The notes beneath the pieces were generated by a model, which did not search any database, had not been told where the DNA came from, and saw nothing but the letters and a program-made list of their open reading frames with translations. This document shows positions 1 to 64,000 of a stretch of DNA of 64,000 nucleotides, piece after piece. Position 1 is the first letter of the stretch, and the number at the start of each line of letters is the position of its first letter. The stretch lies in assembly GCA_031213475.1 (NCBI GenBank), contig JARUPZ010000034.1, forward strand, positions 2,870,614-2,934,613. The letters run 5' to 3'. Made by a program: the position numbers and the translations under genes. This DNA is from Nereocystis luetkeana. Lineage: Eukaryota > Sar > Phaeophyceae > Laminariales > Laminariaceae.

Positions 1-1005
1 AGCTGGGCTTCCCCCCCGATCCTGCCTGAGTGGAGAGCGTACTGAGTCGGGTCTCTACCCAAACTACTTAACATCCGCCTCAAGGCCTTTATTGCAACGG
101 TGCGCATGATCACCTTCCATCCGGTGGCCGTGCGTGTCTGCATCAATGGTGCTGACCTGCTCAGTTCGGGATGAAGGTCTAGTAAATCCAGAAGTATCTC
201 CAACGCCCCATGACTCTTAACGTCCCAGAACCTTCACTTCCCTTTCGTTACTCTCGTCCTTGTGACGATTGACCCCAACCTCTTGAAGTCTGACTTGGAA
301 GCGCGGAAGGTCACTTCTATTAGGTCTGCAGAACGTCTTTCTTCCCACGCTAGTTGGAACGCTCCCGAAAAAAACGCCAAGTCTCTCCTCGTCAGACAAA
401 AAATCTGCGTGTACCAGCCCGTTGCCGTAGGCCCAAATTTCAGAGGCTCTACAAAGAAGATGACACGACAACGCAAGTCCGGTCCAGACTACCCATCCTT
501 CGGTTTCCAACGCACACGCACTCCCCATCCCCGTGGTCGATAGGCCCCACGTAAGAGGCTTCCTGACCTGGGGGCGTATCTCCGATTTTCCGTGAGCTCT
601 ATCGATCCCTTTCCCTACGGCTACAACCATGCAGTGTGAAGTGGGCAGCTCCCAACCTCCGAACATTCTGTGGAAATACTTAATCGCGGAAAGATAACCT
701 CGTTTGGTCTGGCTTTGGTTTTTGAATGCAAAGCATCGCAGGGCCACGAATTTCGTCAACTCTTGCACTGCTGCGTCAACACCATCACCCTCTGCTAGCC
801 ACGGACTCTTCCCATCAATCACTCTGAGACGGCACCAGGTTTGCCACTTGTTCAGTACACCGTTTGCGTGCTTACCCCCACTGAGGCCAGCGCGAGTGTC
901 TCCACCAGTCTGTCCACCTCCTCGTCCTTCCCGCCAGTGTGTGTTCCTGCTCGATGGGGTTTGCGGGGTGTTTATGGTTCTGCATTTCGTGTCATCGCTT
1001 CCCAT
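1..1005 (-). pseudogene. Tyrosine recombinase (Crypton/DIRS-type integrase), frameshifted, cut by window edge
   Basis: The 262-residue frame (1005 to 217) has the layout of a transposon tyrosine recombinase. An N-terminal core-binding region ('WQTWCRLRVIDG', then 'YLSAIKYFHRMFGGWELP') is followed by the start of the catalytic domain, with the first catalytic Arg in 'LLCRASEIWAY'. The frame stops at 217-219, but a +1 frame continues at once to the edge with the leucine-rich segment 'GALEILLDLLDLHPELS' and ends in 'YALHSGRIGG', the HxxR box of this family (about 13-30). A one-base deletion near 215-225 therefore best explains the stop. The catalytic Tyr would lie beyond position 1. Such enzymes cut and rejoin DNA through a phosphotyrosine to move their element. 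Family assignment is from motifs; the element class is inference. The true start is uncertain, because protein-like sequence in other frames continues upstream to about 1357. Confidence 0.7.
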
Positions 1006-1496
1006 ATTATGTCCTCTATGTATCCTGTGGGGAATTTTGGCTGCAGAATCGTCTCGAAGAATGCACGGCCACCGTCACCTATATTCTGCTCTTTCCAAGC
1101 CTGGGCACTTCGATTGCGATGTTCATCCGACCCAGCAAGCTGCAGCTCCCTCGCGAAGTAAGCTCGCGCAGCAGGGTGAAGGCTGGGGGTATCAACGCTG
1201 CACACACTCCTTCGGGCGGGGCGGCGTTGGGAAACTGCCGTTTCACGGGGGCCGCAGCGTCAAGGAGCAGTCCGAAGAAGTCATTGATGTCACGGTTAGC
1301 AACGGAAACGTGTAGATAATTGTCAAAGTTCAGATGGAGGCCTTCGAGAGGGGCCACCTCAGATGCAGGTGAGGCAGGAAGAAAGACAATTTTTTCACAG
1401 GTGAGTACATGCTCCGAGCGTGTTATACTGATGGGGATCTGGGAGTTACAAGTTGTGAAAAATGTACGGGGGTCAGGTCCGCCGCCTTCTCAACAG
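1006..1496. other. Unassigned flank of the recombinase element
   Basis: Minus-strand frames here (1205-972 and 1357-1079) read like degraded protein, for example 'GGRAFFETILQPKFPTGYIEDIIWEA', but they lie in different frames and I recognise no domain. They may be a decayed 5' part of the recombinase element. Confidence 0.25.
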
Positions 1497-1850
1497 CGTC
1501 TGAGGTCAGCACCGTGGGAAGAAGAGGCGCTACAAAATCGGGCCAACGGCGATGGACGGAGAAGGAAGGCTGAAGAACGTCTGGACGAAGGCCATTGACG
1601 AAGGAGGAATGCTGAAGAACGCCTGGACAAAGGTCAGGATCGCCGCTCTTCTTACCACCCTCCAAAGGCAATACCTCGAAAAGGAGGAACGCTACAACAT
1701 CGAGCCGATGGCGGTGGATGGAAGAGGAACGATGAAAAACGTTTGGACGAAGGTCAAGATCGCCGCTCTTCTCACCACCGTCTAAGGGCAACACCGAGGA
1801 AAGGCGAGGAGCTGCAACATCGAGCCGACGGCGAGGTGCGGAGGTGGAAG
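1497..1850. repeat. Degenerate tandem repeat, period about 120 bp
   Basis: The block beginning 'aagaacgcctggacaaaggt' at 1615 recurs at 1735 as 'aaaaacgtttggacgaaggt', a period of 120 bp. Partial units lie on both sides, from about 1497 and at 1573. Because the period is a multiple of three, each strand carries a 40-residue repeating frame; the minus frame 1905-1423 shows about three units of an 'LDV...VLPL(D/E)GG(E/K)KSGD' pattern. I see no start, domain or neighbour that makes it a convincing gene. Confidence 0.65.
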
Positions 1851-4822
1851 GCGCACGCGCTGCAGCGGTCCATGGTCGCAATACCCGATGGGCACCATCG
1901 CTCATATGCGCCGGGCTGGCGGGATGTTACAAACGTCGGGCCGACCGAGGAGGAAAGCGCACGCGCTGTCGCCGGGCTAGTACCGAGATGCCCGCTTTGT
2001 GCCGACGATGTTCATGCGTCGGGCAGGGGGGGTGTTGTTACAGCGAGTGGTGCCAGGGCAAGAGGTTCATAGCGTTGCGACTGTCGTGACCAGCGCTATG
2101 AGGAGGACAATACGGCGCGAGACAACTGTTCTGATTAGTGTCACGTGTCGGGTCTATTCGAAGGGCAGAGGAAAAGCTTTGCTTAGCATCCTCTGGGTGG
2201 ATCTTATAGGGGCAGGGAGGATCCCCGGTGTGGGAACGCCTTCGGTCTCGGGTACAGAGTCAGTAACGAAGCTCCGGGACCACCCTGTGTTACTAGATAA
2301 ACACCACCAAGTGAGGAAAGAAAGTCAAAGCCAAGCGATCTGTGATGCCTGTCCTATCGATCCCCAGCCCCTTGGGTCCTGCCTTGCCCGTCGTGCCCGT
2401 CAATGTGTCTGTTGTGCTTCGTTGATAGCTCACTCTGGCTGCTTGCAACTACCGCATTACATCGATTCACTTTCTGCGTGACCCGATCATTACTACACGA
2501 AGGCACTTCTCGAACTCTTAAACAACAGGTGCGCCGGTCTCAGAGATCTAACGAGCGCGGGTCCTTTTTAGCGTCTGAGAACTGTACCCTGCTGTGCGAG
2601 TATGCTCTCGAAGTTTTCTTGTGTCCAGCAGTCACGGGAACGTGATGGCCAACGCCCCAACGGGTAGGCTGGACCATAACCGGACTAAGTCCGGCGAAAA
2701 GGCCTCATCCCCTAGGTTTTTCTTAGTGAGTGAGCTCGCGCGAGTCCACACTAACCAGAGGAGATGACTCTCCCTGGTGGCTATCTCCACCGCACCTGGC
2801 CCTCTCGGGGGTCAGGTCGGGTCAACGTGTCCAAGCGCCCGTGGTAACAGCAGCCTGCTCTGCTGTTGTTGCAACGGGAGCTATGGGTGAAATTGGTACA
2901 CGACATGAAATCTGAAAGTGGAAGTGTGGTGAATTTTTACCAGTTCGCCGGAGTGTGAAAAAACAGAAAAATCAAAAAGTGAGTAAATTTCCTTGCCATC
3001 TCTAGAATACCTGATATTCTCGATATTTATATCAGGTACGTATGTATACCTCCTACGTAGAACACTTTGTGGATTCTAGAACATATTTCCGGGACAACTG
3101 TCCTATAGTGAACGATCTACTGCATATTCTGGTTGTGTTACCACGGCAATGCTGTGACTAAGGCTGCAGCGGAACCAATGATACTTGCTCCTTCTGTTCG
3201 GGTTGGGCGATATGCAAAAGATGTATAGACAGCGATTTTCAACAGTTATTGAGTTCGGCAACTCACCAAGTCAAGTTTAAAAACACTCGTTAACATGACA
3301 TGGGTCACCGATCTCCCGCAGAAAAAACACGTCATTTGTACGAGTGCGCGCGAATTCGTTTCCGAAATCACACGTCGACTTGACAATGTACTCTTCAACT
3401 TTACCTTTCCAGCACAGAGGTAGAGTGTACTTGAATGTGTCCCCCCTTCGACACCTCGCCAGACAACAAGGAGAACATAAACCCACAAAATGGGGACATT
3501 AGAGCACCACCTCCCTCTGAAAGTACGGCATTCCATCACTCTATCAAGACAATGCTCAGCGACAATAGCTTGGCAATCGGGGCCCTCCGTTTAGCTCCGT
3601 GAAATATACCAGGCAGGCGAGATGGGACCGCATACAGCAGCTGTTGCATTATTGTGTTTGCTGTGTCAAACGTAGTACTATATATGCTCCTTATAGAAGC
3701 TCTTAGGTTCTTGATGGGTAAGACTGTCTGGACGTGATAAAGTGCCAACTCCGCGCATGATTGCATTCAGCACTGCGCGTAGTGGGAAACCGAAAGTCTA
3801 TATATATACAGCGAAGCCAGTCGTCGCACACTGCATGCCGTGAATCGAAGTGTGTAACCCTCAGGGTTATTTATATCTCAGTACCCGACGCAGTGCGACG
3901 GGGACTGGTTGCTGGGGAATGAGGACTTTCGGGGGATATACCCCATGGTCCATAAGGGAGTAATGAATGCGCCACTACTTGTAGAACACGAGGGGACACA
4001 TGGTTCGTTAAGCATCAAAACCTGGCACGTTCTTCAAGGTTTGACTCTAAAACATCATTAATCATTAATAATTCCTTCCGGTCATGGTCAGCTTCGCAAA
4101 CGAAAGCGATGGTCATGCTATGGATGCACCACTTGACCAACGAATAATTCCAGTCTATTGTAGCTTTAGTAGCTTCAATCTCTCAGCTTCAGGAATATCT
4201 TCTTCAACTGGCGCGTTTCGTAGCTCACTGTGCAATTCCACTTGGTGGGTGTCTGCTGACCACCCGGATCCACCTGAAAGAGAGGGGGGTGTTCCGCGGC
4301 AAGGCAAGGGAAGTATGAGTCGAAAAACAAGGGGCGTTTTCCATGGGATTGGCGGTGTGAAATACAGTACCTGGTATGTCGAGATTTGGCTACAATTAGA
4401 TCATTAGCGCAGTGCCTGTTGTCACGAGATAGATCGAGCTCTGACGGTAAAGTATAGTGGGATGCTAGATATTATTCGTAACATCGATAAAAATAATGAG
4501 GTGCCGTGGTTGTCTGGACGGCAGGAATTCGAGCGTTCTATTATGTTGCGTAACTCGCGTACTAAGATCAAAGGAAAACGCAGCCAGTACAAACTGGTTG
4601 TGTGCGACTTTCCTACGTCGTAACGGCTTCAAATGAAGGTTGGAGCTTGAAAATAATGCACTCGTTAAAAACAATTAAAAACGTTTTCCGAACAATGCGG
4701 GTACTCGGCAATCCCGTGGCCTATCCACCCCGAATTTATTTTGGGGGGCTCCCGCTTTTACAGCCTACAATTAGCAGAGTACCAAGTATATATACCAAGG
4801 CTTGTCACAGTGGCTGGGAATC
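1851..4822. other. Intergenic, no recognisable gene
   Basis: Frames here are short and show no family motif. A perfect 7-bp stem hairpin, CCGGACTAAGTCCGG, lies at 2680-2694. AT-rich stretches fill 2930-3250 and 4010-4080. TACCTGGTA occurs at 4368-4376. Confidence 0.5.
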
Positions 4823-5158
4823 GTGACGGGACGGGACGAGACAGATTCTACTTGTTTGGCGGGGGAAAAAAACGAAAACGGGACGGGACGGTAAAATAAG
4901 GACATAGAAAGTTGGAGGGGCGGGACGGGAAGGGACAGCGGGTGAATAATTTCTCGACGGGACGGGACGGTGAATTTGTTTTCCTTTGGCGGGACGGGAC
5001 GGTAATTTTCTTTTCCCTCGGCGGAACGGGACGTTAAACATTTGTTTCCATGGGGGCACGGGATGGTAAAGATTTTTTTCCTCGGACGGGACTGTAAATA
5101 TTTTTTCCCTCGGACAGGACGGTAAATATTGTTTCCCTCGGCGGGACGGGACGGTATA
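4823..5158. repeat. GGGAC minisatellite array 1
   Basis: Blocks of 'cgggacgggacgg' are separated by short AT-rich spacers such as 'taaatattgtttccctcgg', repeated about ten times with divergence. The long minus-strand frames across it ('RPVPSR...') are by-products of the repeat. Confidence 0.8.
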
Positions 5159-5730
5159 TATATATATACTTTCCTCTTTCCCGCAGTAAGGTCGGCGCGG
5201 TCGTACGTGCAGAGTTTCCCGCACTGCTGGTTGCGCGCAGGGGGCCGTGTTCCGAGGCAGGTAACTTTGTGACCACAGTGCACTTGACGCATTTCTTCTC
5301 GATCGGCGGCTCAAACCCCGAGAAGTGTTGCTACACGGGCGACGTCTTCTGACTCCTTCCCACCCCTGCCCCAAGCACAGTTGTTGCGGTTCCACAGCTG
5401 GTGGCTGTTCTGAAGGCTGTGCTTGCGCTATTTTGTTGCTGGTGGTTGTGTGGAGGTGAAGGTGGTGTTGGAGGTGGTGGCGGCGGCGGTGGTGATGCTA
5501 GTGCCGCTGCTGGTTGATCGATCGACCCCTCCCGTGAGATAGGCACCGATGGCGTCCGTGCCGGCCACACCAGTACTGGTGTGGTGGCCGTGAGTTGAGT
5601 GGTCTGTGTTATTTGTGTATGGTGGCGAGCTTGTTGTGGCAGTGGCAGGTGTTGCGCGTGGAAATTTCAAGTATGAAGTTTTGCTATTCTTATTTTTATC
5701 CTGCGGCGAATTGGTAAAAATAAAGCTTAA
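5159..5730. other. Intergenic, GT-rich low complexity
   Basis: A (TA)n run at about 5155-5168 is followed by GGT/GTT-rich sequence at 5450-5520. The minus-strand frames over it are low-complexity Thr/Pro and show no domain. Confidence 0.4.
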
Positions 5731-5816
5731 CCCTTTTAGAACTGCAGCCCCGTTTTGGGGACGAACCACTCCAGATCTAAGTAGTCTGTCCCCAAAACGA
5801 CTACGGCATAAAAGGG
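5731..5816. mobile_element. piggyBac-type MITE, diverged copy
   Basis: An 86-bp imperfect palindrome starts CCCTTTTAGAACTGC and ends GCATAAAAGGG. It matches the element at 10608-10696. A TTAA lies directly to the left (5727-5730), but the right flank is CTTC, so the target duplication is lost or mutated on that side. Confidence 0.65.
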
Positions 5817-6767
5817 CTTCCAGGTACGACGTACTACTAAGTAGTAATATTTCAATTATTTCGTACTCCGTAATTCTTTTTACGTTCAGCTAAATATATC
5901 CTGCCGACGACGTCAAGTGTAGTAAGACCGGGCATATCGTGATACGTAAGTTAGGGGGATGCAGGAACTGGGTCGGAAGGCAGCTTTTTTTGTTCAGGAG
6001 ACTTTTTTCTTTTGTTGTCGTGTTTTCTCCGTTTATGATGAGAAAAAAGGGGGCAGTGGAAAGTTCCTCGGGCAAGTGCGTTTACCCTTCTAGCGGGTTA
6101 ATGGAAGGGAGTAGAGAGTCTCTTGAGTGGGTGGGCGGGGGGGTTTGGGGGGCAGGGGGCGTTCGGGCTTGGTGCAAATCAGTGGGGCGGGCTTGAGTGT
6201 CAGAGCCCTGATTACCCTAATGGTATTCCTGGGGCTCTGAAGCTCCGTTTGGCAAACAAGAACCAGAGCCGCAGGTATACCCTTTCGTACCGCCGAGGGC
6301 AATACGAGAGGAATGTGAACAAAAACACCCACCGCTATCACCGATAGGTGCCGTTGGTGGAGATGCGGCTGGGGCTCCACCGCCGGCCTGTCAGTTGGTT
6401 CTAAAGGTGCCCGGCTGCCGTTGGTTGGGGTAGTTGGTCGTCCGTCCCTCCCGCAGAATAAATACATCAACACCAGCACAGCAGCTACTGCTAAAAATAA
6501 GAAGTAAATTCAATTTCATACCTCGTATATTAAGATGTACATATAGATGATGAAATACGTCAGATGTAAATTCGACTGCTCAAATAGTTGAGACTCAACG
6601 TTGCAAGCTGCTTACTACGCCTCTTCTATACTAAGTATTTCATTTATAGTACCTGGTATGGGGGTTGCGCACAATTTATTTATGATGAAATGTATTTATA
6701 TAGGAATTACTTCTGAAATTTCGTACAACTCGAAAAATCGTACGTAAATATTTTCGTAATCTATGGT
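5817..6767. other. Intergenic with a dispersed-repeat copy at 6548-6630
   Basis: No gene is recognisable. 'gatgaaatacgtcag' at about 6549 and 'ttgcaagctgcttactacg' at about 6601 belong to a dispersed repeat seen again near 34.08, 52.44, 52.67, 52.75 and 60.2 kb. TACCTGGTA lies at 6650-6658. Confidence 0.45.
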
Positions 6768-7145
6768 GGGAATGGACGGGAACAGACGACCACGAGTGTA
6801 TCTTGCACGCGAGAGGCAAGTTGTGTCGGCGGGAGGGGACTGCTGTATGTGACAAGGGTGCAGTTTTTGATGACGGGACGGGACGGTAAATTTACGGTGT
6901 CACGACGGAACGGGACAGTAATTTCCAACAGGAGAGATTTTATCGGCGGGACGAGACAGCAATTTTACGGTGTCACGACGCGGTGGGACGGTAATTTCCA
7001 ACGGGAGAGATTTCATCGGCGGGACGGGACGGTAAGTGACGACGGTCAGGGAATTTATCGGCGGGACGGGACGGCGGGACCATTTTGACGACGGTTTTAC
7101 CGTCCCGTCCAGTTCCGTCCCGCCGTTAACGCCGTTGCCGTCCCT
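6768..7145. repeat. GGGAC minisatellite array 2, with an inverted segment
   Basis: The design matches the array at 4.8 kb: 'ggcgggacgggacggtaa' blocks separated by spacers such as 'tttccaacgggagagatttc'. The last part (about 7098-7145) is in the opposite orientation ('accgtcccgtcc'). Confidence 0.8.
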
Positions 7146-7508
7146 CCAAAATACCGTGATAAGCCTTGATATATACTGTATACCTGGTATACTGTAGTGC
7201 GAGCGGAGGAGCGGGAAAATAGCCATTTGACGTGCGAGGCACTGAAACTAAAAGGCCGTCCCACGGATGCGCTTGAAATTGATTACTTCCAAAGCATACT
7301 CAACAGTCAAATCGTATTCAAGTACAAGAGAAAAAGCCATATGTTTGGGTTGTGTTAAGATGACAACCTTGAAGCTTTTTTTAAACGATTATTTGATATC
7401 GATATCTATGGGGAATGTTTTCCCTTTCAAATCGTTTCATGACGGAAAATTCTCCAAGAACACCCATGCACACGATATAATTCAATCGTTCGGGCGACCG
7501 TATGATAC

Positions 7509-10500
7509 CTGTGGTCCTATTTGAGTCGGAATGTTGTGCCCGTGTTGATCTGCAGAGTCGAGGAAGCCGATGATCTCGTACAGCGACGCATCCTTGAGCA
7601 TTAGCATATGCTTTGACATCTGAAGAAAGTTAGGCAGGAAGACGGAGGATGAGGGCTCTCAATGATGCCAGATCAATGCTGTTAGTAGTAGTGAGGGAGG
7701 TTCCGAGTCTACACTTTTGTCGACAACATGACGCCGACATACCGTAGGGCATTGAGCTGTTGGGAAAAAAAGGTGAATAAATCCTTGAATGCCATCAGTA
7801 GGAAGGCAGGCACTAGCCGGGCGATCCTGGACATTCAATCGGTATTGTCGACATCCATTGCATTGTTTGGGCATCACCCGTGGTCAGAAACGTGTTAACG
7901 GTACCCATGGGCTACGGAAAACTCTGGAGCCCTGAAAATCAGCACACACGATCGTATAGTGTTCTCAGAGCGATGGAAAGTCCTGAGAACAAAACAAACT
8001 GAGAAAATACTGCCTACCTGGTATACGTGCACGTGCATTTTGAGGACAGAAACGTCAAGAGGATAATATAAAACGTGCACCAGCTCGTCAACCAATACCC
8101 CACCTGCTCAGCTAGCGCCAAGAAACATCTCTTTGCGTAGAACCATGTATCCGTGCCAAGCTTCTTCTCGTACGGTTCCAAGGACTTGATGATGCGACTG
8201 ATTCCAAACTCGAAATTTCCCTGAGAAATCATGGCGGTACATGTATGCTATTATGATAATCTCGTTCTTCGCGTGTTCTTGATACAGGTAAGTGTGGATC
8301 TCCTGTATATTGACATTATGCTAAACAGGCCAATCCAAATACTGGAAGTACAAATCCACAAGGGTGTAGGGGCAAAGCGGGTGAGTGGATGAAGGAGCAG
8401 CCCATCGACATACATACAGCTGCCACGACGTACCTCTGGCATTAAGAATGAGCTACGAAGAGCTGACCAAATCAGGCTGTCAGCTCTATTTATTACGACA
8501 TTAGTTTGTACTCCTATTTATACGGGTACGCGTGCCCACTTGGTTAGGCAGATCAAGTGGTAGGACGCCACCCGTGCTGTCGGAAGGTTTTTGTTCGGAC
8601 CCTTGTGAACCATAGCGTGATTCTGCCATGGCTGAGAGCGTGAGAGCATGAGTGGCCAAAACTCAGTGAAAATCGACGAGAAGTGGGATTGCTGAATGGA
8701 TTATACTATGCACATAACAAGCAAACATGGGGGGAGAAATACACCGGTGAGCATAGACAGACTGTTCAGAAGGCCGCCGCGACCAAGAACGTCATGCCTC
8801 AGACATTGGGACCCCAGCGCAAGCAAACTATCAAGAGCTAAAAAAAACAATGTCGCGTTTAATCCGAACGGAAGACACCATGAAACACTTCGGAGCCATC
8901 ATAGTCGAGTCGGTATAGTTCTCACCTTGGCACAATACAGCGTCCCAATAACCAAGTTAACAATGCACAGGTGAAAACACTGCTTGTCGGGATCTTGCTG
9001 CGCCACCTTTTCTTCTTCTTTTTCTATCTGCATCAGGACATGAAATTTCAATCCAATGCAGTGGAACGAATGTAAAATGGTGTATCAGCATCCGCACGTG
9101 ACTTCGAGTAGAATCCCTTGGATAACCGAGCTTTCAACTACGAGGTACAGTGTAGTTCAAACGCGAAATCTTGCATGTTGAGCATTGATGATCGTTCGGC
9201 ATACTGCATGCTGCATACCTTTCTCATTAGTTCCTCCGCCTCCTCGTTTTGACTGATCATGATGTGGCTGACGCATAGGTTCGCCAAGACTATTGCAGGA
9301 ACCTCAAGGATGGTTTCTGCTTGCTTCTTCACGATGGGCTCGTAATAGCGAATGGCCTCCTGCGCAAGGTGCAGTGAGGAAGGTGCAGGCATGCGCCATC
9401 AGATCCCCGGCTCGACAAGAAACTAAGCCAGCGCAAGATAGTGCATGTTCTCTGTGTAGCACCAGTCCGGGGCGGGCACGGGTGTGTGGGTGTGGGTGGG
9501 GGTGGGGGGTACAGGTGTCGACGACGACCGCGACGACCAAGGAAAATTCTCAAGTAGAAATGTTCCCGCAACACAGAGGACCAGCAAGTAGGAAGCGTGA
9601 TCATTACCCGAGTATCGCCCGGGGAAATGCATCGGTAGAGGCACGCATGTATTGATACTGTGCACACTGTACATACTATATATACATACTATATATACAT
9701 ACTACACATACTGATGTACCTTAAACTTCTCCTCCATGAAGAACACGTGAGCTGCGTTTAACTTCCAAGTGTCGTGATCCGAGCAGAATTCTGCCGCCTG
9801 CCTGAAGAGCTTCTCCACGACAGGGTAGTTCTCCCTGTCCCAGTATATTCTGGCCATTGCCATCAATACAGGGATATAGCGCTCTAGAGCCGCATCGTAC
9901 ATCTACCGCCCACAAGTGCAACGGGGGATACAATAGTTAATAAGAACAAGGCGATACAGAAGGAATGAGTTCACGTTTTAGAATACGGGTGCACAAACAT
10001 ACAGTCATGAGCATGGGGCAACTATGCACTGGCCTGCTGTGTTACGCATGTGCTCCAAAATACATGCGTGCAAAATATTGCATTAAATCGACCAACTTCC
10101 TTCCTCGCTTTCAGAGTCCGCTTTTGAAACAGGCTGCTGGCTGAACAGACATCACCGAAACCGTTTAGTGCGCATATTCACAGGAGATTGACCGGCACGT
10201 TGCAATTTTGAGGCGTACCTCGCATCTTGTATCAATGGAGTCACCCTCGCGTGTTCTGCAAAACGACTCAGGCCAAAATATGTGCTCTGCATTTTCACTG
10301 TCTTGATTGAAAGTTAAGACACAGCTGCAGCCACCCAAACGTTTTCAATGGGTCGTTCTCGAAACGTATGATGAGTTAGAAGGAAACACAACACTATCGG
10401 GCGACCTTGGTCTGAACATCTTGAAATTATGGCATTTTGGTATCGTGAACATCTATTTACCCATTTCTGCGTAAGAACCCGCGCGACCTATGAACAGACC

Positions 10501-13500
10501 CCGAACCATCCATAATACTACTCGAGGCTGATGGGTACCAAGGCATAAAATTAAGGATTGACGTTTTCATATGAATGAGTGGGCCGAGCTGGCTGACTTT
10601 CAATTAACCCTTTTAGAACCGCAGTCCCGTTGTGGCGACAAACCACTCAAATTTCAAGTAATTTGTCCCCAAAACGGGACTGCGGTTCTAAAGGGGTTAA
10701 CATCCCCCTCTTGATCATTAACCGGCATGAATTTTGCTCTCCAGTCGAATTCAACCACAGATGACGCACATAAACAAGACTCTTCTAGAATATCTTGCAC
10801 GACCCAAAAATATTTCACTTCGGTTCGTTCTATTTTTCGTGGAGGTACCTGTTACCTGACCTGGTGATAGGTCAGTTTCTCGGAACAACTCAAGCCGTTG
10901 ACCGCTTGCTGCGAAGTGTTTTGCACGAGCAATGCTCACCAGGCACGCGATAACAAAGCACTCCTGTCTCACCTCCAGGCTAGTTTTGATGGCGTCGTTG
11001 TCGCGTGCAATTCTTGCATCCTGTATTTGCTTCGTCAATTGCCGCAACGAATCGATGTGCTTCGATGTCAGTTCATCGTACTGCCGGTGGGGTTGGGTAA
11101 TCACAGCCGATGCGGCGACAAAGTTGGTCGAAATGAGTACTTTCGAAGAGAACACGCAGTGCTCTCTGAGCAATGTACACTTTGGAGCTGTTACCAGGAG
11201 CGACACAGTGGTGAGTTGCAGACTAAAAAAAACAAAAACAACGGCAGCCCCAACAACCTTGGTGACCGGAAAGCCGCATTGAACGGAAAAGGACTACCGT
11301 ATGCTCCGTATGTTTCACCTTACGGTAGGCCTCCTCCGGACTGGTTTGAACCATGATGGCAGCATCCAAGTACTCGTACAGCTCTTCGCTCAAAAACTTG
11401 TACGTGAGGTGACTTGATAAAATCAACATGCCATGAACAAAGATGAGAAGTCGTGGCACAATGTTGTCAAGGGGGGCCAGCGGCCTCAACAACATTTTCA
11501 CTGCATCAATGCAATCACGAACATGTCGTTACTCTACAAGGTAAGCGTTAAATTGGAACAAACTGGTTATCCTACATTGTATACATGAATATATGGTGGC
11601 GCTGCTAGATGATGATTCAACTCCCTTAGGACGCACGACTCTATGCAGTCAAGAACACATCTATACATATATCATAATTTTAAGTTTGTTTCTGCCCAAA
11701 TATAAGCGACGGGAGCCGTGACACCATCCACAGCTAAAGGATAAAAAACAAATCGATATTCATAGAGAAAAAAGGGTGCGTATGTAGGCGAGAACTACTG
11801 TACGTCTGGCTATATATCCCTCCCCCCATGGATGGAGCATGTGACACGGCAAGGGGTCTGAAAAATATATCACATCTCGATGTTGCAACAATAGATACTA
11901 CGGACTTATACACTTCCTTCAAGTGACTCGATATTCAGAAAAACTTGACGGGTGAGTGCAGAGGAAGTACCTACCTGGCACAAGAGATCGCAAGCGTGAG
12001 GTCAAGGGAAGGTCCTGCGTCAGGCAGCGCACTGTAGGTAGCAAACACAGGCAAACTGGGTCGATGGAAGTACGTATTTTGTTGCTGGGCGGAGCACATC
12101 GAATAGCGCATCGAATAGCGCACGCGGGGAAAATCACCTGTTTTCCGCGAGGATGTCGGCGGCGAGTTCGTGGTAGCCGTAGTTGCAGTGCAAAAGCAGT
12201 AGATTGCCGAATGTCTCGGGAGGAAAGGGCGGGTTCGACAGCAGGAAATTGAGTTTGCGGAAGCCTGCTGTCGGATCATCCTCCATGTGTAGGAGAGCCT
12301 GTGCCATTTCCCACGCAACAAGATCAGACACGGTCATGTCAGGAATGGTCACTATATACCCATAATTAACAACTTGAACATGTGTCTCACTTCATCTATT
12401 ATTGTCTCGTTGCTGCTCCTACGAAGTTGTTGAGGTGTTTATTTGCGTTTGTACCATCCCTTTTACTTTCCAGCTTCAGGGCAAGTCCTGGTCAAAGGTG
12501 TCTTCCCGTCTCCCCCCCGGTACGCGCCTTCATTTTTTATCGCGCATAGGGTTTCAGTATTCCCACTGCTCGTCGATGTTTATCGAATGTTGCTAACCCA
12601 TGCTCCCGCACTTTATTTTTATGTACGAAAAAATTAGTACGAGCATGTATGTGCACTCGGAGATGATCGAATCCACAAAAAAAAAAAGAAGACATGAGGA
12701 CAGCCTACCATGCCACCGGGAATGCCTTCTGTTAAGACGATGTAATATACATATATTCTCTACCAGGTATATATTTATAGATATATATCCGTGGCGACAT
12801 CCGATGAATCAAAGTTGACTGAGCTCGACAGATTTATGAGCGCACCTGATTGTGAAGAGTGACGGGGTCCAACTCCTGTTCTCTGCGTGGTGGCATGTCG
12901 CTGAGGGCTTCCACCGCCATTTCTGAGTTTTTTCTTGTGTGTTCAATGGCTGCCCTCAAATTAAAGGCCTCAATCAAGCAAGTTTCCTGGCCGTAGTAGA
13001 CAAAACACGAAAACGTAAAGTGTTGTAAGGTGTTTTAGTGTGCGGAAAGAATATGTACCCCTGCCAAGCGGACTTTGGTCGATCCAGACGAATTCGCCAA
13101 ACATCGCCGCTATAAAAGTAACCAGTACACCTGCCGGACTAATATTTAGGTCGGCAGGGTCCCAAAATTCAAATAGTATGGGTTCCGCAAAGATCTTGGC
13201 ACGCTCATCGTCTTTAACGCGAGATTGTGTGCCGTTCGAAGTCAATACGGAAACAAGATTGCCGTTCTGCAAGGAACTTCACGCAAACGAATTTGTAAGG
13301 AGTAAGCTGCATCAGATGAGTTAAGCACGTGGTATCTGCTACTATAAAATAAGCTACTAATGGACTCCGCGCCTGGTGTTGTGAAGAATTGTCACGGAAA
13401 TTTGAATGCAGTGCAGATATATTGCTGGCGCCAAACCCTTTCCAACATCATCAACGCCTTTGAAGCCCAATGCACGTGCTCACCTGTAAAACTTGCGAAT

Positions 13501-16013
13501 TCCCAACGGAGCGCACGTCAATTCCATCGGTGTTACTGCCGACAGATAACTCTGGGTGATCGCGTACACCCCTTTCGATGATCTCATCTGAACGGGTGGC
13601 ACGCAAGGTACAACACCGACGTGAGCACAATCCTCAGGACAATCCATCCAACCATTTAATCCATACTGTGTCTCACAAGTGGCATGCCATTCTTCGACGC
13701 TCATGGGTAGGAAGCAGAACAATCCACTCCCCCTGAAATATGAACAGGACCTGCTGCGAGTATTGAGACTTCATGTAGATAAGCAAGCATATTGAAACCG
13801 AATATAATACGCAGACTCGAGGTATTGCGGCAATCTTTCCAGGCCCGTGGAAACGTGGCCATTTATTTTCATTAGCTCTCGTGATGTAGAAGCCACTTCT
13901 GACATCAAGGAATACTCTTTTAAGCTTTAGAAACATTCAGTTCCTCCGCAGGCAAGACTCGCAATTCAAAACCTGGTGCGATAAAACACGAAACCGAGGC
14001 GAACGAATCACAATGATCAGGGCGATACAAAGTCGTCACGTCAACTGCATCGGGCCCGGCAACCGGCATAAGCCGAAGAAAGAGCTTGCAGGTGTGGCTC
14101 ACCGACATGTTTCAATGCAGGGGCATACTGCTTATCCTTGAAGTAACATAGTGCAGTATTGTAGGCGAGATCTGCCTGATATCCAAGGGTATGCATTGCG
14201 TCCGCGTACTTCTGTCTGGCGTCGTCGTAGTCTGCGTAGGGAAGGCCACGGGAAACCGACGTAACACATTTACCAATTAGAGCACTCCAAGGTATACGTT
14301 GCCTGCGTATTGGCAGGTGTTCCGATGTCAGGTAAACACATCCGTCGAAATTGTCAATACTATAGTGTCATAACAGGTCATGGATGAGGTTAGAATTGCA
14401 TGCCCAGCCGTGAAAAAAAAAACCTGATGCTTAAAATACGCATGCGTAGAGCAGACAGCAAACAACTTTGATTATTAAAGGTCGAACCACCCATTGACAC
14501 GGGAAGGCAATCAACAAAAAATGGTACTGATCGGTTGCTACGTAACAAATTGCGGTGGTGCTCTAATCCAGCACTCGGTGAGTTGGAGTGTGCAGTGGGT
14601 TGAAATGTGCTAGCATCTAAAACGCGAAGGCAGTGTGAACCGCGCGAAGGCACCTTGGTCTTTGAAGGAAATGGAGGCGTAGCTGATAATGGTGTCCGGA
14701 TCGTCGCTGAGGCACTGATCTACCAGGCTCTTGCATGCTGGTAACTCGTCCTGCTCGTATTTGATCGCGCCCTTCGAAAGCAACAGGTGGGAAGCAAGCA
14801 TTCAGGGTCAATGAACTCCTGCAGAACTGCACCCTCATGTTTGGGGACAAAATACTTGGGACATAGTCTGGGGTCGTTTTTGCAGTATGATGAATATGTA
14901 GTCATAATATCTCGCCGTAACATACCTGCAACGCAATCATCCTCTGCTGATATTGTGGGCTGTCGACTCGCACCGCTGCTCTCGTCGCTTCCGGATATAT
15001 CCCGGCCTTGTACAACGACTGTGCAAGATATACCTGATCGAAGTGAAACGTGTGGATCGTGCGTCGTGCGGGTCAGGGTACAGGCCACCGCTACACCAGT
15101 TTCTGGCGAAGACTCCGTGATTTTTCTTGCATTTTACCACCACATTCCTCACCTTGTACTCTTCGACAGTGGGGCACACCTTGACGAGTTGCTCGTACAT
15201 CGTGGTGGCGGCTTTGTAGTCTTGCATCTGGTAGTAGCAGTAGCTCAACAGAGACAAGGCCGCTCTGTTTCGTGGAAAATTCTGTTGACCAAGCGCACAT
15301 AGGTACGAATGTGAATGAGATGCGCTACGACAGCGGTGTCGGGTACTTATTGCCGATGGCAGGTGCGTACTCTCAACCTAGTTTACGGTTCAGAAGCACC
15401 CGTGAACTACAACGATGAGTACATGTGAAAAAGTTGTTTGTATATACCAGGTATAGCATTACCCATCATTAATACTACTTTTGTATTCCCTCGCGTACTA
15501 TTATTAATAGTGAGAGTAGTATCTACAACAGTACTCGTACAGCAGGATACCTGGTGTGTCATATTCATACAATGCATTCTTAATTATACAACGCGCAATG
15601 CCCTACAGAGAAAGTGGCCGACGGCAAATTCTTCGCTGTCTACTACTGTAGCTACCAAAAGCCTACGTGACTACGCAGGCTAGTGGGTAGTGATATGCGA
15701 TCAACAGAGCACAACAGGAAACTGTGAATATGAATATGATACGACACGATGCTCGTGCGTACTGCTATGCTACTATTAATATTACACTATTAATAAATAC
15801 TATTAATACTGTGGTACCGTACGCGAATAATATCTTCGACGGTTCGGTATCTTTCTCGAAAAATGACGCCGACGTATCACGGCCTCCACAGCAACCTCTC
15901 ACCCCTAGTTCAGAGGTCAGCAAGTCCACAGCTTCAGGAAAACGGCCGTCTTTAATTGCAGTGTACACCATCGACGTGTATTGGCCCTCGGGCACCATAC
16001 CGTTCGTGGACAT
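7509..16013 (-). CDS. IFT70: Intraflagellar transport protein 70 (IFT70/TTC30/DYF-1), last exon not found
   Basis: IFT70 is a TPR protein of the IFT-B core complex that carries cargo in the flagellum and is needed for axoneme assembly. I place 15 exons: 16013-15903, 15281-15153, 15033-14926, 14771-14654, 14231-14103, 13587-13484, 12986-12846, 12298-12138, 11412-11319, 11080-10973, 9902-9720, 9359-9219, 9027-8926, 8220-8104, 7619-7509. All have GT donors and AG acceptors, the phases agree, and they total 1857 nt (619 codons). Conserved IFT70 blocks appear in order: 'EGQYTSMVYTAIKDGRFPEA' at the start, then 'HPELSVGSNTDGIDVRSVGN', 'NPPFPPETFGNLLLLHCNYG', 'NLCVSHIMISQNEEAEELMR' and 'FGISRIIKSLEPYEKKLGTD'. 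The family is usually about 640-670 residues, so 20-40 C-terminal codons below 7509 are missing from this model. Introns run from about 100 bp to 1.1 kb and contain a MITE and a SINE fragment. Confidence 0.93.
9661..9715. repeat. ATACATACTATAT microsatellite in an IFT70 intron
   Basis: Three imperfect copies of 'tatatacatacta' lie just downstream of an exon boundary of the IFT70 gene. Confidence 0.7.
10608..10696. mobile_element. piggyBac-type MITE with intact TTAA target duplication
   Basis: This 89-bp element has terminal inverted repeats of about 36 bp (CCCTTTTAGAACCGCAGTCC at the left, its complement at the right) and is flanked exactly by TTAA on both sides (10604-10607 and 10697-10700). 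CCC/GGG ends and a TTAA duplication are the signature of the piggyBac superfamily. It has no coding capacity and lies in the IFT70 intron between the exons ending at 10973 and beginning at 9902. Confidence 0.85.
12490..12640 (-). mobile_element. SINE body fragment in an IFT70 intron
   Basis: The stretch 'ggtacgcgccttcattttttatcgcg...' through 'gttgctaacccatgctcccgc' parallels 52180-52270 in the same orientation. The tRNA-like head and the A-rich tail are not evident here, so it is a truncated or decayed copy. Confidence 0.5.
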
Positions 16014-16954
16014 GATCTGTAATGTTGTGTGTTCTGTGTTGGTTTTTGCGTGGGAATGGTGGATCTATTTTCCCCCCCATCCCCGAAACCGAGCAGCCAC
16101 AACTTCATGCTTGAAAACCCTCGTGCAAAAATATAACAATATCTGTTTTTTCGTTTTTTCGCACCCCCTTTCAATGGGGATGACTATTAATAGGTTCATG
16201 CACGATGAGCCATAGGGAGCCGGAGCTGCTTGCCAAGCACAAATTGGTGATGACGGGGGGTGGGAAAAAGCAGGTTCACATTTGCGACGTCTCGACCTGG
16301 GATGATGATTCGCCGCAAGTTCAGCACGGCATCAGCGGAATGCTCCAAGTAACAAGTCGCTACACACCGAGCAAGGCAGTCAAGGACTTTCCCAGGTTCA
16401 GACTTACGCTGTCTGCTAAAGCGGATGCAGCACAAGTACTCCCCTTCTTGAACAACCTGCGAAGAAACAAGCAGGTGCGGTACGGTCACACAATATTTCC
16501 TTGTCGCTTTGTAGATGTGAGCGTCGGACCCACGGTTTTCGCTGTGGCGTCTGATCAATTGCACTCTACTGTTCGGTGCTGCTTGCTGTACCAAGTCGAC
16601 TACAACAGCAGTATTAATATTAATATTAATACGTACCTGGTACTCGTACATCATATCAATAGTGAAGGAACGCACAACAGCAGTAGTATCGAGAGTGTAG
16701 TTCAACGTGTGTATTCTAGGGTAGGGTACAAGTATTTACAGAGCTTCGGGGCAGAGGTCAAGGTCTACCAGGTGCAAAGTGCCAGGTCGAGGGAGTGTTT
16801 CACAAGCGATCACTACGATTCGCACTGTTTTCAGTACTGACAAATATGGTGTACCAGTACTATCTGTATATTCTCCGTACTGGTCGTGTACCTGGTAGCT
16901 TCTCGTACCGTGCTTTAAAACATCAAATTTAAATATTAGCAAGGCTTTTCGCGG
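16014..16954. other. Region upstream of IFT70, no further gene found
   Basis: It should hold the IFT70 promoter, but I see no clear TATA element. It is rich in TATTAATA (16185-16192 and three overlapping copies from 16612) and TACCTGGTA (16634-16642, 16889-16897). The 211-aa plus frame at 16205-16840 has no recognisable domain. Confidence 0.4.
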
Positions 16955-17310
16955 GTCAGGTAAAACATCACGGGTCGGGTCGGGTCGGGTCGGGTCGGGT
17001 CGGGTCGGGTCGGGTGACCCGCGAAAATTTTGAAGTATATTGACTTGACCCGACCCGACCCGACCCGCGAGATTTTTGAAAGCCTCTTGACCCAACCCGA
17101 CCCGACCCGACCCGTGAGATTTGGAAATCTCCTGACCCGACCCGACCCGACCCGCGAGAATTCAAAACCTTCTGACCCGACACGACCCGACTCGACCCGC
17201 CAATTTCTGATTGGCCCGTGAGACACGGGTTTCATGCGGGTCGGGTCACCTTGACCCGCGAGACCATTTATCTTGACCCGAAATTTCGACCCGCGGATCT
17301 GGCCCGTGGG
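16955..17310. repeat. GACCC/GGGTC minisatellite array 1 (both orientations)
   Basis: A perfect run of GGGTC pentamers (about 16973-17015) is followed by GACCC runs in the opposite direction. These are spaced by 20-25 bp AT-rich linkers of the type 'gcgagatttttgaaagcctc'. The inverted layout could form a large hairpin. The minus frames 'RVGSGRVGSG' and plus frames 'DPTRPDPTRP' are repeat translations, not genes. Confidence 0.85.
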
Positions 17311-17534
17311 TCGGCGCTTCCAAAATAATTTATTGTTCATCAGTGTCCCGCAGCGATGTATCACCTGGCTGTAGTATTAATAGGTATGAATGGATGCGGG
17401 CATGCGTATATGAATTTGGCGGTGTTTTGATGTTTGAATATGATACCCATGGAGTATTATTGAGTATTGGTACGAGAGAAGCCTGTGGGTAAGAGAGCGG
17501 GAAGTGATTGAAGTGTCGGATCCGCGAGCCGAAT

Positions 17535-17860
17535 GCGTGGTTCCGACCCGCGGGTCAGTAGAGAACAGCTCGCGGGTCGTGCTGGCCCGACCCGCGAGTG
17601 ACCCGCTTCTCGCGGGTCATGACCTGACCCGACCCGTGAGCTTTTCATCACCTCTTGACCCGACCCGACCCGACCCGTGAGATTTGAAAAACCCTTCACC
17701 CGACCTGACCCAACCCACGAGATTTGAAAACCTCTTGACCCGACCCGACCCGTGAGATTTTGAACACTTGTTGAACCGACCCGACCCGACCCGACCCGAC
17801 CCGTGACATTTTGAACACCACGTGACCCGACCCGCGGATCGGCTCATGACCCGCGAAAAA
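17535..17860. repeat. GACCC minisatellite array 2
   Basis: Units of about 35 bp, each a (GACCC)n run followed by 'gtgagatttgaaaaacctc'-type linker, repeat about eight times. The design matches the array 250 bp to the left. Confidence 0.85.
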
Positions 17861-17910
17861 ACCTGAATATTAGCATAACTTCGAAGTATAGCGTAAAGCT
17901 GTTTCCTACG

Positions 17911-19297
17911 TATGCGGTTCAGGTTTTAGATTTGGCCCGAACGCATTTTCAGCTGTGAACTTCGCAAATCGAAACAGCAGTGAGTCGTCCTATATCTGCG
18001 GAAAAATCGGATTTATTCTGCGTGCAGAGATTCGAGCAAACACCGAGACCAACTGCTGTTGTTGTGGTCTACGCCGCGAAAGAACGCGCTGGGTGCGCAA
18101 TACTGAGCGTAAGACCCAAGCGTCCGAGCCAGCGCTGACTGCCTTTGGTCTGGCGGTGAAGAGACGTGCCGAGTGCGCTACGAGTAGAGACAACCTGTCT
18201 TGGTATTGCGCGTTTCAATGTGACTGACTGCTGCTGCTGCTGTAGTCTACGAGTACATATCCACGGAGAGGTGCGCGCCGAGTGCGCTTCTCTTGATCTC
18301 TAGACCCGCGCCAGCCGACTGTAGTCTGGCCACGGAAAGACGCGCCGAACGCGCATCGGGCGCGGAGCAACGTCGCTACCCAGTTGCCCAACTCATCGAT
18401 CGTTCTTCTGCTGCTGCTTGCTGTCGTGGATAACATCTTGAATTTAGAGACCATGCCATTTCTCGATTTGATAATGTGATGGCCCAAGTCGTGGGATTTT
18501 CAGCCAATACCTGACGACTTGGGCCACCGGTTTCTCCATTCGAATAAGTTCCGGTCAGATTTTGCTCATTCGGACTGCATAAGCAGATGCTTTCCTTTTC
18601 GGGATCGAAAAATACAAATTTGAAGCTCGGAGTCGAACCGCGTAAGAAACAGACTATTAAGGGCGTTTTCTATGCGGTTCAGGTTTTGGGCTTCAGATTT
18701 TGAACCGATTGCGTTTTCAGCTGTGGAGTTCGGACATCAAAACAGTCTTTATATGCGGAAAAATTGGATTTATCGTTTGTGCAGAGACTCGAGCAAACGC
18801 CGAGACCAACTGCTGTTGTTGTGGTCTGGCGCCGCGAAGAGACGCACCGAGTGCGCTGCACTGCGCGTAGAGCCCAAGCGTCCGAGCCTGACTGCCTCTG
18901 GTCTGGCGGCGGAGATACATGCCGAGTGCGCTACCTAAAGTCAATCTGCCCTGGTATTTTGTTTTTCACAATGTGACTACAGCTGCTGCTACTGTAGTCT
19001 ACGAATACGTATCCGCGGAGAGATGCGCGCTGAGTGAGCTTCTCTTGGTCGCTAGGCCCGAGCCCGCGCGAGCCAACTGTAGTCTGGCCACGGAGAAACG
19101 CGCCGCCCATCGACTGCGCGTCGGGTGGGAAGCAACGTCGCTATTCAGCTGTGTCACCATCCAGCTCATCAATCGTTTTGCTGCTGCTTGCTGTCGTGGA
19201 AAACATCTTTTAGAGACCTCTCCATTTTTCGATCTGAAAATCTCATGGCCCAAGTCGTTGGATTTTTGGGCAAAACCCTGACGACTTGGGCCATCGG
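17911..19297. repeat. Two-copy tandem repeat, period 760 bp, each ending in a hairpin
   Basis: Copy 1 (17911-18530) and copy 2 (18671-19297) both start 'tatgcggttcaggtttt' and share many blocks, including 'accaactgctgttgttgtgg', 'cccaagcgtccgagcc' and 'gtagtctggccacgga'. Each ends with an inverted repeat, 'tggcccaagtcgt' pairing with 'acgacttgggcca'. Reading frames are not conserved between the copies, so it is probably non-coding. It may be a non-autonomous element or a segmental duplication. Confidence 0.7.
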
Positions 19298-19378
19298 ATT
19301 CGCAAATCGAAAAAAATCTGGTCAGATTTTGCATATCGTATCATCGTACGGAACACACGATTTTTTTTTATAAGAGTA

Positions 19379-19907
19379 CCGTAATCATGCGAAGGTTGGC
19401 ACCCATCGGAAGGTTGGCACCCATCGGAGAGATAGCACCGGGGCGCGATAAAAACACAAGGTAGAAACATGCAATCGTGTTTTCGCACCCCCATCGGAGA
19501 GATCACACCCCGGTGTGATCTCTCCGACATAAATAGAAATTTGAGGGCCACCGCAGCGGGTCTGTAGTAGGTAATGTTATCATTTCTTTCATACTCCGAT
19601 GAGATATCACCAGTGCGCCACTCCTCTCAAACGTACTTTACCAACGCATGGTAGGTACTTTACCAACGCATGGTAGGTACTTTACCAACGCACGGTAGGT
19701 CAAGTCGTTTTAGGTATCGCACCCATCGGAGAGATCGCACCGGGGGTGCGCCAAAATAGAAGAACGGCATGATTTAATTGTGTTTCCGCACCCCCATCGG
19801 AGCGAACGCACCCATTGGAGAGATAACACCGGGGTGCTATAAAAAACACTACGTAGAACCATTTAAAAACGCGATCGCACCCGGTGCGAACCTTCGCATG
19901 ATTACGG
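19379..19907. mobile_element. TA-flanked TIR element (Tc1/mariner-like MITE), copy 1
   Basis: The 529-bp element begins CCGTAATCATGCGAAGG and ends with the exact inverse CCTTCGCATGATTACGG, with TA on both sides. Inside, 'gcacccatcggagagat.gcacc' motifs recur in both orientations, and a 22-bp unit 'gtactttaccaacgcatggt' is repeated three times (about 19632-19700); the second copy of the element has only one such unit. No coding frame. Confidence 0.8.
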
Positions 19908-22238
19908 TAGCTGCTGCTGGGCAGCAGCACACCACCAGCAACAATTGCTGCTACCAGCCACCGCGAGCAGCAGCAGCAGAGAGTGTTTATCGCAAGACGC
20001 ACGTCGTCCTAACGACGGGGAGCTTGGCATATTCCTGGCACAGAGAGACAGCCACGAAACATCCGGTGTACCAGAATATTTTGACGAAGCACGGTATGGT
20101 ATGGTATGATATCATAACATATCATGAACACAAAAAATAGGAATACTGTTATTTTTCGCAGAGCAGCAGCACACAGCTGGCAGCAGCACACAGCTGGCAG
20201 CAGGACAACAACGACACCTGCTGCTAGCAACGGCGGCAGCGAGTGGCAGCAGCAGAGAGAGTATATCACACGACGCACGTCGTCTGCCTTTCGTATGCAA
20301 GCACACGGGGTCTGACACAAACATACCTGGTACAGGGAGTGGTTACGAGACTCCCGACGTCCCAACGCAGCACAACAAGCGAGCAACTGATATTATTGAA
20401 CAGCAGCAGGGGCAGAACATGATCATAGCATAGCAAGCAGCAGCAGCGAGGCAGCACAGCGACAGCAACTTATAGATATATAGAGCATTCACACGACACG
20501 CGTCGCTCAGATCCCGCTCCACACGCGAGCTTCTTACGGCAATCTGTGATCCAGAGCACAGCCACTACCTCCCGAAGCCCGGCACTACCTCCCGAAGCAC
20601 GGCAGGGTACAGGATTTTATGTGCTGTGCAATACCTGGCAGTACAGCAGAGGATTTATTTGCTATGCGATCATTTTTACTTCATTCTGTATTTGATGCGG
20701 CAGAGAGGCTGCGTGTATGTGTCCTCCTTGTGGTCTTTTTGGCTTGTGAGACCCAACGATTGTTGGTGGCCGTGCCGACCCTACGAAACAGCAGTTGCTG
20801 TTCGTCGTGGCCTGCTTTCGAATCACGGAATCGGTAAGAGGCATCAAGCGCACAGCCAAATATTCAAAGTTGCAAATGAACGAGACCGATTTACGAAAGA
20901 ACGAAGAAAAAAGAACGATTCGTGTCCAACACTGAACCAATCAATAGAGGGCAGCCACCAAGTCACCAAGATATTTTTCGAGACAAAATGAAGGATTTTC
21001 ATGTTTTTCTGATGTCTGTCCTCTTTGGATTATGATCGTCTTTTAAGGCCACGCTGGCACCTAAGCGTCTCCTGGTCGCCGGGTTTCCGGTTACTCTAAT
21101 CTCTAGATGTTTTATTGGATAAAAAAAAAAAGACTATTTTAACACGCTGCGTTTAGAGCTTCGGCTGATTCGTGCTGACTGGAGAGGGACGGTGACTTGC
21201 TAAAGGTTCATCACATCAGCTTGTGTTTCTCTGGAGATTGATCCCCCGCAGGTTCGCCACAGAGGCCTACACCTCGACTCAGAAGTGCTGCAGTGGTCGA
21301 TATTGGTCAAAGTTTTGGATGCTCAAAATGAGACTAAAACAACCCGCAGCTGAACGTTTGCACTTCACTTGCAGACAGCTACAGCCCTTCACAGGAAACT
21401 ACAGCCCGTGAAATTGAGGGATGCTCCTGATGGGGTGTGTGAGGGCGTCGGGTGCGCCAGACAGCAGTCGTAGGCAACCAGAAACGACTCGCGGGGTGTT
21501 TTCGTGTGTTCGAAGTTGCGAGCGAATAGCACAAGAATCTCGCAAAAATGTTCAAATGCTTATTTTCACGCGCGGGAGTATATTACAATGGCTACATTAC
21601 CGATGAAGAAATGGCCTTCGCTACAAGATTGCTATTGTCCAGGCAGATGATATGTCCCTTTTCGAGTCGTCGTCGAAGATGCTGCGGGAGGCCGAAGTAT
21701 GTTCCTATGATAAGTACTCGTAGGTAGTAAGTTTTTGGGCCCAAAAAAAAGGTCTAAAAAGCGCAGGATTCCTTCGTTTGCATCGATTATTCCAAAACTT
21801 CGAAATACGGATCTTGGTTGCAAATCCCTTACTCTAAATCCAAGTCGTATGTATATGTTGCCGACCTACGCGATGATACGTGACGGTTATTGAGGGTACT
21901 ATTAATAGCGTTCCCTTAAGACTGCTGCTCGCCCGTTGAAACTCTTGTTCCTCATCGCAATTTGTATTCTCCTTTCTACGAATATCATGTTTCCTACAAA
22001 CGTCCCGTAGATTAGACAGCCAGCAAACAGAGTGCACATAATACGCGAACAACATGCCCCTGGTGCCAGTCATTTCAGGTTCCATCGCCACAGCCAAAAC
22101 CGTGACCCATGGGGCCATCTCTATCGAATTGGGTGATGCTGTTGTGCCTATTTCGTATGTTGTGGCAAGTGATGCTGTTTTAATAGCACCCCTATTTTAT
22201 CGAGCGCAGATCTCGCGCTTCAGAATACCGGTGCCCTT

Positions 22239-22270
<32 letters not shown>

Positions 22271-23375
22271 GTATCGTCGGCTACTCGTGTGGGCACAGTC
22301 CCCTCTTCTTTCTTTTTTTTCTTTTTTGGGGGTTGGGCGCCGCCTCTACCGCAGGTGTATTATCATACTGTAGTAAATCATACTGTAGTGAATCACTGCT
22401 TGTGCTCCACCTCGACCGTTGACTTGTTTTCGTTTTGGATTATAGCTTTAGTTTTGTGTACCCTGCGTTTGTACGCCATTTTTTTTCCCCACAAAGAGCA
22501 AAGTCTGTTGGTCTTTTTAGGTTGTATTTTTAGCCCATCCCTTGTTTTTCTCCGTTTGGATGGGCGCTAAGGGCTCGTTCTAACGATGAAATATGAAATC
22601 CAAATTTGAAAAAAGTAAATCTAATTGCGCCACCAACAAAGATTTGGATGTTGGGGATATCAAATGATTCGGACGAAAAACAAATGAAGCTCCTGGGACC
22701 TTTTGCTGTGAATCATATTCCATTTTGGGAGCTGACCCGACTTGAGCTGGCATGTATGTGGTGGGTCAACGCCCCCCGGGCATCCCGCGCATAATTTCTT
22801 GATCGCATCGATAACCACGACCGAGGCGATAAAACGCGAACCACAACGCGAGGTCATCGGGACAACAACCGTGTCCACGCCTACAGACCATAGCACAGCG
22901 TACCCCGACCATGGCGTCTCAAAAACAATCATAGCGGTCGTAATCCCAACTTTTCACGGGAGGATACACTCAAGAGATCGATAGCTCCATCGCCGTCGCT
23001 GTCCCGCCCGTGGCGTTCTAGGGATCCCTCTACCCATCCCAGATACCCTGAAAGCGAAAGCTTCCTAGCCTGCGCCGCCAAAAACAAAAATAAGTTGGCG
23101 GCGGCGCGCACGCACCGACGTAAGCCTTCGCTCTCGTCTGCTCTCGTCGGAGGTTGTCATCTATAATAGCCGTTGTGATACGTGCTGCGTCTTTTCGAGT
23201 TCAGAAATATTTGAACAAATATCTCGCCTTCCTCGATAGGGCGCGAAGCAGTGTTTTTTGCGAATCGAATCCGAACTGGAAGTATTTTTCAAATGGGATT
23301 TGTTCCAGCCTTCATTAAAACGGGCTCTTTGACAGCGTTGTGGGTCGCTTGTCTCTTTGTATTGAAATGATGCAG
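19908..23375. other. Intergenic, CAG/GCA-rich, no gene recognised
   Basis: CAG-type runs occur at 19910-19980, 20160-20250, 20400-20460 and 22240-22266. Frames over them give poly-Gln or poly-Ala artefacts. The plus frame at 22054-22422 starts plausibly ('MPLVPVISGSIATAKTV') but has no domain and runs into the CAG tract. A tandem 'cactacctcccgaagc' pair lies at 20565-20600. Confidence 0.4.
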
Positions 23376-23481
23376 GCTGCCGTGATTGTGTTGAACAACC
23401 GTGGGTGGGTCGGCTACCTGGTTGCTCATGAGGCCAATCCAAAGCTCTACTGCCACTTTCACTACCAGGAGAATATGGATG
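23376..23481 (+). CDS. Probable orphan internal exon, unknown gene
   Basis: A clean acceptor ('gatgcag') precedes and a strong donor (GTGAGT) follows a 106-nt open frame reading 'AAVIVLNNRGWVGYLVAHEA' and continuing 'NPKLYCHFHYQENMD', which has the look of real protein. I do not recognise the family and found no neighbouring exon with matching phase. It could be a 5' exon of the cap methyltransferase gene downstream on the same strand, or a remnant of a separate gene. Confidence 0.35.
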
Positions 23482-25133
23482 GTGAGTTATTAGTGTAGAA
23501 CACGTTACGTACCTGTGTACCATAATACGGTACGGAGGGTCTTCGGCATTTTCCGGACGCCATTTTTTAAGCGAAGGAATTGCGGCCTACCCTGTCGTAA
23601 GCGGAGCTACTGTCTGTACCTGTTATGTACCGTAGGTGTATATTATACTTGTACTGGCATTAGGCGAACTACGAACATTAAACAGCGCAGTTACATTGCA
23701 GCGAATACACTCTGTACAGCAGTGGCAGCAGTAGTAGTACAAGTACGAAATGGCCTACTGTAGACTGAGGCCGTATGTTTGGCTTGCATACGTAAGTATA
23801 TATATCCAGTTATCAGGGGTAATTTCAGTCGATTTCGTTACTCTCTTGGGTTTGGGAGACGTGAGCAGACTGGATTATCTCGAGTGGATCGAGTCCTATT
23901 GCCAGGAATGATGTATGTGATAGCCTTTTTACTGCCGCTCTTCTCCTGTGCTGAGTACAGGTACGAGGTACGTACAGAGTACAGGTCTAAACTATAAATG
24001 GTGCCTGGTGTGGTTATCTGTAATTTCCAATCGTGAAAGGTAACGCTTGAAGAATGAATATGCGCAAACTATAGTATCATAACGACATACACTGGCTGTG
24101 CTGCAGTCATTAATTCGTTTTTTAAACGAGTATTGTGGCGTGATGCTCATGACCCATGACTTCACGAACTAACGAGAGAAAACATTCAGCAGTGTTCAAC
24201 TCACGCCAACAACAGCTTCCCCCGCCTCGGTGTCACAGCTGGTCGCCAAAAAGTGCGGTCTCAACAAACAGCGAAGATGTCGAGGTTGGCGCGTATTCAG
24301 CGCGGACCTTGGGATTCACCCCACGCGGCCTCGTTTAATCGAGAACGCGGGGGAGTAGTCGATGGGCCGGACTACGACCCAGGTGCGCCGCGTATATAGT
24401 TCGTTTCGTTGCTCGCGCGTATGTTGATACAAGATAGAAGACCTTCGTACGTGATGCGTATAGCCGAACAAATGTGGTTTGCTCTTCGAGAACTTGCTGT
24501 GAATATTGTCAAATCACATGAATATGTTGTGCTTCTCAAAAGGAGGGGAGGGGAAGTGTTTTGCGCCATGTCCTGTGGTCTCCACGCCCCCCTCCCCTCC
24601 CTCTTCTCCGTTGCTTTTTAACCTACCGGGCTACTCTACGCGACTGGCCTGTCTGCTGCCTTCTCCCACCGTTGGGTTCTGCACTACAGTAGCTTCAACC
24701 TTTTCACCCCCGACATCCGACACCTCCTGCTCGGTGCTCGATCTGGTCCTTGCTGAGGGAGCAACAGTAGCTTATCTCGCCCCCCCATTCCCGTGAAAGT
24801 AGTGGGCATAATGTCTGCGGTAAAACCAAGCACAGCCTTCTTCCCTTGTCTTGTTGCTCAGCACGCTATCATCAGCAGGAATGAGACCTGCTCGGTAGAA
24901 TGAGTTGGTGTATACAGTCATACAGTCGCCACGGCCTAACGTGGGACACATGGGTTTATCACACTCACAACGCACAATCCTGCAAAATGCGCCTTAAAGA
25001 AAATCCCCTGACGATTTTCCTTCTAGCTTCATGCTGAAAGTCGACGCCGCGTCTGTATTTATATTTTTTTGTGAAGGCTCTGTACTACCCCTCCGACACT
25101 GCTGCTCCTGCACCTACAGCACTCGTCTACAGC
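23482..25133. other. Upstream region of the cap methyltransferase gene
   Basis: No convincing exon is seen. A poly-pyrimidine tract with an AG at 25075-25076, and another AG at 25132, both lie just before the first credible coding segment. An additional upstream exon is therefore possible. Confidence 0.35.
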
Positions 25134-28100
25134 ATGGATGATCTCGACCCGTACCGAGACATGCCACCACCACCAGAAGAGCCATTGTTGCCTGCGTTTG
25201 ATGCTGTTGAAGAAGACACCGAAATGGCTGCTATACTGAGTGGCGTCCGCGAGCGACAAGCTGAGATAGCTTCAGTCCGTAGGGACAGGGGGCAGGGACA
25301 GGGAGGGCAGTCGATTGCAGGGCGACGAGAAGGGGGCCGAGGTTCTGCGCAGGCGAGTTGCCTCACGCTCTGCTGCATTTCTGACATGCTCGCGCAAGAG
25401 TTCGTTATGGGGGTTGACGCATGGACGACCTGGCGTTTTGCATACCGGTAGTCGACAAACTTTGGTCATTTCGAAATTATACTTCTGGTTTAACAAACCT
25501 TTGTAATGTTCGGAGCGAAATCCCGCTCCCGGGAGACAAACGAGCAAAAAAAACATGACCTACAGTAGTGAGCAAATAAAATAACCTTGAACCATGGATA
25601 CAGTCTTTTAAACGGCCAACATCTCTCTACAGAGGACGTCATACCAGCTATTCTCGCGTGTGCACCGTGAATTTGGACTTATTGTTGCCCTAATACTGTA
25701 GAGTACCGTAAAGGCTGTGGTCAACGCATTCCGCTTCCATTGAATCTTTTGCAGGCAGAAGCAGCAGCAAAGTACGGAGAGGAGCTGCGAACTGAGGCAC
25801 AGCAGGCTTCCAGCTTCATTTACCACCTCAAAAGATTCAACAACTGGGTCAAGGCCACGGTATGATGGTGTATCGATGTAGATTGTGGTGTGTTCAAACA
25901 CTACTGTATATCTGGTATATTATAATGTATGGCAAACGTTTCAAGAACACAACTGCTCTAGTCCCTGCAGTACGCAAGATCGCTTTGTGCGGTTGCTTCT
26001 ATTAATACCATGGGGAATACTTTACCTTTCAGGGATATCTTGTTTGCTGGGGTCGTGCAGTCGACAGTTTTCGCGGCGACTGTATCGAACGATGACTCTC
26101 TCTTGATGCCACCCTCCAGCTCATTTCCAAGGCGAGCAAGGATACCGCTACTTCTGGGCTACGGGTGCTAGACTTGGCGTGCGGTAAAGGCGGCGACTTG
26201 GGCAAATGGGCCGCCCACCCTGACGGCATCGAGAAATACGTCGGATCGGACATCGCCTTCGGGTCCTTGCAACACCTGGTCGAGCGCATGGCCAGTAAGT
26301 CTTGTACAAAACACTTTTACTATCGTTACATGCTCCTCTGTCTGATGGTCTTGTTGCTTCTACGATTTGCGCATGCTGACGAACCCTGTTACAATGTATC
26401 TCTCTGCAGAATCGTCGGAGAAAGGCGGCAGAATGAACTGGCGGAAAGTTCCTGTAAAACTTTTCGAGGCAGACCTCGGCAGCAACGATGTGCAGGTGGG
26501 TGATTCTTCGCCACGTCGTTAGCAGAAGGTGTGAGCGTTTGGTTTTTCATGGAGTACACATTCACGAAGGATGATATAAAATATTTGCCGGCAATGTCAG
26601 TGGACGGGAAAGTTCGGGGCGTAGATCGCTCCTGGTCAGTTGGGCCCTGCAATACAGTAGTAGTGTCCACCCTCGAACTGTATACTATCCCGTAGCTTAT
26701 ATTTACCCTGACACCCATAACCTTGTATACCTGTTGCCCCTGCTTCCCGCCCGTTGCTTGGCTCCGTGATCAGCGCGATCGAGTGAGGGTGTGGGAAAAC
26801 AATGGGGGGCGACCTGGCGAATGGGACGATCGAGTTCCGCTCAACGAAGGTATCGTATAGATACTTCGAAGCATACTATTCATATTAATATTATATCTGT
26901 TTTAAGACGTTTGATGGCGCTTGCTGGAGCATATGCATGTCAGGTCCCACTGCTGGCTAGAAAGGTGTCACAATCTAGTTTAAGATGCGTTGCTAACGCC
27001 TCCAAGGGTAACGTACGGTTTTAGACAAGTGCATTCTGCTACAGTTGACATATGTTGATGAAGCTTCCTATGAAGATTTGCTATTGCGACATTATGTTCG
27101 GGCAAAAGCTATTATCGGTCAGGTAAAATAGCGAAACGCAAGCTTCAAAAAGCGACTCTTGATTTCGTGTTAATCGCCACAGCTGCCACAGTTGATCGCC
27201 TTTTTGCATGTATGATATCAGCCTCGAATCCAAAGCCATGTGGGTTATACATTTTGCTCCAATAGGGCAAACGCAATATGCATAGCCCACTTGAGCATTT
27301 TCTTACATACCCGAGCCGCTCGTCCTCCTCAAAATTTCCGCTGGCGCCAAGGTGACTTGTTCGATGTGGCATCAATGCAGTTCGCCTTGCACTACATGGG
27401 TCAGACGGAAGCGAGAATGAGACGATTTATGCACGAAGTGTCCAGACATCTCCGCATTGGAGGCATTTTCATCGCCACTACGATGGACTCGCGTGTGCTG
27501 ATACAACTGCTTATGGGGCAGGCGGAACAGTCCTGGGTTAGTAGGCTTGTGGTGTGTCGTTCGCACAGGCGTCAACGGCGAACCTTCGTAGACCGAATGG
27601 GATTTTGTCAATGATGAGGAATTGAAGATATGTTGGGATCTACTCGTATAGTCTATACCTGGTACCTGGTACCAGGTATGTCGTCATGCTTAGGAGACCG
27701 CCTGGTAAGTCCCGAGCGTTGCTGACGTTGACACGTTCTTGTTTTTTCTGCAATATTGAATGTATTTTATTGCTCAGGGGGCGTGAGTTAGTGTGTCGGT
27801 GACATCCCGATCCTCCTTGCGGTGTTGCCATGCAGGACTCTGCGCGCTCTCGGACAACTCTCAAGGTGGAATTCGAAGACGAACGCAAGCACAACCTACT
27901 CAGCATCGCGGTGAGAAACCAGACGTACAAACGCCATTGTTGTGCGGAGATCGAAAGTGTGTTTGAAGAAAGGCTTGGTTGGGTGCAAGGCAATGAAGAT
28001 GAATCGTTCCTTACTTCTCTGCCTGTTGCAGTTCAAGGATCCATACGAGTCGTATCTCAGGCAGCACTCTCAAGATGGCGATGCTTGTGGTCCTTTCGGG

Positions 28101-30133
28101 CTGGAGTACACCTTCACCTTGAGAGAAACGGAGCTCAACAAAAACGCGGTGGATGAGGTGCCAGAATGGATGCTCCCGCTGGATGCTTTGAAAGTGAGGA
28201 GGCGAGATGGTGCCGTGTTGGGGTTCGCGTGTATGCATGCGTGCGTTTAGATCGCCGTTTTAATGTTTTGGCAGTAAAATACCAAGCAGAGTATAAAGCG
28301 GACGCTGGAAGACCATAACGTTTGTGTATCTGGCTCGGCGCCCGCATGCTACTCTATGTGTTGTATGCGTACGGCCATTTTTGTTTGACTCTCTGGCCGA
28401 ATTGATCGCAGGTCTAGGCACCCAGATACAAGAGTGATTTATTCGGCATACAGGTCGCTGCCATATACGTGGTACAATACAGTGTGTAGGGTTGCTTACT
28501 TTCACTGTCGCGCACATTCAACATTCAAGTTCGGTGGGCGTAATTTTCCTCGAGCTAGGTGGACGATGTTCACCAATAATTCAATATATTCGCAGATGGT
28601 TGTTGCAGGGGCCACGCACAACGCCACCTTGACCCTTAACCTTTCCAGGATGTCGCGGCGGACTACGGCCTTGAACTGGAGACGGCTCAAAATTTTCACG
28701 AGTTCTACGCACAGGAGTGAGTACATGTATGTACATGCATATGGTTCGCACCGTAAAAAGTAGAACAGCTACTGGCGATATGCAGGGCGCGCCATAAAAG
28801 TGTGGGGTCGTTTCAAGCGCAAAACGTGGAACCCTCAACGTTGATGCGGTCGAAGCGAGAGGGCGATTTGTACCTTTTTTTGTCCTCGAGGATTATTGCT
28901 CCTTGAACCTAAAAGCGTACCAGCCTCCACTACTCGTACAGTGCTTCTGTACAGTGGCAATGGAGTACCGGCCATTACTTACATATCAGCGCAAGCAATG
29001 TGTATGCTAGGACTATTTAGTTGTTTATTTTCGTATTTTCCACTCACAGACTGAAGAAACCCTAAATTATGTTGTATCTACGCGTATCTTGCAACACAGG
29101 TCACAAGCAGATCCAGCCCGCATGAACCTTCGCAACATGCACGTCTTCAATCCCCAAGGCAGCATGAACAGCACCGAATGGCGGATTGCAGGTGAATCAA
29201 GAGTCTCCACAAACACTACTGGTATGCCCAACCACACGAAATCACCGGTGTAATCGTTTTTTGTGCTGGTATTTGAGGTACACCCACAATCTACGTGAAC
29301 TGTTGTGCTCCTACCTTTCCATCTTCTCCGCCGTTTTAGTTTTAAGTTGCGCCTCTATTTGGCCCTTTCCCCTCAGGAATTTACATGGCGCTCGTTTTCC
29401 GCAAGACGTCAACGGCCATGCGACCAGGTGAGCTGCGTTGTGCCCCCACGATGGATTGGGCAAATCAACTATGTTATTGCCAATACAAGTTTTGCCTAAA
29501 GAGTAAAACATGCCCGCAATAACCTGCCTGGCGTTTACGGCTACTGACTTTTTTACCTATTTGTATCTAACCCCTGGACGTACGGGGTTGTGTGCTACCT
29601 ACAGCAATAGCCAAAGTTGAAAAGCACTTCCCGTCGCTCTTGGCGAACCGTCCCTAACTTGATGTCTCCCGTCTGCCCGCCTGGTACATGTTACAGTTGG
29701 GGCATCCGCTCCTGCAAGTCCTCCAAGTCCTTCTGGTTCAGCACCCCGTCAACATGCTCCGGTTTCTCCAACAATGCCTCCTCCAGGCTGGGAAGGACCT
29801 CAGCCGAAATTCCAACCAACTTCCCCAGACCACCCTCCGCCCAATTTGCCAACGACGAATGGCGACTTCATGGACGTGCGCACGAACAGCGCTTTCGTCC
29901 CGCGGTCGCCACAGCATGCTCCGCCAAATGACGTGGCATTTACCCCGCAGTCACCCACGTCGCCCCCACCTCGAGACGCCGATGTCGATAGCGATGGCGA
30001 TAGCGATGACGACACAATGTACAACAACGCCCTGGCAGAAGCGAGAAACTCGGTGCCGCCTGAGGAATGGGATGCCTTCCCGCCCGATAGGAAGCAGGCT
30101 TGCATAGAGGAGCAGATGCGCTTGATGAAGTAG
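25134..30133 (+). CDS. mRNA cap (guanine-N7) methyltransferase, 12 exons, 576 aa
   Basis: The enzyme transfers a methyl group from SAM to N7 of the cap guanine of nascent mRNA in the nucleus (RNMT/Abd1 family). Exons: 25134-25352, 25755-25859, 26120-26294, 26410-26495, 26774-26849, 27352-27536, 27836-27910, 28032-28193, 28649-28716, 29100-29191, 29377-29427, 29697-30133; phases agree throughout. Diagnostic blocks are 'RFNNWVKAT' (residues 100-108), SAM motif I 'VLDLACGKGGDLGKW' (124-138), 'MQFALHYM' (229-236), 'GGIFIATTMDSRVLI', 'LEYTFTL', 'FHEFYAQE' (about 377-384) and the closing 'EWRIAGIYMALVFRK'. The first intron appears to be GC-AG (CAG|GCGAGT). A Pro-rich, acidic C-terminal extension of about 145 residues follows the catalytic core and is not typical of the family. 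The start is the first in-frame ATG; an upstream exon is possible. The fifth exon (26774-26849) is the least certain. Confidence 0.9.
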
Positions 30134-30160
30134 GAGCAGATGCGCTTGTTGAAGTAGGAC
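30110..30160 (+). repeat. 24-bp tandem duplication spanning the stop codon
   Basis: The last codons and stop, 'gagcagatgcgcttgatgaa' plus 'gtag', are followed at once by a second near-identical 24-bp unit, again ending in TAG. Confidence 0.8.
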
Positions 30161-30739
30161 GACCTGTCACCGCGATGGATCCAGAATCTCGGGCTTGTGA
30201 GACTTCCTTGTTGATCTACGACCAGCGGGCGTGACTGCACAGGGCAGGGCGAAAGACGGGCATCAAATAAGACGGCGGTTGAATGAATGAACACGTAATT
30301 ATAAATTACAGATGGGATTTGCACTCATCGACATTCTGAACCGGTTCTCAATTGAAGGATACTTCAAGGGCAGTTTGTATGCCTTGTAGATGTGCTGGAA
30401 TGGATAAGCCAGGGATTAATTGTGGTTAGGCAGGTGGCAGGGGGGGGGTCAACGGGAAGGCCCTTTGCCGCGAACAGCACCCGGGATCTACTAATATACA
30501 CCATGGTACCAGGTATAAACATACTTACGTTTACCCTTTTCCGAAAATCACTTGATTATAAGGACCTGCCTCGCGCTCAGCGAGTCTCCCACGATTTTTT
30601 GTCGCTTCTACGATATTTGCTCTCTTCGCGGACTTTGCTTTCTTTGCGTGCTTGCTTCTCGTGCCACACTTTTTTCCCCGGAACAATGGAAAAAAAAACT
30701 CGGAAAAAGAAAAGCGGTTTGGGAGGCTCTCTTTCGCTC

Positions 30740-32832
30740 TTTTTCACCGGTTGATTTTTTTTTTGCACTTTCAGACACTTTTTCCTTTTTTCTTCTTCCG
30801 TCTCGTGTGCGTGTGCGGAGTCGGAGCACGGCGACGCGGGCGAGCCCCGCGCCGTCGCGGGTGTCGACGGATGCTGGCGGGTAAAGGGGGGGTTGCAAGG
30901 AGCGCGGTCGCGGTTTTCGTGGCTAGGCGTCGTGTGTGCCTCGAGGCACAAGGAAAGCATGAATGGGCTCTGTTTTGCCTCTATCTGAAAAATTAGACTG
31001 AGTATGTGCGAGTCCATAAGGGTCGCTCGGGATTGCACGCTAAAATTCAAGCGGTGCTTATTTTTGCGATCACGCTGAGCTATACACAGAGACGAACGCC
31101 CGTCTGACCATCGACATCGTCGAGCTGGCGAACGAGGGTCACGGTGAGCACCGGGCTTCACGCGGGGCGGGCGACGGGGATCACTGTGACAGACAGGGAG
31201 TAAAGCTTTCCCCGGATCGAATCGGTGACGAGGTGGTCGCGAGAGGGACGTGCGGCGTACGAGGCTGAGAGAGAAGCTCTGCTGTTCATTTTTCTTCTTT
31301 GACTTTTGACTGGTGCAAGATGTTCCAGGAGCAGACAATTATGACACGAGAGGGGACGGGGATTTTTTCTCCTTTCCGAATCTTTTGGTTTCATTTTCAT
31401 TATTTTTGCGGTGCTGCTGCTGTGCTGCTGCTGTGCTTTCTCGTTCGTACATGCCAGGTACATAAAACTACATACTTAGATCACAACCCCTGAGCGTGCT
31501 CGGTTGGTGCATCCCTGGCCTCTCAGAGCTCCCACTTCCAAACCGCCTCCTTTCATTACTTGCCGGACCTTTCCAGCAGTTCTTTGTTTTCTCGGTCATT
31601 TCTTCCTTTTTTCTTCTTTCGTTTCGTGTGCGTGCGTGTTCTCCGAGCACGGCATCGCGGGAGGACCCGGCACCGTCGCGGGTGCCAGCGGGTGCTGGCG
31701 GGTAGAGGGGGGGTTGCAAGGAGCGCGGTCGCCGCTTTCGTGCCTAGGCGTCCCGTGTGCCTCGAGACACGAGGGGCGCATGAACGGGCTTTGTCTGGCT
31801 TCGATGTAAGATTGTTGACAGAGTATGTACGAGTGTATAAAGGTCGTTCGGGAGGGAACGATAATATTCAAGCGGTGCTTATTTTTGCGACTACGCTAAA
31901 GTTGAAAGAGGGAGGTGTGCAGTTTGAACACCAACGTTATCGAGCTGGCGAACGACGGCCACGGTGAGCACCGGGCTTCACGCGGGGCGGGCGACGGGGC
32001 TGATTGTGGCAGAGAGTGATAAAAGCTTTACCCGGACCGAATCGGTAGCGAGGTGGTCGCGAGAGGGGCGGGCGGCGTACGAGGCTGAGAGAGCTCTTCT
32101 GTGCGTTTTTTTTTTATTCTTTTCGACCGTGTGTAAGGTGTTCTAATCAGCCAGAAAAATATTACACGAGAGGGAACGGGGTTTTTTTTTTCCTTTCCGA
32201 GTTTTCGGTTTCATTTTCATTGTTTTTGCTGCTGTGCCGTGCTGTGCTTTCGCTTTCTTCGTACATACAGTACAGACATACCAGGTAGAGCATATCAAAA
32301 GAAGAAAATAAGTACAGACAGCAGTAGTACCCTACCTGGGGTGTATGTACGTACGTACGACATCCGCGACGCGAAGCGTATATGTATGTGGCATCCAAGC
32401 TGACGTCGGAGCTGTTTTTTCCTGAAGCATGGCGGCGGGACTCTTGGCATCATCAAGTCGCCGGTTTGCAGTTACGATCCTTGAAAACACTAAACTCAAT
32501 CGTGGACCTCTGTTCGCTTCGCATAATTTGATGTACTTTTTTCCTTCCTGAGCGAGCGTAGCGGGCGGCGTAGGCCGCCCGCGGAGCGAAGCGCCTTGTA
32601 CAACATATCAAAATAAAAACATCAGTACCCTACCTGAGGTATGTACGTACGTACGTACGGCATGTGACTCTTGGCATTATCAAGTCGCCAATTTGCAACT
32701 ACAACATTCATAAAATATACCAGGTATATATACGCGTATATTCAATCATCGACCTTCTGTCCGCTTCGCGTACTTCTTCCTGAGCGGGCGTAGCGGGCGG
32801 CGTAGGCCGCCCGCGGAGCGAAGCGCCTTGTA
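30740..32832 (+). mobile_element. Older copy of the 1.14-kb non-coding element, interrupted by a newer copy
   Basis: Sequence from roughly 30740 to 31462 and from 32601 to 32832 lines up, in order, with the left and right parts of the intact element at 31463-32600. Shared blocks include 'gcgggcgacgggg' and the 3' hairpin 'gcgggcggcgtaggccgccc'. The older copy was therefore split when a younger copy landed inside it. The 253-aa minus frame (31338-30577) over the left half is not conserved in the younger copies and is not called. Confidence 0.65.
31463..32600 (+). mobile_element. 1.14-kb non-coding element, intact copy A
   Basis: It starts TAAAACTACATACTTAGATC and ends GGAGCGAAGCGCCTTG(TA), and is near-identical to 36148-37288. 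Just before the end is a perfect 9-bp stem with a 4-nt loop, GCGGGCGGC-GTAG-GCCGCCCGC, inside an outer 'cgcttcgc/gcgaagcg' pair. There is no conserved start-to-stop protein, no terminal inverted repeat and no poly-A tail. A terminal hairpin without TIRs recalls Helitron 3' ends, but the canonical TC...CTRR termini are absent, so the class is open. Confidence 0.7.
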
Positions 32833-34429
32833 TATAGTACAACGATGTAACAGGCAACCGTGCCGCAATTGCTTACGAGGGAGCTAAAACACGACCACTA
32901 GTTACTAATAACAAATGCAAGATACAACGAGGGCGCGAAAACTCAACTAGATCAAATTGGTGCGTGTATGAATGCCCGAGCGCGGTTATCGATTCTTCCG
33001 GATGCAGTGAGTAAACATGGTCGCTTCTTTGCGAACAACCTTAAGGCCTCCCGTCTCTCTATTATTAATTTCTTGGTGTAAATGAGGAACAGCACATAAA
33101 GTTATTCAGGGGGCAATACACTGGTAATATGGCCGACCGCTGTAAATGAATGCGTCGTAAGTATGATCGTACGATGAGGGTATTTTGTTTTGATTTTTCG
33201 AATCCTCAATTTTGTAAACCTTCCGTATTGTTCGCAACGTGGCTACAGTACCCACGAAGACTGAACACTACTCTCAAGGCGGAGAATACCACCACGAAAA
33301 CTACAGCAGTAGGAACGAAATTTTACAAATTCACGAGTGTGATTGGCACAAATGCCCAGTACAAAGCCGGAGGAGACGGGGGTTCTAGTTAGAGAACAAA
33401 AAAAAACTAACCTCGTAAAGCGGATCATGGATGGCTTCGTACTGTACACAGAGAGCGTGAATAATCGAGAATGTCATTTTTGTCTTGTGTATACACCTTG
33501 TGAAAGATACAGGTTGGTGACTCCCCTGTACGAGTAGTGTATACATTACCTGGGTTTACAGGACGAAGTATTGTACGCCTTGTAACGCCCATTAATATAA
33601 TCTGGCAAAACTCTATTAAAATCCTTGCAGGGTCTTCTCACCTGTCATTCCCAACTTTGGTTGCTTCTTCGGCGTGCCGACAGCTGCAGGCGAAAGGGCG
33701 AGCATGCGACAGAAAGGAAAGCATTGTGTCGGGGGTGGGTTTGATAGCGGGATACGATATATCTGGTACTAAAAAGCGTCATATATGGCACCAGATACGC
33801 TTCAATCCGACTGTAGTTACTGCGGCACATACACAGCTGCTGTATTACCTCCAGTCGCAAAAATAAACGCGATACATATGCTGACAACGCCGAAGGGCTG
33901 TGGGGCCGCTCAACGGCTTCTTCTACTGCTGTATGCAGGCCTAATACAGGTAATAAAAAGCAACGCTTATGGGAACATCACAAACGGTGCAGTCTGAATA
34001 AAAACACACGGTGTAATATTTCATGTATCACCGGTAATGACGAAGACGTCAGCTGTGACTCCGACCGATTGAGTGGTTGATACGCAACTTTGTAAGCTGC
34101 GTGATACGTCTGGCGACTTTGTATCACACGAGGAACACGGCGCATTGGTAGGATGCCGGATCCAAAAAAATCGTCCCTACACTTGCCCCACATCAAAATT
34201 AAAGCCGACACTGACAACAACAATTGAATTCCCTTTTTTATACAGATATATGTATATGTACGCGTGGGGTTACGTAGACCTCTACTCCCCACTCTTTCCT
34301 GGTGTCTAGCTGGAGGCCTGGCTGCAGCTGTACCCGGTAAAATAGGGAGATAAGCCATCTGATACATCGATGGTACAAAATGTTGCACAGATGCCCCGAA
34401 TACCTGGGAGTGGAGTACAGTGCTAGCGA

Positions 34430-34500
34430 AAGAATGCACTGCGGGTACTTCGTGTACTCGCAGTACTTCGGGTGTATGTACTGCGGGTACTCCGGACTCG
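34430..34500. repeat. GTACTGCGGGTACT minisatellite
   Basis: 'actgcgggtacttcgtgtac', 'tcgcagtacttcgggtgtat' and 'gtactgcgggtactccgg' follow one another. Looser relatives occur at 34675-34750. All are built on a GTACT half-palindrome. Confidence 0.55.
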
Positions 34501-35644
34501 CAAGATTTCAGGGTTCGATACAGTGGAGACCCCCTGCACTTTAAGCAAGCATTTCAGGGTTCCGTACACAATGAGGGAGGGCACTGCAACTACTGACAGC
34601 GTTTCGCCCATTTTTATTTAAATCCTCCGGAGTATTGGTGAAAATAAAGCATTTCGCCCATTGGTGCTGCTCGTACTGCGAGTATTCGCAGAACCCAAAT
34701 GATCTCAATATGCGCAGCAGTATACTGCAAGTATACTCGGGGTATGAAGTATGTTGGGAACATCTGTGAAATTGTGGACGGGATGCACGACAGACTAACG
34801 ACTTGTTCATATTAAGTAGACGATTTCTACCTCCCAAAACACACCACACCAGCAGAAAAATACTCGCATCGCCTACACACTGGGCGTTGCATTTCGGTAC
34901 TGCTTCAAACTTGAAACTACTGCATTCGTACAGAAGTGTACTCCTGTGTATAGTTGTTGCTGCTAAACTGTTCGTATGATACTGCTGTTAGCTCCAAGTC
35001 CTTCCGCGCATTTGCTGCCGCTGAATGGTCGTCTCGTATACACTGCCGTGTATCACAGTGTACAACACACCCTATCTTGTATATCGCACAACAGAGTATA
35101 CCACCCGCGTGGCCATTATTCCAAAATCTTAATCGACCACCCGAGTTATCACCCAGGGTACGGTGTGTATACCACACCCCCTGAGGTAATGCTTCATAAT
35201 CAGTAATCAGCAGACGTGCAGGTTCCTGTGAGTATAAGCTATCGCCGCCGTTGTGGTGGCGTTGCGCATATATACTCATCTCAGACCAGTTTTCCACTCA
35301 ACTCGTGCTTGCATGTGGCGTCCGTGAATGATCTGGCTCTCAGAATACCGAGTTGCGATGTCAACTCAAGCACGCGTTCAAAACAGTCGTCGCGCCGCAA
35401 ATTATCCATTTCGGACGCCTAGGAAGACAGTATACCAGTAGCCGGTAGCTGTCGCTAGGAAATCGCGCGGCGGGATATTTGTATCTGTCGTCAACTTGTG
35501 AGCGTCGGTGGATGGTACACGGTGGGAGTAATTGGTGTTGTCTCATCGCCATTGTAATCCGTTGTTGAGTGTCGAGTGTCGTTTGTTGTAACAGTTCTGC
35601 TATCACCTCCCCTTGCTATCACAACCCTACAGCAGTAGTATACC

Positions 35645-35775
35645 ACTCGGGGGTTGTGAAATATCTGAAATCCCAAACGACCACCCACTTTCATCACCGG
35701 GGAACGTGTTGAATATTGAATGTCGTTTGTAACCGCTGCTATCACCCCCCGTTGTTATTACACCCCTACAGCAGC
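35645..35775. repeat. Direct repeat, left member (partner 37495-37640)
   Basis: 'ctgaaatcccaaacgacc' followed by 'gtgttgaat' and 'accgctgctatca' occurs both here and at 37510-37610. The pair brackets the TIR element copy in between. Confidence 0.6.
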
Positions 35776-35777
35776 TA

Positions 35778-37482
35778 CCGTAATCATGCGAAGGCTCGCA
35801 CCGGGTGCGATCGCGTTTTAAAATGGTTCTACGTTGTGTTTTTTATCGCACCCCGGTGCTATCTCTCCGATGGGTGCGTTCGCTCCGATGGAGGTGCGAA
35901 AACACAATTAAATCATGCCGTTCTTCTATTTTGGCGCACCCCCGGTGCGATCTCTCCGATGGGTGCGCTGCTGAATCGAAATACACCGGGCCGTACTGGG
36001 GCAACGGTGCTGCGTACATGCACCCCGGTGCGATCTCTCCGATGGGTGCGATACCTAAAACGACTTGACCTACCATGCGTTGGTAAAGTACGTTTGAGAG
36101 GAGTGGCGCACTGGTGATATCTCATCGGAGTATGAAAGAAATGATAATAAAACTACATACTTAGATCACAACCCCTGAGCGTGCTCGGTTGGTGCATCCC
36201 TGGCCTCTCAGAGCTCCCACTTCCAAACCGCCTCCTTTCATTACTTGCCGGTCCTTTCCAGCAGTTCTTTGTTTTCTCGGTCATTTCTTCCTTTTTTCTT
36301 CTTTCGTTTCGTGTGCATGCGTGTTCCCCGAGCACGGCATCGCGGGAGGACCCGGCACCGTCGCGGGTGTCAGCGGGTGCTGGCGGGTAGAGGGGGGGTT
36401 GCAAGGAGCGCGGTCGCCGCTTTCGTGCCTAGGCGTCGCGTGTGCCTCGAGACACGAGGGATGCATGAACGGGCTTTGTCTGGCTTCGATGTAAGATTGT
36501 TGACAGAGTATGTACGAGTGTATAAAGGTCGTTCGGGAGGGAACGATAATATTCAAGCGGTGCTTATTTTTGCGACTACGCTAAAGTTGAAAGAGGGAGG
36601 TGTGCAGTTTGAACACCAACGTTATCGAGCTGGCGAACGACGGCCACGGTGAGCACCGGGCTTCACGCGGGGCGGGCGACGGGGCTGATTGTGGCAGAGA
36701 GTGATAAAAGCTTTACCCGGACCGAATCGGTAGCGAGGTGGTCGCGAGAGGGGCGGGCGGCGTACGAGGCTGAGAGAGAAGATCTTCTGTGCGATTTTTT
36801 CTTTTCTTCTTTTCGACCGGGTGTAAGGTGTTCCAATCAGCCAGAAAAATATTACACGAGAGGGAACGGGTTTTTTTTTCCTTTCCGAGTTTTCGGTTTC
36901 ATTTTCATTGTTTTTGCTGCTGTGCCGTGCTGTGCTTTCGCTTTCTTCGTACATACAGTACAGACATACCAGGTAGAGCATATCGAAAGAAGAAAATATG
37001 TACAGACAGCAGTAGTACCCTACCTGGGGTGTATGTACGTACGTACGACATCCGCGACGCGAAGCGTATATGCATGTGGCATCCAAGCTGACGTCGGAGC
37101 TGTTTTTTCCTGAAGCATGGCGGCGGGACTCTTGGCATCATCAAGTCGCCGGTTTGCAGTTACAATCCTTGAAAACACTAAACTCAATCGTGGACCTCTG
37201 TTCGCTTCGCATAATTTGATGTACTTTTTTCCTTCCTGAGCGAGCGTAGCGGGCGGCGTAGGCCGCCCGCGGAGCGAAGCGCCTTGTATTACCTACTACA
37301 GACCCGCTGCGGTGGCCCTCAAATTTCTATTTATGTCGGAGAGATCACACCGGGGTGCGATCTCCGATGGGGGTGCGAAAACACGATTACATGTTTCTAC
37401 CTTGTGCTTTTATCGCACCCCGGTGCTATCTCTCCGATGGGTGCCAACCTTCCGATGGGCGCGAACCTTCGCATGATTACGG
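35778..37482. mobile_element. TA-flanked TIR element (Tc1/mariner-like MITE), copy 2, inverted and interrupted
   Basis: The ends are identical to copy 1 (CCGTAATCATGCGAAGG inward from both sides) with TA on each side. Internal order is the reverse complement of 19379-19907. At 36147 the match breaks and resumes at about 37289, the gap being the 1.14-kb element. A duplicated 'ccggtgcgatctctccgatg' segment near 35945-36045 is absent from copy 1. Confidence 0.8.
36148..37288 (+). mobile_element. 1.14-kb non-coding element, intact copy B (nested in the MITE)
   Basis: It is near-identical to 31463-32600, including the frames at either end that differ only by point changes, the 'gtacgtacgtacgac' tract and the GC-rich 3' hairpin. 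The empty site is visible in the other MITE copy (around 19571-19577 on the opposite strand), which shows that B moved as a unit of about 1.14 kb. Confidence 0.8.
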
Positions 37483-37494
37483 TATACCAGGCAC

Positions 37495-38546
37495 CACTCG
37501 GGGGTGATGAATAATCTGAAATCCCAAACGACCGCCCTCTTTATCGCTGGGGCAAGTGTTGAATGCTTAGTTTGGATTGTTGTTTGAAACCGCTGCTATC
37601 ATCCCCCCTTGCTATCACACCCCTACAGTAGTATACCCCTCCAAAATCTGAATCCACCAAGGGTACGGTGTATACCACACCCCCATAGTATACCACCCCG
37701 GGTGATCAAAATCCAAAACCCAAAATAGTATCACCAGGGGGGTGTTTTACACTGCAGTCATGTACCTGGTATTACACGTATGGGCATCGACCAATAGCCA
37801 TTTAAACACGTACCAGGTACGCACTGATCGTACCATTCACAGGTATCACTACGTACGGTACTCACTTGTAGAATGGTATTCTAGTACCAGGTCGTACTGT
37901 TTACGTACGTTATGTACAGTGTACATGATCCTCGTACGTGGATGGAGCGAGGTCATTGCTTTTGGCGCGTGCATATGCTGTCACTGCTGTCAGACCCGAT
38001 GCACTACGTAGGATGTTCACGGAGGACACTTCTGCGTCGGGCGACGAACGGAAAACTGCTGCTGGGACTGCAAAAACACAAAAATTACCCGAAGTCTAGG
38101 GCCGACCCTCTGTTCTTCGTACCAGGGAGGAATACAACTATTAATATTAATAGTATAACTATATACGAAGCGCAGGAGAACTTTACCGGCGATGATAGAA
38201 AAAGCGAAGCGTTGAAGCAACTGCGCGCAATGCGCTAAGCTGCCGCGGGAGCTGGGTGCACGAATCAATAATGACAGACGTAGATACCCTAAGGTCACGC
38301 AGCCATCCACCTGAGTGTGTGTTCTTCACATTAAACAGGACCGACTTTGTATTGATCGTAGATCAATGAAGCCTGTGAAGGCCAGGTACCTGGTATGTAC
38401 ATCTCCCAGTCCCAGGCAGGTGCAAGAAGAGAGCAACAAACAAGTTGGTACTTGTACTCGCACACACGAAAAATAGTCCAGGGACTGCAGGTCGAAAAAA
38501 ACAGATGCCCAACAAGACAAGAGAAACTCCAAGGATGGGCTCTCAC
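37495..38546. other. Intergenic repeats, no gene
   Basis: The right member of the direct repeat (37495-37640) is followed by 'tataccac' motifs and a cluster of TACCTGGTA/TACCAGGTA (37759, 37808, 38386). A short open frame ending at 38238 ('EALKQLRAMR') looks protein-like but has no partner exon. Confidence 0.4.
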
Positions 38547-38943
38547 CAGTGGCTTCTCTGGTCTTCTTGCCGTCCATCAGCCACGACAGTCCGATGATGA
38601 CAAGGAACGCAAAAATGGACGCCTGCGCAAACCATGGGAAGGACAAGTTCGGTGATGATGTCTGGGGTGCTCGACAAGTGCTCGTACTCGCGAAGGCGAC
38701 TAGGCACGCAAAAAAACTCCTAACGGCATCAGATATCTATCTATCGATGCTGCTTGAAACCCCACCGAACCAGGCATCAACTGCACAAGGCAAGCCGGGG
38801 TGAGGGGTAAAGCTGTAGCTCACCACGACGACGGCAGGGACGGCGATGGTTGCGTTCTTGGCAAGTGCTTCGACCTTCCCGATTATGGCATCGGCATTCG
38901 CAAAGCCTGATGACGTTGTGGTTCTCGCTTGTTGTTCGGCCAT
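38547..38943 (-). CDS. Small predicted membrane protein, two exons placed, 3' exon uncertain
   Basis: Exon 38943-38824 starts with ATG and encodes 40 residues beginning 'MAEQQARTTTSSGFANADA' and ending 'VPAVVV'. Exon 38622-38547 continues 'ASIFAFLVIIGLSWLMDGKK' and 'TREATG'. Both junctions have good splice signals (GTGAGC donor, GCGCAG acceptor, GTGAGA donor) and matching phase. The join creates one strongly hydrophobic span of about 25 residues followed by a basic tail, as in a single-pass membrane subunit. I do not recognise a family. A last exon after an AG near 38372 would give only a short tail; this part is a guess. Confidence 0.45.
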
Positions 38944-41614
38944 GAGTGCAGAGGAGCGCAGGACCCCGTTGGAACCTCAATCAAACACGGATGTCAAACC
39001 ACCGAACACTTCGTGTCTCGCACACTGGAAGATGGGGATGGCCGTCGAGGACTAGGTCTTCTGCTAGGGTCTCAATCAACTGCAAAAGGTAAAGGCCAAA
39101 GGTCTCTCGCGGTGCACAATTTCAAAATCACCCAACGTGCAGGCGGTCTCGGAGGCAGTGGCGCGGGGATTCTCCCCAGCCAATCACAGCAAGCCGTTTG
39201 CAGAAAAAAAATGTCAAGATGGTAGGAGACCGCGGTTTGACTGCTTGACTGACGTCTCCCACTTCCATTAAACCTGGTATATTAAGGCCAAAATTGGCAT
39301 TGACGCGTCCCTAATGGTAGCATCTTAGTCTTTGCCGAGTCAATCACAGATTTCCGAACCCTGTAACTCGCCTATTGAAAAAAGGGAAGGTGTCAAAGCG
39401 ATCTTAAAAGGGACAACGGGAGATGTTTGCACCAACATAACTGGCCTTGCACGGTGCATGCCTAATGGTTTCTAGCGTTCTCATGTTGGTGTCGCTAGGC
39501 AATGAGGTGCCACACAGTACGCGTAAATATTGAGGCGTTTTTGTTTTATCCGGGGACCCGGGGACGAAGAGAATCTGGATTGCACCGCGTTCGTTGTTTG
39601 CCGTTGGCTATTTTTACATTGTAAGTTGCTGCTGTACTTGCTGTTTGGACTGCTACAGCTATAGCTGTGGTTGCTGCTTTCCATTTTACTTCCGCTGCAC
39701 TTGGCGAGGTGGTACACCTTTCGCGGCCCACCAGCCAATACTGGAGGATTTGTGGCACGCAGTTTTCCGATTGGTCGACAAAGTGGCATTATTTCCGTTA
39801 TTGTGTCCGTACTGTTGTACACTCATCAGAGCGGCTTTCGCTGTGTCGGCAACAGCATCAACTTATCGTTGGGCGATGTGGGCAGACGCAAAGTCCACGA
39901 TCGATCGCACTCTGTGCGGGTCTCTCCTATGCAATCCCGCGCTGCGAGCTGGTAATATTGCTGCTTCAAGCAGGATGGAGTGATCCAACTATTAATACAA
40001 AGTCATTCCACCAACATTGATTGGTAACTCCTTCACGAAACTAGCACGAACAAAATTCACGTCTGTCTCCACGTACCGGTAGTCTTTATCATCAATAATA
40101 CCTGGTAGCTGTTGCAGGATAGACCGGGTACCGGTATCTACGCGTGTGCGTACAGAGAGCGTCGGCCACCTCGTGATACCCGGACATGTTCGTAGGGCCT
40201 GTACTAACATACGTACCTGGTATACAACATTGCTGTGCTCAGACAGTGCGTCAGGAGCACTTTAAATGTCAGGCATAGACTAATTCGCCAGGGTTTCACA
40301 ATGGAGGCTTGCGGCGGCAACAACGAATGTATATACCACTCCAAAGGAAGGAAAATACGAAAATACCACACACAAAGCCGCACAGAGAGGGCTGTATATG
40401 ATTCCTGTCTACTTCTTTACTCCCCACGTACGGTTCGGTTTTGCTGTTGGATAGAACGACCGAACCGAACCGTAATGTTTCCCACGACCAACTGAACCGA
40501 ACAGAGAAGCGTACCATACTCAAATAGATCCCACACGTTCCGCAGGACGCGAGGATCTGAACAGAAGAATCGTAGCATCAAACCACGAGAACATGCAAAG
40601 AAAGTGAGTTTCACATCCCCCAGAAGTGTGATTCTCCCTCATTTCGGAATTTTTAGAGCCGTACAAATTAACCGCGGTTCTTCATCGCTGGAACCCCCGA
40701 GAAAAAATAACGTCCGAAGAGTTTCCAACCATACATACTGTGTACAAAATTCCGCACTCACAACGCCACGGTTTTCTCCCTCAGGCGTGCCCAAAAACTA
40801 AAACTAAAATGTTTTGGCCCTTTTAGACTTCAAGAGACTCGGTACATACATGACCGCGTATTTTCCCTCACAAAATAATCAGTAACTAAATTACCTCAAG
40901 AAGAACCGCATTCCTAAGATCCGGACCCCAACCCATGCGTGGGAAAATCACAGCGGTGGTTCAGAATTGAACCTATCCGTATACCATGAAACACTTCATC
41001 GAACCGAACCGATGAACCGAGGAACCGAATCATATCAGTTTCGATGACAAGGATCCGAACCGAACCGCGTTGTACGTTAACTCAGTAAGCAAAACCGAAC
41101 CGCAGTGTCTCGTAGTGAGACGGATCGAACCGCACCGATTCGACCCGTAGTAGTATGTAAGAACGATTTGGTGTGGCACTGTGAAAGACCTGGAAAGTTG
41201 AATCGATAAGTGATACAAGCGTCTCCTACAATAGGAGGTTCGACGAAAAGGAGGGGACCAGAAACACGGCGTACCATGATCCTTGCGCGGGCGCACAACG
41301 TCTTCAACTCAAGGTTCAACTCGCGTCATTTCCAACATGATCAACTTGAGGTGAATGCTTCGGTGTGAGGCCTGCATACTTCGCCCCCAGAGATGCAACT
41401 GCTGCTGTAGAACAGACTTTGACTTCCAACACTAAACTTCAAGAATCAACATTTTGGAAATGCCGTGCGAAGAACTGAAGATATGGAAAACCTCTCCATC
41501 CGTCACTGTCGTTCAACATCAGATATCACAGGACGAGGAACTCAAGCGAAACCTCATACCTGGTACCTGGTACAGCGAAAATAAAATACTGGACAGTGAA
41601 ACACAGACTACCAG
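38944..41614. other. Intergenic, no gene recognised
   Basis: It contains GAACC-type arrays (listed separately), several TACCTGGTA motifs (about 40099, 40213, 41559 and 41566) and T/C-rich stretches. The 129-aa Cys-rich plus frame at 39594-39983 is low complexity and unsupported. Confidence 0.4.
40428..41150. repeat. CGAACCGAACC short-motif arrays
   Basis: 'accgaaccgaaccg' runs occur at about 40455-40505 and 40985-41145, with an inverted 'tacggttcggtttt' at 40430. They are spaced by unique or AT-rich sequence, similar in layout to the GGGAC and GACCC arrays but much more diffuse. Confidence 0.6.
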
Positions 41615-44600
41615 CTAATCCTTCGCAGGGCTTGCCCCTGGCCCGGCGTCAATAGAACAACTTGGGCCAAATTCCACCAGAGCGTACTCGAGGCCATCCA
41701 TTAACGCGCTCATTGACGCAGAGATGATGTTCGTGTTCACCCCAACCGTGGACCATGGCATATCCGATGCCTGATAAAAAAATAGGTGCACAAGGAGCGG
41801 GGGGCGCACGTGGAGCAAGGGCGTCTAAAGTGGGGTGGGACGTCCGTTGCATCCTTCCGTTTCCTGCGGTCAAAGAAACCGACATCTACGTACACGATGA
41901 ACGTCGTACATGATGCACGTGGAACAGCGTGATGTGACCAGGGTCAGTGCGTCTAATTCAGTTGAATATGGCTGCACTGTGTTGGAAAAAAGCTGCTCGC
42001 TTTAAATTCCCTTCGAAGTATCATGCCATACCTTGTCGTAGAACTCGATCAAAACTCGGGTGTTGGCCCGTGTCGCACTCTCTTGATCCAAAATGCGTAC
42101 CTAAATTTTCGAGGTGTAAATCGGCAACCAGAGATAACTGGTATCACACAACACATGGTGTTTCATCCTCGGGACAGTTTTAGTATATAGAGCAAGAAAC
42201 AATCAAGGGCGCCAAGAGCTGCATGGAAAATTGCCACAATCCCTCAAGACTGATTGCACCGGACCGAACTTGCAGCGAATCGCAACGTGATATTTGCTTG
42301 TATCTCACGGATTCCATATGAAACCTGGCTCCCGAACATAAGATGCATTTTCACCTTGTAGTCGCTGAGCACAACGTTTTCGAGTGATGGAAACTGGGGG
42401 AGCAGAGCCCGGAACAGGGCCTTAGCCAGAGCATTGACCGGGCCGTTTCCTTCAGCAACCTGGGAAAACAACAAACACACATACAGAGGTTTTGCGGGTC
42501 GGTGTCGCTGAGCACGTGTCTACTTCCACGTTTGCCGTGTGCATCGCGTACACTGATCACAACACGCGATGGCCGTACCATTGCCCCAAGTTGTTCAGTA
42601 CATGCCCAGTCAAAGAATACACGGCCTCCGAGGTGAAAAGCTGTTACTCGTATTAACTTCGAAGCAGCGAAACTATGTACCCCATTACGTACACTGCAGG
42701 CCCCACGAAGACCACTCACCTCAAGACGAATTCCTGGGTCCTCGTCCTCCATGCCTACAATAGGGTCCATACTACTTGACGGCACCTTGACCTTCGGAGG
42801 TAGCGCGACAAATCAGTACCAGTATGTTAGAAAATTGTCTCGTTCATCACAGTCAGGAAGGGTTATTAACACATTCAACTATAAACAGAAGCAGAGTTAG
42901 TTTGAACAGCTGGTATTTAATGGCGTTCGTTGAGCTCATGGTGCCCCCAAGCGGGAGATGGCGGAGAAGGTGACGGCACGCCTATTGCATGGTAGGGATA
43001 CACACACATCGTTGGATGCCAATACACTTGCTCCAAGATCAAACACTACCCTGAAAAATCGTTGATCCACCCTCACCTTCACGGTGGCCCTTGCAGTGCT
43101 TGGCCCACTCCTAAAGTCCAGTCCCTCAGCTGCTTGTTCAGTGTCCCATATTTGGACGAGATAGTCTAGCAACCTATACCATGCACATCAAACATGCCGA
43201 TGGTACATGAGCGTAATAACCCACGCAATAATCGTCGGATACATTGTGGAGTCGAACAGGCCAGCGGCAACAAAGATTCTAGCCGCTGAAGATGGTATCC
43301 AACGCTTCTCATGTTTTGCTGTACGCGAGGGGAGAAAAGAGGACCGACGCATCTACACGGGGCAGAGCTGGCGCGCCTGACTCGGATCACGAAGCACAGC
43401 TCACTTGAATGGTGGCACATATCCGCTCATCGTTCGTCGAACGAGCAGATTTACGGAAGCGTCCGCACCCTCAAAAGTGTACCCTTGCTTCTCCAAACTT
43501 TTGACTGTATTTACAACCTTCGAAAAAGCCAGGGGTAGCGAGGCAACAGGGCAGCCAGCAAATATGTCAGCTTGCAGTATACTCGATATTAGTCGCGGCA
43601 CACCTACACATCTGGGTATCGTATTGTGGGCACTAACTATTGCAACGGTAGTTGAAGTCCTTGTTGGGAGTAACCTACAACTGTCACGTCCAGTGTTTTG
43701 ACCACCGGCTGTGCAAGTGGGAAACTATCCGTGTGTCAATCGAGTGTTGGTCTCACTTCAACCACCAGCCACTGCACGCGCACCTGAATCAGTCGAGTCC
43801 TCCAGACGTTCGACGCCTTCAGCTCGGCCTTGCTGGCCATACCCGAGTCCTCCACCTTGGACAGGATATTGCTTTGCCCGGATAACTCCGAAACCAGGAC
43901 CCTGCGCGACAAACGAGAACAAGTGGCGTTCGGTACAAGAAACGTAAAAAAGTGCGTTTCCAGTCACCACATCCAGGTTATTCTTCTGGTGGTATGCGCG
44001 ACATGTTCATCTTTCAGGACCAACCTTCCTGACACATACTAGGCAGCGAGCTGCGGTCACTGACCTCTTTTTGTTCCCGACAAGGGCTGGGTCGATGTGT
44101 TGATACGAGTCAGGGTTTTTGTTGACTGCGCTGACGTGTATCCCCCCCTTGTGAGCGAAGGCGCTCATACCTGTGAAGGGCGCCCCAGATGAAGGCGCCA
44201 TGTTGAACTGTCGTTGAGGCAGAAAAGACGCGAGTTCCACAAATCGATTTTTTCTTTAGTACGGCCTCTACGCGGGAGGTACCACAGGTTCACAACTTAC
44301 CACCGAATGCATTACTAATAGGGCGGAGGTGAAGCATCGCACTAGTCTACTTGCGAAAACGTACACGCGTAGACTACTATCAGGCAGCCAGTAGCGCTAA
44401 TGTAATCAACATTCAGTCTTGTGACCAACTACATGGCGGGTTATTGCCGAAAATGACTCAGATGTCCAACGTCTTATCGATGTTTAGGGCCGTTCCTAAC
44501 GAAAAACAAAAACAATTCGTGACATTTTGGCATGACAAATAATTACGATCCGTGATATTTCGCGTGCCCGAAGACGGAAAATAAACCATTCACTCTATTT

Positions 44601-47600
44601 CCAGTACGAATTAAATAAATTGAAATTCAGGTCCATTCATTTTATTGTTTTGGTCAGATTGCATTTCAGAATCGATAAATAAAAATAATTAAAGTTGCGG
44701 TTCCAACGAAAAAGCTGAAAAACGTTACGTTTCGAGATATTTTTGAATTGTAAAAAATTCTGGTATTTCAAATCCAACGGTTTATGCAGGTGGAGCCAAT
44801 TCTCGCGGGTGGGGCACGGCCAGGCCGGGCCGGGCCGGCCCTGCCTGGCCCGTGATATATTCAAAGCACGGGCCGAAGCCTGACCCAGCCTGCGAGACTC
44901 CAATCTCACCCACCGTCGGTCAAGCCCGGTCCGCGAGATTCCAATCTCGCAGGTCGTCTGCCCGGCCTGGCCTGTGAAATCGTCAGATTATTTTCGCTTT
45001 TTCTCCGAGCTGTGGCTCCTCCTCCTCGAAATTTCGAGGCCACAACGTGCTCGGTAGCCCGCGCCAAGCGGTGTCTCTAGGCAGCCGCCCGTTGTCCACA
45101 AGCGGCGTACGAAGCAGGGTCTACCATGCCCCTATACCAGCCTTCGGATACCGTTGGTGTGCGTGGGTTGGGTTGCTGTTTTTTGAGGGAAAGCTAAAAA
45201 CATTGGCGTCATGAATCGTGACTTTGTTTGTGGTGAATATAAAAAAACACGATTCATGACAAAAAAAACTCACGAATCGTGATTCTGCTTGTTCGTTAGG
45301 AACGGCCCTTCGTTAAAAGTCCATCAACTGAAAGAGACCAGCCATAGCACGGCGACTTACCTGTTCGTCAGTAAACCTGCTCAGAGCGGTGAGATTGGAT
45401 AAACGCTCTCCGACACCCTTCACGTCCATTTTTAGCTGAAGCGTAGGGATGATGGTGACAAGGTTCGCATTGCCTGTTCGCTCTCCGATACCGTTAATAG
45501 TACCCTGCAAACGCGCACCAGGACGCGGTTAAGTACTCGTATCGGTCACGAGTTGTCATATTCGAGCGGAACGAAAATGTAATGATTCGGCTTGAGCCAG
45601 AGACAATATAGTAGCAACGCGAGCCACCTTCGCCATGATTTATAACTGCCAATAGCCATCATCTCGAGTTGCTCACACGTCGCGTTGTACATGCCACACG
45701 GCGGGCAACCATCACACTACCATACGCGCAACGCCGCCTTCAATAATCGTTATCACTGCCAGCTTCGCACAACCAAGACGTTCATGCACTGCTGGTAATT
45801 TTATAAAAACGTTGCTTTCACCTGCACAACATCGCAGCCACTGCGAACAGCCTGCAGTGAGTTCGCGACACCCAAGCCCTGGTCGTTGTGGCAGTGGATG
45901 CCCAAGCGAGTGTCTGGGTATGAAGCTTTGACCTCACTCACGATGTCGTCAATCTGCACGAGCGGAAAAGCACGGAGGAGCTGAAAAGAGGGCACCTACT
46001 ATAACAGTACAGCCCATGTAAAAACTGTCGCAGAAGACTGCCGCACTTGATACAACAGTAGGCGCTCTCGCACCTGGTACTCGTCAGATAGGAAAAGCGA
46101 GCGATGTCGACGCGGTAACGCATAATAATCAGAAATATCTGGGCGACAGATTCGTATGTAGAAGAGAGTTAAGTAAACCATGAAAATACCTCCCACGGAA
46201 GACACCCTCCGTTGGTGTCGCAAAGCACCAGCACATCCACTTTGGACTCCACCGCCGCGTCGCATATCTGACAAAAAAGACGAATAAAACCATGTTATTA
46301 AGAAGAGTTGTTTAGACTTTGCAGCACACCAACGGACAGGGAGGAACAACACGAGGTCGTTCAATCAGGCACCTGACAAATATTACATACAGAGGTCTGC
46401 TTGGTAGTTGCAACCGGTACAGCATGGCGAGATAATTTGTCCGACCTGCATGATGTATTCGGGATTCGCCTTGTATCCGTCGAAAAAGTGTTCGAGGTCA
46501 ATCATGACCTCCTTCTCCGCCGCCTTGAGATGCGCGACGCTCTCCCGAACCATAGCCAAATTTTCTTCCCGCGATACCTGTTATCAAAAGGAAGCGGAAC
46601 AGGGAGAGATTAGCGTGAGCTGGGATTATTCCCGTACTACCAACGGGAGGCGCAACCGTGTATGTTGCGGCAAGCCTACATGAAACAGGCTGGCACACAA
46701 CCAATTGTGTGTTGTCGGTCATGTCTACATGAATGGCATGTTTGCCCCTGCAGTGCAACATTATCCTCACAGCAGATCCACTAGTTGGTCAAGCATTTGA
46801 TTATTGGTGTCGGCGATTTTCCTATTTCTAGACACGGCGTGAATCTGGAATGACACGTACAGGAAACAACAATAAAAGCGTAGCGCTAGACCTAGAAACA
46901 CGCGGCCGGAAAAACGGAGGAGCCCCCGCACGCCGCCCAGCTATCGACGTACTCCAGCAACTACCGTTGGACCCATTCACACAGGACTCGGACCTCGGTA
47001 TGTTGTACACAGACCACCGTTTCACATACGCTTGCTGCACTTGATTGAACAAAAACATGGAAAAGATGTACCGTGTGCCTTCCGAGCAATGCGCCGATAA
47101 TTGATGCAAAGGGATCAATGAGCACCACGCCATCACAGCCGGGTGTCCCTCGTACCTCGAGAATGTCGTCCACGTGCAGAGCCCACGCCTTTGCAAAGAT
47201 GCAGACACACTCGGTGCCGGCCGCGATGAGCGCCTCGAGCTGCTTGTCTTCTGCACACGTCTTGTATTTTCGCCGCGTGCTGCCATATTGAGTTCGGCGA
47301 TGCGGACAGACGCAAAACAGGCAAGAAAGCAGTGTGAGCCAAGGCCACGGGCATGAGCAAGCAAAAGGCCCGAAACCTTTGCACCTTTGATCACATGCTG
47401 TTACAACAGCAATACGTCAGCACATCACACACAAAGAGATCCACACATCCGCTGGGTGTAGGAAATCTACCTGTGCTTGTGTTAATGGTTCCCAACGTGC
47501 GAAACACGTGAGGTATCACGTAATACGTGAGGTACAGTATCATACTTCGATATGCACAAGCAACAAGACAGCAACAACTGCAAAATGGGCATATGATACA

Positions 47601-50600
47601 CATTTCTTATTTCCTTCCACACTGCAGTACTCGTAATCTACTGCTGAAATGTCGGGCAAAAGTAGTTGAACCGTAACGCGGGAACCAAGAGTGGTACCAT
47701 AATTTGGAGACGACTTCGTACGGAAAGACTCGGGCGAGGTCCCACCTTGGCATTCCCGTTAAGAAAAGCACCTGCAAATAGACTACCAACGTAAAACGGC
47801 GAGTGTGGGAGAAACCGTGGATATAATATATACCTGGTACCTGATATTAATAGCAACCAACCGAGGTGAATACTATCTGGTATTGCATGCCGCGTTGAGA
47901 TAGATACCAGAATCAGCGCGGGTGCAATAACTTGGGTGGAGTCTCCAGCCGTGGCTAAGAGGCCTCATTTTATTTCAACCGAATACTTGAATTTGTAAAG
48001 TGGAGGCGAAGCGGTACCTCACTATTAATACAATAGTCTACTGCTACAGACCGCACCATCCAAATGCCACGATTTTCGCCCATGCTTCACTCGGCAGCTC
48101 TAGCCTCGCCCTCTCGAAAAACTCTACATCCTTCGGGTTTGATCCTGGCCACCCACCCTCGATGTAGTGCATTCCTGTCATGGCGCCACAAGTACAAGGC
48201 GAAGAGCGTACCCATCAGGAATCAGGACACGATAACAAGGCAGTTTTGTACGGGCCGTTTTATGCGATGCATTTTTGGCAAAAAAAAGGCAAATTTTCAT
48301 ATTATGGTTGTTTTACTTGCCAAAATAGCTAAAGACTTGACAAGCTTGTACTTCGATATTTCCGTATGCCTTCCCCTTCGTTGGCAATTTAAGGAAATGA
48401 AACGTGCGGTTTCATATGCCATTTGAAACCAATCACGCCAACGCAAGGTCATACGATTCACATGCCGGTGCGCTAGACTATTGATAGCACGAACTCCAGC
48501 AATACAGGGGTTAGATGGTGGTCCTGACAGCTGACGGTGGTGCCGACTGCACTGTTGAAGGGGGTTGATGGCGCGGGTGATGAATCCCCGTGTGGGTGTG
48601 GCACGGATGCCGTTTGGAGTTGGTGCTTAAGTCAACCCAAACCAAACAGCCGCCCCAGCCTCCTCATGACAACCTACACGTGACTATGGTCGGGCTGGAA
48701 GGGTTGTCGACCTTTGGGGTCTACCTACCACTTGTGCCTGGATTCCTCTCCAGCCCACCCATTCCTCGACGACGGTGTCGTCTACTGTCGGCTCTCCACT
48801 GTACGGGGTTTGAGGGCACTACGTGGCGAAAAATTTAAAGCTCTTTGCTACAGCAGTATGTCATTGTGTTAGACCTATGCCAATGGGACAGCGAAGTTTC
48901 AATAAAAAGTTTGAATTTCAAAGATACCCGCCGAAAAAAAAATTAGAACACGCTTCCTATGGGCCACGTGAAAAAAAAAAAAAGTTCCTAAGACCTATGC
49001 CAATGGAAACGCGAAGTTCAAAAGTTTTTTTTCAAATATATTGCTTTGAAAAAACGGCCGAAACCTTTCTCGTACCGCAGCTGTGGGGGGAAAAAGCGAA
49101 AAATGCTTGATTTTTTATTTTTCCCCCAACGGCTGCAGGCGGCGCAATTTGTTTTTTCTGGTTGCAAATTGTTAACACGGTGATCGAAACCAGCTCGTGC
49201 GACGATCGACGCTCGATCCCGACATAGACTCAGCCCACGGCCAACCCGCTTGGTATCTGGCAAGGCCAACGAATATAGATGACGGTCTCGAAGATAACAG
49301 GTGGATCCATGGTCTAGGGGGCGAGAGCTTGCCGGCGGCGTCCTACGGTATCCTCCCAAACCTGAAAAAAAGCCTATTTTTTGCCATTCGAAACGGATGG
49401 AGAAGTTTTGTCTTCTGTTTTGTGCAAACCAGCGGCCAATTGTTTTTTTATCACACGCCTGGTCAGCTCCCGCCACATGACACCGGCCATGGTGTGAAGA
49501 CGGTGACCCTAGGGTGGGTCGGAGCCCCTAACGAGCGCACTCCGTTCAGAATTCATGACGCAATCGTTGGTTTTGTTGATCGATGTCTGTCGAGGACTCG
49601 GAATCTCGCCGCTTCGAACCAAAGATCGGCCTGAGTTTTTCTTTTTTATTGCAACTTCGCTGTACCATTGGCATAGGTCTAACTTTGGGAAAAACCCGAA
49701 AAAAGCAAATCTGGGGCCTTTGGGAAAAACCCGAAAAAAGCAAATCTGGGGCCGATGTTCAACATCGGCTTGAGAAAAACTCAGGCCGATCTTTGGTTCG
49801 AAGCGGCGAGATTCCGAGTCCTCGACAGACACTGATCAACAAAACCAACGACTGCGTCATGAATTCTGAACGGAGTGCGCTCGTTAGGGGCTCCGACCCA
49901 CCCTAGGGTCACCGTCTTCACACCATGGCCGGTGTCATGTGGCGGGAGCTGACCAGGCGTATGATGAAAAAACATTTGGCCGCTGGTTTGCACAAAACAG
50001 AAGACAAAACTTCTCCATCCGTCTCGAATGGCAAAAAATAGGCTTTTTTTCAGGTTTGGGAGGATACCGTAGGACGCCGCCGGCAAGCTCCCGCCCCCTA
50101 CCTAGACCATGGATCCACCTGTTATCTTCGAGACCGTCATCTATATTCGTTGGCCTTGCCAGATACCGAGCGGGTTGGCCGTGGGCTGAGTCTATGTCGG
50201 GATCGAGCGTCGATCGTCGCACGAGCTGGTTTCGATCACCGTGTTAACAATTTGCAACCAGAAAAAACAAATTGCGCCGCCTGCAGCCGTTGGGGGAAAA
50301 ATAAAAAATCAAGCATTTTTCGCTTTTTCCCCCCACAGCTGCGGTACGAGAAAGGTTTCGGCCGTTTTTTCAAAGCAATATATTTGAAAAAAAACTTTTG
50401 AACTTCGCGTTTCCATTGGCATAGGTCTTCGTCGAGAGAACTTATTCGTGAAAGTGTGGCAAGACTTGGCCACATTTATGTTGCCAAAATAGCAACTATT
50501 TTGCTATTTTGTTGTTTGTGTCGTTAAAACAGCCCTAATACAAAAACTGATGTATGTACTGTACAAATACTTCCCTGGTACATCGATACAGCAGTATACG

Positions 50601-51613
50601 TCGAAATATGATAATTTTCAAATCTCCATCCTTGTACATCTTTTTTTTTAACTCAGTTTCCACTACAGTCATTACTATTAATACTATTAATGCCATTTAT
50701 TAATTAATAGATTCAGTGCTGCTTCACTGCTGTGTTTGCTGCTGTTTTGCATGATACCATCATGACACGAGGTACTTGTACAGCAGTACTATTAATATCA
50801 ATATATACTGTAGACTGAGCGTGGCTGAGTACTATTCATCCGTGAGATACACGGCAGTCCGACCTCATGGTTTTTATGCCCACGTGCGCAACATGAAACA
50901 TGCCAGCCGTTCGCCGTTGGTATATCATCACAGAGGGAGGGAAGGCTCTGGAGTCTGTAGTCAGGACCATGATACACATGCTGGTACTGCTACTCGTACC
51001 GTACCGGGTATCATGGCATACCGTACCTAGTACGTACATGATACTTATCATAACGGTACCGTTTTACCAGTACGTACATGATACTTATCATAGCCCGCTT
51101 GGACATCCACTCGTACATACTACGAGTACTCGTTTAAAATCTCGGAGATAAGCGCACGTTCCAAGCAACCTTGTAGTTAGTGTACTGCAGGTCAAAGGCA
51201 TGGATCGTACCGAAGCTGTGCAATTCCCTGGCGATCTTGAGCTTGTCGTTCACCGAAGCACTTATCCCCTCCATTTGAGTTCCGTCCCTTAGGGTAGTGT
51301 CATACAGGTGCACCTCACGCAGGTCTTCAGTTTCTTTCGCAGCGGTGGCCATGCCCGCTGGCTCAGTACTGTCGGTGCCGTCCATCTCATAAGTGGTCAA
51401 CGAAGGTGGTGCTGAGGCCACCATTAGGGGTCCATAGCTGCTGGTGCTGCTGGTGCTGCTGATACTCCTTCTGCTGCTGGTGCTGCTGCAGATACTGCTG
51501 GTCGAGATTGTATCGCCAACCCTGGACCATGCCAAGCTTTGTTGGGCTGGACGCACAAAACCCCAAGCAGATGACGTCTGGAAGAGAGTCAACACAGCTA
51601 CTCGTACCCGCAT
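41615..51613 (-). CDS. cimA: (R)-citramalate synthase (CimA-type), 15 exons, 667 aa, probably plastid-targeted
   Basis: CimA condenses acetyl-CoA and pyruvate to citramalate, the threonine-independent entry to isoleucine. Exons: 51613-51211, 48174-48057, 47279-47156, 46577-46446, 46267-46190, 45953-45822, 45504-45361, 44207-44065, 43901-43784, 43517-43405, 43173-43077, 42791-42720, 42459-42355, 42100-42032, 41770-41615; GT-AG throughout and phases agree. HMGL-like catalytic motifs: '[11 protein letters not shown]' (103-113), '[12 protein letters not shown]', 'TRRK', '[13 protein letters not shown]', 'DTNGG', 'GIHCHND' (303-309), '[14 protein letters not shown]' (330-343) and '[14 protein letters not shown]' (392-405). 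The C-terminal half matches the LeuA dimer/allosteric domain ('[11 protein letters not shown]', '[13 protein letters not shown]'). '[10 protein letters not shown]' and '[11 protein letters not shown]' point to CimA rather than LeuA or homocitrate synthase. The first 65 or so residues are an extra leader with 'SAWGFVRP', like a heterokont plastid presequence, then a Ser-rich linker encoded by CTG repeats. Confidence 0.92.
44486..45309. mobile_element. TIR element in a CimA intron
   Basis: A perfect 17-bp inverted repeat, AGGGCCGTTCCTAACGA and its complement, bounds 824 bp lying wholly inside the intron between exons 45504-45361 and 44207-44065. A second inverted pair, 'tcatgaatcgtga' with 'cacgattcatga', sits near the right end (45210-45260). 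No coding frame and no obvious target duplication were found. Confidence 0.7.
44814..44970. repeat. GGCCGGGCC/GGCCCG array inside the TIR element
   Basis: GC-rich cores such as 'ggccgggccgggccggccc' and 'gcccggcctggcc' alternate with linkers 'gcgagactccaatctc' and 'gcgagattccaatctcgc'. The 'gcgagatt' linker is shared with the GACCC arrays at 17 kb. Confidence 0.6.
48871..50428. mobile_element. TIR element (AGACCTATGCCAATGG family), outer copy interrupted by an inner copy
   Basis: The outer copy starts AGACCTATGCCAATGG at 48871 and ends with the inverse at 50428. It is split after 48990 and resumes at 49681. Compared with the uninterrupted copy at 55468-56301 the halves join without a gap ('gttccta' + 'aac'). 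The whole structure lies in CimA intron 1 (48175-51210). Confidence 0.8.
48991..49680. mobile_element. Inner TIR element copy, opposite orientation
   Basis: The 690-bp copy is bounded by AGACCTATGCC and GGCATAGGTCT. It lies in the reverse orientation inside the outer copy, so 48991-49641 is the reverse complement of 49774-50428, forming a palindrome with a 132-bp loop. The 152-aa minus frame 49476-49018 and its mirror frames appear only because the arms are alike; no domain was recognised. Confidence 0.8.
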
Positions 51614-52030
51614 CCTTTTCCAGCACTATACAAACAGCGTGTAGCCGCATGCAAGGTGTTGACGTAGACACACATAAACGACGTAGACGCGAATCTCGGC
51701 GGGGGGTTTTGATCTAATATGGCTTGTTTGTTGAGTGAGGTGGGGAAGAATCATTGGACCAATCATGAGGATTTATTTGTTGCCTGTGTGGCACTGCCAA
51801 CAAAAAAGCAACTACTGTGAACTGGGCCGGTGTTGTTGTGGTTCGCCTGCTGGCCGTTTACGGGGGGGTCTATGCGGCTGTGTTGCCGTGCTAGCTGTGG
51901 GTTGTATGACATACTGTGTACGGCGGTCCTGATGTGATTTGACGTGGCTGCGCTGACGAGTAGAAGAACGAGCTGAATTGGCTGCTGTTGGTGCTTTCGA
52001 TTTCCTTCTTTGTGGATTTCCAGCCGTCAA
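51614..52030. other. Region upstream of CimA
   Basis: It should contain the CimA promoter, but no motif stands out. No second gene is recognised before the SINE. Confidence 0.35.
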
Positions 52031-52404
52031 CTTTTTTATTTTTTTTATTTATTTATTATTATTTTTTTCTCATCCCATTCAATATCTTCGCACATCCAGA
52101 CATCTTCTTCTCTCTCTCCTTCCAACTCGTAACTCAGATCCGGGGTCACATAGCAGGCTCTTCTCCCCTCTTCCCGCTACGGTACGTGCCTTCATTTTTA
52201 TCGCGAGAAGATTTCAGCCTTTTCTTCCCTCGTCGACTCGCATCGAATTGTGCCAACCCACGCTGCAAGGCGCTCTCAACAATTCATTGAATCCTTTTTT
52301 ATTTTTATTTTTGCAAATAAAGTCAAAGTCCGACCCACCTGGGGCTCGAACCCAGGACTCAAACAAGTAGAATTCGAGGTAACCTCTTGAACCACCGGGG
52401 CGAC
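52031..52404 (-). mobile_element. tRNA-derived SINE
   Basis: Read on the minus strand, the head (52404 to about 52322) has an RNA polymerase III A box, TGGTTCAAGAGG (52394-52383), and a B box, GGGTTCGAGCCCC (52353-52341), inside a good T-arm stem (CTGGG/CCCAG). The acceptor stem does not pair well, so this is not a working tRNA. A unique body of about 250 bp follows, and the unit closes with an A-rich tail (52070-52031). A related body fragment lies in an IFT70 intron at 12490-12640. Confidence 0.75.
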
Positions 52405-52417
52405 CAGCATTGATTGG

Positions 52418-52800
52418 GTTTCTATGTTTTTATAAAATGATGAAATACGTCAGTCAGCTGTGAGTTGGACTGTTGGACTGATTAATAAAATTCTATGTGG
52501 TGTGTGTTTGTTCTTCACATAAAACCGTTCTTTCTAGCCGTCGACACATCCCACAGCACAACAACCAGTGTCCTTGCCGATTCTTCAATCCTACCAGAGA
52601 TACGAGCACAACAAGTTCTTCTGTGGTCACAAAGAAAAATAGTAGTTGATACCTGGTACTACTCAAGTTTGTAAGCTGCGTAGTAATACGTCTCGTCTAT
52701 ATATCCCATTTTTACAGAATTTTCAACTTCTGGATGGTTTTATAAAATTATGAAATACGTCGTCAGCTGTGAGTTCGACTGATTATATATATATACCATG
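52418..52800. repeat. Dispersed repeat, two partial copies
   Basis: 'atgaaatacgtcagtcagct' with 'gtgagttggactg' at 52437-52475 recurs at 52750-52785, with 'gtttgtaagctgcgtagtaa' and 'tacgtctcgtctatatatcc' in between (52668-52710). Relatives lie at 6.55, 34.08 and 60.2 kb. Confidence 0.6.
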
Positions 52801-53095
52801 GTAGGTAGTTGATACGGCAATTTTTTAGCAGTGGGGTCTGGAAAAAAAAGAAAAAAAACAAAAAAAACTCTAAGGCTTGATAAGGCGTTTTCGATACAGG
52901 GCTGAGCTTGACGACACTTGACCGTTTTGTTTTTAAACAAAATTATGCGTTTGCAGCGCGCTGTTCGCCCGCCTGCTTGCCCTCGGGCGACGCACTTTGG
53001 CCTCTCTCTCTGTCTTTGTCCATCACCAACCCTCAAAAAGATGGTGGCTTTGTTTTTGTGATCCTACTGTTGTGCCCGTCCGTAGTATCAGATTT

Positions 53096-53118
53096 TGTTG
53101 TTGTTGTTGTTGTTGTAT

Positions 53119-53162
<44 letters not shown>
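53096..53162. repeat. (GTT)n microsatellite
   Basis: About 22 near-perfect GTT units. A 23-nt poly-A run lies further on at about 53367-53390. Confidence 0.9.
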
Positions 53163-53648
53163 CTCACATTAACTCACAATACAATGCAGTCGGTGGTCGC
53201 AGGACAGGCTCCAATAACTCTGGAGTGGAAGAAATACCTCGGTAGTAAAACAGAGGCAAAAAACAGAAAACAAGCATACGCACTCCACCACTGTGGACAC
53301 CAGGGAAGCAAAAAGGAGACTATTAATAGCAGACAAAAACCTAAGAAAGAAGATGAAGTGAAGCAAAAAAAAAAAAAAAAAAAAAAAAACAGAAGCAGAT
53401 AGCAAAACGCAAAAAAGGCAAAACGGACCATACTAACAGAGACACAAAGAAGAGGCACAAACGGGAATGAAAGAAAGATGAAAAAAAAAGGGACAAAAAG
53501 CGATAATCACGGGCGGGGGGGAAAGAAAATACGAAAGGCAGGCACTGGAGCATACAGACACGCAAAGTTGCCCGGGTGGCGCACCATGCTAGTTACTTGG
53601 GTCCCAAAAAAGGGAGTGCATCATGACGATGATGGCCATAACCAGGCT

Positions 53649-54430
53649 TCAGTCTGTTGGGCAGACCGCCTCCCCCCCATCCCCCCCCCATTCCCCCTCG
53701 TCCCCCTTTCGCCCCCTCCCCTCTTCCCTGCCATTCTGCGCACTCGCGTTGGCGTCAACGGCTGTGGTCGTGGTTGCAGCTATCCTATGCCGTTCTGCCG
53801 ATGCCTCCTTCTCATCTGTATGCCATTTCTGCATGAAGGCCTCCGCCCCTTCCTCGACTCGTCGGAACCATCTGCCGGCTTTCAGTGCTGCCTCGCGCAA
53901 CCGTTCGAGCTTGATGCCGAACTCCTTGAGGTCCTCCTCAAGGTACCTCATCCAGTCCCACTCCTGTCCTCCGGAGTAACCCTTACCCCCAACCATCTCC
54001 CCGAACATCACCCTCTTCGGCAGACGCTCCTCTCCCATGCGTGTCACAAAGCCCGCAAACAAGAGCCTACGTCTGCGTACCGTCGTCTCAACGCTCTCAG
54101 ATTTTGTCCTGAGAAGCACGCTAGCATAGGATAGAATGTGGTCTTCGCGCTTTCGTTTTCGCCAGCCGATGCATCGGATCAGCATCTTGTGGCGGACCTC
54201 TCGTAGCCTACCGTAATCAGTCTTGCTCGGGCTCCAAGTAACGCAACCGTAGAGCAACGTTTCGATCACCTCGGCTCTCAGCATTCGCACCTTCAGGCGT
54301 AGGCGCACACCCGGGCGGTCATAGATTTCCATCTTATACCGTCCGAGGCATGCCCATGCCCTCTGGAGTCGACGCGTTACCTCGACACTTCTGCCCGTCC
54401 AATATGCGCTGATAGCCCCGCCCAGCAGCT
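53649..54430 (-). pseudogene. Non-LTR retrotransposon ORF2 3' fragment (post-RT region)
   Basis: The open frame 54332-53649, extendable in frame to about 54430 ('LLGGAISAYWTGRSVEVTRR'), matches the region after the reverse transcriptase core in endonuclease/RT retroelements: 'LGGAI', 'LKVRMLRAEVIETLLYGCVTW', 'RRRLLFAGFVTRM', 'RLPKRVMFGEM'. The catalytic YADD box and everything before it are missing, so the copy is 5'-truncated, as target-primed insertion usually leaves LINEs. The same domain, less truncated, appears at 62200-63290. No function is expected. Confidence 0.8.
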
Positions 54431-55026
54431 ATGTGCGAAAACAAAAAGAGGGGCCGTGTTACCTGGTACCAGGTACCTCTTTGGACGAAATAGCCACGAA
54501 AACGAAAAGAGGGGGCGAGTTAGCTGCTACCTCTTTGGACGAAAAAATAGGGCCCGTGACGGTATTAAACTGAGTACCAGGTATCAAATAATAGTCCTTT
54601 AATTTTCGTCCATAGTCGTATGAAGGTATTTGCGTAATTGGATTACATAGTGTGACATTAAGTCTAAACAGTCGCGTGGTATATACCACTGCACGCGGAA
54701 CTCTCGGGTAAAATAAAAACGTTATCGGTTGCTGGTACGATCGTATCATGCAGAGTGTTGTGTTGTACGACACCTCGTACATTTCAAACCGCCCCCCATT
54801 GAGACGCAGAGGAATAACCGATCAGCTGGTCCATGAAAAGCAGAACACCTAGACGCATGACACGTCCACTAGACCGACTACAACAGTAGCGGACCACTAA
54901 CAATAAATAGTGTAATACTAATAGTCTAGGTTCGTACACAAAATAAATATCCAGCGGTATAAACGCATAGTATGACTGCTGCAACGCCAGCGGGGCCGGA
55001 TACGGGCACGGCTGATACGTCACACG
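54431..55026. other. Intergenic, no gene
   Basis: A tandem 'ttacctggtaccaggtacct'/'ctacctctttggacgaaa' duplication lies at 54460-54545. Nothing else is recognised. Confidence 0.4.
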
Positions 55027-55122
55027 GGCCCACCCATAACCAACCCATCCACTCACCCACCCACATACCGATCCACCTACTCACCCACCCACGAACCCAC
55101 CCCAACCAACGCACCCACTCAC
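55027..55122. repeat. CCCACTCA/CCACCCA minisatellite
   Basis: Imperfect repeats of 'cccacccatc/cactcaccca' run for about 95 bp. Confidence 0.7.
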
Positions 55123-55467
55123 CTATCCTTTCCTAACCCTACAAAAATTCAATGCACAACTATTAATACAACCCAAGGAAAATGAATAGCAAACGGGAAA
55201 TAACCGAACGAAAAAAAAGCAAAGCGAGCAAAAAAAAACGCAAAGCGAGGACGGGACTATTCGAGCAAGTATTATATATGGTTGCCTTCCCACAAAATAG
55301 CGTAGATGCCATTCCAATATAAACCTAATACCCTTCCGTAAATCAGCAGTATTCCTCATACACTTCTCTGCCAGCCGATTCCCAATTTCCCTCCCCGACA
55401 TCATTTCTTTACATTGAAGATCCAAACGGACGTCGCTACTATAGCGTATTGCATAATACAGGTGCTT

Positions 55468-56301
55468 AGACCTATGCCAATGGTACAGCGAAGCTTCAAT
55501 AAAAAGTTTGAATTTCAAAGATACCCGCCAAAAAAAATCAGAACACGCTTCCTATGGGCCACGCAAAAAAAAAAAAAAGTTCCTAACCTTTTGGAAAAGC
55601 CCGGAAAAAGCAAATCTGGGGCCGATGTTGGGCCAACATCGGCTTGAGAAAAACTCAGGCCTATCTTTGGTTCGAAGCGGCGAGATTCCGAGTCGTCGAC
55701 AGACATCGATCAACAAAACCAACGATTGCGTCATGAATTCTGAACGGAGTGCGCTCGTTAGGGGCTCCGACCCACCCTAGGGTCACCGTCTTCACACCAT
55801 GGCCGGTGTCCTATGGCGGGAGCTGATCAGGCGCATGATAAAAAAACAATTGGCCGCTGGTGTGCACAAAACACAAGACAAAACTTCTCCATCCGTCTCG
55901 AATGGCAAAAAATAGGCTTTTTTTCAGGTTTGGGAGGATACCGTAGGACGCCGCCGGCAAGCTCTCGCCCCCTAGACCATGGATCCACCTGTTATCTTCG
56001 AGGCCGTCATCTATATTCGTTGGCCTTGCCAGATACCGAGCGGGTTGGCCGTGGGCTGAGTCTATGTCGAGATCGAGCGTCGATTGTCGCACGAGCTGGT
56101 TTCGATCACTCTGTTGACAATTTGCAACCAGAAAAACACAAATTGCGCCGCCTGCAGCCGTTGGGGGGAAAAAAATAAAAAATAAAACATTTTTCTCTTT
56201 TTTCCCCCCAGCGGCGGTACGTGAAAAATTTCGGCTGTTTTCTTAAAGCAATATATTTGAAAAAAAACTTTTGAACTTCGCTGTACCATTGGCATAGGTC
56301 T
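55468..56301. mobile_element. TIR element (AGACCTATGCCAATGG family), uninterrupted copy
   Basis: The 834-bp element has AGACCTATGCCAATGGTACA at the left and the inverse at the right. Internal blocks match the copies at 48871-50428, including 'gaccctagggtcaccg'-type sequence and 'tcggagcccctaacgagcgc'. No conserved transposase motif was seen; it is probably non-autonomous. Confidence 0.85.
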
Positions 56302-56467
56302 CAGGTTGTTCAATTATCATTCCTTCCTAAAATATTCGCGCTATCCGGCATACACGAGACAGGTCGTCAGTGCGTCCCTTTCATTCCTAGCAAGTTCGTC
56401 CCATTCCTTCCTGGCCCTTTTCGCCCGGCACCTCTTTTGTCTTTCGTTGCTCGTTTGCGGTCGAGTC
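56302..56467. other. Short gap 3' of the DUF6729-like gene
   Basis: Presumably the 3' untranslated region of the minus-strand gene; no feature seen. Confidence 0.3.
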
Positions 56468-56514
56468 TTAACACTTTTTTTGGGTTTCTACTCCCCCAAG
56501 CCCAGCTGACCCAA

Positions 56515-56900
56515 GACCTTGCCAGCATCCCCCCAAACCCGATACGAGTCCTCCAAAACCAGGTGCGAGTCCCCCGACACCAGGTGCCGGTACGAGTCCT
56601 CCAAAACCCGGTAAGAGTCCCTCGACACCAGGTGCCGGTTGTCCTCCAAGACCCGGTAAGAGCCCCCCGACACCAGGTGCCGGTCCGACTCCTCCAACGC
56701 CTGGTAAGAGCCCCCCCACACCAGGTGCCGGTACGAGTCCTCCAAACCCCGCAAAGAGCCCCCCGACACCAGGGGCCGGTAAGAGTCTTCCAACACCCCG
56801 TAAGATCCCCCTCACAACAGGTGCCACTCCCCATGCGCCCTGCACCGCTCGATCCACACCCGCCGATCTGACACCAAATATCGACCTCCCGACACCCGGG
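56515..56900. repeat. Tandem repeat encoding Pro/Gly-rich tail
   Basis: 'ccgacaccaggtgccggtac' / 'gagtcctccaaaacccggta' units of about 63 bp recur about six times with variation. On the minus strand this reads 'GLVPAPGVGGLLPGFG', and the repeat keeps the frame. Confidence 0.75.
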
Positions 56901-58936
56901 GCCACCTCCCACCCACTAGGTGCAACCCCCCCCACACCCTGAGCAACCTGGCTCACATCCGTCGATCCGACACCAGGTGCTACTCCTTCATCAAGCGGCG
57001 TCGTCTCCCCTACACCAGGTGTCAAACGGCTCACACCCGATCCGGCGACTCCCGCAACGCCTGGTGCTACTCCCCCCGAACCTGCCCCTCGGTGTTGGTC
57101 AGCGTCGCCAACGAAGCCGCCCATCGAGATTGGCTGTTGGTTAGCAAAAGCAACAAGCCTTGCTTGCGTGTAGGACACCTGGCGCGCGTCCTCTTCAGCA
57201 TCACCCCCCGTTTTGGCATCCCCAGCCGCCCCACCGGAAGTTTGTGCAGATGCCACACCTCCTCCCCTGCCAGGCGAGGAACAAATGCTTGCAGCCGTGC
57301 TGCCACATGAAGAACACAGGCCTGCCGAGTAAGGTACAACAGCGACCCATCTGTTGTTGCTGGTGCTGGCGTCGCTCCGCGGCAGGGGTGGGAGCGCGCT
57401 AGGTGGGACGGTAGTCGCGACATCGTCGCAAGGTCGGTTCAAACCGCTTCGAAGTCTCTCCATGAGTTCGAGGTAGTCCTTGTCCTTGCTTTGGAGTTTT
57501 GACCACACAAGCACATTCTTGTCAGCGCCGTCGACGAACTTCTTCGCAGCTGGTCCAAGCAAAAGAACGCCGCGTCGCAAAGCATGGGCAGTGATGGGAG
57601 GAAACTGATCGCGACAGCCAGTATGCTGTAACAACCACTCGACGTCACTAGCCGTGCTGAGACTCCGCAACCTTGTTATTTCACACAGTCCAAGCATGCG
57701 TGCGAAAATATTCGAGTGGGGGCTCGATCCTGTAAAACGGTGAACAAATAACGTGCGCGGCGTGCGCGGTCAGTTCTGAACACGGCCGCTTCATACTCAG
57801 TACTGTACGATGATTATTGCATTTTTCGGGAAACTTGCCTGAAGTAATCAAGCTCTTGAGCGAGAGTGCCAGATCGAGGGTCATGGCCGTCTTGCTAGTG
57901 CATGCGACCACCAGATTCCTCGCTCCAATCCATGGGAACCGTTCACTGTACATCTGCGTGACGCCCGGGTCGTACGACGTGAACTTGTAGAGTGCTCCTT
58001 CAATTTGACGACTCGCCGTTACTTGTCGCCGTCCTCGCCCTTCCACTCCTGCACACGGACCTGTACACAAAAAACCAGAAGCCTGGAGGATATTACTTGC
58101 AAAAATTATAGGATACCCGATATTATTTAGCACGTACAGAACGGTGTTGTGCATGGTATCATAACTGCAGCAATGACACGGGACGCCATGCAGCACACCG
58201 GCACAGCTTTACCCACCTTCAACTTGTCATGATCAAGGTGGCAGAGCTTGCAGATAGTCTAGTGCCGATCATCCACCAGTCCTCGGCCACGCCCGAAACC
58301 CGCCGACCTTGCGTCCACCCCTTGCTCATCACCTCATAACGGAGAGCAATTAACCAGCGTCAGCGTCAGCCGCTAACTCATCAACCTGAGTTCGCTATCC
58401 TGTACAGGGTTCGCACTTTCGAGTGCGTATTCTTGTCCTTCCACAGGGGCCGTCCAACAAATGGTTATCCTACGAGTTATTACCTGCCCGTCTTCCACGG
58501 CCTTCCATCCGTACTTCTTGCACGGGGGTCGGTGTGGCACACCCTGTGAGGCGAAGCACAAACGGTTGGCGTGTGCGTAGACGGTCGGATGAAGATACCC
58601 TCCCAGGCGTGTGTTCGACGAGGACTTTAGCGGGTCGATAGGTCGGACGACAGGTGACTGCATCTTCGCCAGCCCTCCATTTCGGCAAGCAACTGTAACC
58701 TGCACAGAGTAGTAGAGAGGAGACAAGGTCACCATGTTCCAATCGACTTGAAAGCGCGTGCAGACAACAGCAGCAGAAGTAAATCTGCAGTACCAGGTGT
58801 ATAGGTGTTGGTGAGCCTGACCGGGGAATACGTTTCACCTGCTGGCACCGTGTTTTCACCGCCGGCGACATGTTGAAGTAGAACGCTTCCCCGGCCTCCT
58901 TGTCCACCTTCGCCTCGCCTCCCCCATCCATGCCCC

Positions 58937-59004
58937 TCTCCTCCTCCTCCTCCTCCTCCTCCTCCTCCTCCTCCTCCTCCTCCTCCTCCTCCCCCTCCTC
59001 CTCC
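58937..59004. repeat. (CTC)n microsatellite, poly-Glu in exon 1
   Basis: About 20 CTC units with one interruption. In the minus frame that joins downstream exons it encodes poly-Glu; the Arg-rich and Gly-rich frames are shadows. Confidence 0.85.
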
Positions 59005-59216
59005 TGATCCCAGCATGAATCGCACCCCCCCTCAGCATCTCTGGCTCCAGCTCCTCCTCCACCATTGCCGTGTCCATCACGCAAACGTTCAGTCTGTTTG
59101 TCAACCTTCCTCGAAGCGCGTTGCGTAGGTTGTGAACGCTCACCCAGGCACACCGGCCGTAGACTCCTAGGGGCAGCCAGATGGTGAGAGAATACACTGG
59201 CTCCAAGGCTTCGCAA

Positions 59217-59806
59217 TTCATCCGCTGTCGGTTCTGGTTGATATGTCCGCTCGCCAGGAAGGATACCGTCCTGCAGGTCTGTATCTCCTTCCTTCGCTCA
59301 CAATAGAACCGCAACGAGTTCGAATGGGGCAGGGGATGCGAGCGAATTCGTACGTTCCGTCTGGAGTTTGGACGATACACTTTGGACACCATAAAAAATG
59401 CTGGGCTGAAGAGACGCAATTGACGCCGAGCGAAGCGAAGGAGTCTATACGTCTACTGCTGTGTGAGGACTACTGCCGTGTGGGCCTACCGTAGTAACAT
59501 ACGACTACACGACATGACTACGACTACATACGTGTACGCAACAGGTAATGCTGCTGTGGGCACTGCTGCACCTCTGGAGTACACCAGGTACTACACTAAA
59601 AAGACACATAATGGACGGGAATACAATCACCGTTTGTTTTTTTTTCGAAATATCAAACGGTTATTATATTTCCGGCTATAGTTGAATGCACAATATAATA
59701 ACGTACCTGGTAACATGCAACGAACCTGCTAGTACGCCATAAATTCAATCCCGGCAACGCCACAGACCACCAATGCACACTCTTCTACTACTCTCTTGTG
59801 GCGGCC
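59217..59806. other. Intergenic, no gene
   Basis: A few 'tactactg/cagtag' palindromic bits and TACCTGGTA at about 59704 are present; nothing coding is recognised. Confidence 0.35.
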
Positions 59807-60110
59807 TTACTTGCCAGTTTTGGTGTCCTCCAGCACCTTCTCGCACCTCGATATCTCCCTTTCAGTAGTTTCCTGCCATCCTTTGCCCCTTGTTCGCTGT
59901 CTCTTTTTTCTCTGGCAGCCTGCTACCGCAGCTTCTTCCTCGATTGTCCAGCCACATAATTCATCAACTCCATTAGTGGATCCGGCCGGGTTGGCCTCGG
60001 GGTCGCCAGATGCTTCCTCCATCGAGCTTTCCGACCTCCGTGAGGCGCTTCTGCTGTTGTTGCGTTCGGCGGCAGGATCTGCTGCATTCGGCGGCAGAAT
60101 CAGCTTTGTT
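59807..60110 (-). CDS. Possible 3' exon of an unknown basic protein
   Basis: The minus frame reads '...RSESSMEEASGDPEANPAGS' and ends 'CQRKKRQRTRGKGWQETTER' ... 'EDTKTGK' then stop. The mixed-charge, disordered look resembles a nuclear protein tail more than the hydrophobic plus-strand frame over the same bases. No domain is recognised, and no donor exon was found upstream. Confidence 0.3.
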
Positions 60111-60494
60111 CGTGTGTGTGTGATTGGCCTAAGTCACGAAAATGATTGTAGTTTTGTCTGTGTGATTGGCCTACGTCACCTTCTTTCAGGACCCAACACT
60201 GCGAAATTCAACTTTGCAAGATTTACGTCTCGTCTACATCCCATTTTTACTGAATTCCCAAATTGTATGAAAAGCCTTTTGGGTTTTTATAAGAAACTGA
60301 AAAAAGCCTTTTGGGTTTTAAAACTTTTTTTTCATTTTTTTTTGTAAAAATCGTTCATTTTCTCGGAACCTAAAGAACGAAGGGGAACATGTTTTTTTGA
60401 ACAGGGACCAATCAGCGCCTTCTGCCGAATCTTTTGTTTATTATCAGTTCGACTTTCGATTTCGATTCTGTTTGTATTGGTAGTTTTTTTTTTT

Positions 60495-60975
60495 TTTCCA
60501 AACGGCTGCAGGCGGCGCAACTTGTTTTTTCTGGTTGCAAATTGTCAACACGTCAACACACGCTATGATAGAAACCGGCCATGGGGTGAAGACGGTGTGG
60601 GGTAGGTCGGAGCCCCTAACGAGCGCACTCTGTTCAGAATTCGTAGTCGTTGGTTTTGTCGATCGATGTCAGTCAAGGACTCGGAATCTCGCCGCTTCGA
60701 ACCAAAGATCGCCCTGAGTTTTCCTCTATTGCAGAGGACTTTTAATAACTATATGGAGGAGGGAGAATTGCAAGCCGATGTTGGCCCAATAACATCGCCG
60801 CCGATGTTGGCCCAACATCGGTGTTTTGGCCCAATGACATCGCCGATGTTGGCCCAACCACGTTTTTTTCGGGCTTTTCCATGAATAATTTAGAAGTCTT
60901 TTTTCTAAACGCGCCCATAGGAAGCGTGTTCTAAAACAATCTGGAGGGTATCTTTGAAGTTCACACTTTTTTTTA
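60495..60975. mobile_element. Decayed copy of the AGACCTATGCCAATGG TIR element
   Basis: It contains 'aacggctgcaggcggcgcaa', 'tcggagcccctaacgagcgc' and 'ggactcggaatctcgccgct', then a variant centre with repeated 'ccgatgttggccca' and finally 'cccataggaagcgtgttcta'. The terminal AGACCTATGCC ends are missing. Confidence 0.7.
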
Positions 60976-61185
60976 TTATTATTACTCTTAGCTTGCCATC
61001 CGACGATGTGCAGCATGATCTTCAAGATGGATCACTCATAACTTTCCCGAAAAAAGAAGAAAACCTCGGAAAAAAAGGAAACCCATGCACCAAGTCTACC
61101 GCCCTTCCGTGCCAACTTTCGGCTTGTCTACTCTATTTGCTGTATTTGCTCCTGCTTCCTTCTCATTACGTTCTATTTTTAAATC

Positions 61186-62115
61186 CTAAGCTGCATCCAA
61201 GCTCCTTCCCCACGCCATCGGTGTGGGTCTGTCGTCCCTCCCCCCCCTGTTCCTTCTTCCTTCTTGGCGGTCCCTAAGCTGAAGCTTGAACCTCGACACC
61301 CTCCTCGAAATGGCGACCTGAGTGGTGACCGAGACGATTTGGAGCAGGCGTTCCTTCACTACCCCCTTCCTTGCCATCGACCCACCATCCCTCCCCCCCA
61401 CGACGCTAGCTGCCAGCTGGTCGATGAAGTTGCTGCCCTCTACCCCGAGGCGCCCAAAGCTTTCCATCGCTAAGGTGGCTAGTTCGTGGCTCCGCTCGTC
61501 GTCGTCGAAGGACACATGTCCCGGACGCGCGTAGTGTTGGCTCTTGCGCGCCTCGGAGGTAGAGGCAGCTGATCCATCATGATTGACCAGCGCTGCCTCC
61601 TCGCAGGTGGACCTGCGCTTGCGGGTCTGCATGGGTGACGTCCAGCAGGATGGACTTTTCCCTGTATTCCCGGTTAGGAGCGTCCCGAAGACCTCCTCTC
61701 CTGACAACGATGTCCATCCGCAGGTTCCGGTCTGCAGTGAACGGTTCGCCGCTCTCCACTTGGTGAGGGATTCCCAGCCGCTTCAGCGTGCGGGAGATCG
61801 CGTGAACCAACGGTTGATGTTGGTTTACCTGTGCCCCTGCCCTGGGGCACAGATGCGTGCGTGGCGTGTGTCTATGTCGACTGCCTCGCAGCAGGGGCAC
61901 CTCACCGCCACGTGCTCCTCGATGCCTATGAAGCGCCTTCCCATGCCCACGAACTCCTCTGCTGGTATGACACGGAGCGAGTCTGTTGGCCTCGCCCGAA
62001 GGCAAGCAGTGGCTCCTGCTCCTTGTAGACTCCTCCTGTAGCGAGCTTTGGCGAAGGCCTTGGTCTCTCTCCCCCCCTGCGGGTCGCCTGGTCCAGGTGG
62101 GCGTGCAATCTCCGG
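61186..62115 (-). pseudogene. Non-LTR retrotransposon C-terminal zinc finger and restriction-like endonuclease, frameshifted
   Basis: Read across frames, the minus strand shows a CCHC-like cluster ('RCPCCEAVDIDTRHARIC'), then 'VNQHQPLVHAISRTLKRLGI', 'QVESGEPF', 'RMDIVVRRGG' and 'ILLDVTHADPQAQV'. This E...D...D spacing fits the PD-(D/E)XK restriction-like endonuclease of R2/NeSL-type retroelements. It continues with 'ESFGRLGVEGSNFIDQLAAS' to 'TTQVAISRRVSRFKLQL'. At least two frameshifts (near 61845 and 61580) break it, and its upstream end is cut at about 62115 by a TIR-element terminus. The nuclease assignment is inference from motif spacing; the retroelement-like nature is well supported. 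Confidence 0.6.
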
Positions 62116-62157
62116 TAGCCCCTTTTTTTATTGATACTTCGCTTTCCCATTGGCATC
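62116..62157. mobile_element. Solo terminus of the AGACCTATGCCAATGG TIR element
   Basis: 'ttttttattgatacttcgct' followed by 'ttcccattggcatc' matches the right ends of the full copies. It sits exactly between two retroelement remnants. Confidence 0.6.
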
Positions 62158-62194
62158 ACACATAGTAGATACCTGGTAGGTCTTAATCACATCA

Positions 62195-63290
62195 TGATTC
62201 AGTCGAACACTACGCCGATGATGCAGGAATTGTCTCGAAGTCGGCTGAAGGGCTCGCAAAAATGATGACAGTCATCGTGACTGTCTTCGAAGCAGCAGGC
62301 CTCACGGTGTCGGAAAAGAAGACTGAGACAATGGTCCTACAAACACCAGACCGGACAACCCTCGCACCACCGCTCGTCATCGAAGCGGCAGGTCAGAGAT
62401 ATAAGCAGACGACCCAGTTCTTATACCTAGGCGGCGTTATCCACGAAAACGCTGCGCTCTCGCTCGAAATCGACCGACGGATCCGCCTCATGCGAGCATG
62501 CCTCAAACGGTTCGGCCCGGAGTTGTATGATAGGACGACCGCCCCCCTTAGCCTTAAAGTCCGAATGCTGAAGGCCGAGGTGATTGAGACCCTGCTGTAC
62601 GGGTGTGTGACGTGGACCCTCAGAGCGGAACACTTTGCCAAGCTTCGAACGGCTCACCACCAAGTCCTGTTGCGAGTCATTGGCTTCGAGCACCGACTTC
62701 GTACTGACCATGCCACCCTCTCGTACGCGAAGGCCCTCAAGATGACACGTTGCGAGAGCATCGAAACGACCATTCGTAAACGGCGGCTCTTCTTTGCGGG
62801 GGGCGTGGCACGGCAAAGCAAGGAGCGATTACCCAGTCGGATAATGTTCGGGACGATAGCTGGTGCGGAGAACCCGAGACCAGGCGGACAGTGTAAGACT
62901 TGGCATAGATGCATAGTCGAAGACCTTAGGGAGTTCCGACCCACCGAAGGGTCAACGGAAGTTGCCCCCTTGGTGTTTGGAGTTGAGACCGCGTTGTGGT
63001 CCACTGCAGCCAAAAAGGCGGGGAAGTGGTACCGGGGGGTCCTTGAAGCAGCCGAACGGTTCATGGTGAGGTGGCACGAGGCTGAGGCTGAGATGAGTAG
63101 GCAGCGTCGCGCATCCGCCGTGGAGGGTGTCCAAGGGAAAGGGGGTGGAGGGGGCAACAGGAGAAGTGGCAGAAAGCCCGACCAAGGGAATGCGGAGAGG
63201 GGGGGGAACAGGAGGGGTAGAAGGGAAACGACGGTAGACGAAAGTAGGAAGAAGATGGCAAACAGGGTAGCAAGGCACCAAGTCGACTAG
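62195..63290 (+). pseudogene. Non-LTR retrotransposon ORF2 fragment, RT catalytic box to C-terminus
   Basis: The frame enters at the RT palm motif 'HYADDAGIVSKSAEGLAKMM' (YADD carries the catalytic Asp pair) and runs open for about 360 residues through 'AAGLTVSEKKTETMVL', 'FLYLGGVIHE', 'LKVRMLKAEVIETLLYGCVT', 'RKRRLFFAGGVARQ' and 'RLPSRIMFGTIAG' to a Gly/Arg-rich tail. The first ATG is at 62262, after the catalytic box, so this is a 5'-truncated LINE. It shares its domain with 53649-54430 but differs clearly in sequence, so the two are separate insertions of related families. The reading frame is intact, which suggests a fairly recent insertion. Confidence 0.85.
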
Positions 63291-64000
63291 GAAGTAGAAT
63301 ATGACCATACTACTAGTGCTACCAACTGGTGCAGCTGGTTCGAACGTGGTCTTCCCTTGTCTTCTTCTCTTTTTTTTTTCTTTTTTTTTCTTGCGCTGAC
63401 TCTCCGTGATTTTCATTTTATTTTATTTTTCTCTTCCTTTTCTGATTGAGAAGCCGTATACTGAAGGAGCCGTGTGGCGTGGTTGGATGACGAACCTGCT
63501 CTGCTCGTTTCGTATTGTCTGACGCCAAGGGGCTGGACATAGTTGACGAACGCAGGGCGGAGACGGCAGTCTGGGTAGCAAGGTACCAGGCGGATTAGCA
63601 GGGAGAACCTGGCTATACTACTCGTACCACAAACTGCTGCCGCCACCTGGAAGGTGCTTTTTGGGCTTTGGTCTGCCTGTTATTTCCCCTTTGTTTTTTT
63701 TCCTATGTTATTGTTTTCCTTGGTTCTTTGTCTTACTCTGTTTACAAGCAGTGAATGGTGTTTTTTGTTTTTTTTTTTCTTTTTTCCAGCTCGTTCTTTT
63801 TCAAGTGTTGGCTACCTCGCCTGCGGGGGGGGGGCACGACAGATTGTTTCTCCTAGGTTTTGCTTTCATTTTTTTTCTTTTTCTCTTTCGATTTGTCTGC
63901 GTACTTTATTTTTGTTTTCTCTTTGATTGTTTCTTTTCGTTTCACTATTTCATAGATTGCGTATGTCGTGCCTGTCGTATCTAGTATGATGACATGGCTT
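63291..64000. other. Retroelement 3' flank, T-rich, no gene
   Basis: Long T/C-rich stretches (63365-63450, 63660-63960) dominate. 'gtagcaaggtaccaggcgg' at about 63570 echoes 'gtagcaaggcaccaagtcg' at 63270, a short local duplication. No coding signal was found. Confidence 0.45.

Follow-up and report, generated by a model that had tools for sequence, protein, structure and literature searches.

Transposons of the Tc1/mariner superfamily are cut with a stagger of 2-4 nt, Harbinger elements are flanked by a CWG duplication, and HIP1 is a short cyanobacterial palindrome dispersed at very high density. In published work, a stagger of 3 nt is given for both Sleeping Beauty and mariner, and Sleeping Beauty is described as leaving 3-nt overhangs and excision scars identical to these overhangs, TACAGTA or TACTGTA. 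Harbinger3_DR is reported to integrate into the palindrome AAACACCWGGTCTTT (PMC3016246, PMC3432063).

The word TACCWGGTA (W being A or T), which we have analysed in a eukaryotic DNA stretch of 64,000 bases (the window, in what follows), resembles each of these systems in some respects. Like the Sleeping Beauty/Tc1/mariner footprints, it is bounded by TA and has a W centre in what would be a self-pairing overhang; unlike them, it carries an insert of five bases instead of three, occurs about once per 2.1 kb and has no source element in the window. Since its insert of 5 nt falls outside the stagger of the superfamily, we liken the word to a Tc1/mariner footprint and do not class it as one. With the Harbinger3_DR target it shares the palindromic core ACCWGGT and the W centre, but the outer bases are different, the Harbinger3_DR sequence is a target and not a multiplying word, and the window holds no such element; in particular, no Harbinger-type element flanked by a CWG duplication inside the palindrome was found there. 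HIP1 is likewise a short, dispersed and dense palindrome, but it is bacterial and has another sequence. Lastly, certain bacterial heptamer arrays contain TACCTGG units, but they are tandem, have mostly one centre and are more than ten times less dense. In the titles and abstract beginnings of the literature matches listed, TACCWGGTA as a genomic motif is apparently untreated.

Results

Exact copies of TACCWGGTA number 30 in the window, against a mean of 0.24 and a maximum of 2 in 100 dinucleotide-preserving shuffles and an order-2 Markov expectation of 0.64, which bears out the huge over-representation claimed by the initial annotation. When overlapping copies are merged, and 36967 is left out as the same event as 32279 (the two lie within a duplicated element that is 98% identical), 25 independent loci remain; the density of the word is about one per 2.1 kb. 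Counting both strands, the central base is A or T 60 times and C or G four times, the remaining single-base neighbours occur 0-3 times each, and the 11 other palindromes obtained by permuting the half-site have 0-1 copies each, except CTACTGTAG, whose six copies have TACTGTA within their sequence. As for the 24 coordinates given in the initial annotation, 15 are exact and nine are shifted by 1-4 bases, the true starts being 30507 (for 30504), 37763 (37759), 38387 (38386), 40214 (40213), 41557 and 41564 (41559 and 41566), 47831 (47832), 54460 (54461) and 62170 (62169); six sites (32718, 36967, 37811, 40099, 54467 and 54575) were absent from that list. The occurrence on both strands, also put forward there, has little meaning, TACCWGGTA being a palindrome.

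The word is present as a single copy at 22 of the 25 loci. TACCTGGTA is located at 6650..6658, 8015..8023, 16889..16897, 20324..20332, 37763..37771, 38387..38395, 40099..40107, 52650..52658, 59704..59712 and 62170..62178, and TACCAGGTA at 12761..12769, 15445..15453, 30507..30515, 37811..37819 and 54575..54583, as well as at 32279..32287 (within the duplicated element 31462-32600), at 36967..36975 (the same event, in the element copy 36147-37288) and at 32718..32726. Further copies belong to chains that link different TA-bounded words via common TAs. These include TACAGTACCTGGTA (4363..4376), that is, TA-CAG-TA-CCTGG-TA with one TA in common; the three abutting TA-bounded palindromes TACTGTA-TACCTGGTA-TACTGTA (7174..7196); the TA-sharing chain TA-TTAA-TA-TTAA-TA-TTAA-TA-CG-TA-CCTGG-TA-CTCG-TA (16612..16648), which comprises site 16634; TACGTACCTGGTA, or TA-CG-TA-CCTGG-TA (40210..40222); and TACCTGGTACCTGATATTAATA (47831..47852), where the site is followed by a tandem copy one base off and by TATTAATA. 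Overlapping copies are seen in TACTCGTA-TAGTCTA-TACCTGGTACCTGGTACCAGGTA (27641..27678; three copies with centres T, T and A, in a putative intron), in TACCTGGTACCTGGTA (41557..41572; two copies) and in TACCTGGTACCAGGTA (54460..54475; central base switched). Each of the resulting four tandem junctions (36967 being dropped from tandem as from locus counts) has exactly one TA in common, and the central base switches in two of them. The palindromes cluster locally, within about 22 bases. A TA is shared at 15 of 136 word ends, to be compared with 18 words at 118 TAs lying 2-9 bases off (summed by eye); since this rate is not above the nearby word density, it reflects the crowding of words no less than their nesting, and we rejected the idea that the shared TAs are due to nested insertion alone, sharing being no commoner than such clustering.

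That the sites avoid exons, as the initial annotation had it, stands by proxy: stop-to-stop ORFs of at least 150 codons cover 29.7% of the window and include two of the 30 sites (binomial 0.0023), and the cluster at 27656-27678 lies, in our reading by eye, in a probable intron of an mRNA-cap methyltransferase gene. Because a self-trained coding model retained only nine ORFs, the exon claims are based on ORF length and on this one gene. GC content is 43.6% around the loci and 49.8% window-wide. The Pfam scan, which covered the 195 stop-to-stop ORFs of at least 95 codons and gives families without positions, returned few anchors and no DDE transposase family; no Rfam match at gathering scores and, with bacterial settings, no tRNA was detected in the window, and its RT-like ORF has no confirmed relatives among viral contigs.

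A broader class of TA-bounded palindromes is enriched in the window. Self-complementary inserts X in TA-X-TA amount to 86 against 37.8 expected (2.3-fold) for three bases, 54 against 10.1 (5.4-fold) for four and 48 against 9.5 (5.0-fold) for five; in these counts, as in those of the named words and of clustering, copies with a common 12-base flank were taken once, TACCWGGTA thus being counted 29 times. TA is the top outer dinucleotide of the 16 at each length of X, none of the rest exceeding 1.62, and the non-palindromic TA-X-TA words reach 1.21-, 1.32- and 1.14-fold for X of three, four and five bases, respectively; for X of three bases, the top four by enrichment are all self-pairing. TACWGTA is enriched (22 versus 8.8) and TACSGTA mildly so (17 versus 8.0, two of which, at 19377 and 19903, are the ends of a TA-flanked element itself). 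The class is weaker beyond the named words (13 versus 7.5 for X of four bases containing G or C), and AT-only palindromes are enriched too, e.g., TATATATA with 14 versus 1.36.

In the analysis of the flanks, 36967, the flanks that are themselves tandem copies and the near-copies overlapping exact sites were dropped. A pyrimidine is found at +1 in 42 of the 50 non-tandem flanks of exact sites, T at +6 in 26 of 50 as compared with 20 of 74 near-copy flanks (Fisher p 0.008), and TA at +6, seven bases further out, in 14 of 50 against a background of 0.079; with all 30 sites and the tandem flanks included, the fraction of T at +6 is 0.58. Near-copies of the word number 36 against 12.9 expected, an excess that is spread across every position and is biased toward transitions (18 versus 4.4) over transversions (18 versus 8.5).

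A family of TA-target elements is present in the window. One member (19377..19909) is a DNA element with TA on both sides and ends CCGTAATCATGCG, not CCWGG; the other (35776..37484), also TA-flanked, bears a 1.14 kb insertion. This is the only TA-flanked family identified in the window; it ends in CCG, and its predicted scar is TACSGTA. Inverted-repeat scans of the window and the comparison of the 29 other TACCWGG starts, which have no common family except for one duplicated pair (32333/37021), yielded no CCWGG-ended element. The GACCTATGCC inverted-repeat element (48868-50429 and 55465-56304) was discarded as a source of TAGWCTA scars, its flanks having no TA duplication. Two weak TA-bounded inverted pairs also occur, at 4789-7175 and 15470-16616. 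A single dispersed repeat family, a possibility raised in the initial annotation, is excluded in the window as the source of the sites: their flanks have no common repeat beyond 32279/36967, the only pair of repeat copies that both carry the word. The paralogue pair 31452/32279 could not serve as an empty-site comparison, since homology stops there. The sole usable case of related copies without the word is 32718, whose TACCAGGTA falls where two related copies, nearly identical to each other, have a gap of 19 bases; the word is thus missing from them in its entirety through this length difference and not through substitutions, and the comparison represents one lineage and not a bare TA.

Discussion

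The observed features are a sharply defined word, the TA-X-TA class to which it belongs, the tandem sharing with switched centre and the TA-flanked family of the window. To explain them, we tentatively suggest, at somewhat less than an even chance, that most TACCWGGTA copies might be scars left at excision by cut-and-paste transposons that target TA and whose 5-nt overhang, CCWGG, can pair with itself, similarly to Sleeping Beauty with its TACWGTA scar. In such a scenario, for which we infer a transposase with a 5-base stagger, the transposon would enter at a TA and duplicate it; at its departure it would be cut a few bases within its ends, so that a short overhang would be left on each flank. 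The 5-base overhangs, CCAGG or CCTGG, might then pair C-G, C-G around a single A.A or T.T mismatch, whose repair would fix an A or T centre and give TA-CC(A/T)GG-TA. As a uniform scar would arise only from self-pairing overhangs, other TA-target families should add TA-palindrome-TA words of their own, such as TACWGTA, TACSGTA, TAGWCTA, TATSATA and TATTAATA; and as each scar carries two TAs, re-insertion would yield TA-sharing tandem copies with the central base chosen anew. It is because of the TA-X-TA class, which the initial annotation does not mention, that the transposition reading is weighted most. It is also in agreement with the W centre, the switched tandem centres and the length difference at 32718, while the near-copy excess, with transitions above transversions, matches the expected decay, and the rarity in long ORFs (2/30) fits 7-base insertions; the TA on both sides of the insert in 30/30 sites follows from the definition of the word.

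Against an origin as scars stand the missing CCWGG-ended element and DDE transposase Pfam match in the window, and the near-copies without T at +6, a base that decayed scars should carry. The shared TAs, no commoner than local clustering, the CCG ends of the only TA-flanked family identified, the 5-nt stagger, longer than 3 nt, and the weakness of the class beyond the named words also count against it. The main rival, a serious one that we rate only a little lower, is that a dimeric DNA-binding protein, either a transcription factor or a chromatin-architecture protein, recognises R-TACCWGGTA-Y at sites selected in introns and intergenic DNA. The sharp word with its symmetric flank (Y at +1, T and TA at +6) and the T+6 signature carried by exact sites and missing from near-copies speak for it, the TA preference at +6 fitting an extended protein site equally well; regulatory modules, moreover, usually have palindromes crowded together over distances such as the 22 bases or so seen here, and a second word, CTATTAATAG, presumably fits a MEF2-type MADS consensus, which we have counted in its favour. 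Nonetheless, a protein site leaves unexplained why several unrelated palindromes are all TA-bounded and why tandem copies stand at exactly 7 bases with switched centre, and the near-copy excess at all positions, with its transition bias, is unlike a matrix with tolerant positions. We regard as improbable that a Harbinger-like transposon uses the words as targets or has left them as relics: the 7-base core and the W centre are identical to those of the Harbinger3_DR target (PMC3016246, PMC3432063), but a target must predate the insertion, so that insertion alone does not multiply it, the outer bases are TA..TA here and CA..TC there, and no element lies within TACCWG..CWGGTA in the window.

Mixed causes, with an uneven base composition in TA-rich introns and, in addition, one or two words that are truly bound, might account for the lower GC content around the loci and for AT-only palindromes such as TATATATA; composition, however, does not pick CCWGG, given the 0-1 copies of the half-site permutations other than CTACTGTAG, and this explanation appears quite improbable. 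The least probable one, in our opinion, is the micro-repeat spread by slippage or local copying, (TACCTGG)n with a unit of 7 bases, that the initial annotation listed among its options. Arrays of this kind do exist in bacteria: the 23-base chain has 40 matches in prokaryote genomes, all heptamer arrays with three overlapping units, and no match among viral contigs, and the word outnumbers its reversed control in five of six array-bearing genomes. In the remaining one, G002, the control prevails (82 versus 63), and the density in these six genomes is 1 per 27 kb or less, versus about 1 per 2.1 kb here. The arrays keep one central base over the first three units in 36 of 40 cases (L007, L030, L034 and L035 are mixed), whereas slippage does not give the centre switches at two of the four junctions in the window, nor does it produce the dispersal of single copies seen at 22 of 25 loci; hence, that option is poorly supported.

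If the scar reading, which we prefer, was correct, the sites would be a countable fossil record of excision, whose density, decay and central-base choice might allow transposition and repair rates of a lineage to be estimated without genetics. A wider speculation, which we deem unlikely, is that the scars of several TA-target families are among the most over-represented short words of the genome, and that one of these families, whose self-annealing overhang of 5 nt would be longer than the published 3 nt, places a 9-bp palindrome in intergenic and intronic DNA as a steady source of new, uniform protein-binding sites. If the sites are instead bound by a protein, they would be among the commonest protein-DNA contacts of the genome. 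Among the over-represented words of the window, TATTAATA is more extreme than TACCWGGTA (21 sites versus 0.32 expected), and the pentamer arrays (CGGGT)n rank high as well.

Abundance and Genomic Setting of the Word

The initial annotation had reported that the nine-base word TACCWGGTA (W = A or T) is hugely over-represented across the window, and this is strongly confirmed: 30 exact copies were counted, against a mean of 0.24 and a maximum of 2 in shuffled sequences and an order-2 Markov expectation of 0.64. When overlapping copies are merged and one duplicate lying in a recently copied element is dropped, 25 independent loci are obtained. The word is also sharply defined, each of its one-base neighbours (the A/T centre apart) occurring 0–3 times in the window; across the two strands, A and T each stand at the centre 30 times and C and G twice each, and a scan of spacers from 0 to 8 gave 32 occurrences of TACC-N-GGTA and at most 7 of any other spacing.

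The idea that all the copies belong to a single dispersed repeat family was rejected, as the self-comparison of the window disclosed a single common repeat whose two copies each contain the word, the pair 32279/36967. This pair is embedded in a recently mobile element of about 1.14 kb (31462-32600 and 36147-37288), the copies of which are 98% identical; one copy is inserted within another element, whose counterpart empty site is visible near 19575. The element is perhaps Helitron-like; a third, partial copy (32666-32832) shares its GC-rich 3' end.

The window derives from a eukaryote, has short exons and introns and averages 49.8% GC; within 50 bases of the loci, the mean drops to 43.6%. Its gene structure and base composition would loosely suggest a brown alga or a similar organism. 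ORFs of 150 codons or more represent 29.7% of the window and contain just two of the 30 sites (binomial 0.0023). With long ORFs as a proxy for exons, this depletion supports the earlier statement that the copies lie outside exons. An mRNA-cap guanine-N7 methyltransferase fragment is encoded at about 26.1 kb; judging by eye, its exons are interrupted by GT-AG introns, and the triple site 27656-27678 sits between two of these exons.

TA-Bounded Palindromes and Tandem Copies

When palindromes were sorted by their outer dinucleotide, TA ranked first of 16 at inner lengths 3, 4 and 5, with 86, 54 and 48 observed vs. 37.8, 10.1 and 9.5 expected (second-ranked ratios 1.62, 1.57 and 1.45); non-palindromic TA-X-TA words were closer to expectation (144 vs. 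118.7, 196 vs. 148.5 and 169 vs. 148.5). The enrichment is one of particular words and not a general rule: the enriched words are TACCWGGTA, TATTAATA, TAGWCTA, TATSATA, TACWGTA and TACSGTA, and TA-bounded palindromes whose four inner bases include G or C reach just 13 vs. 7.5. TACTCGTA, which is not a palindrome, is also enriched (16 vs. 2.0; 16 sites across 11371-63626). The over-representation of TATTAATA exceeds that of TACCWGGTA (21 vs. 0.32; 21 sites, 15502-55168). It would fit a MEF2-type consensus or, alternatively, a TA-TTAA-TA scar. It is often embedded in ACTATTAATA or CTATTAATAG, and some copies are tandem.

Four TACCWGGTA junctions (27656, 27663, 41557 and 54460) overlap by exactly one TA, and the central base is switched at two of them. 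Different words, too, have TAs in common, most strikingly at 16612-16648. As a rule, however, class words lie in clusters of about 22 bases, and TAs are shared no more often than this local clustering would give, which weakens nesting as proof.

Possible Origin of the Word

We tentatively favour, at somewhat below even chances, the interpretation of TACCWGGTA as excision scars of a TA-target cut-and-paste transposon. As described in PMC7827188, the first nick of Sleeping Beauty and mariner falls 3 bases inside the element, and donor flanks keep 3-nt 3' overhangs to which the scars are identical; the two Sleeping Beauty consensus scars are TACAGTA and TACTGTA (PMC4378557). TACCWGGTA would follow the same design with an overhang of 5 bases instead of 3, where self-pairing overhangs alone would leave a uniform scar and the central mismatch might be repaired in either direction. 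A TA-flanked inverted-repeat DNA element (19377-19909 and 35776-37484; ends CCGTAATCATGCG / CCGTAATCATGCGAAGG, internal CCCATCGGAGAGATC repeats) has ends that differ from CCWGG; TACSGTA, its predicted scar, is mildly enriched (17 vs. 8.0, a count that includes the two ends of the element itself). Related copies allowed a usable comparison at one site, 32718, where the word falls within a 19-base length difference (insertion or deletion); the two copies without it are near-identical and count as one lineage.

A selected protein-binding site is the main rival, only a little less probable than the scars, and the flanks and the near-copies point in different directions. Among 50 non-tandem flanks of exact sites, Y directly follows the word in 42, and position +6 carries T in 26 and TA in 14 (TA background 0.079). 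The 37 near-copies (74 flanks) show Y in 56 but T at +6 in just 20 (Fisher p 0.008), which favours an extended binding site; their 2.8-fold surplus over expectation, with a transition excess, favours scar decay. Protein binding accounts for the sharpness of the word and its flank signature, but leaves the shared TA frame and the switched-centre tandems unexplained. A relationship with the Harbinger3_DR integration target, given as AAACACCWGGTCTTT in PMC3016246 and PMC3432063, appears unlikely: the two cores match, but the use of a target by a transposon does not multiply it, and no Harbinger-type element was found in TACCWGGTA half-sites in the 64-kb window. Even less probable is a heptamer micro-repeat, since, although bacterial heptamer arrays include the same unit, the six bacterial genomes counted contain the word 18–89 times per 1.9–5.7 Mb vs. 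30 per 64 kb here, and in one genome the word (63) is outnumbered by its reversed control (82). Many (TACCTGG)n arrays, with variants such as TACTTGG, occur in several bacterial assemblies (stretches L001-L040), with up to 89 copies of TACCWGGTA in 2.5 Mb.

Other Repeats

A fold-back type element (48868-50429 and 55465-56304) bears GACCTATGCCAATGG at its ends, and its inverted arms measure about 330 bases; one copy shows a possible 9-base target duplication, matched by eye at seven of nine positions. A short inverted-repeat element (10604-10700), with TTAA flanks and CCC ends, is piggyBac-like in outline. Mutually inverted arrays of the pentamer CGGGT/GACCC, with higher-order units of 36–51 bases, occupy 16971-17834.
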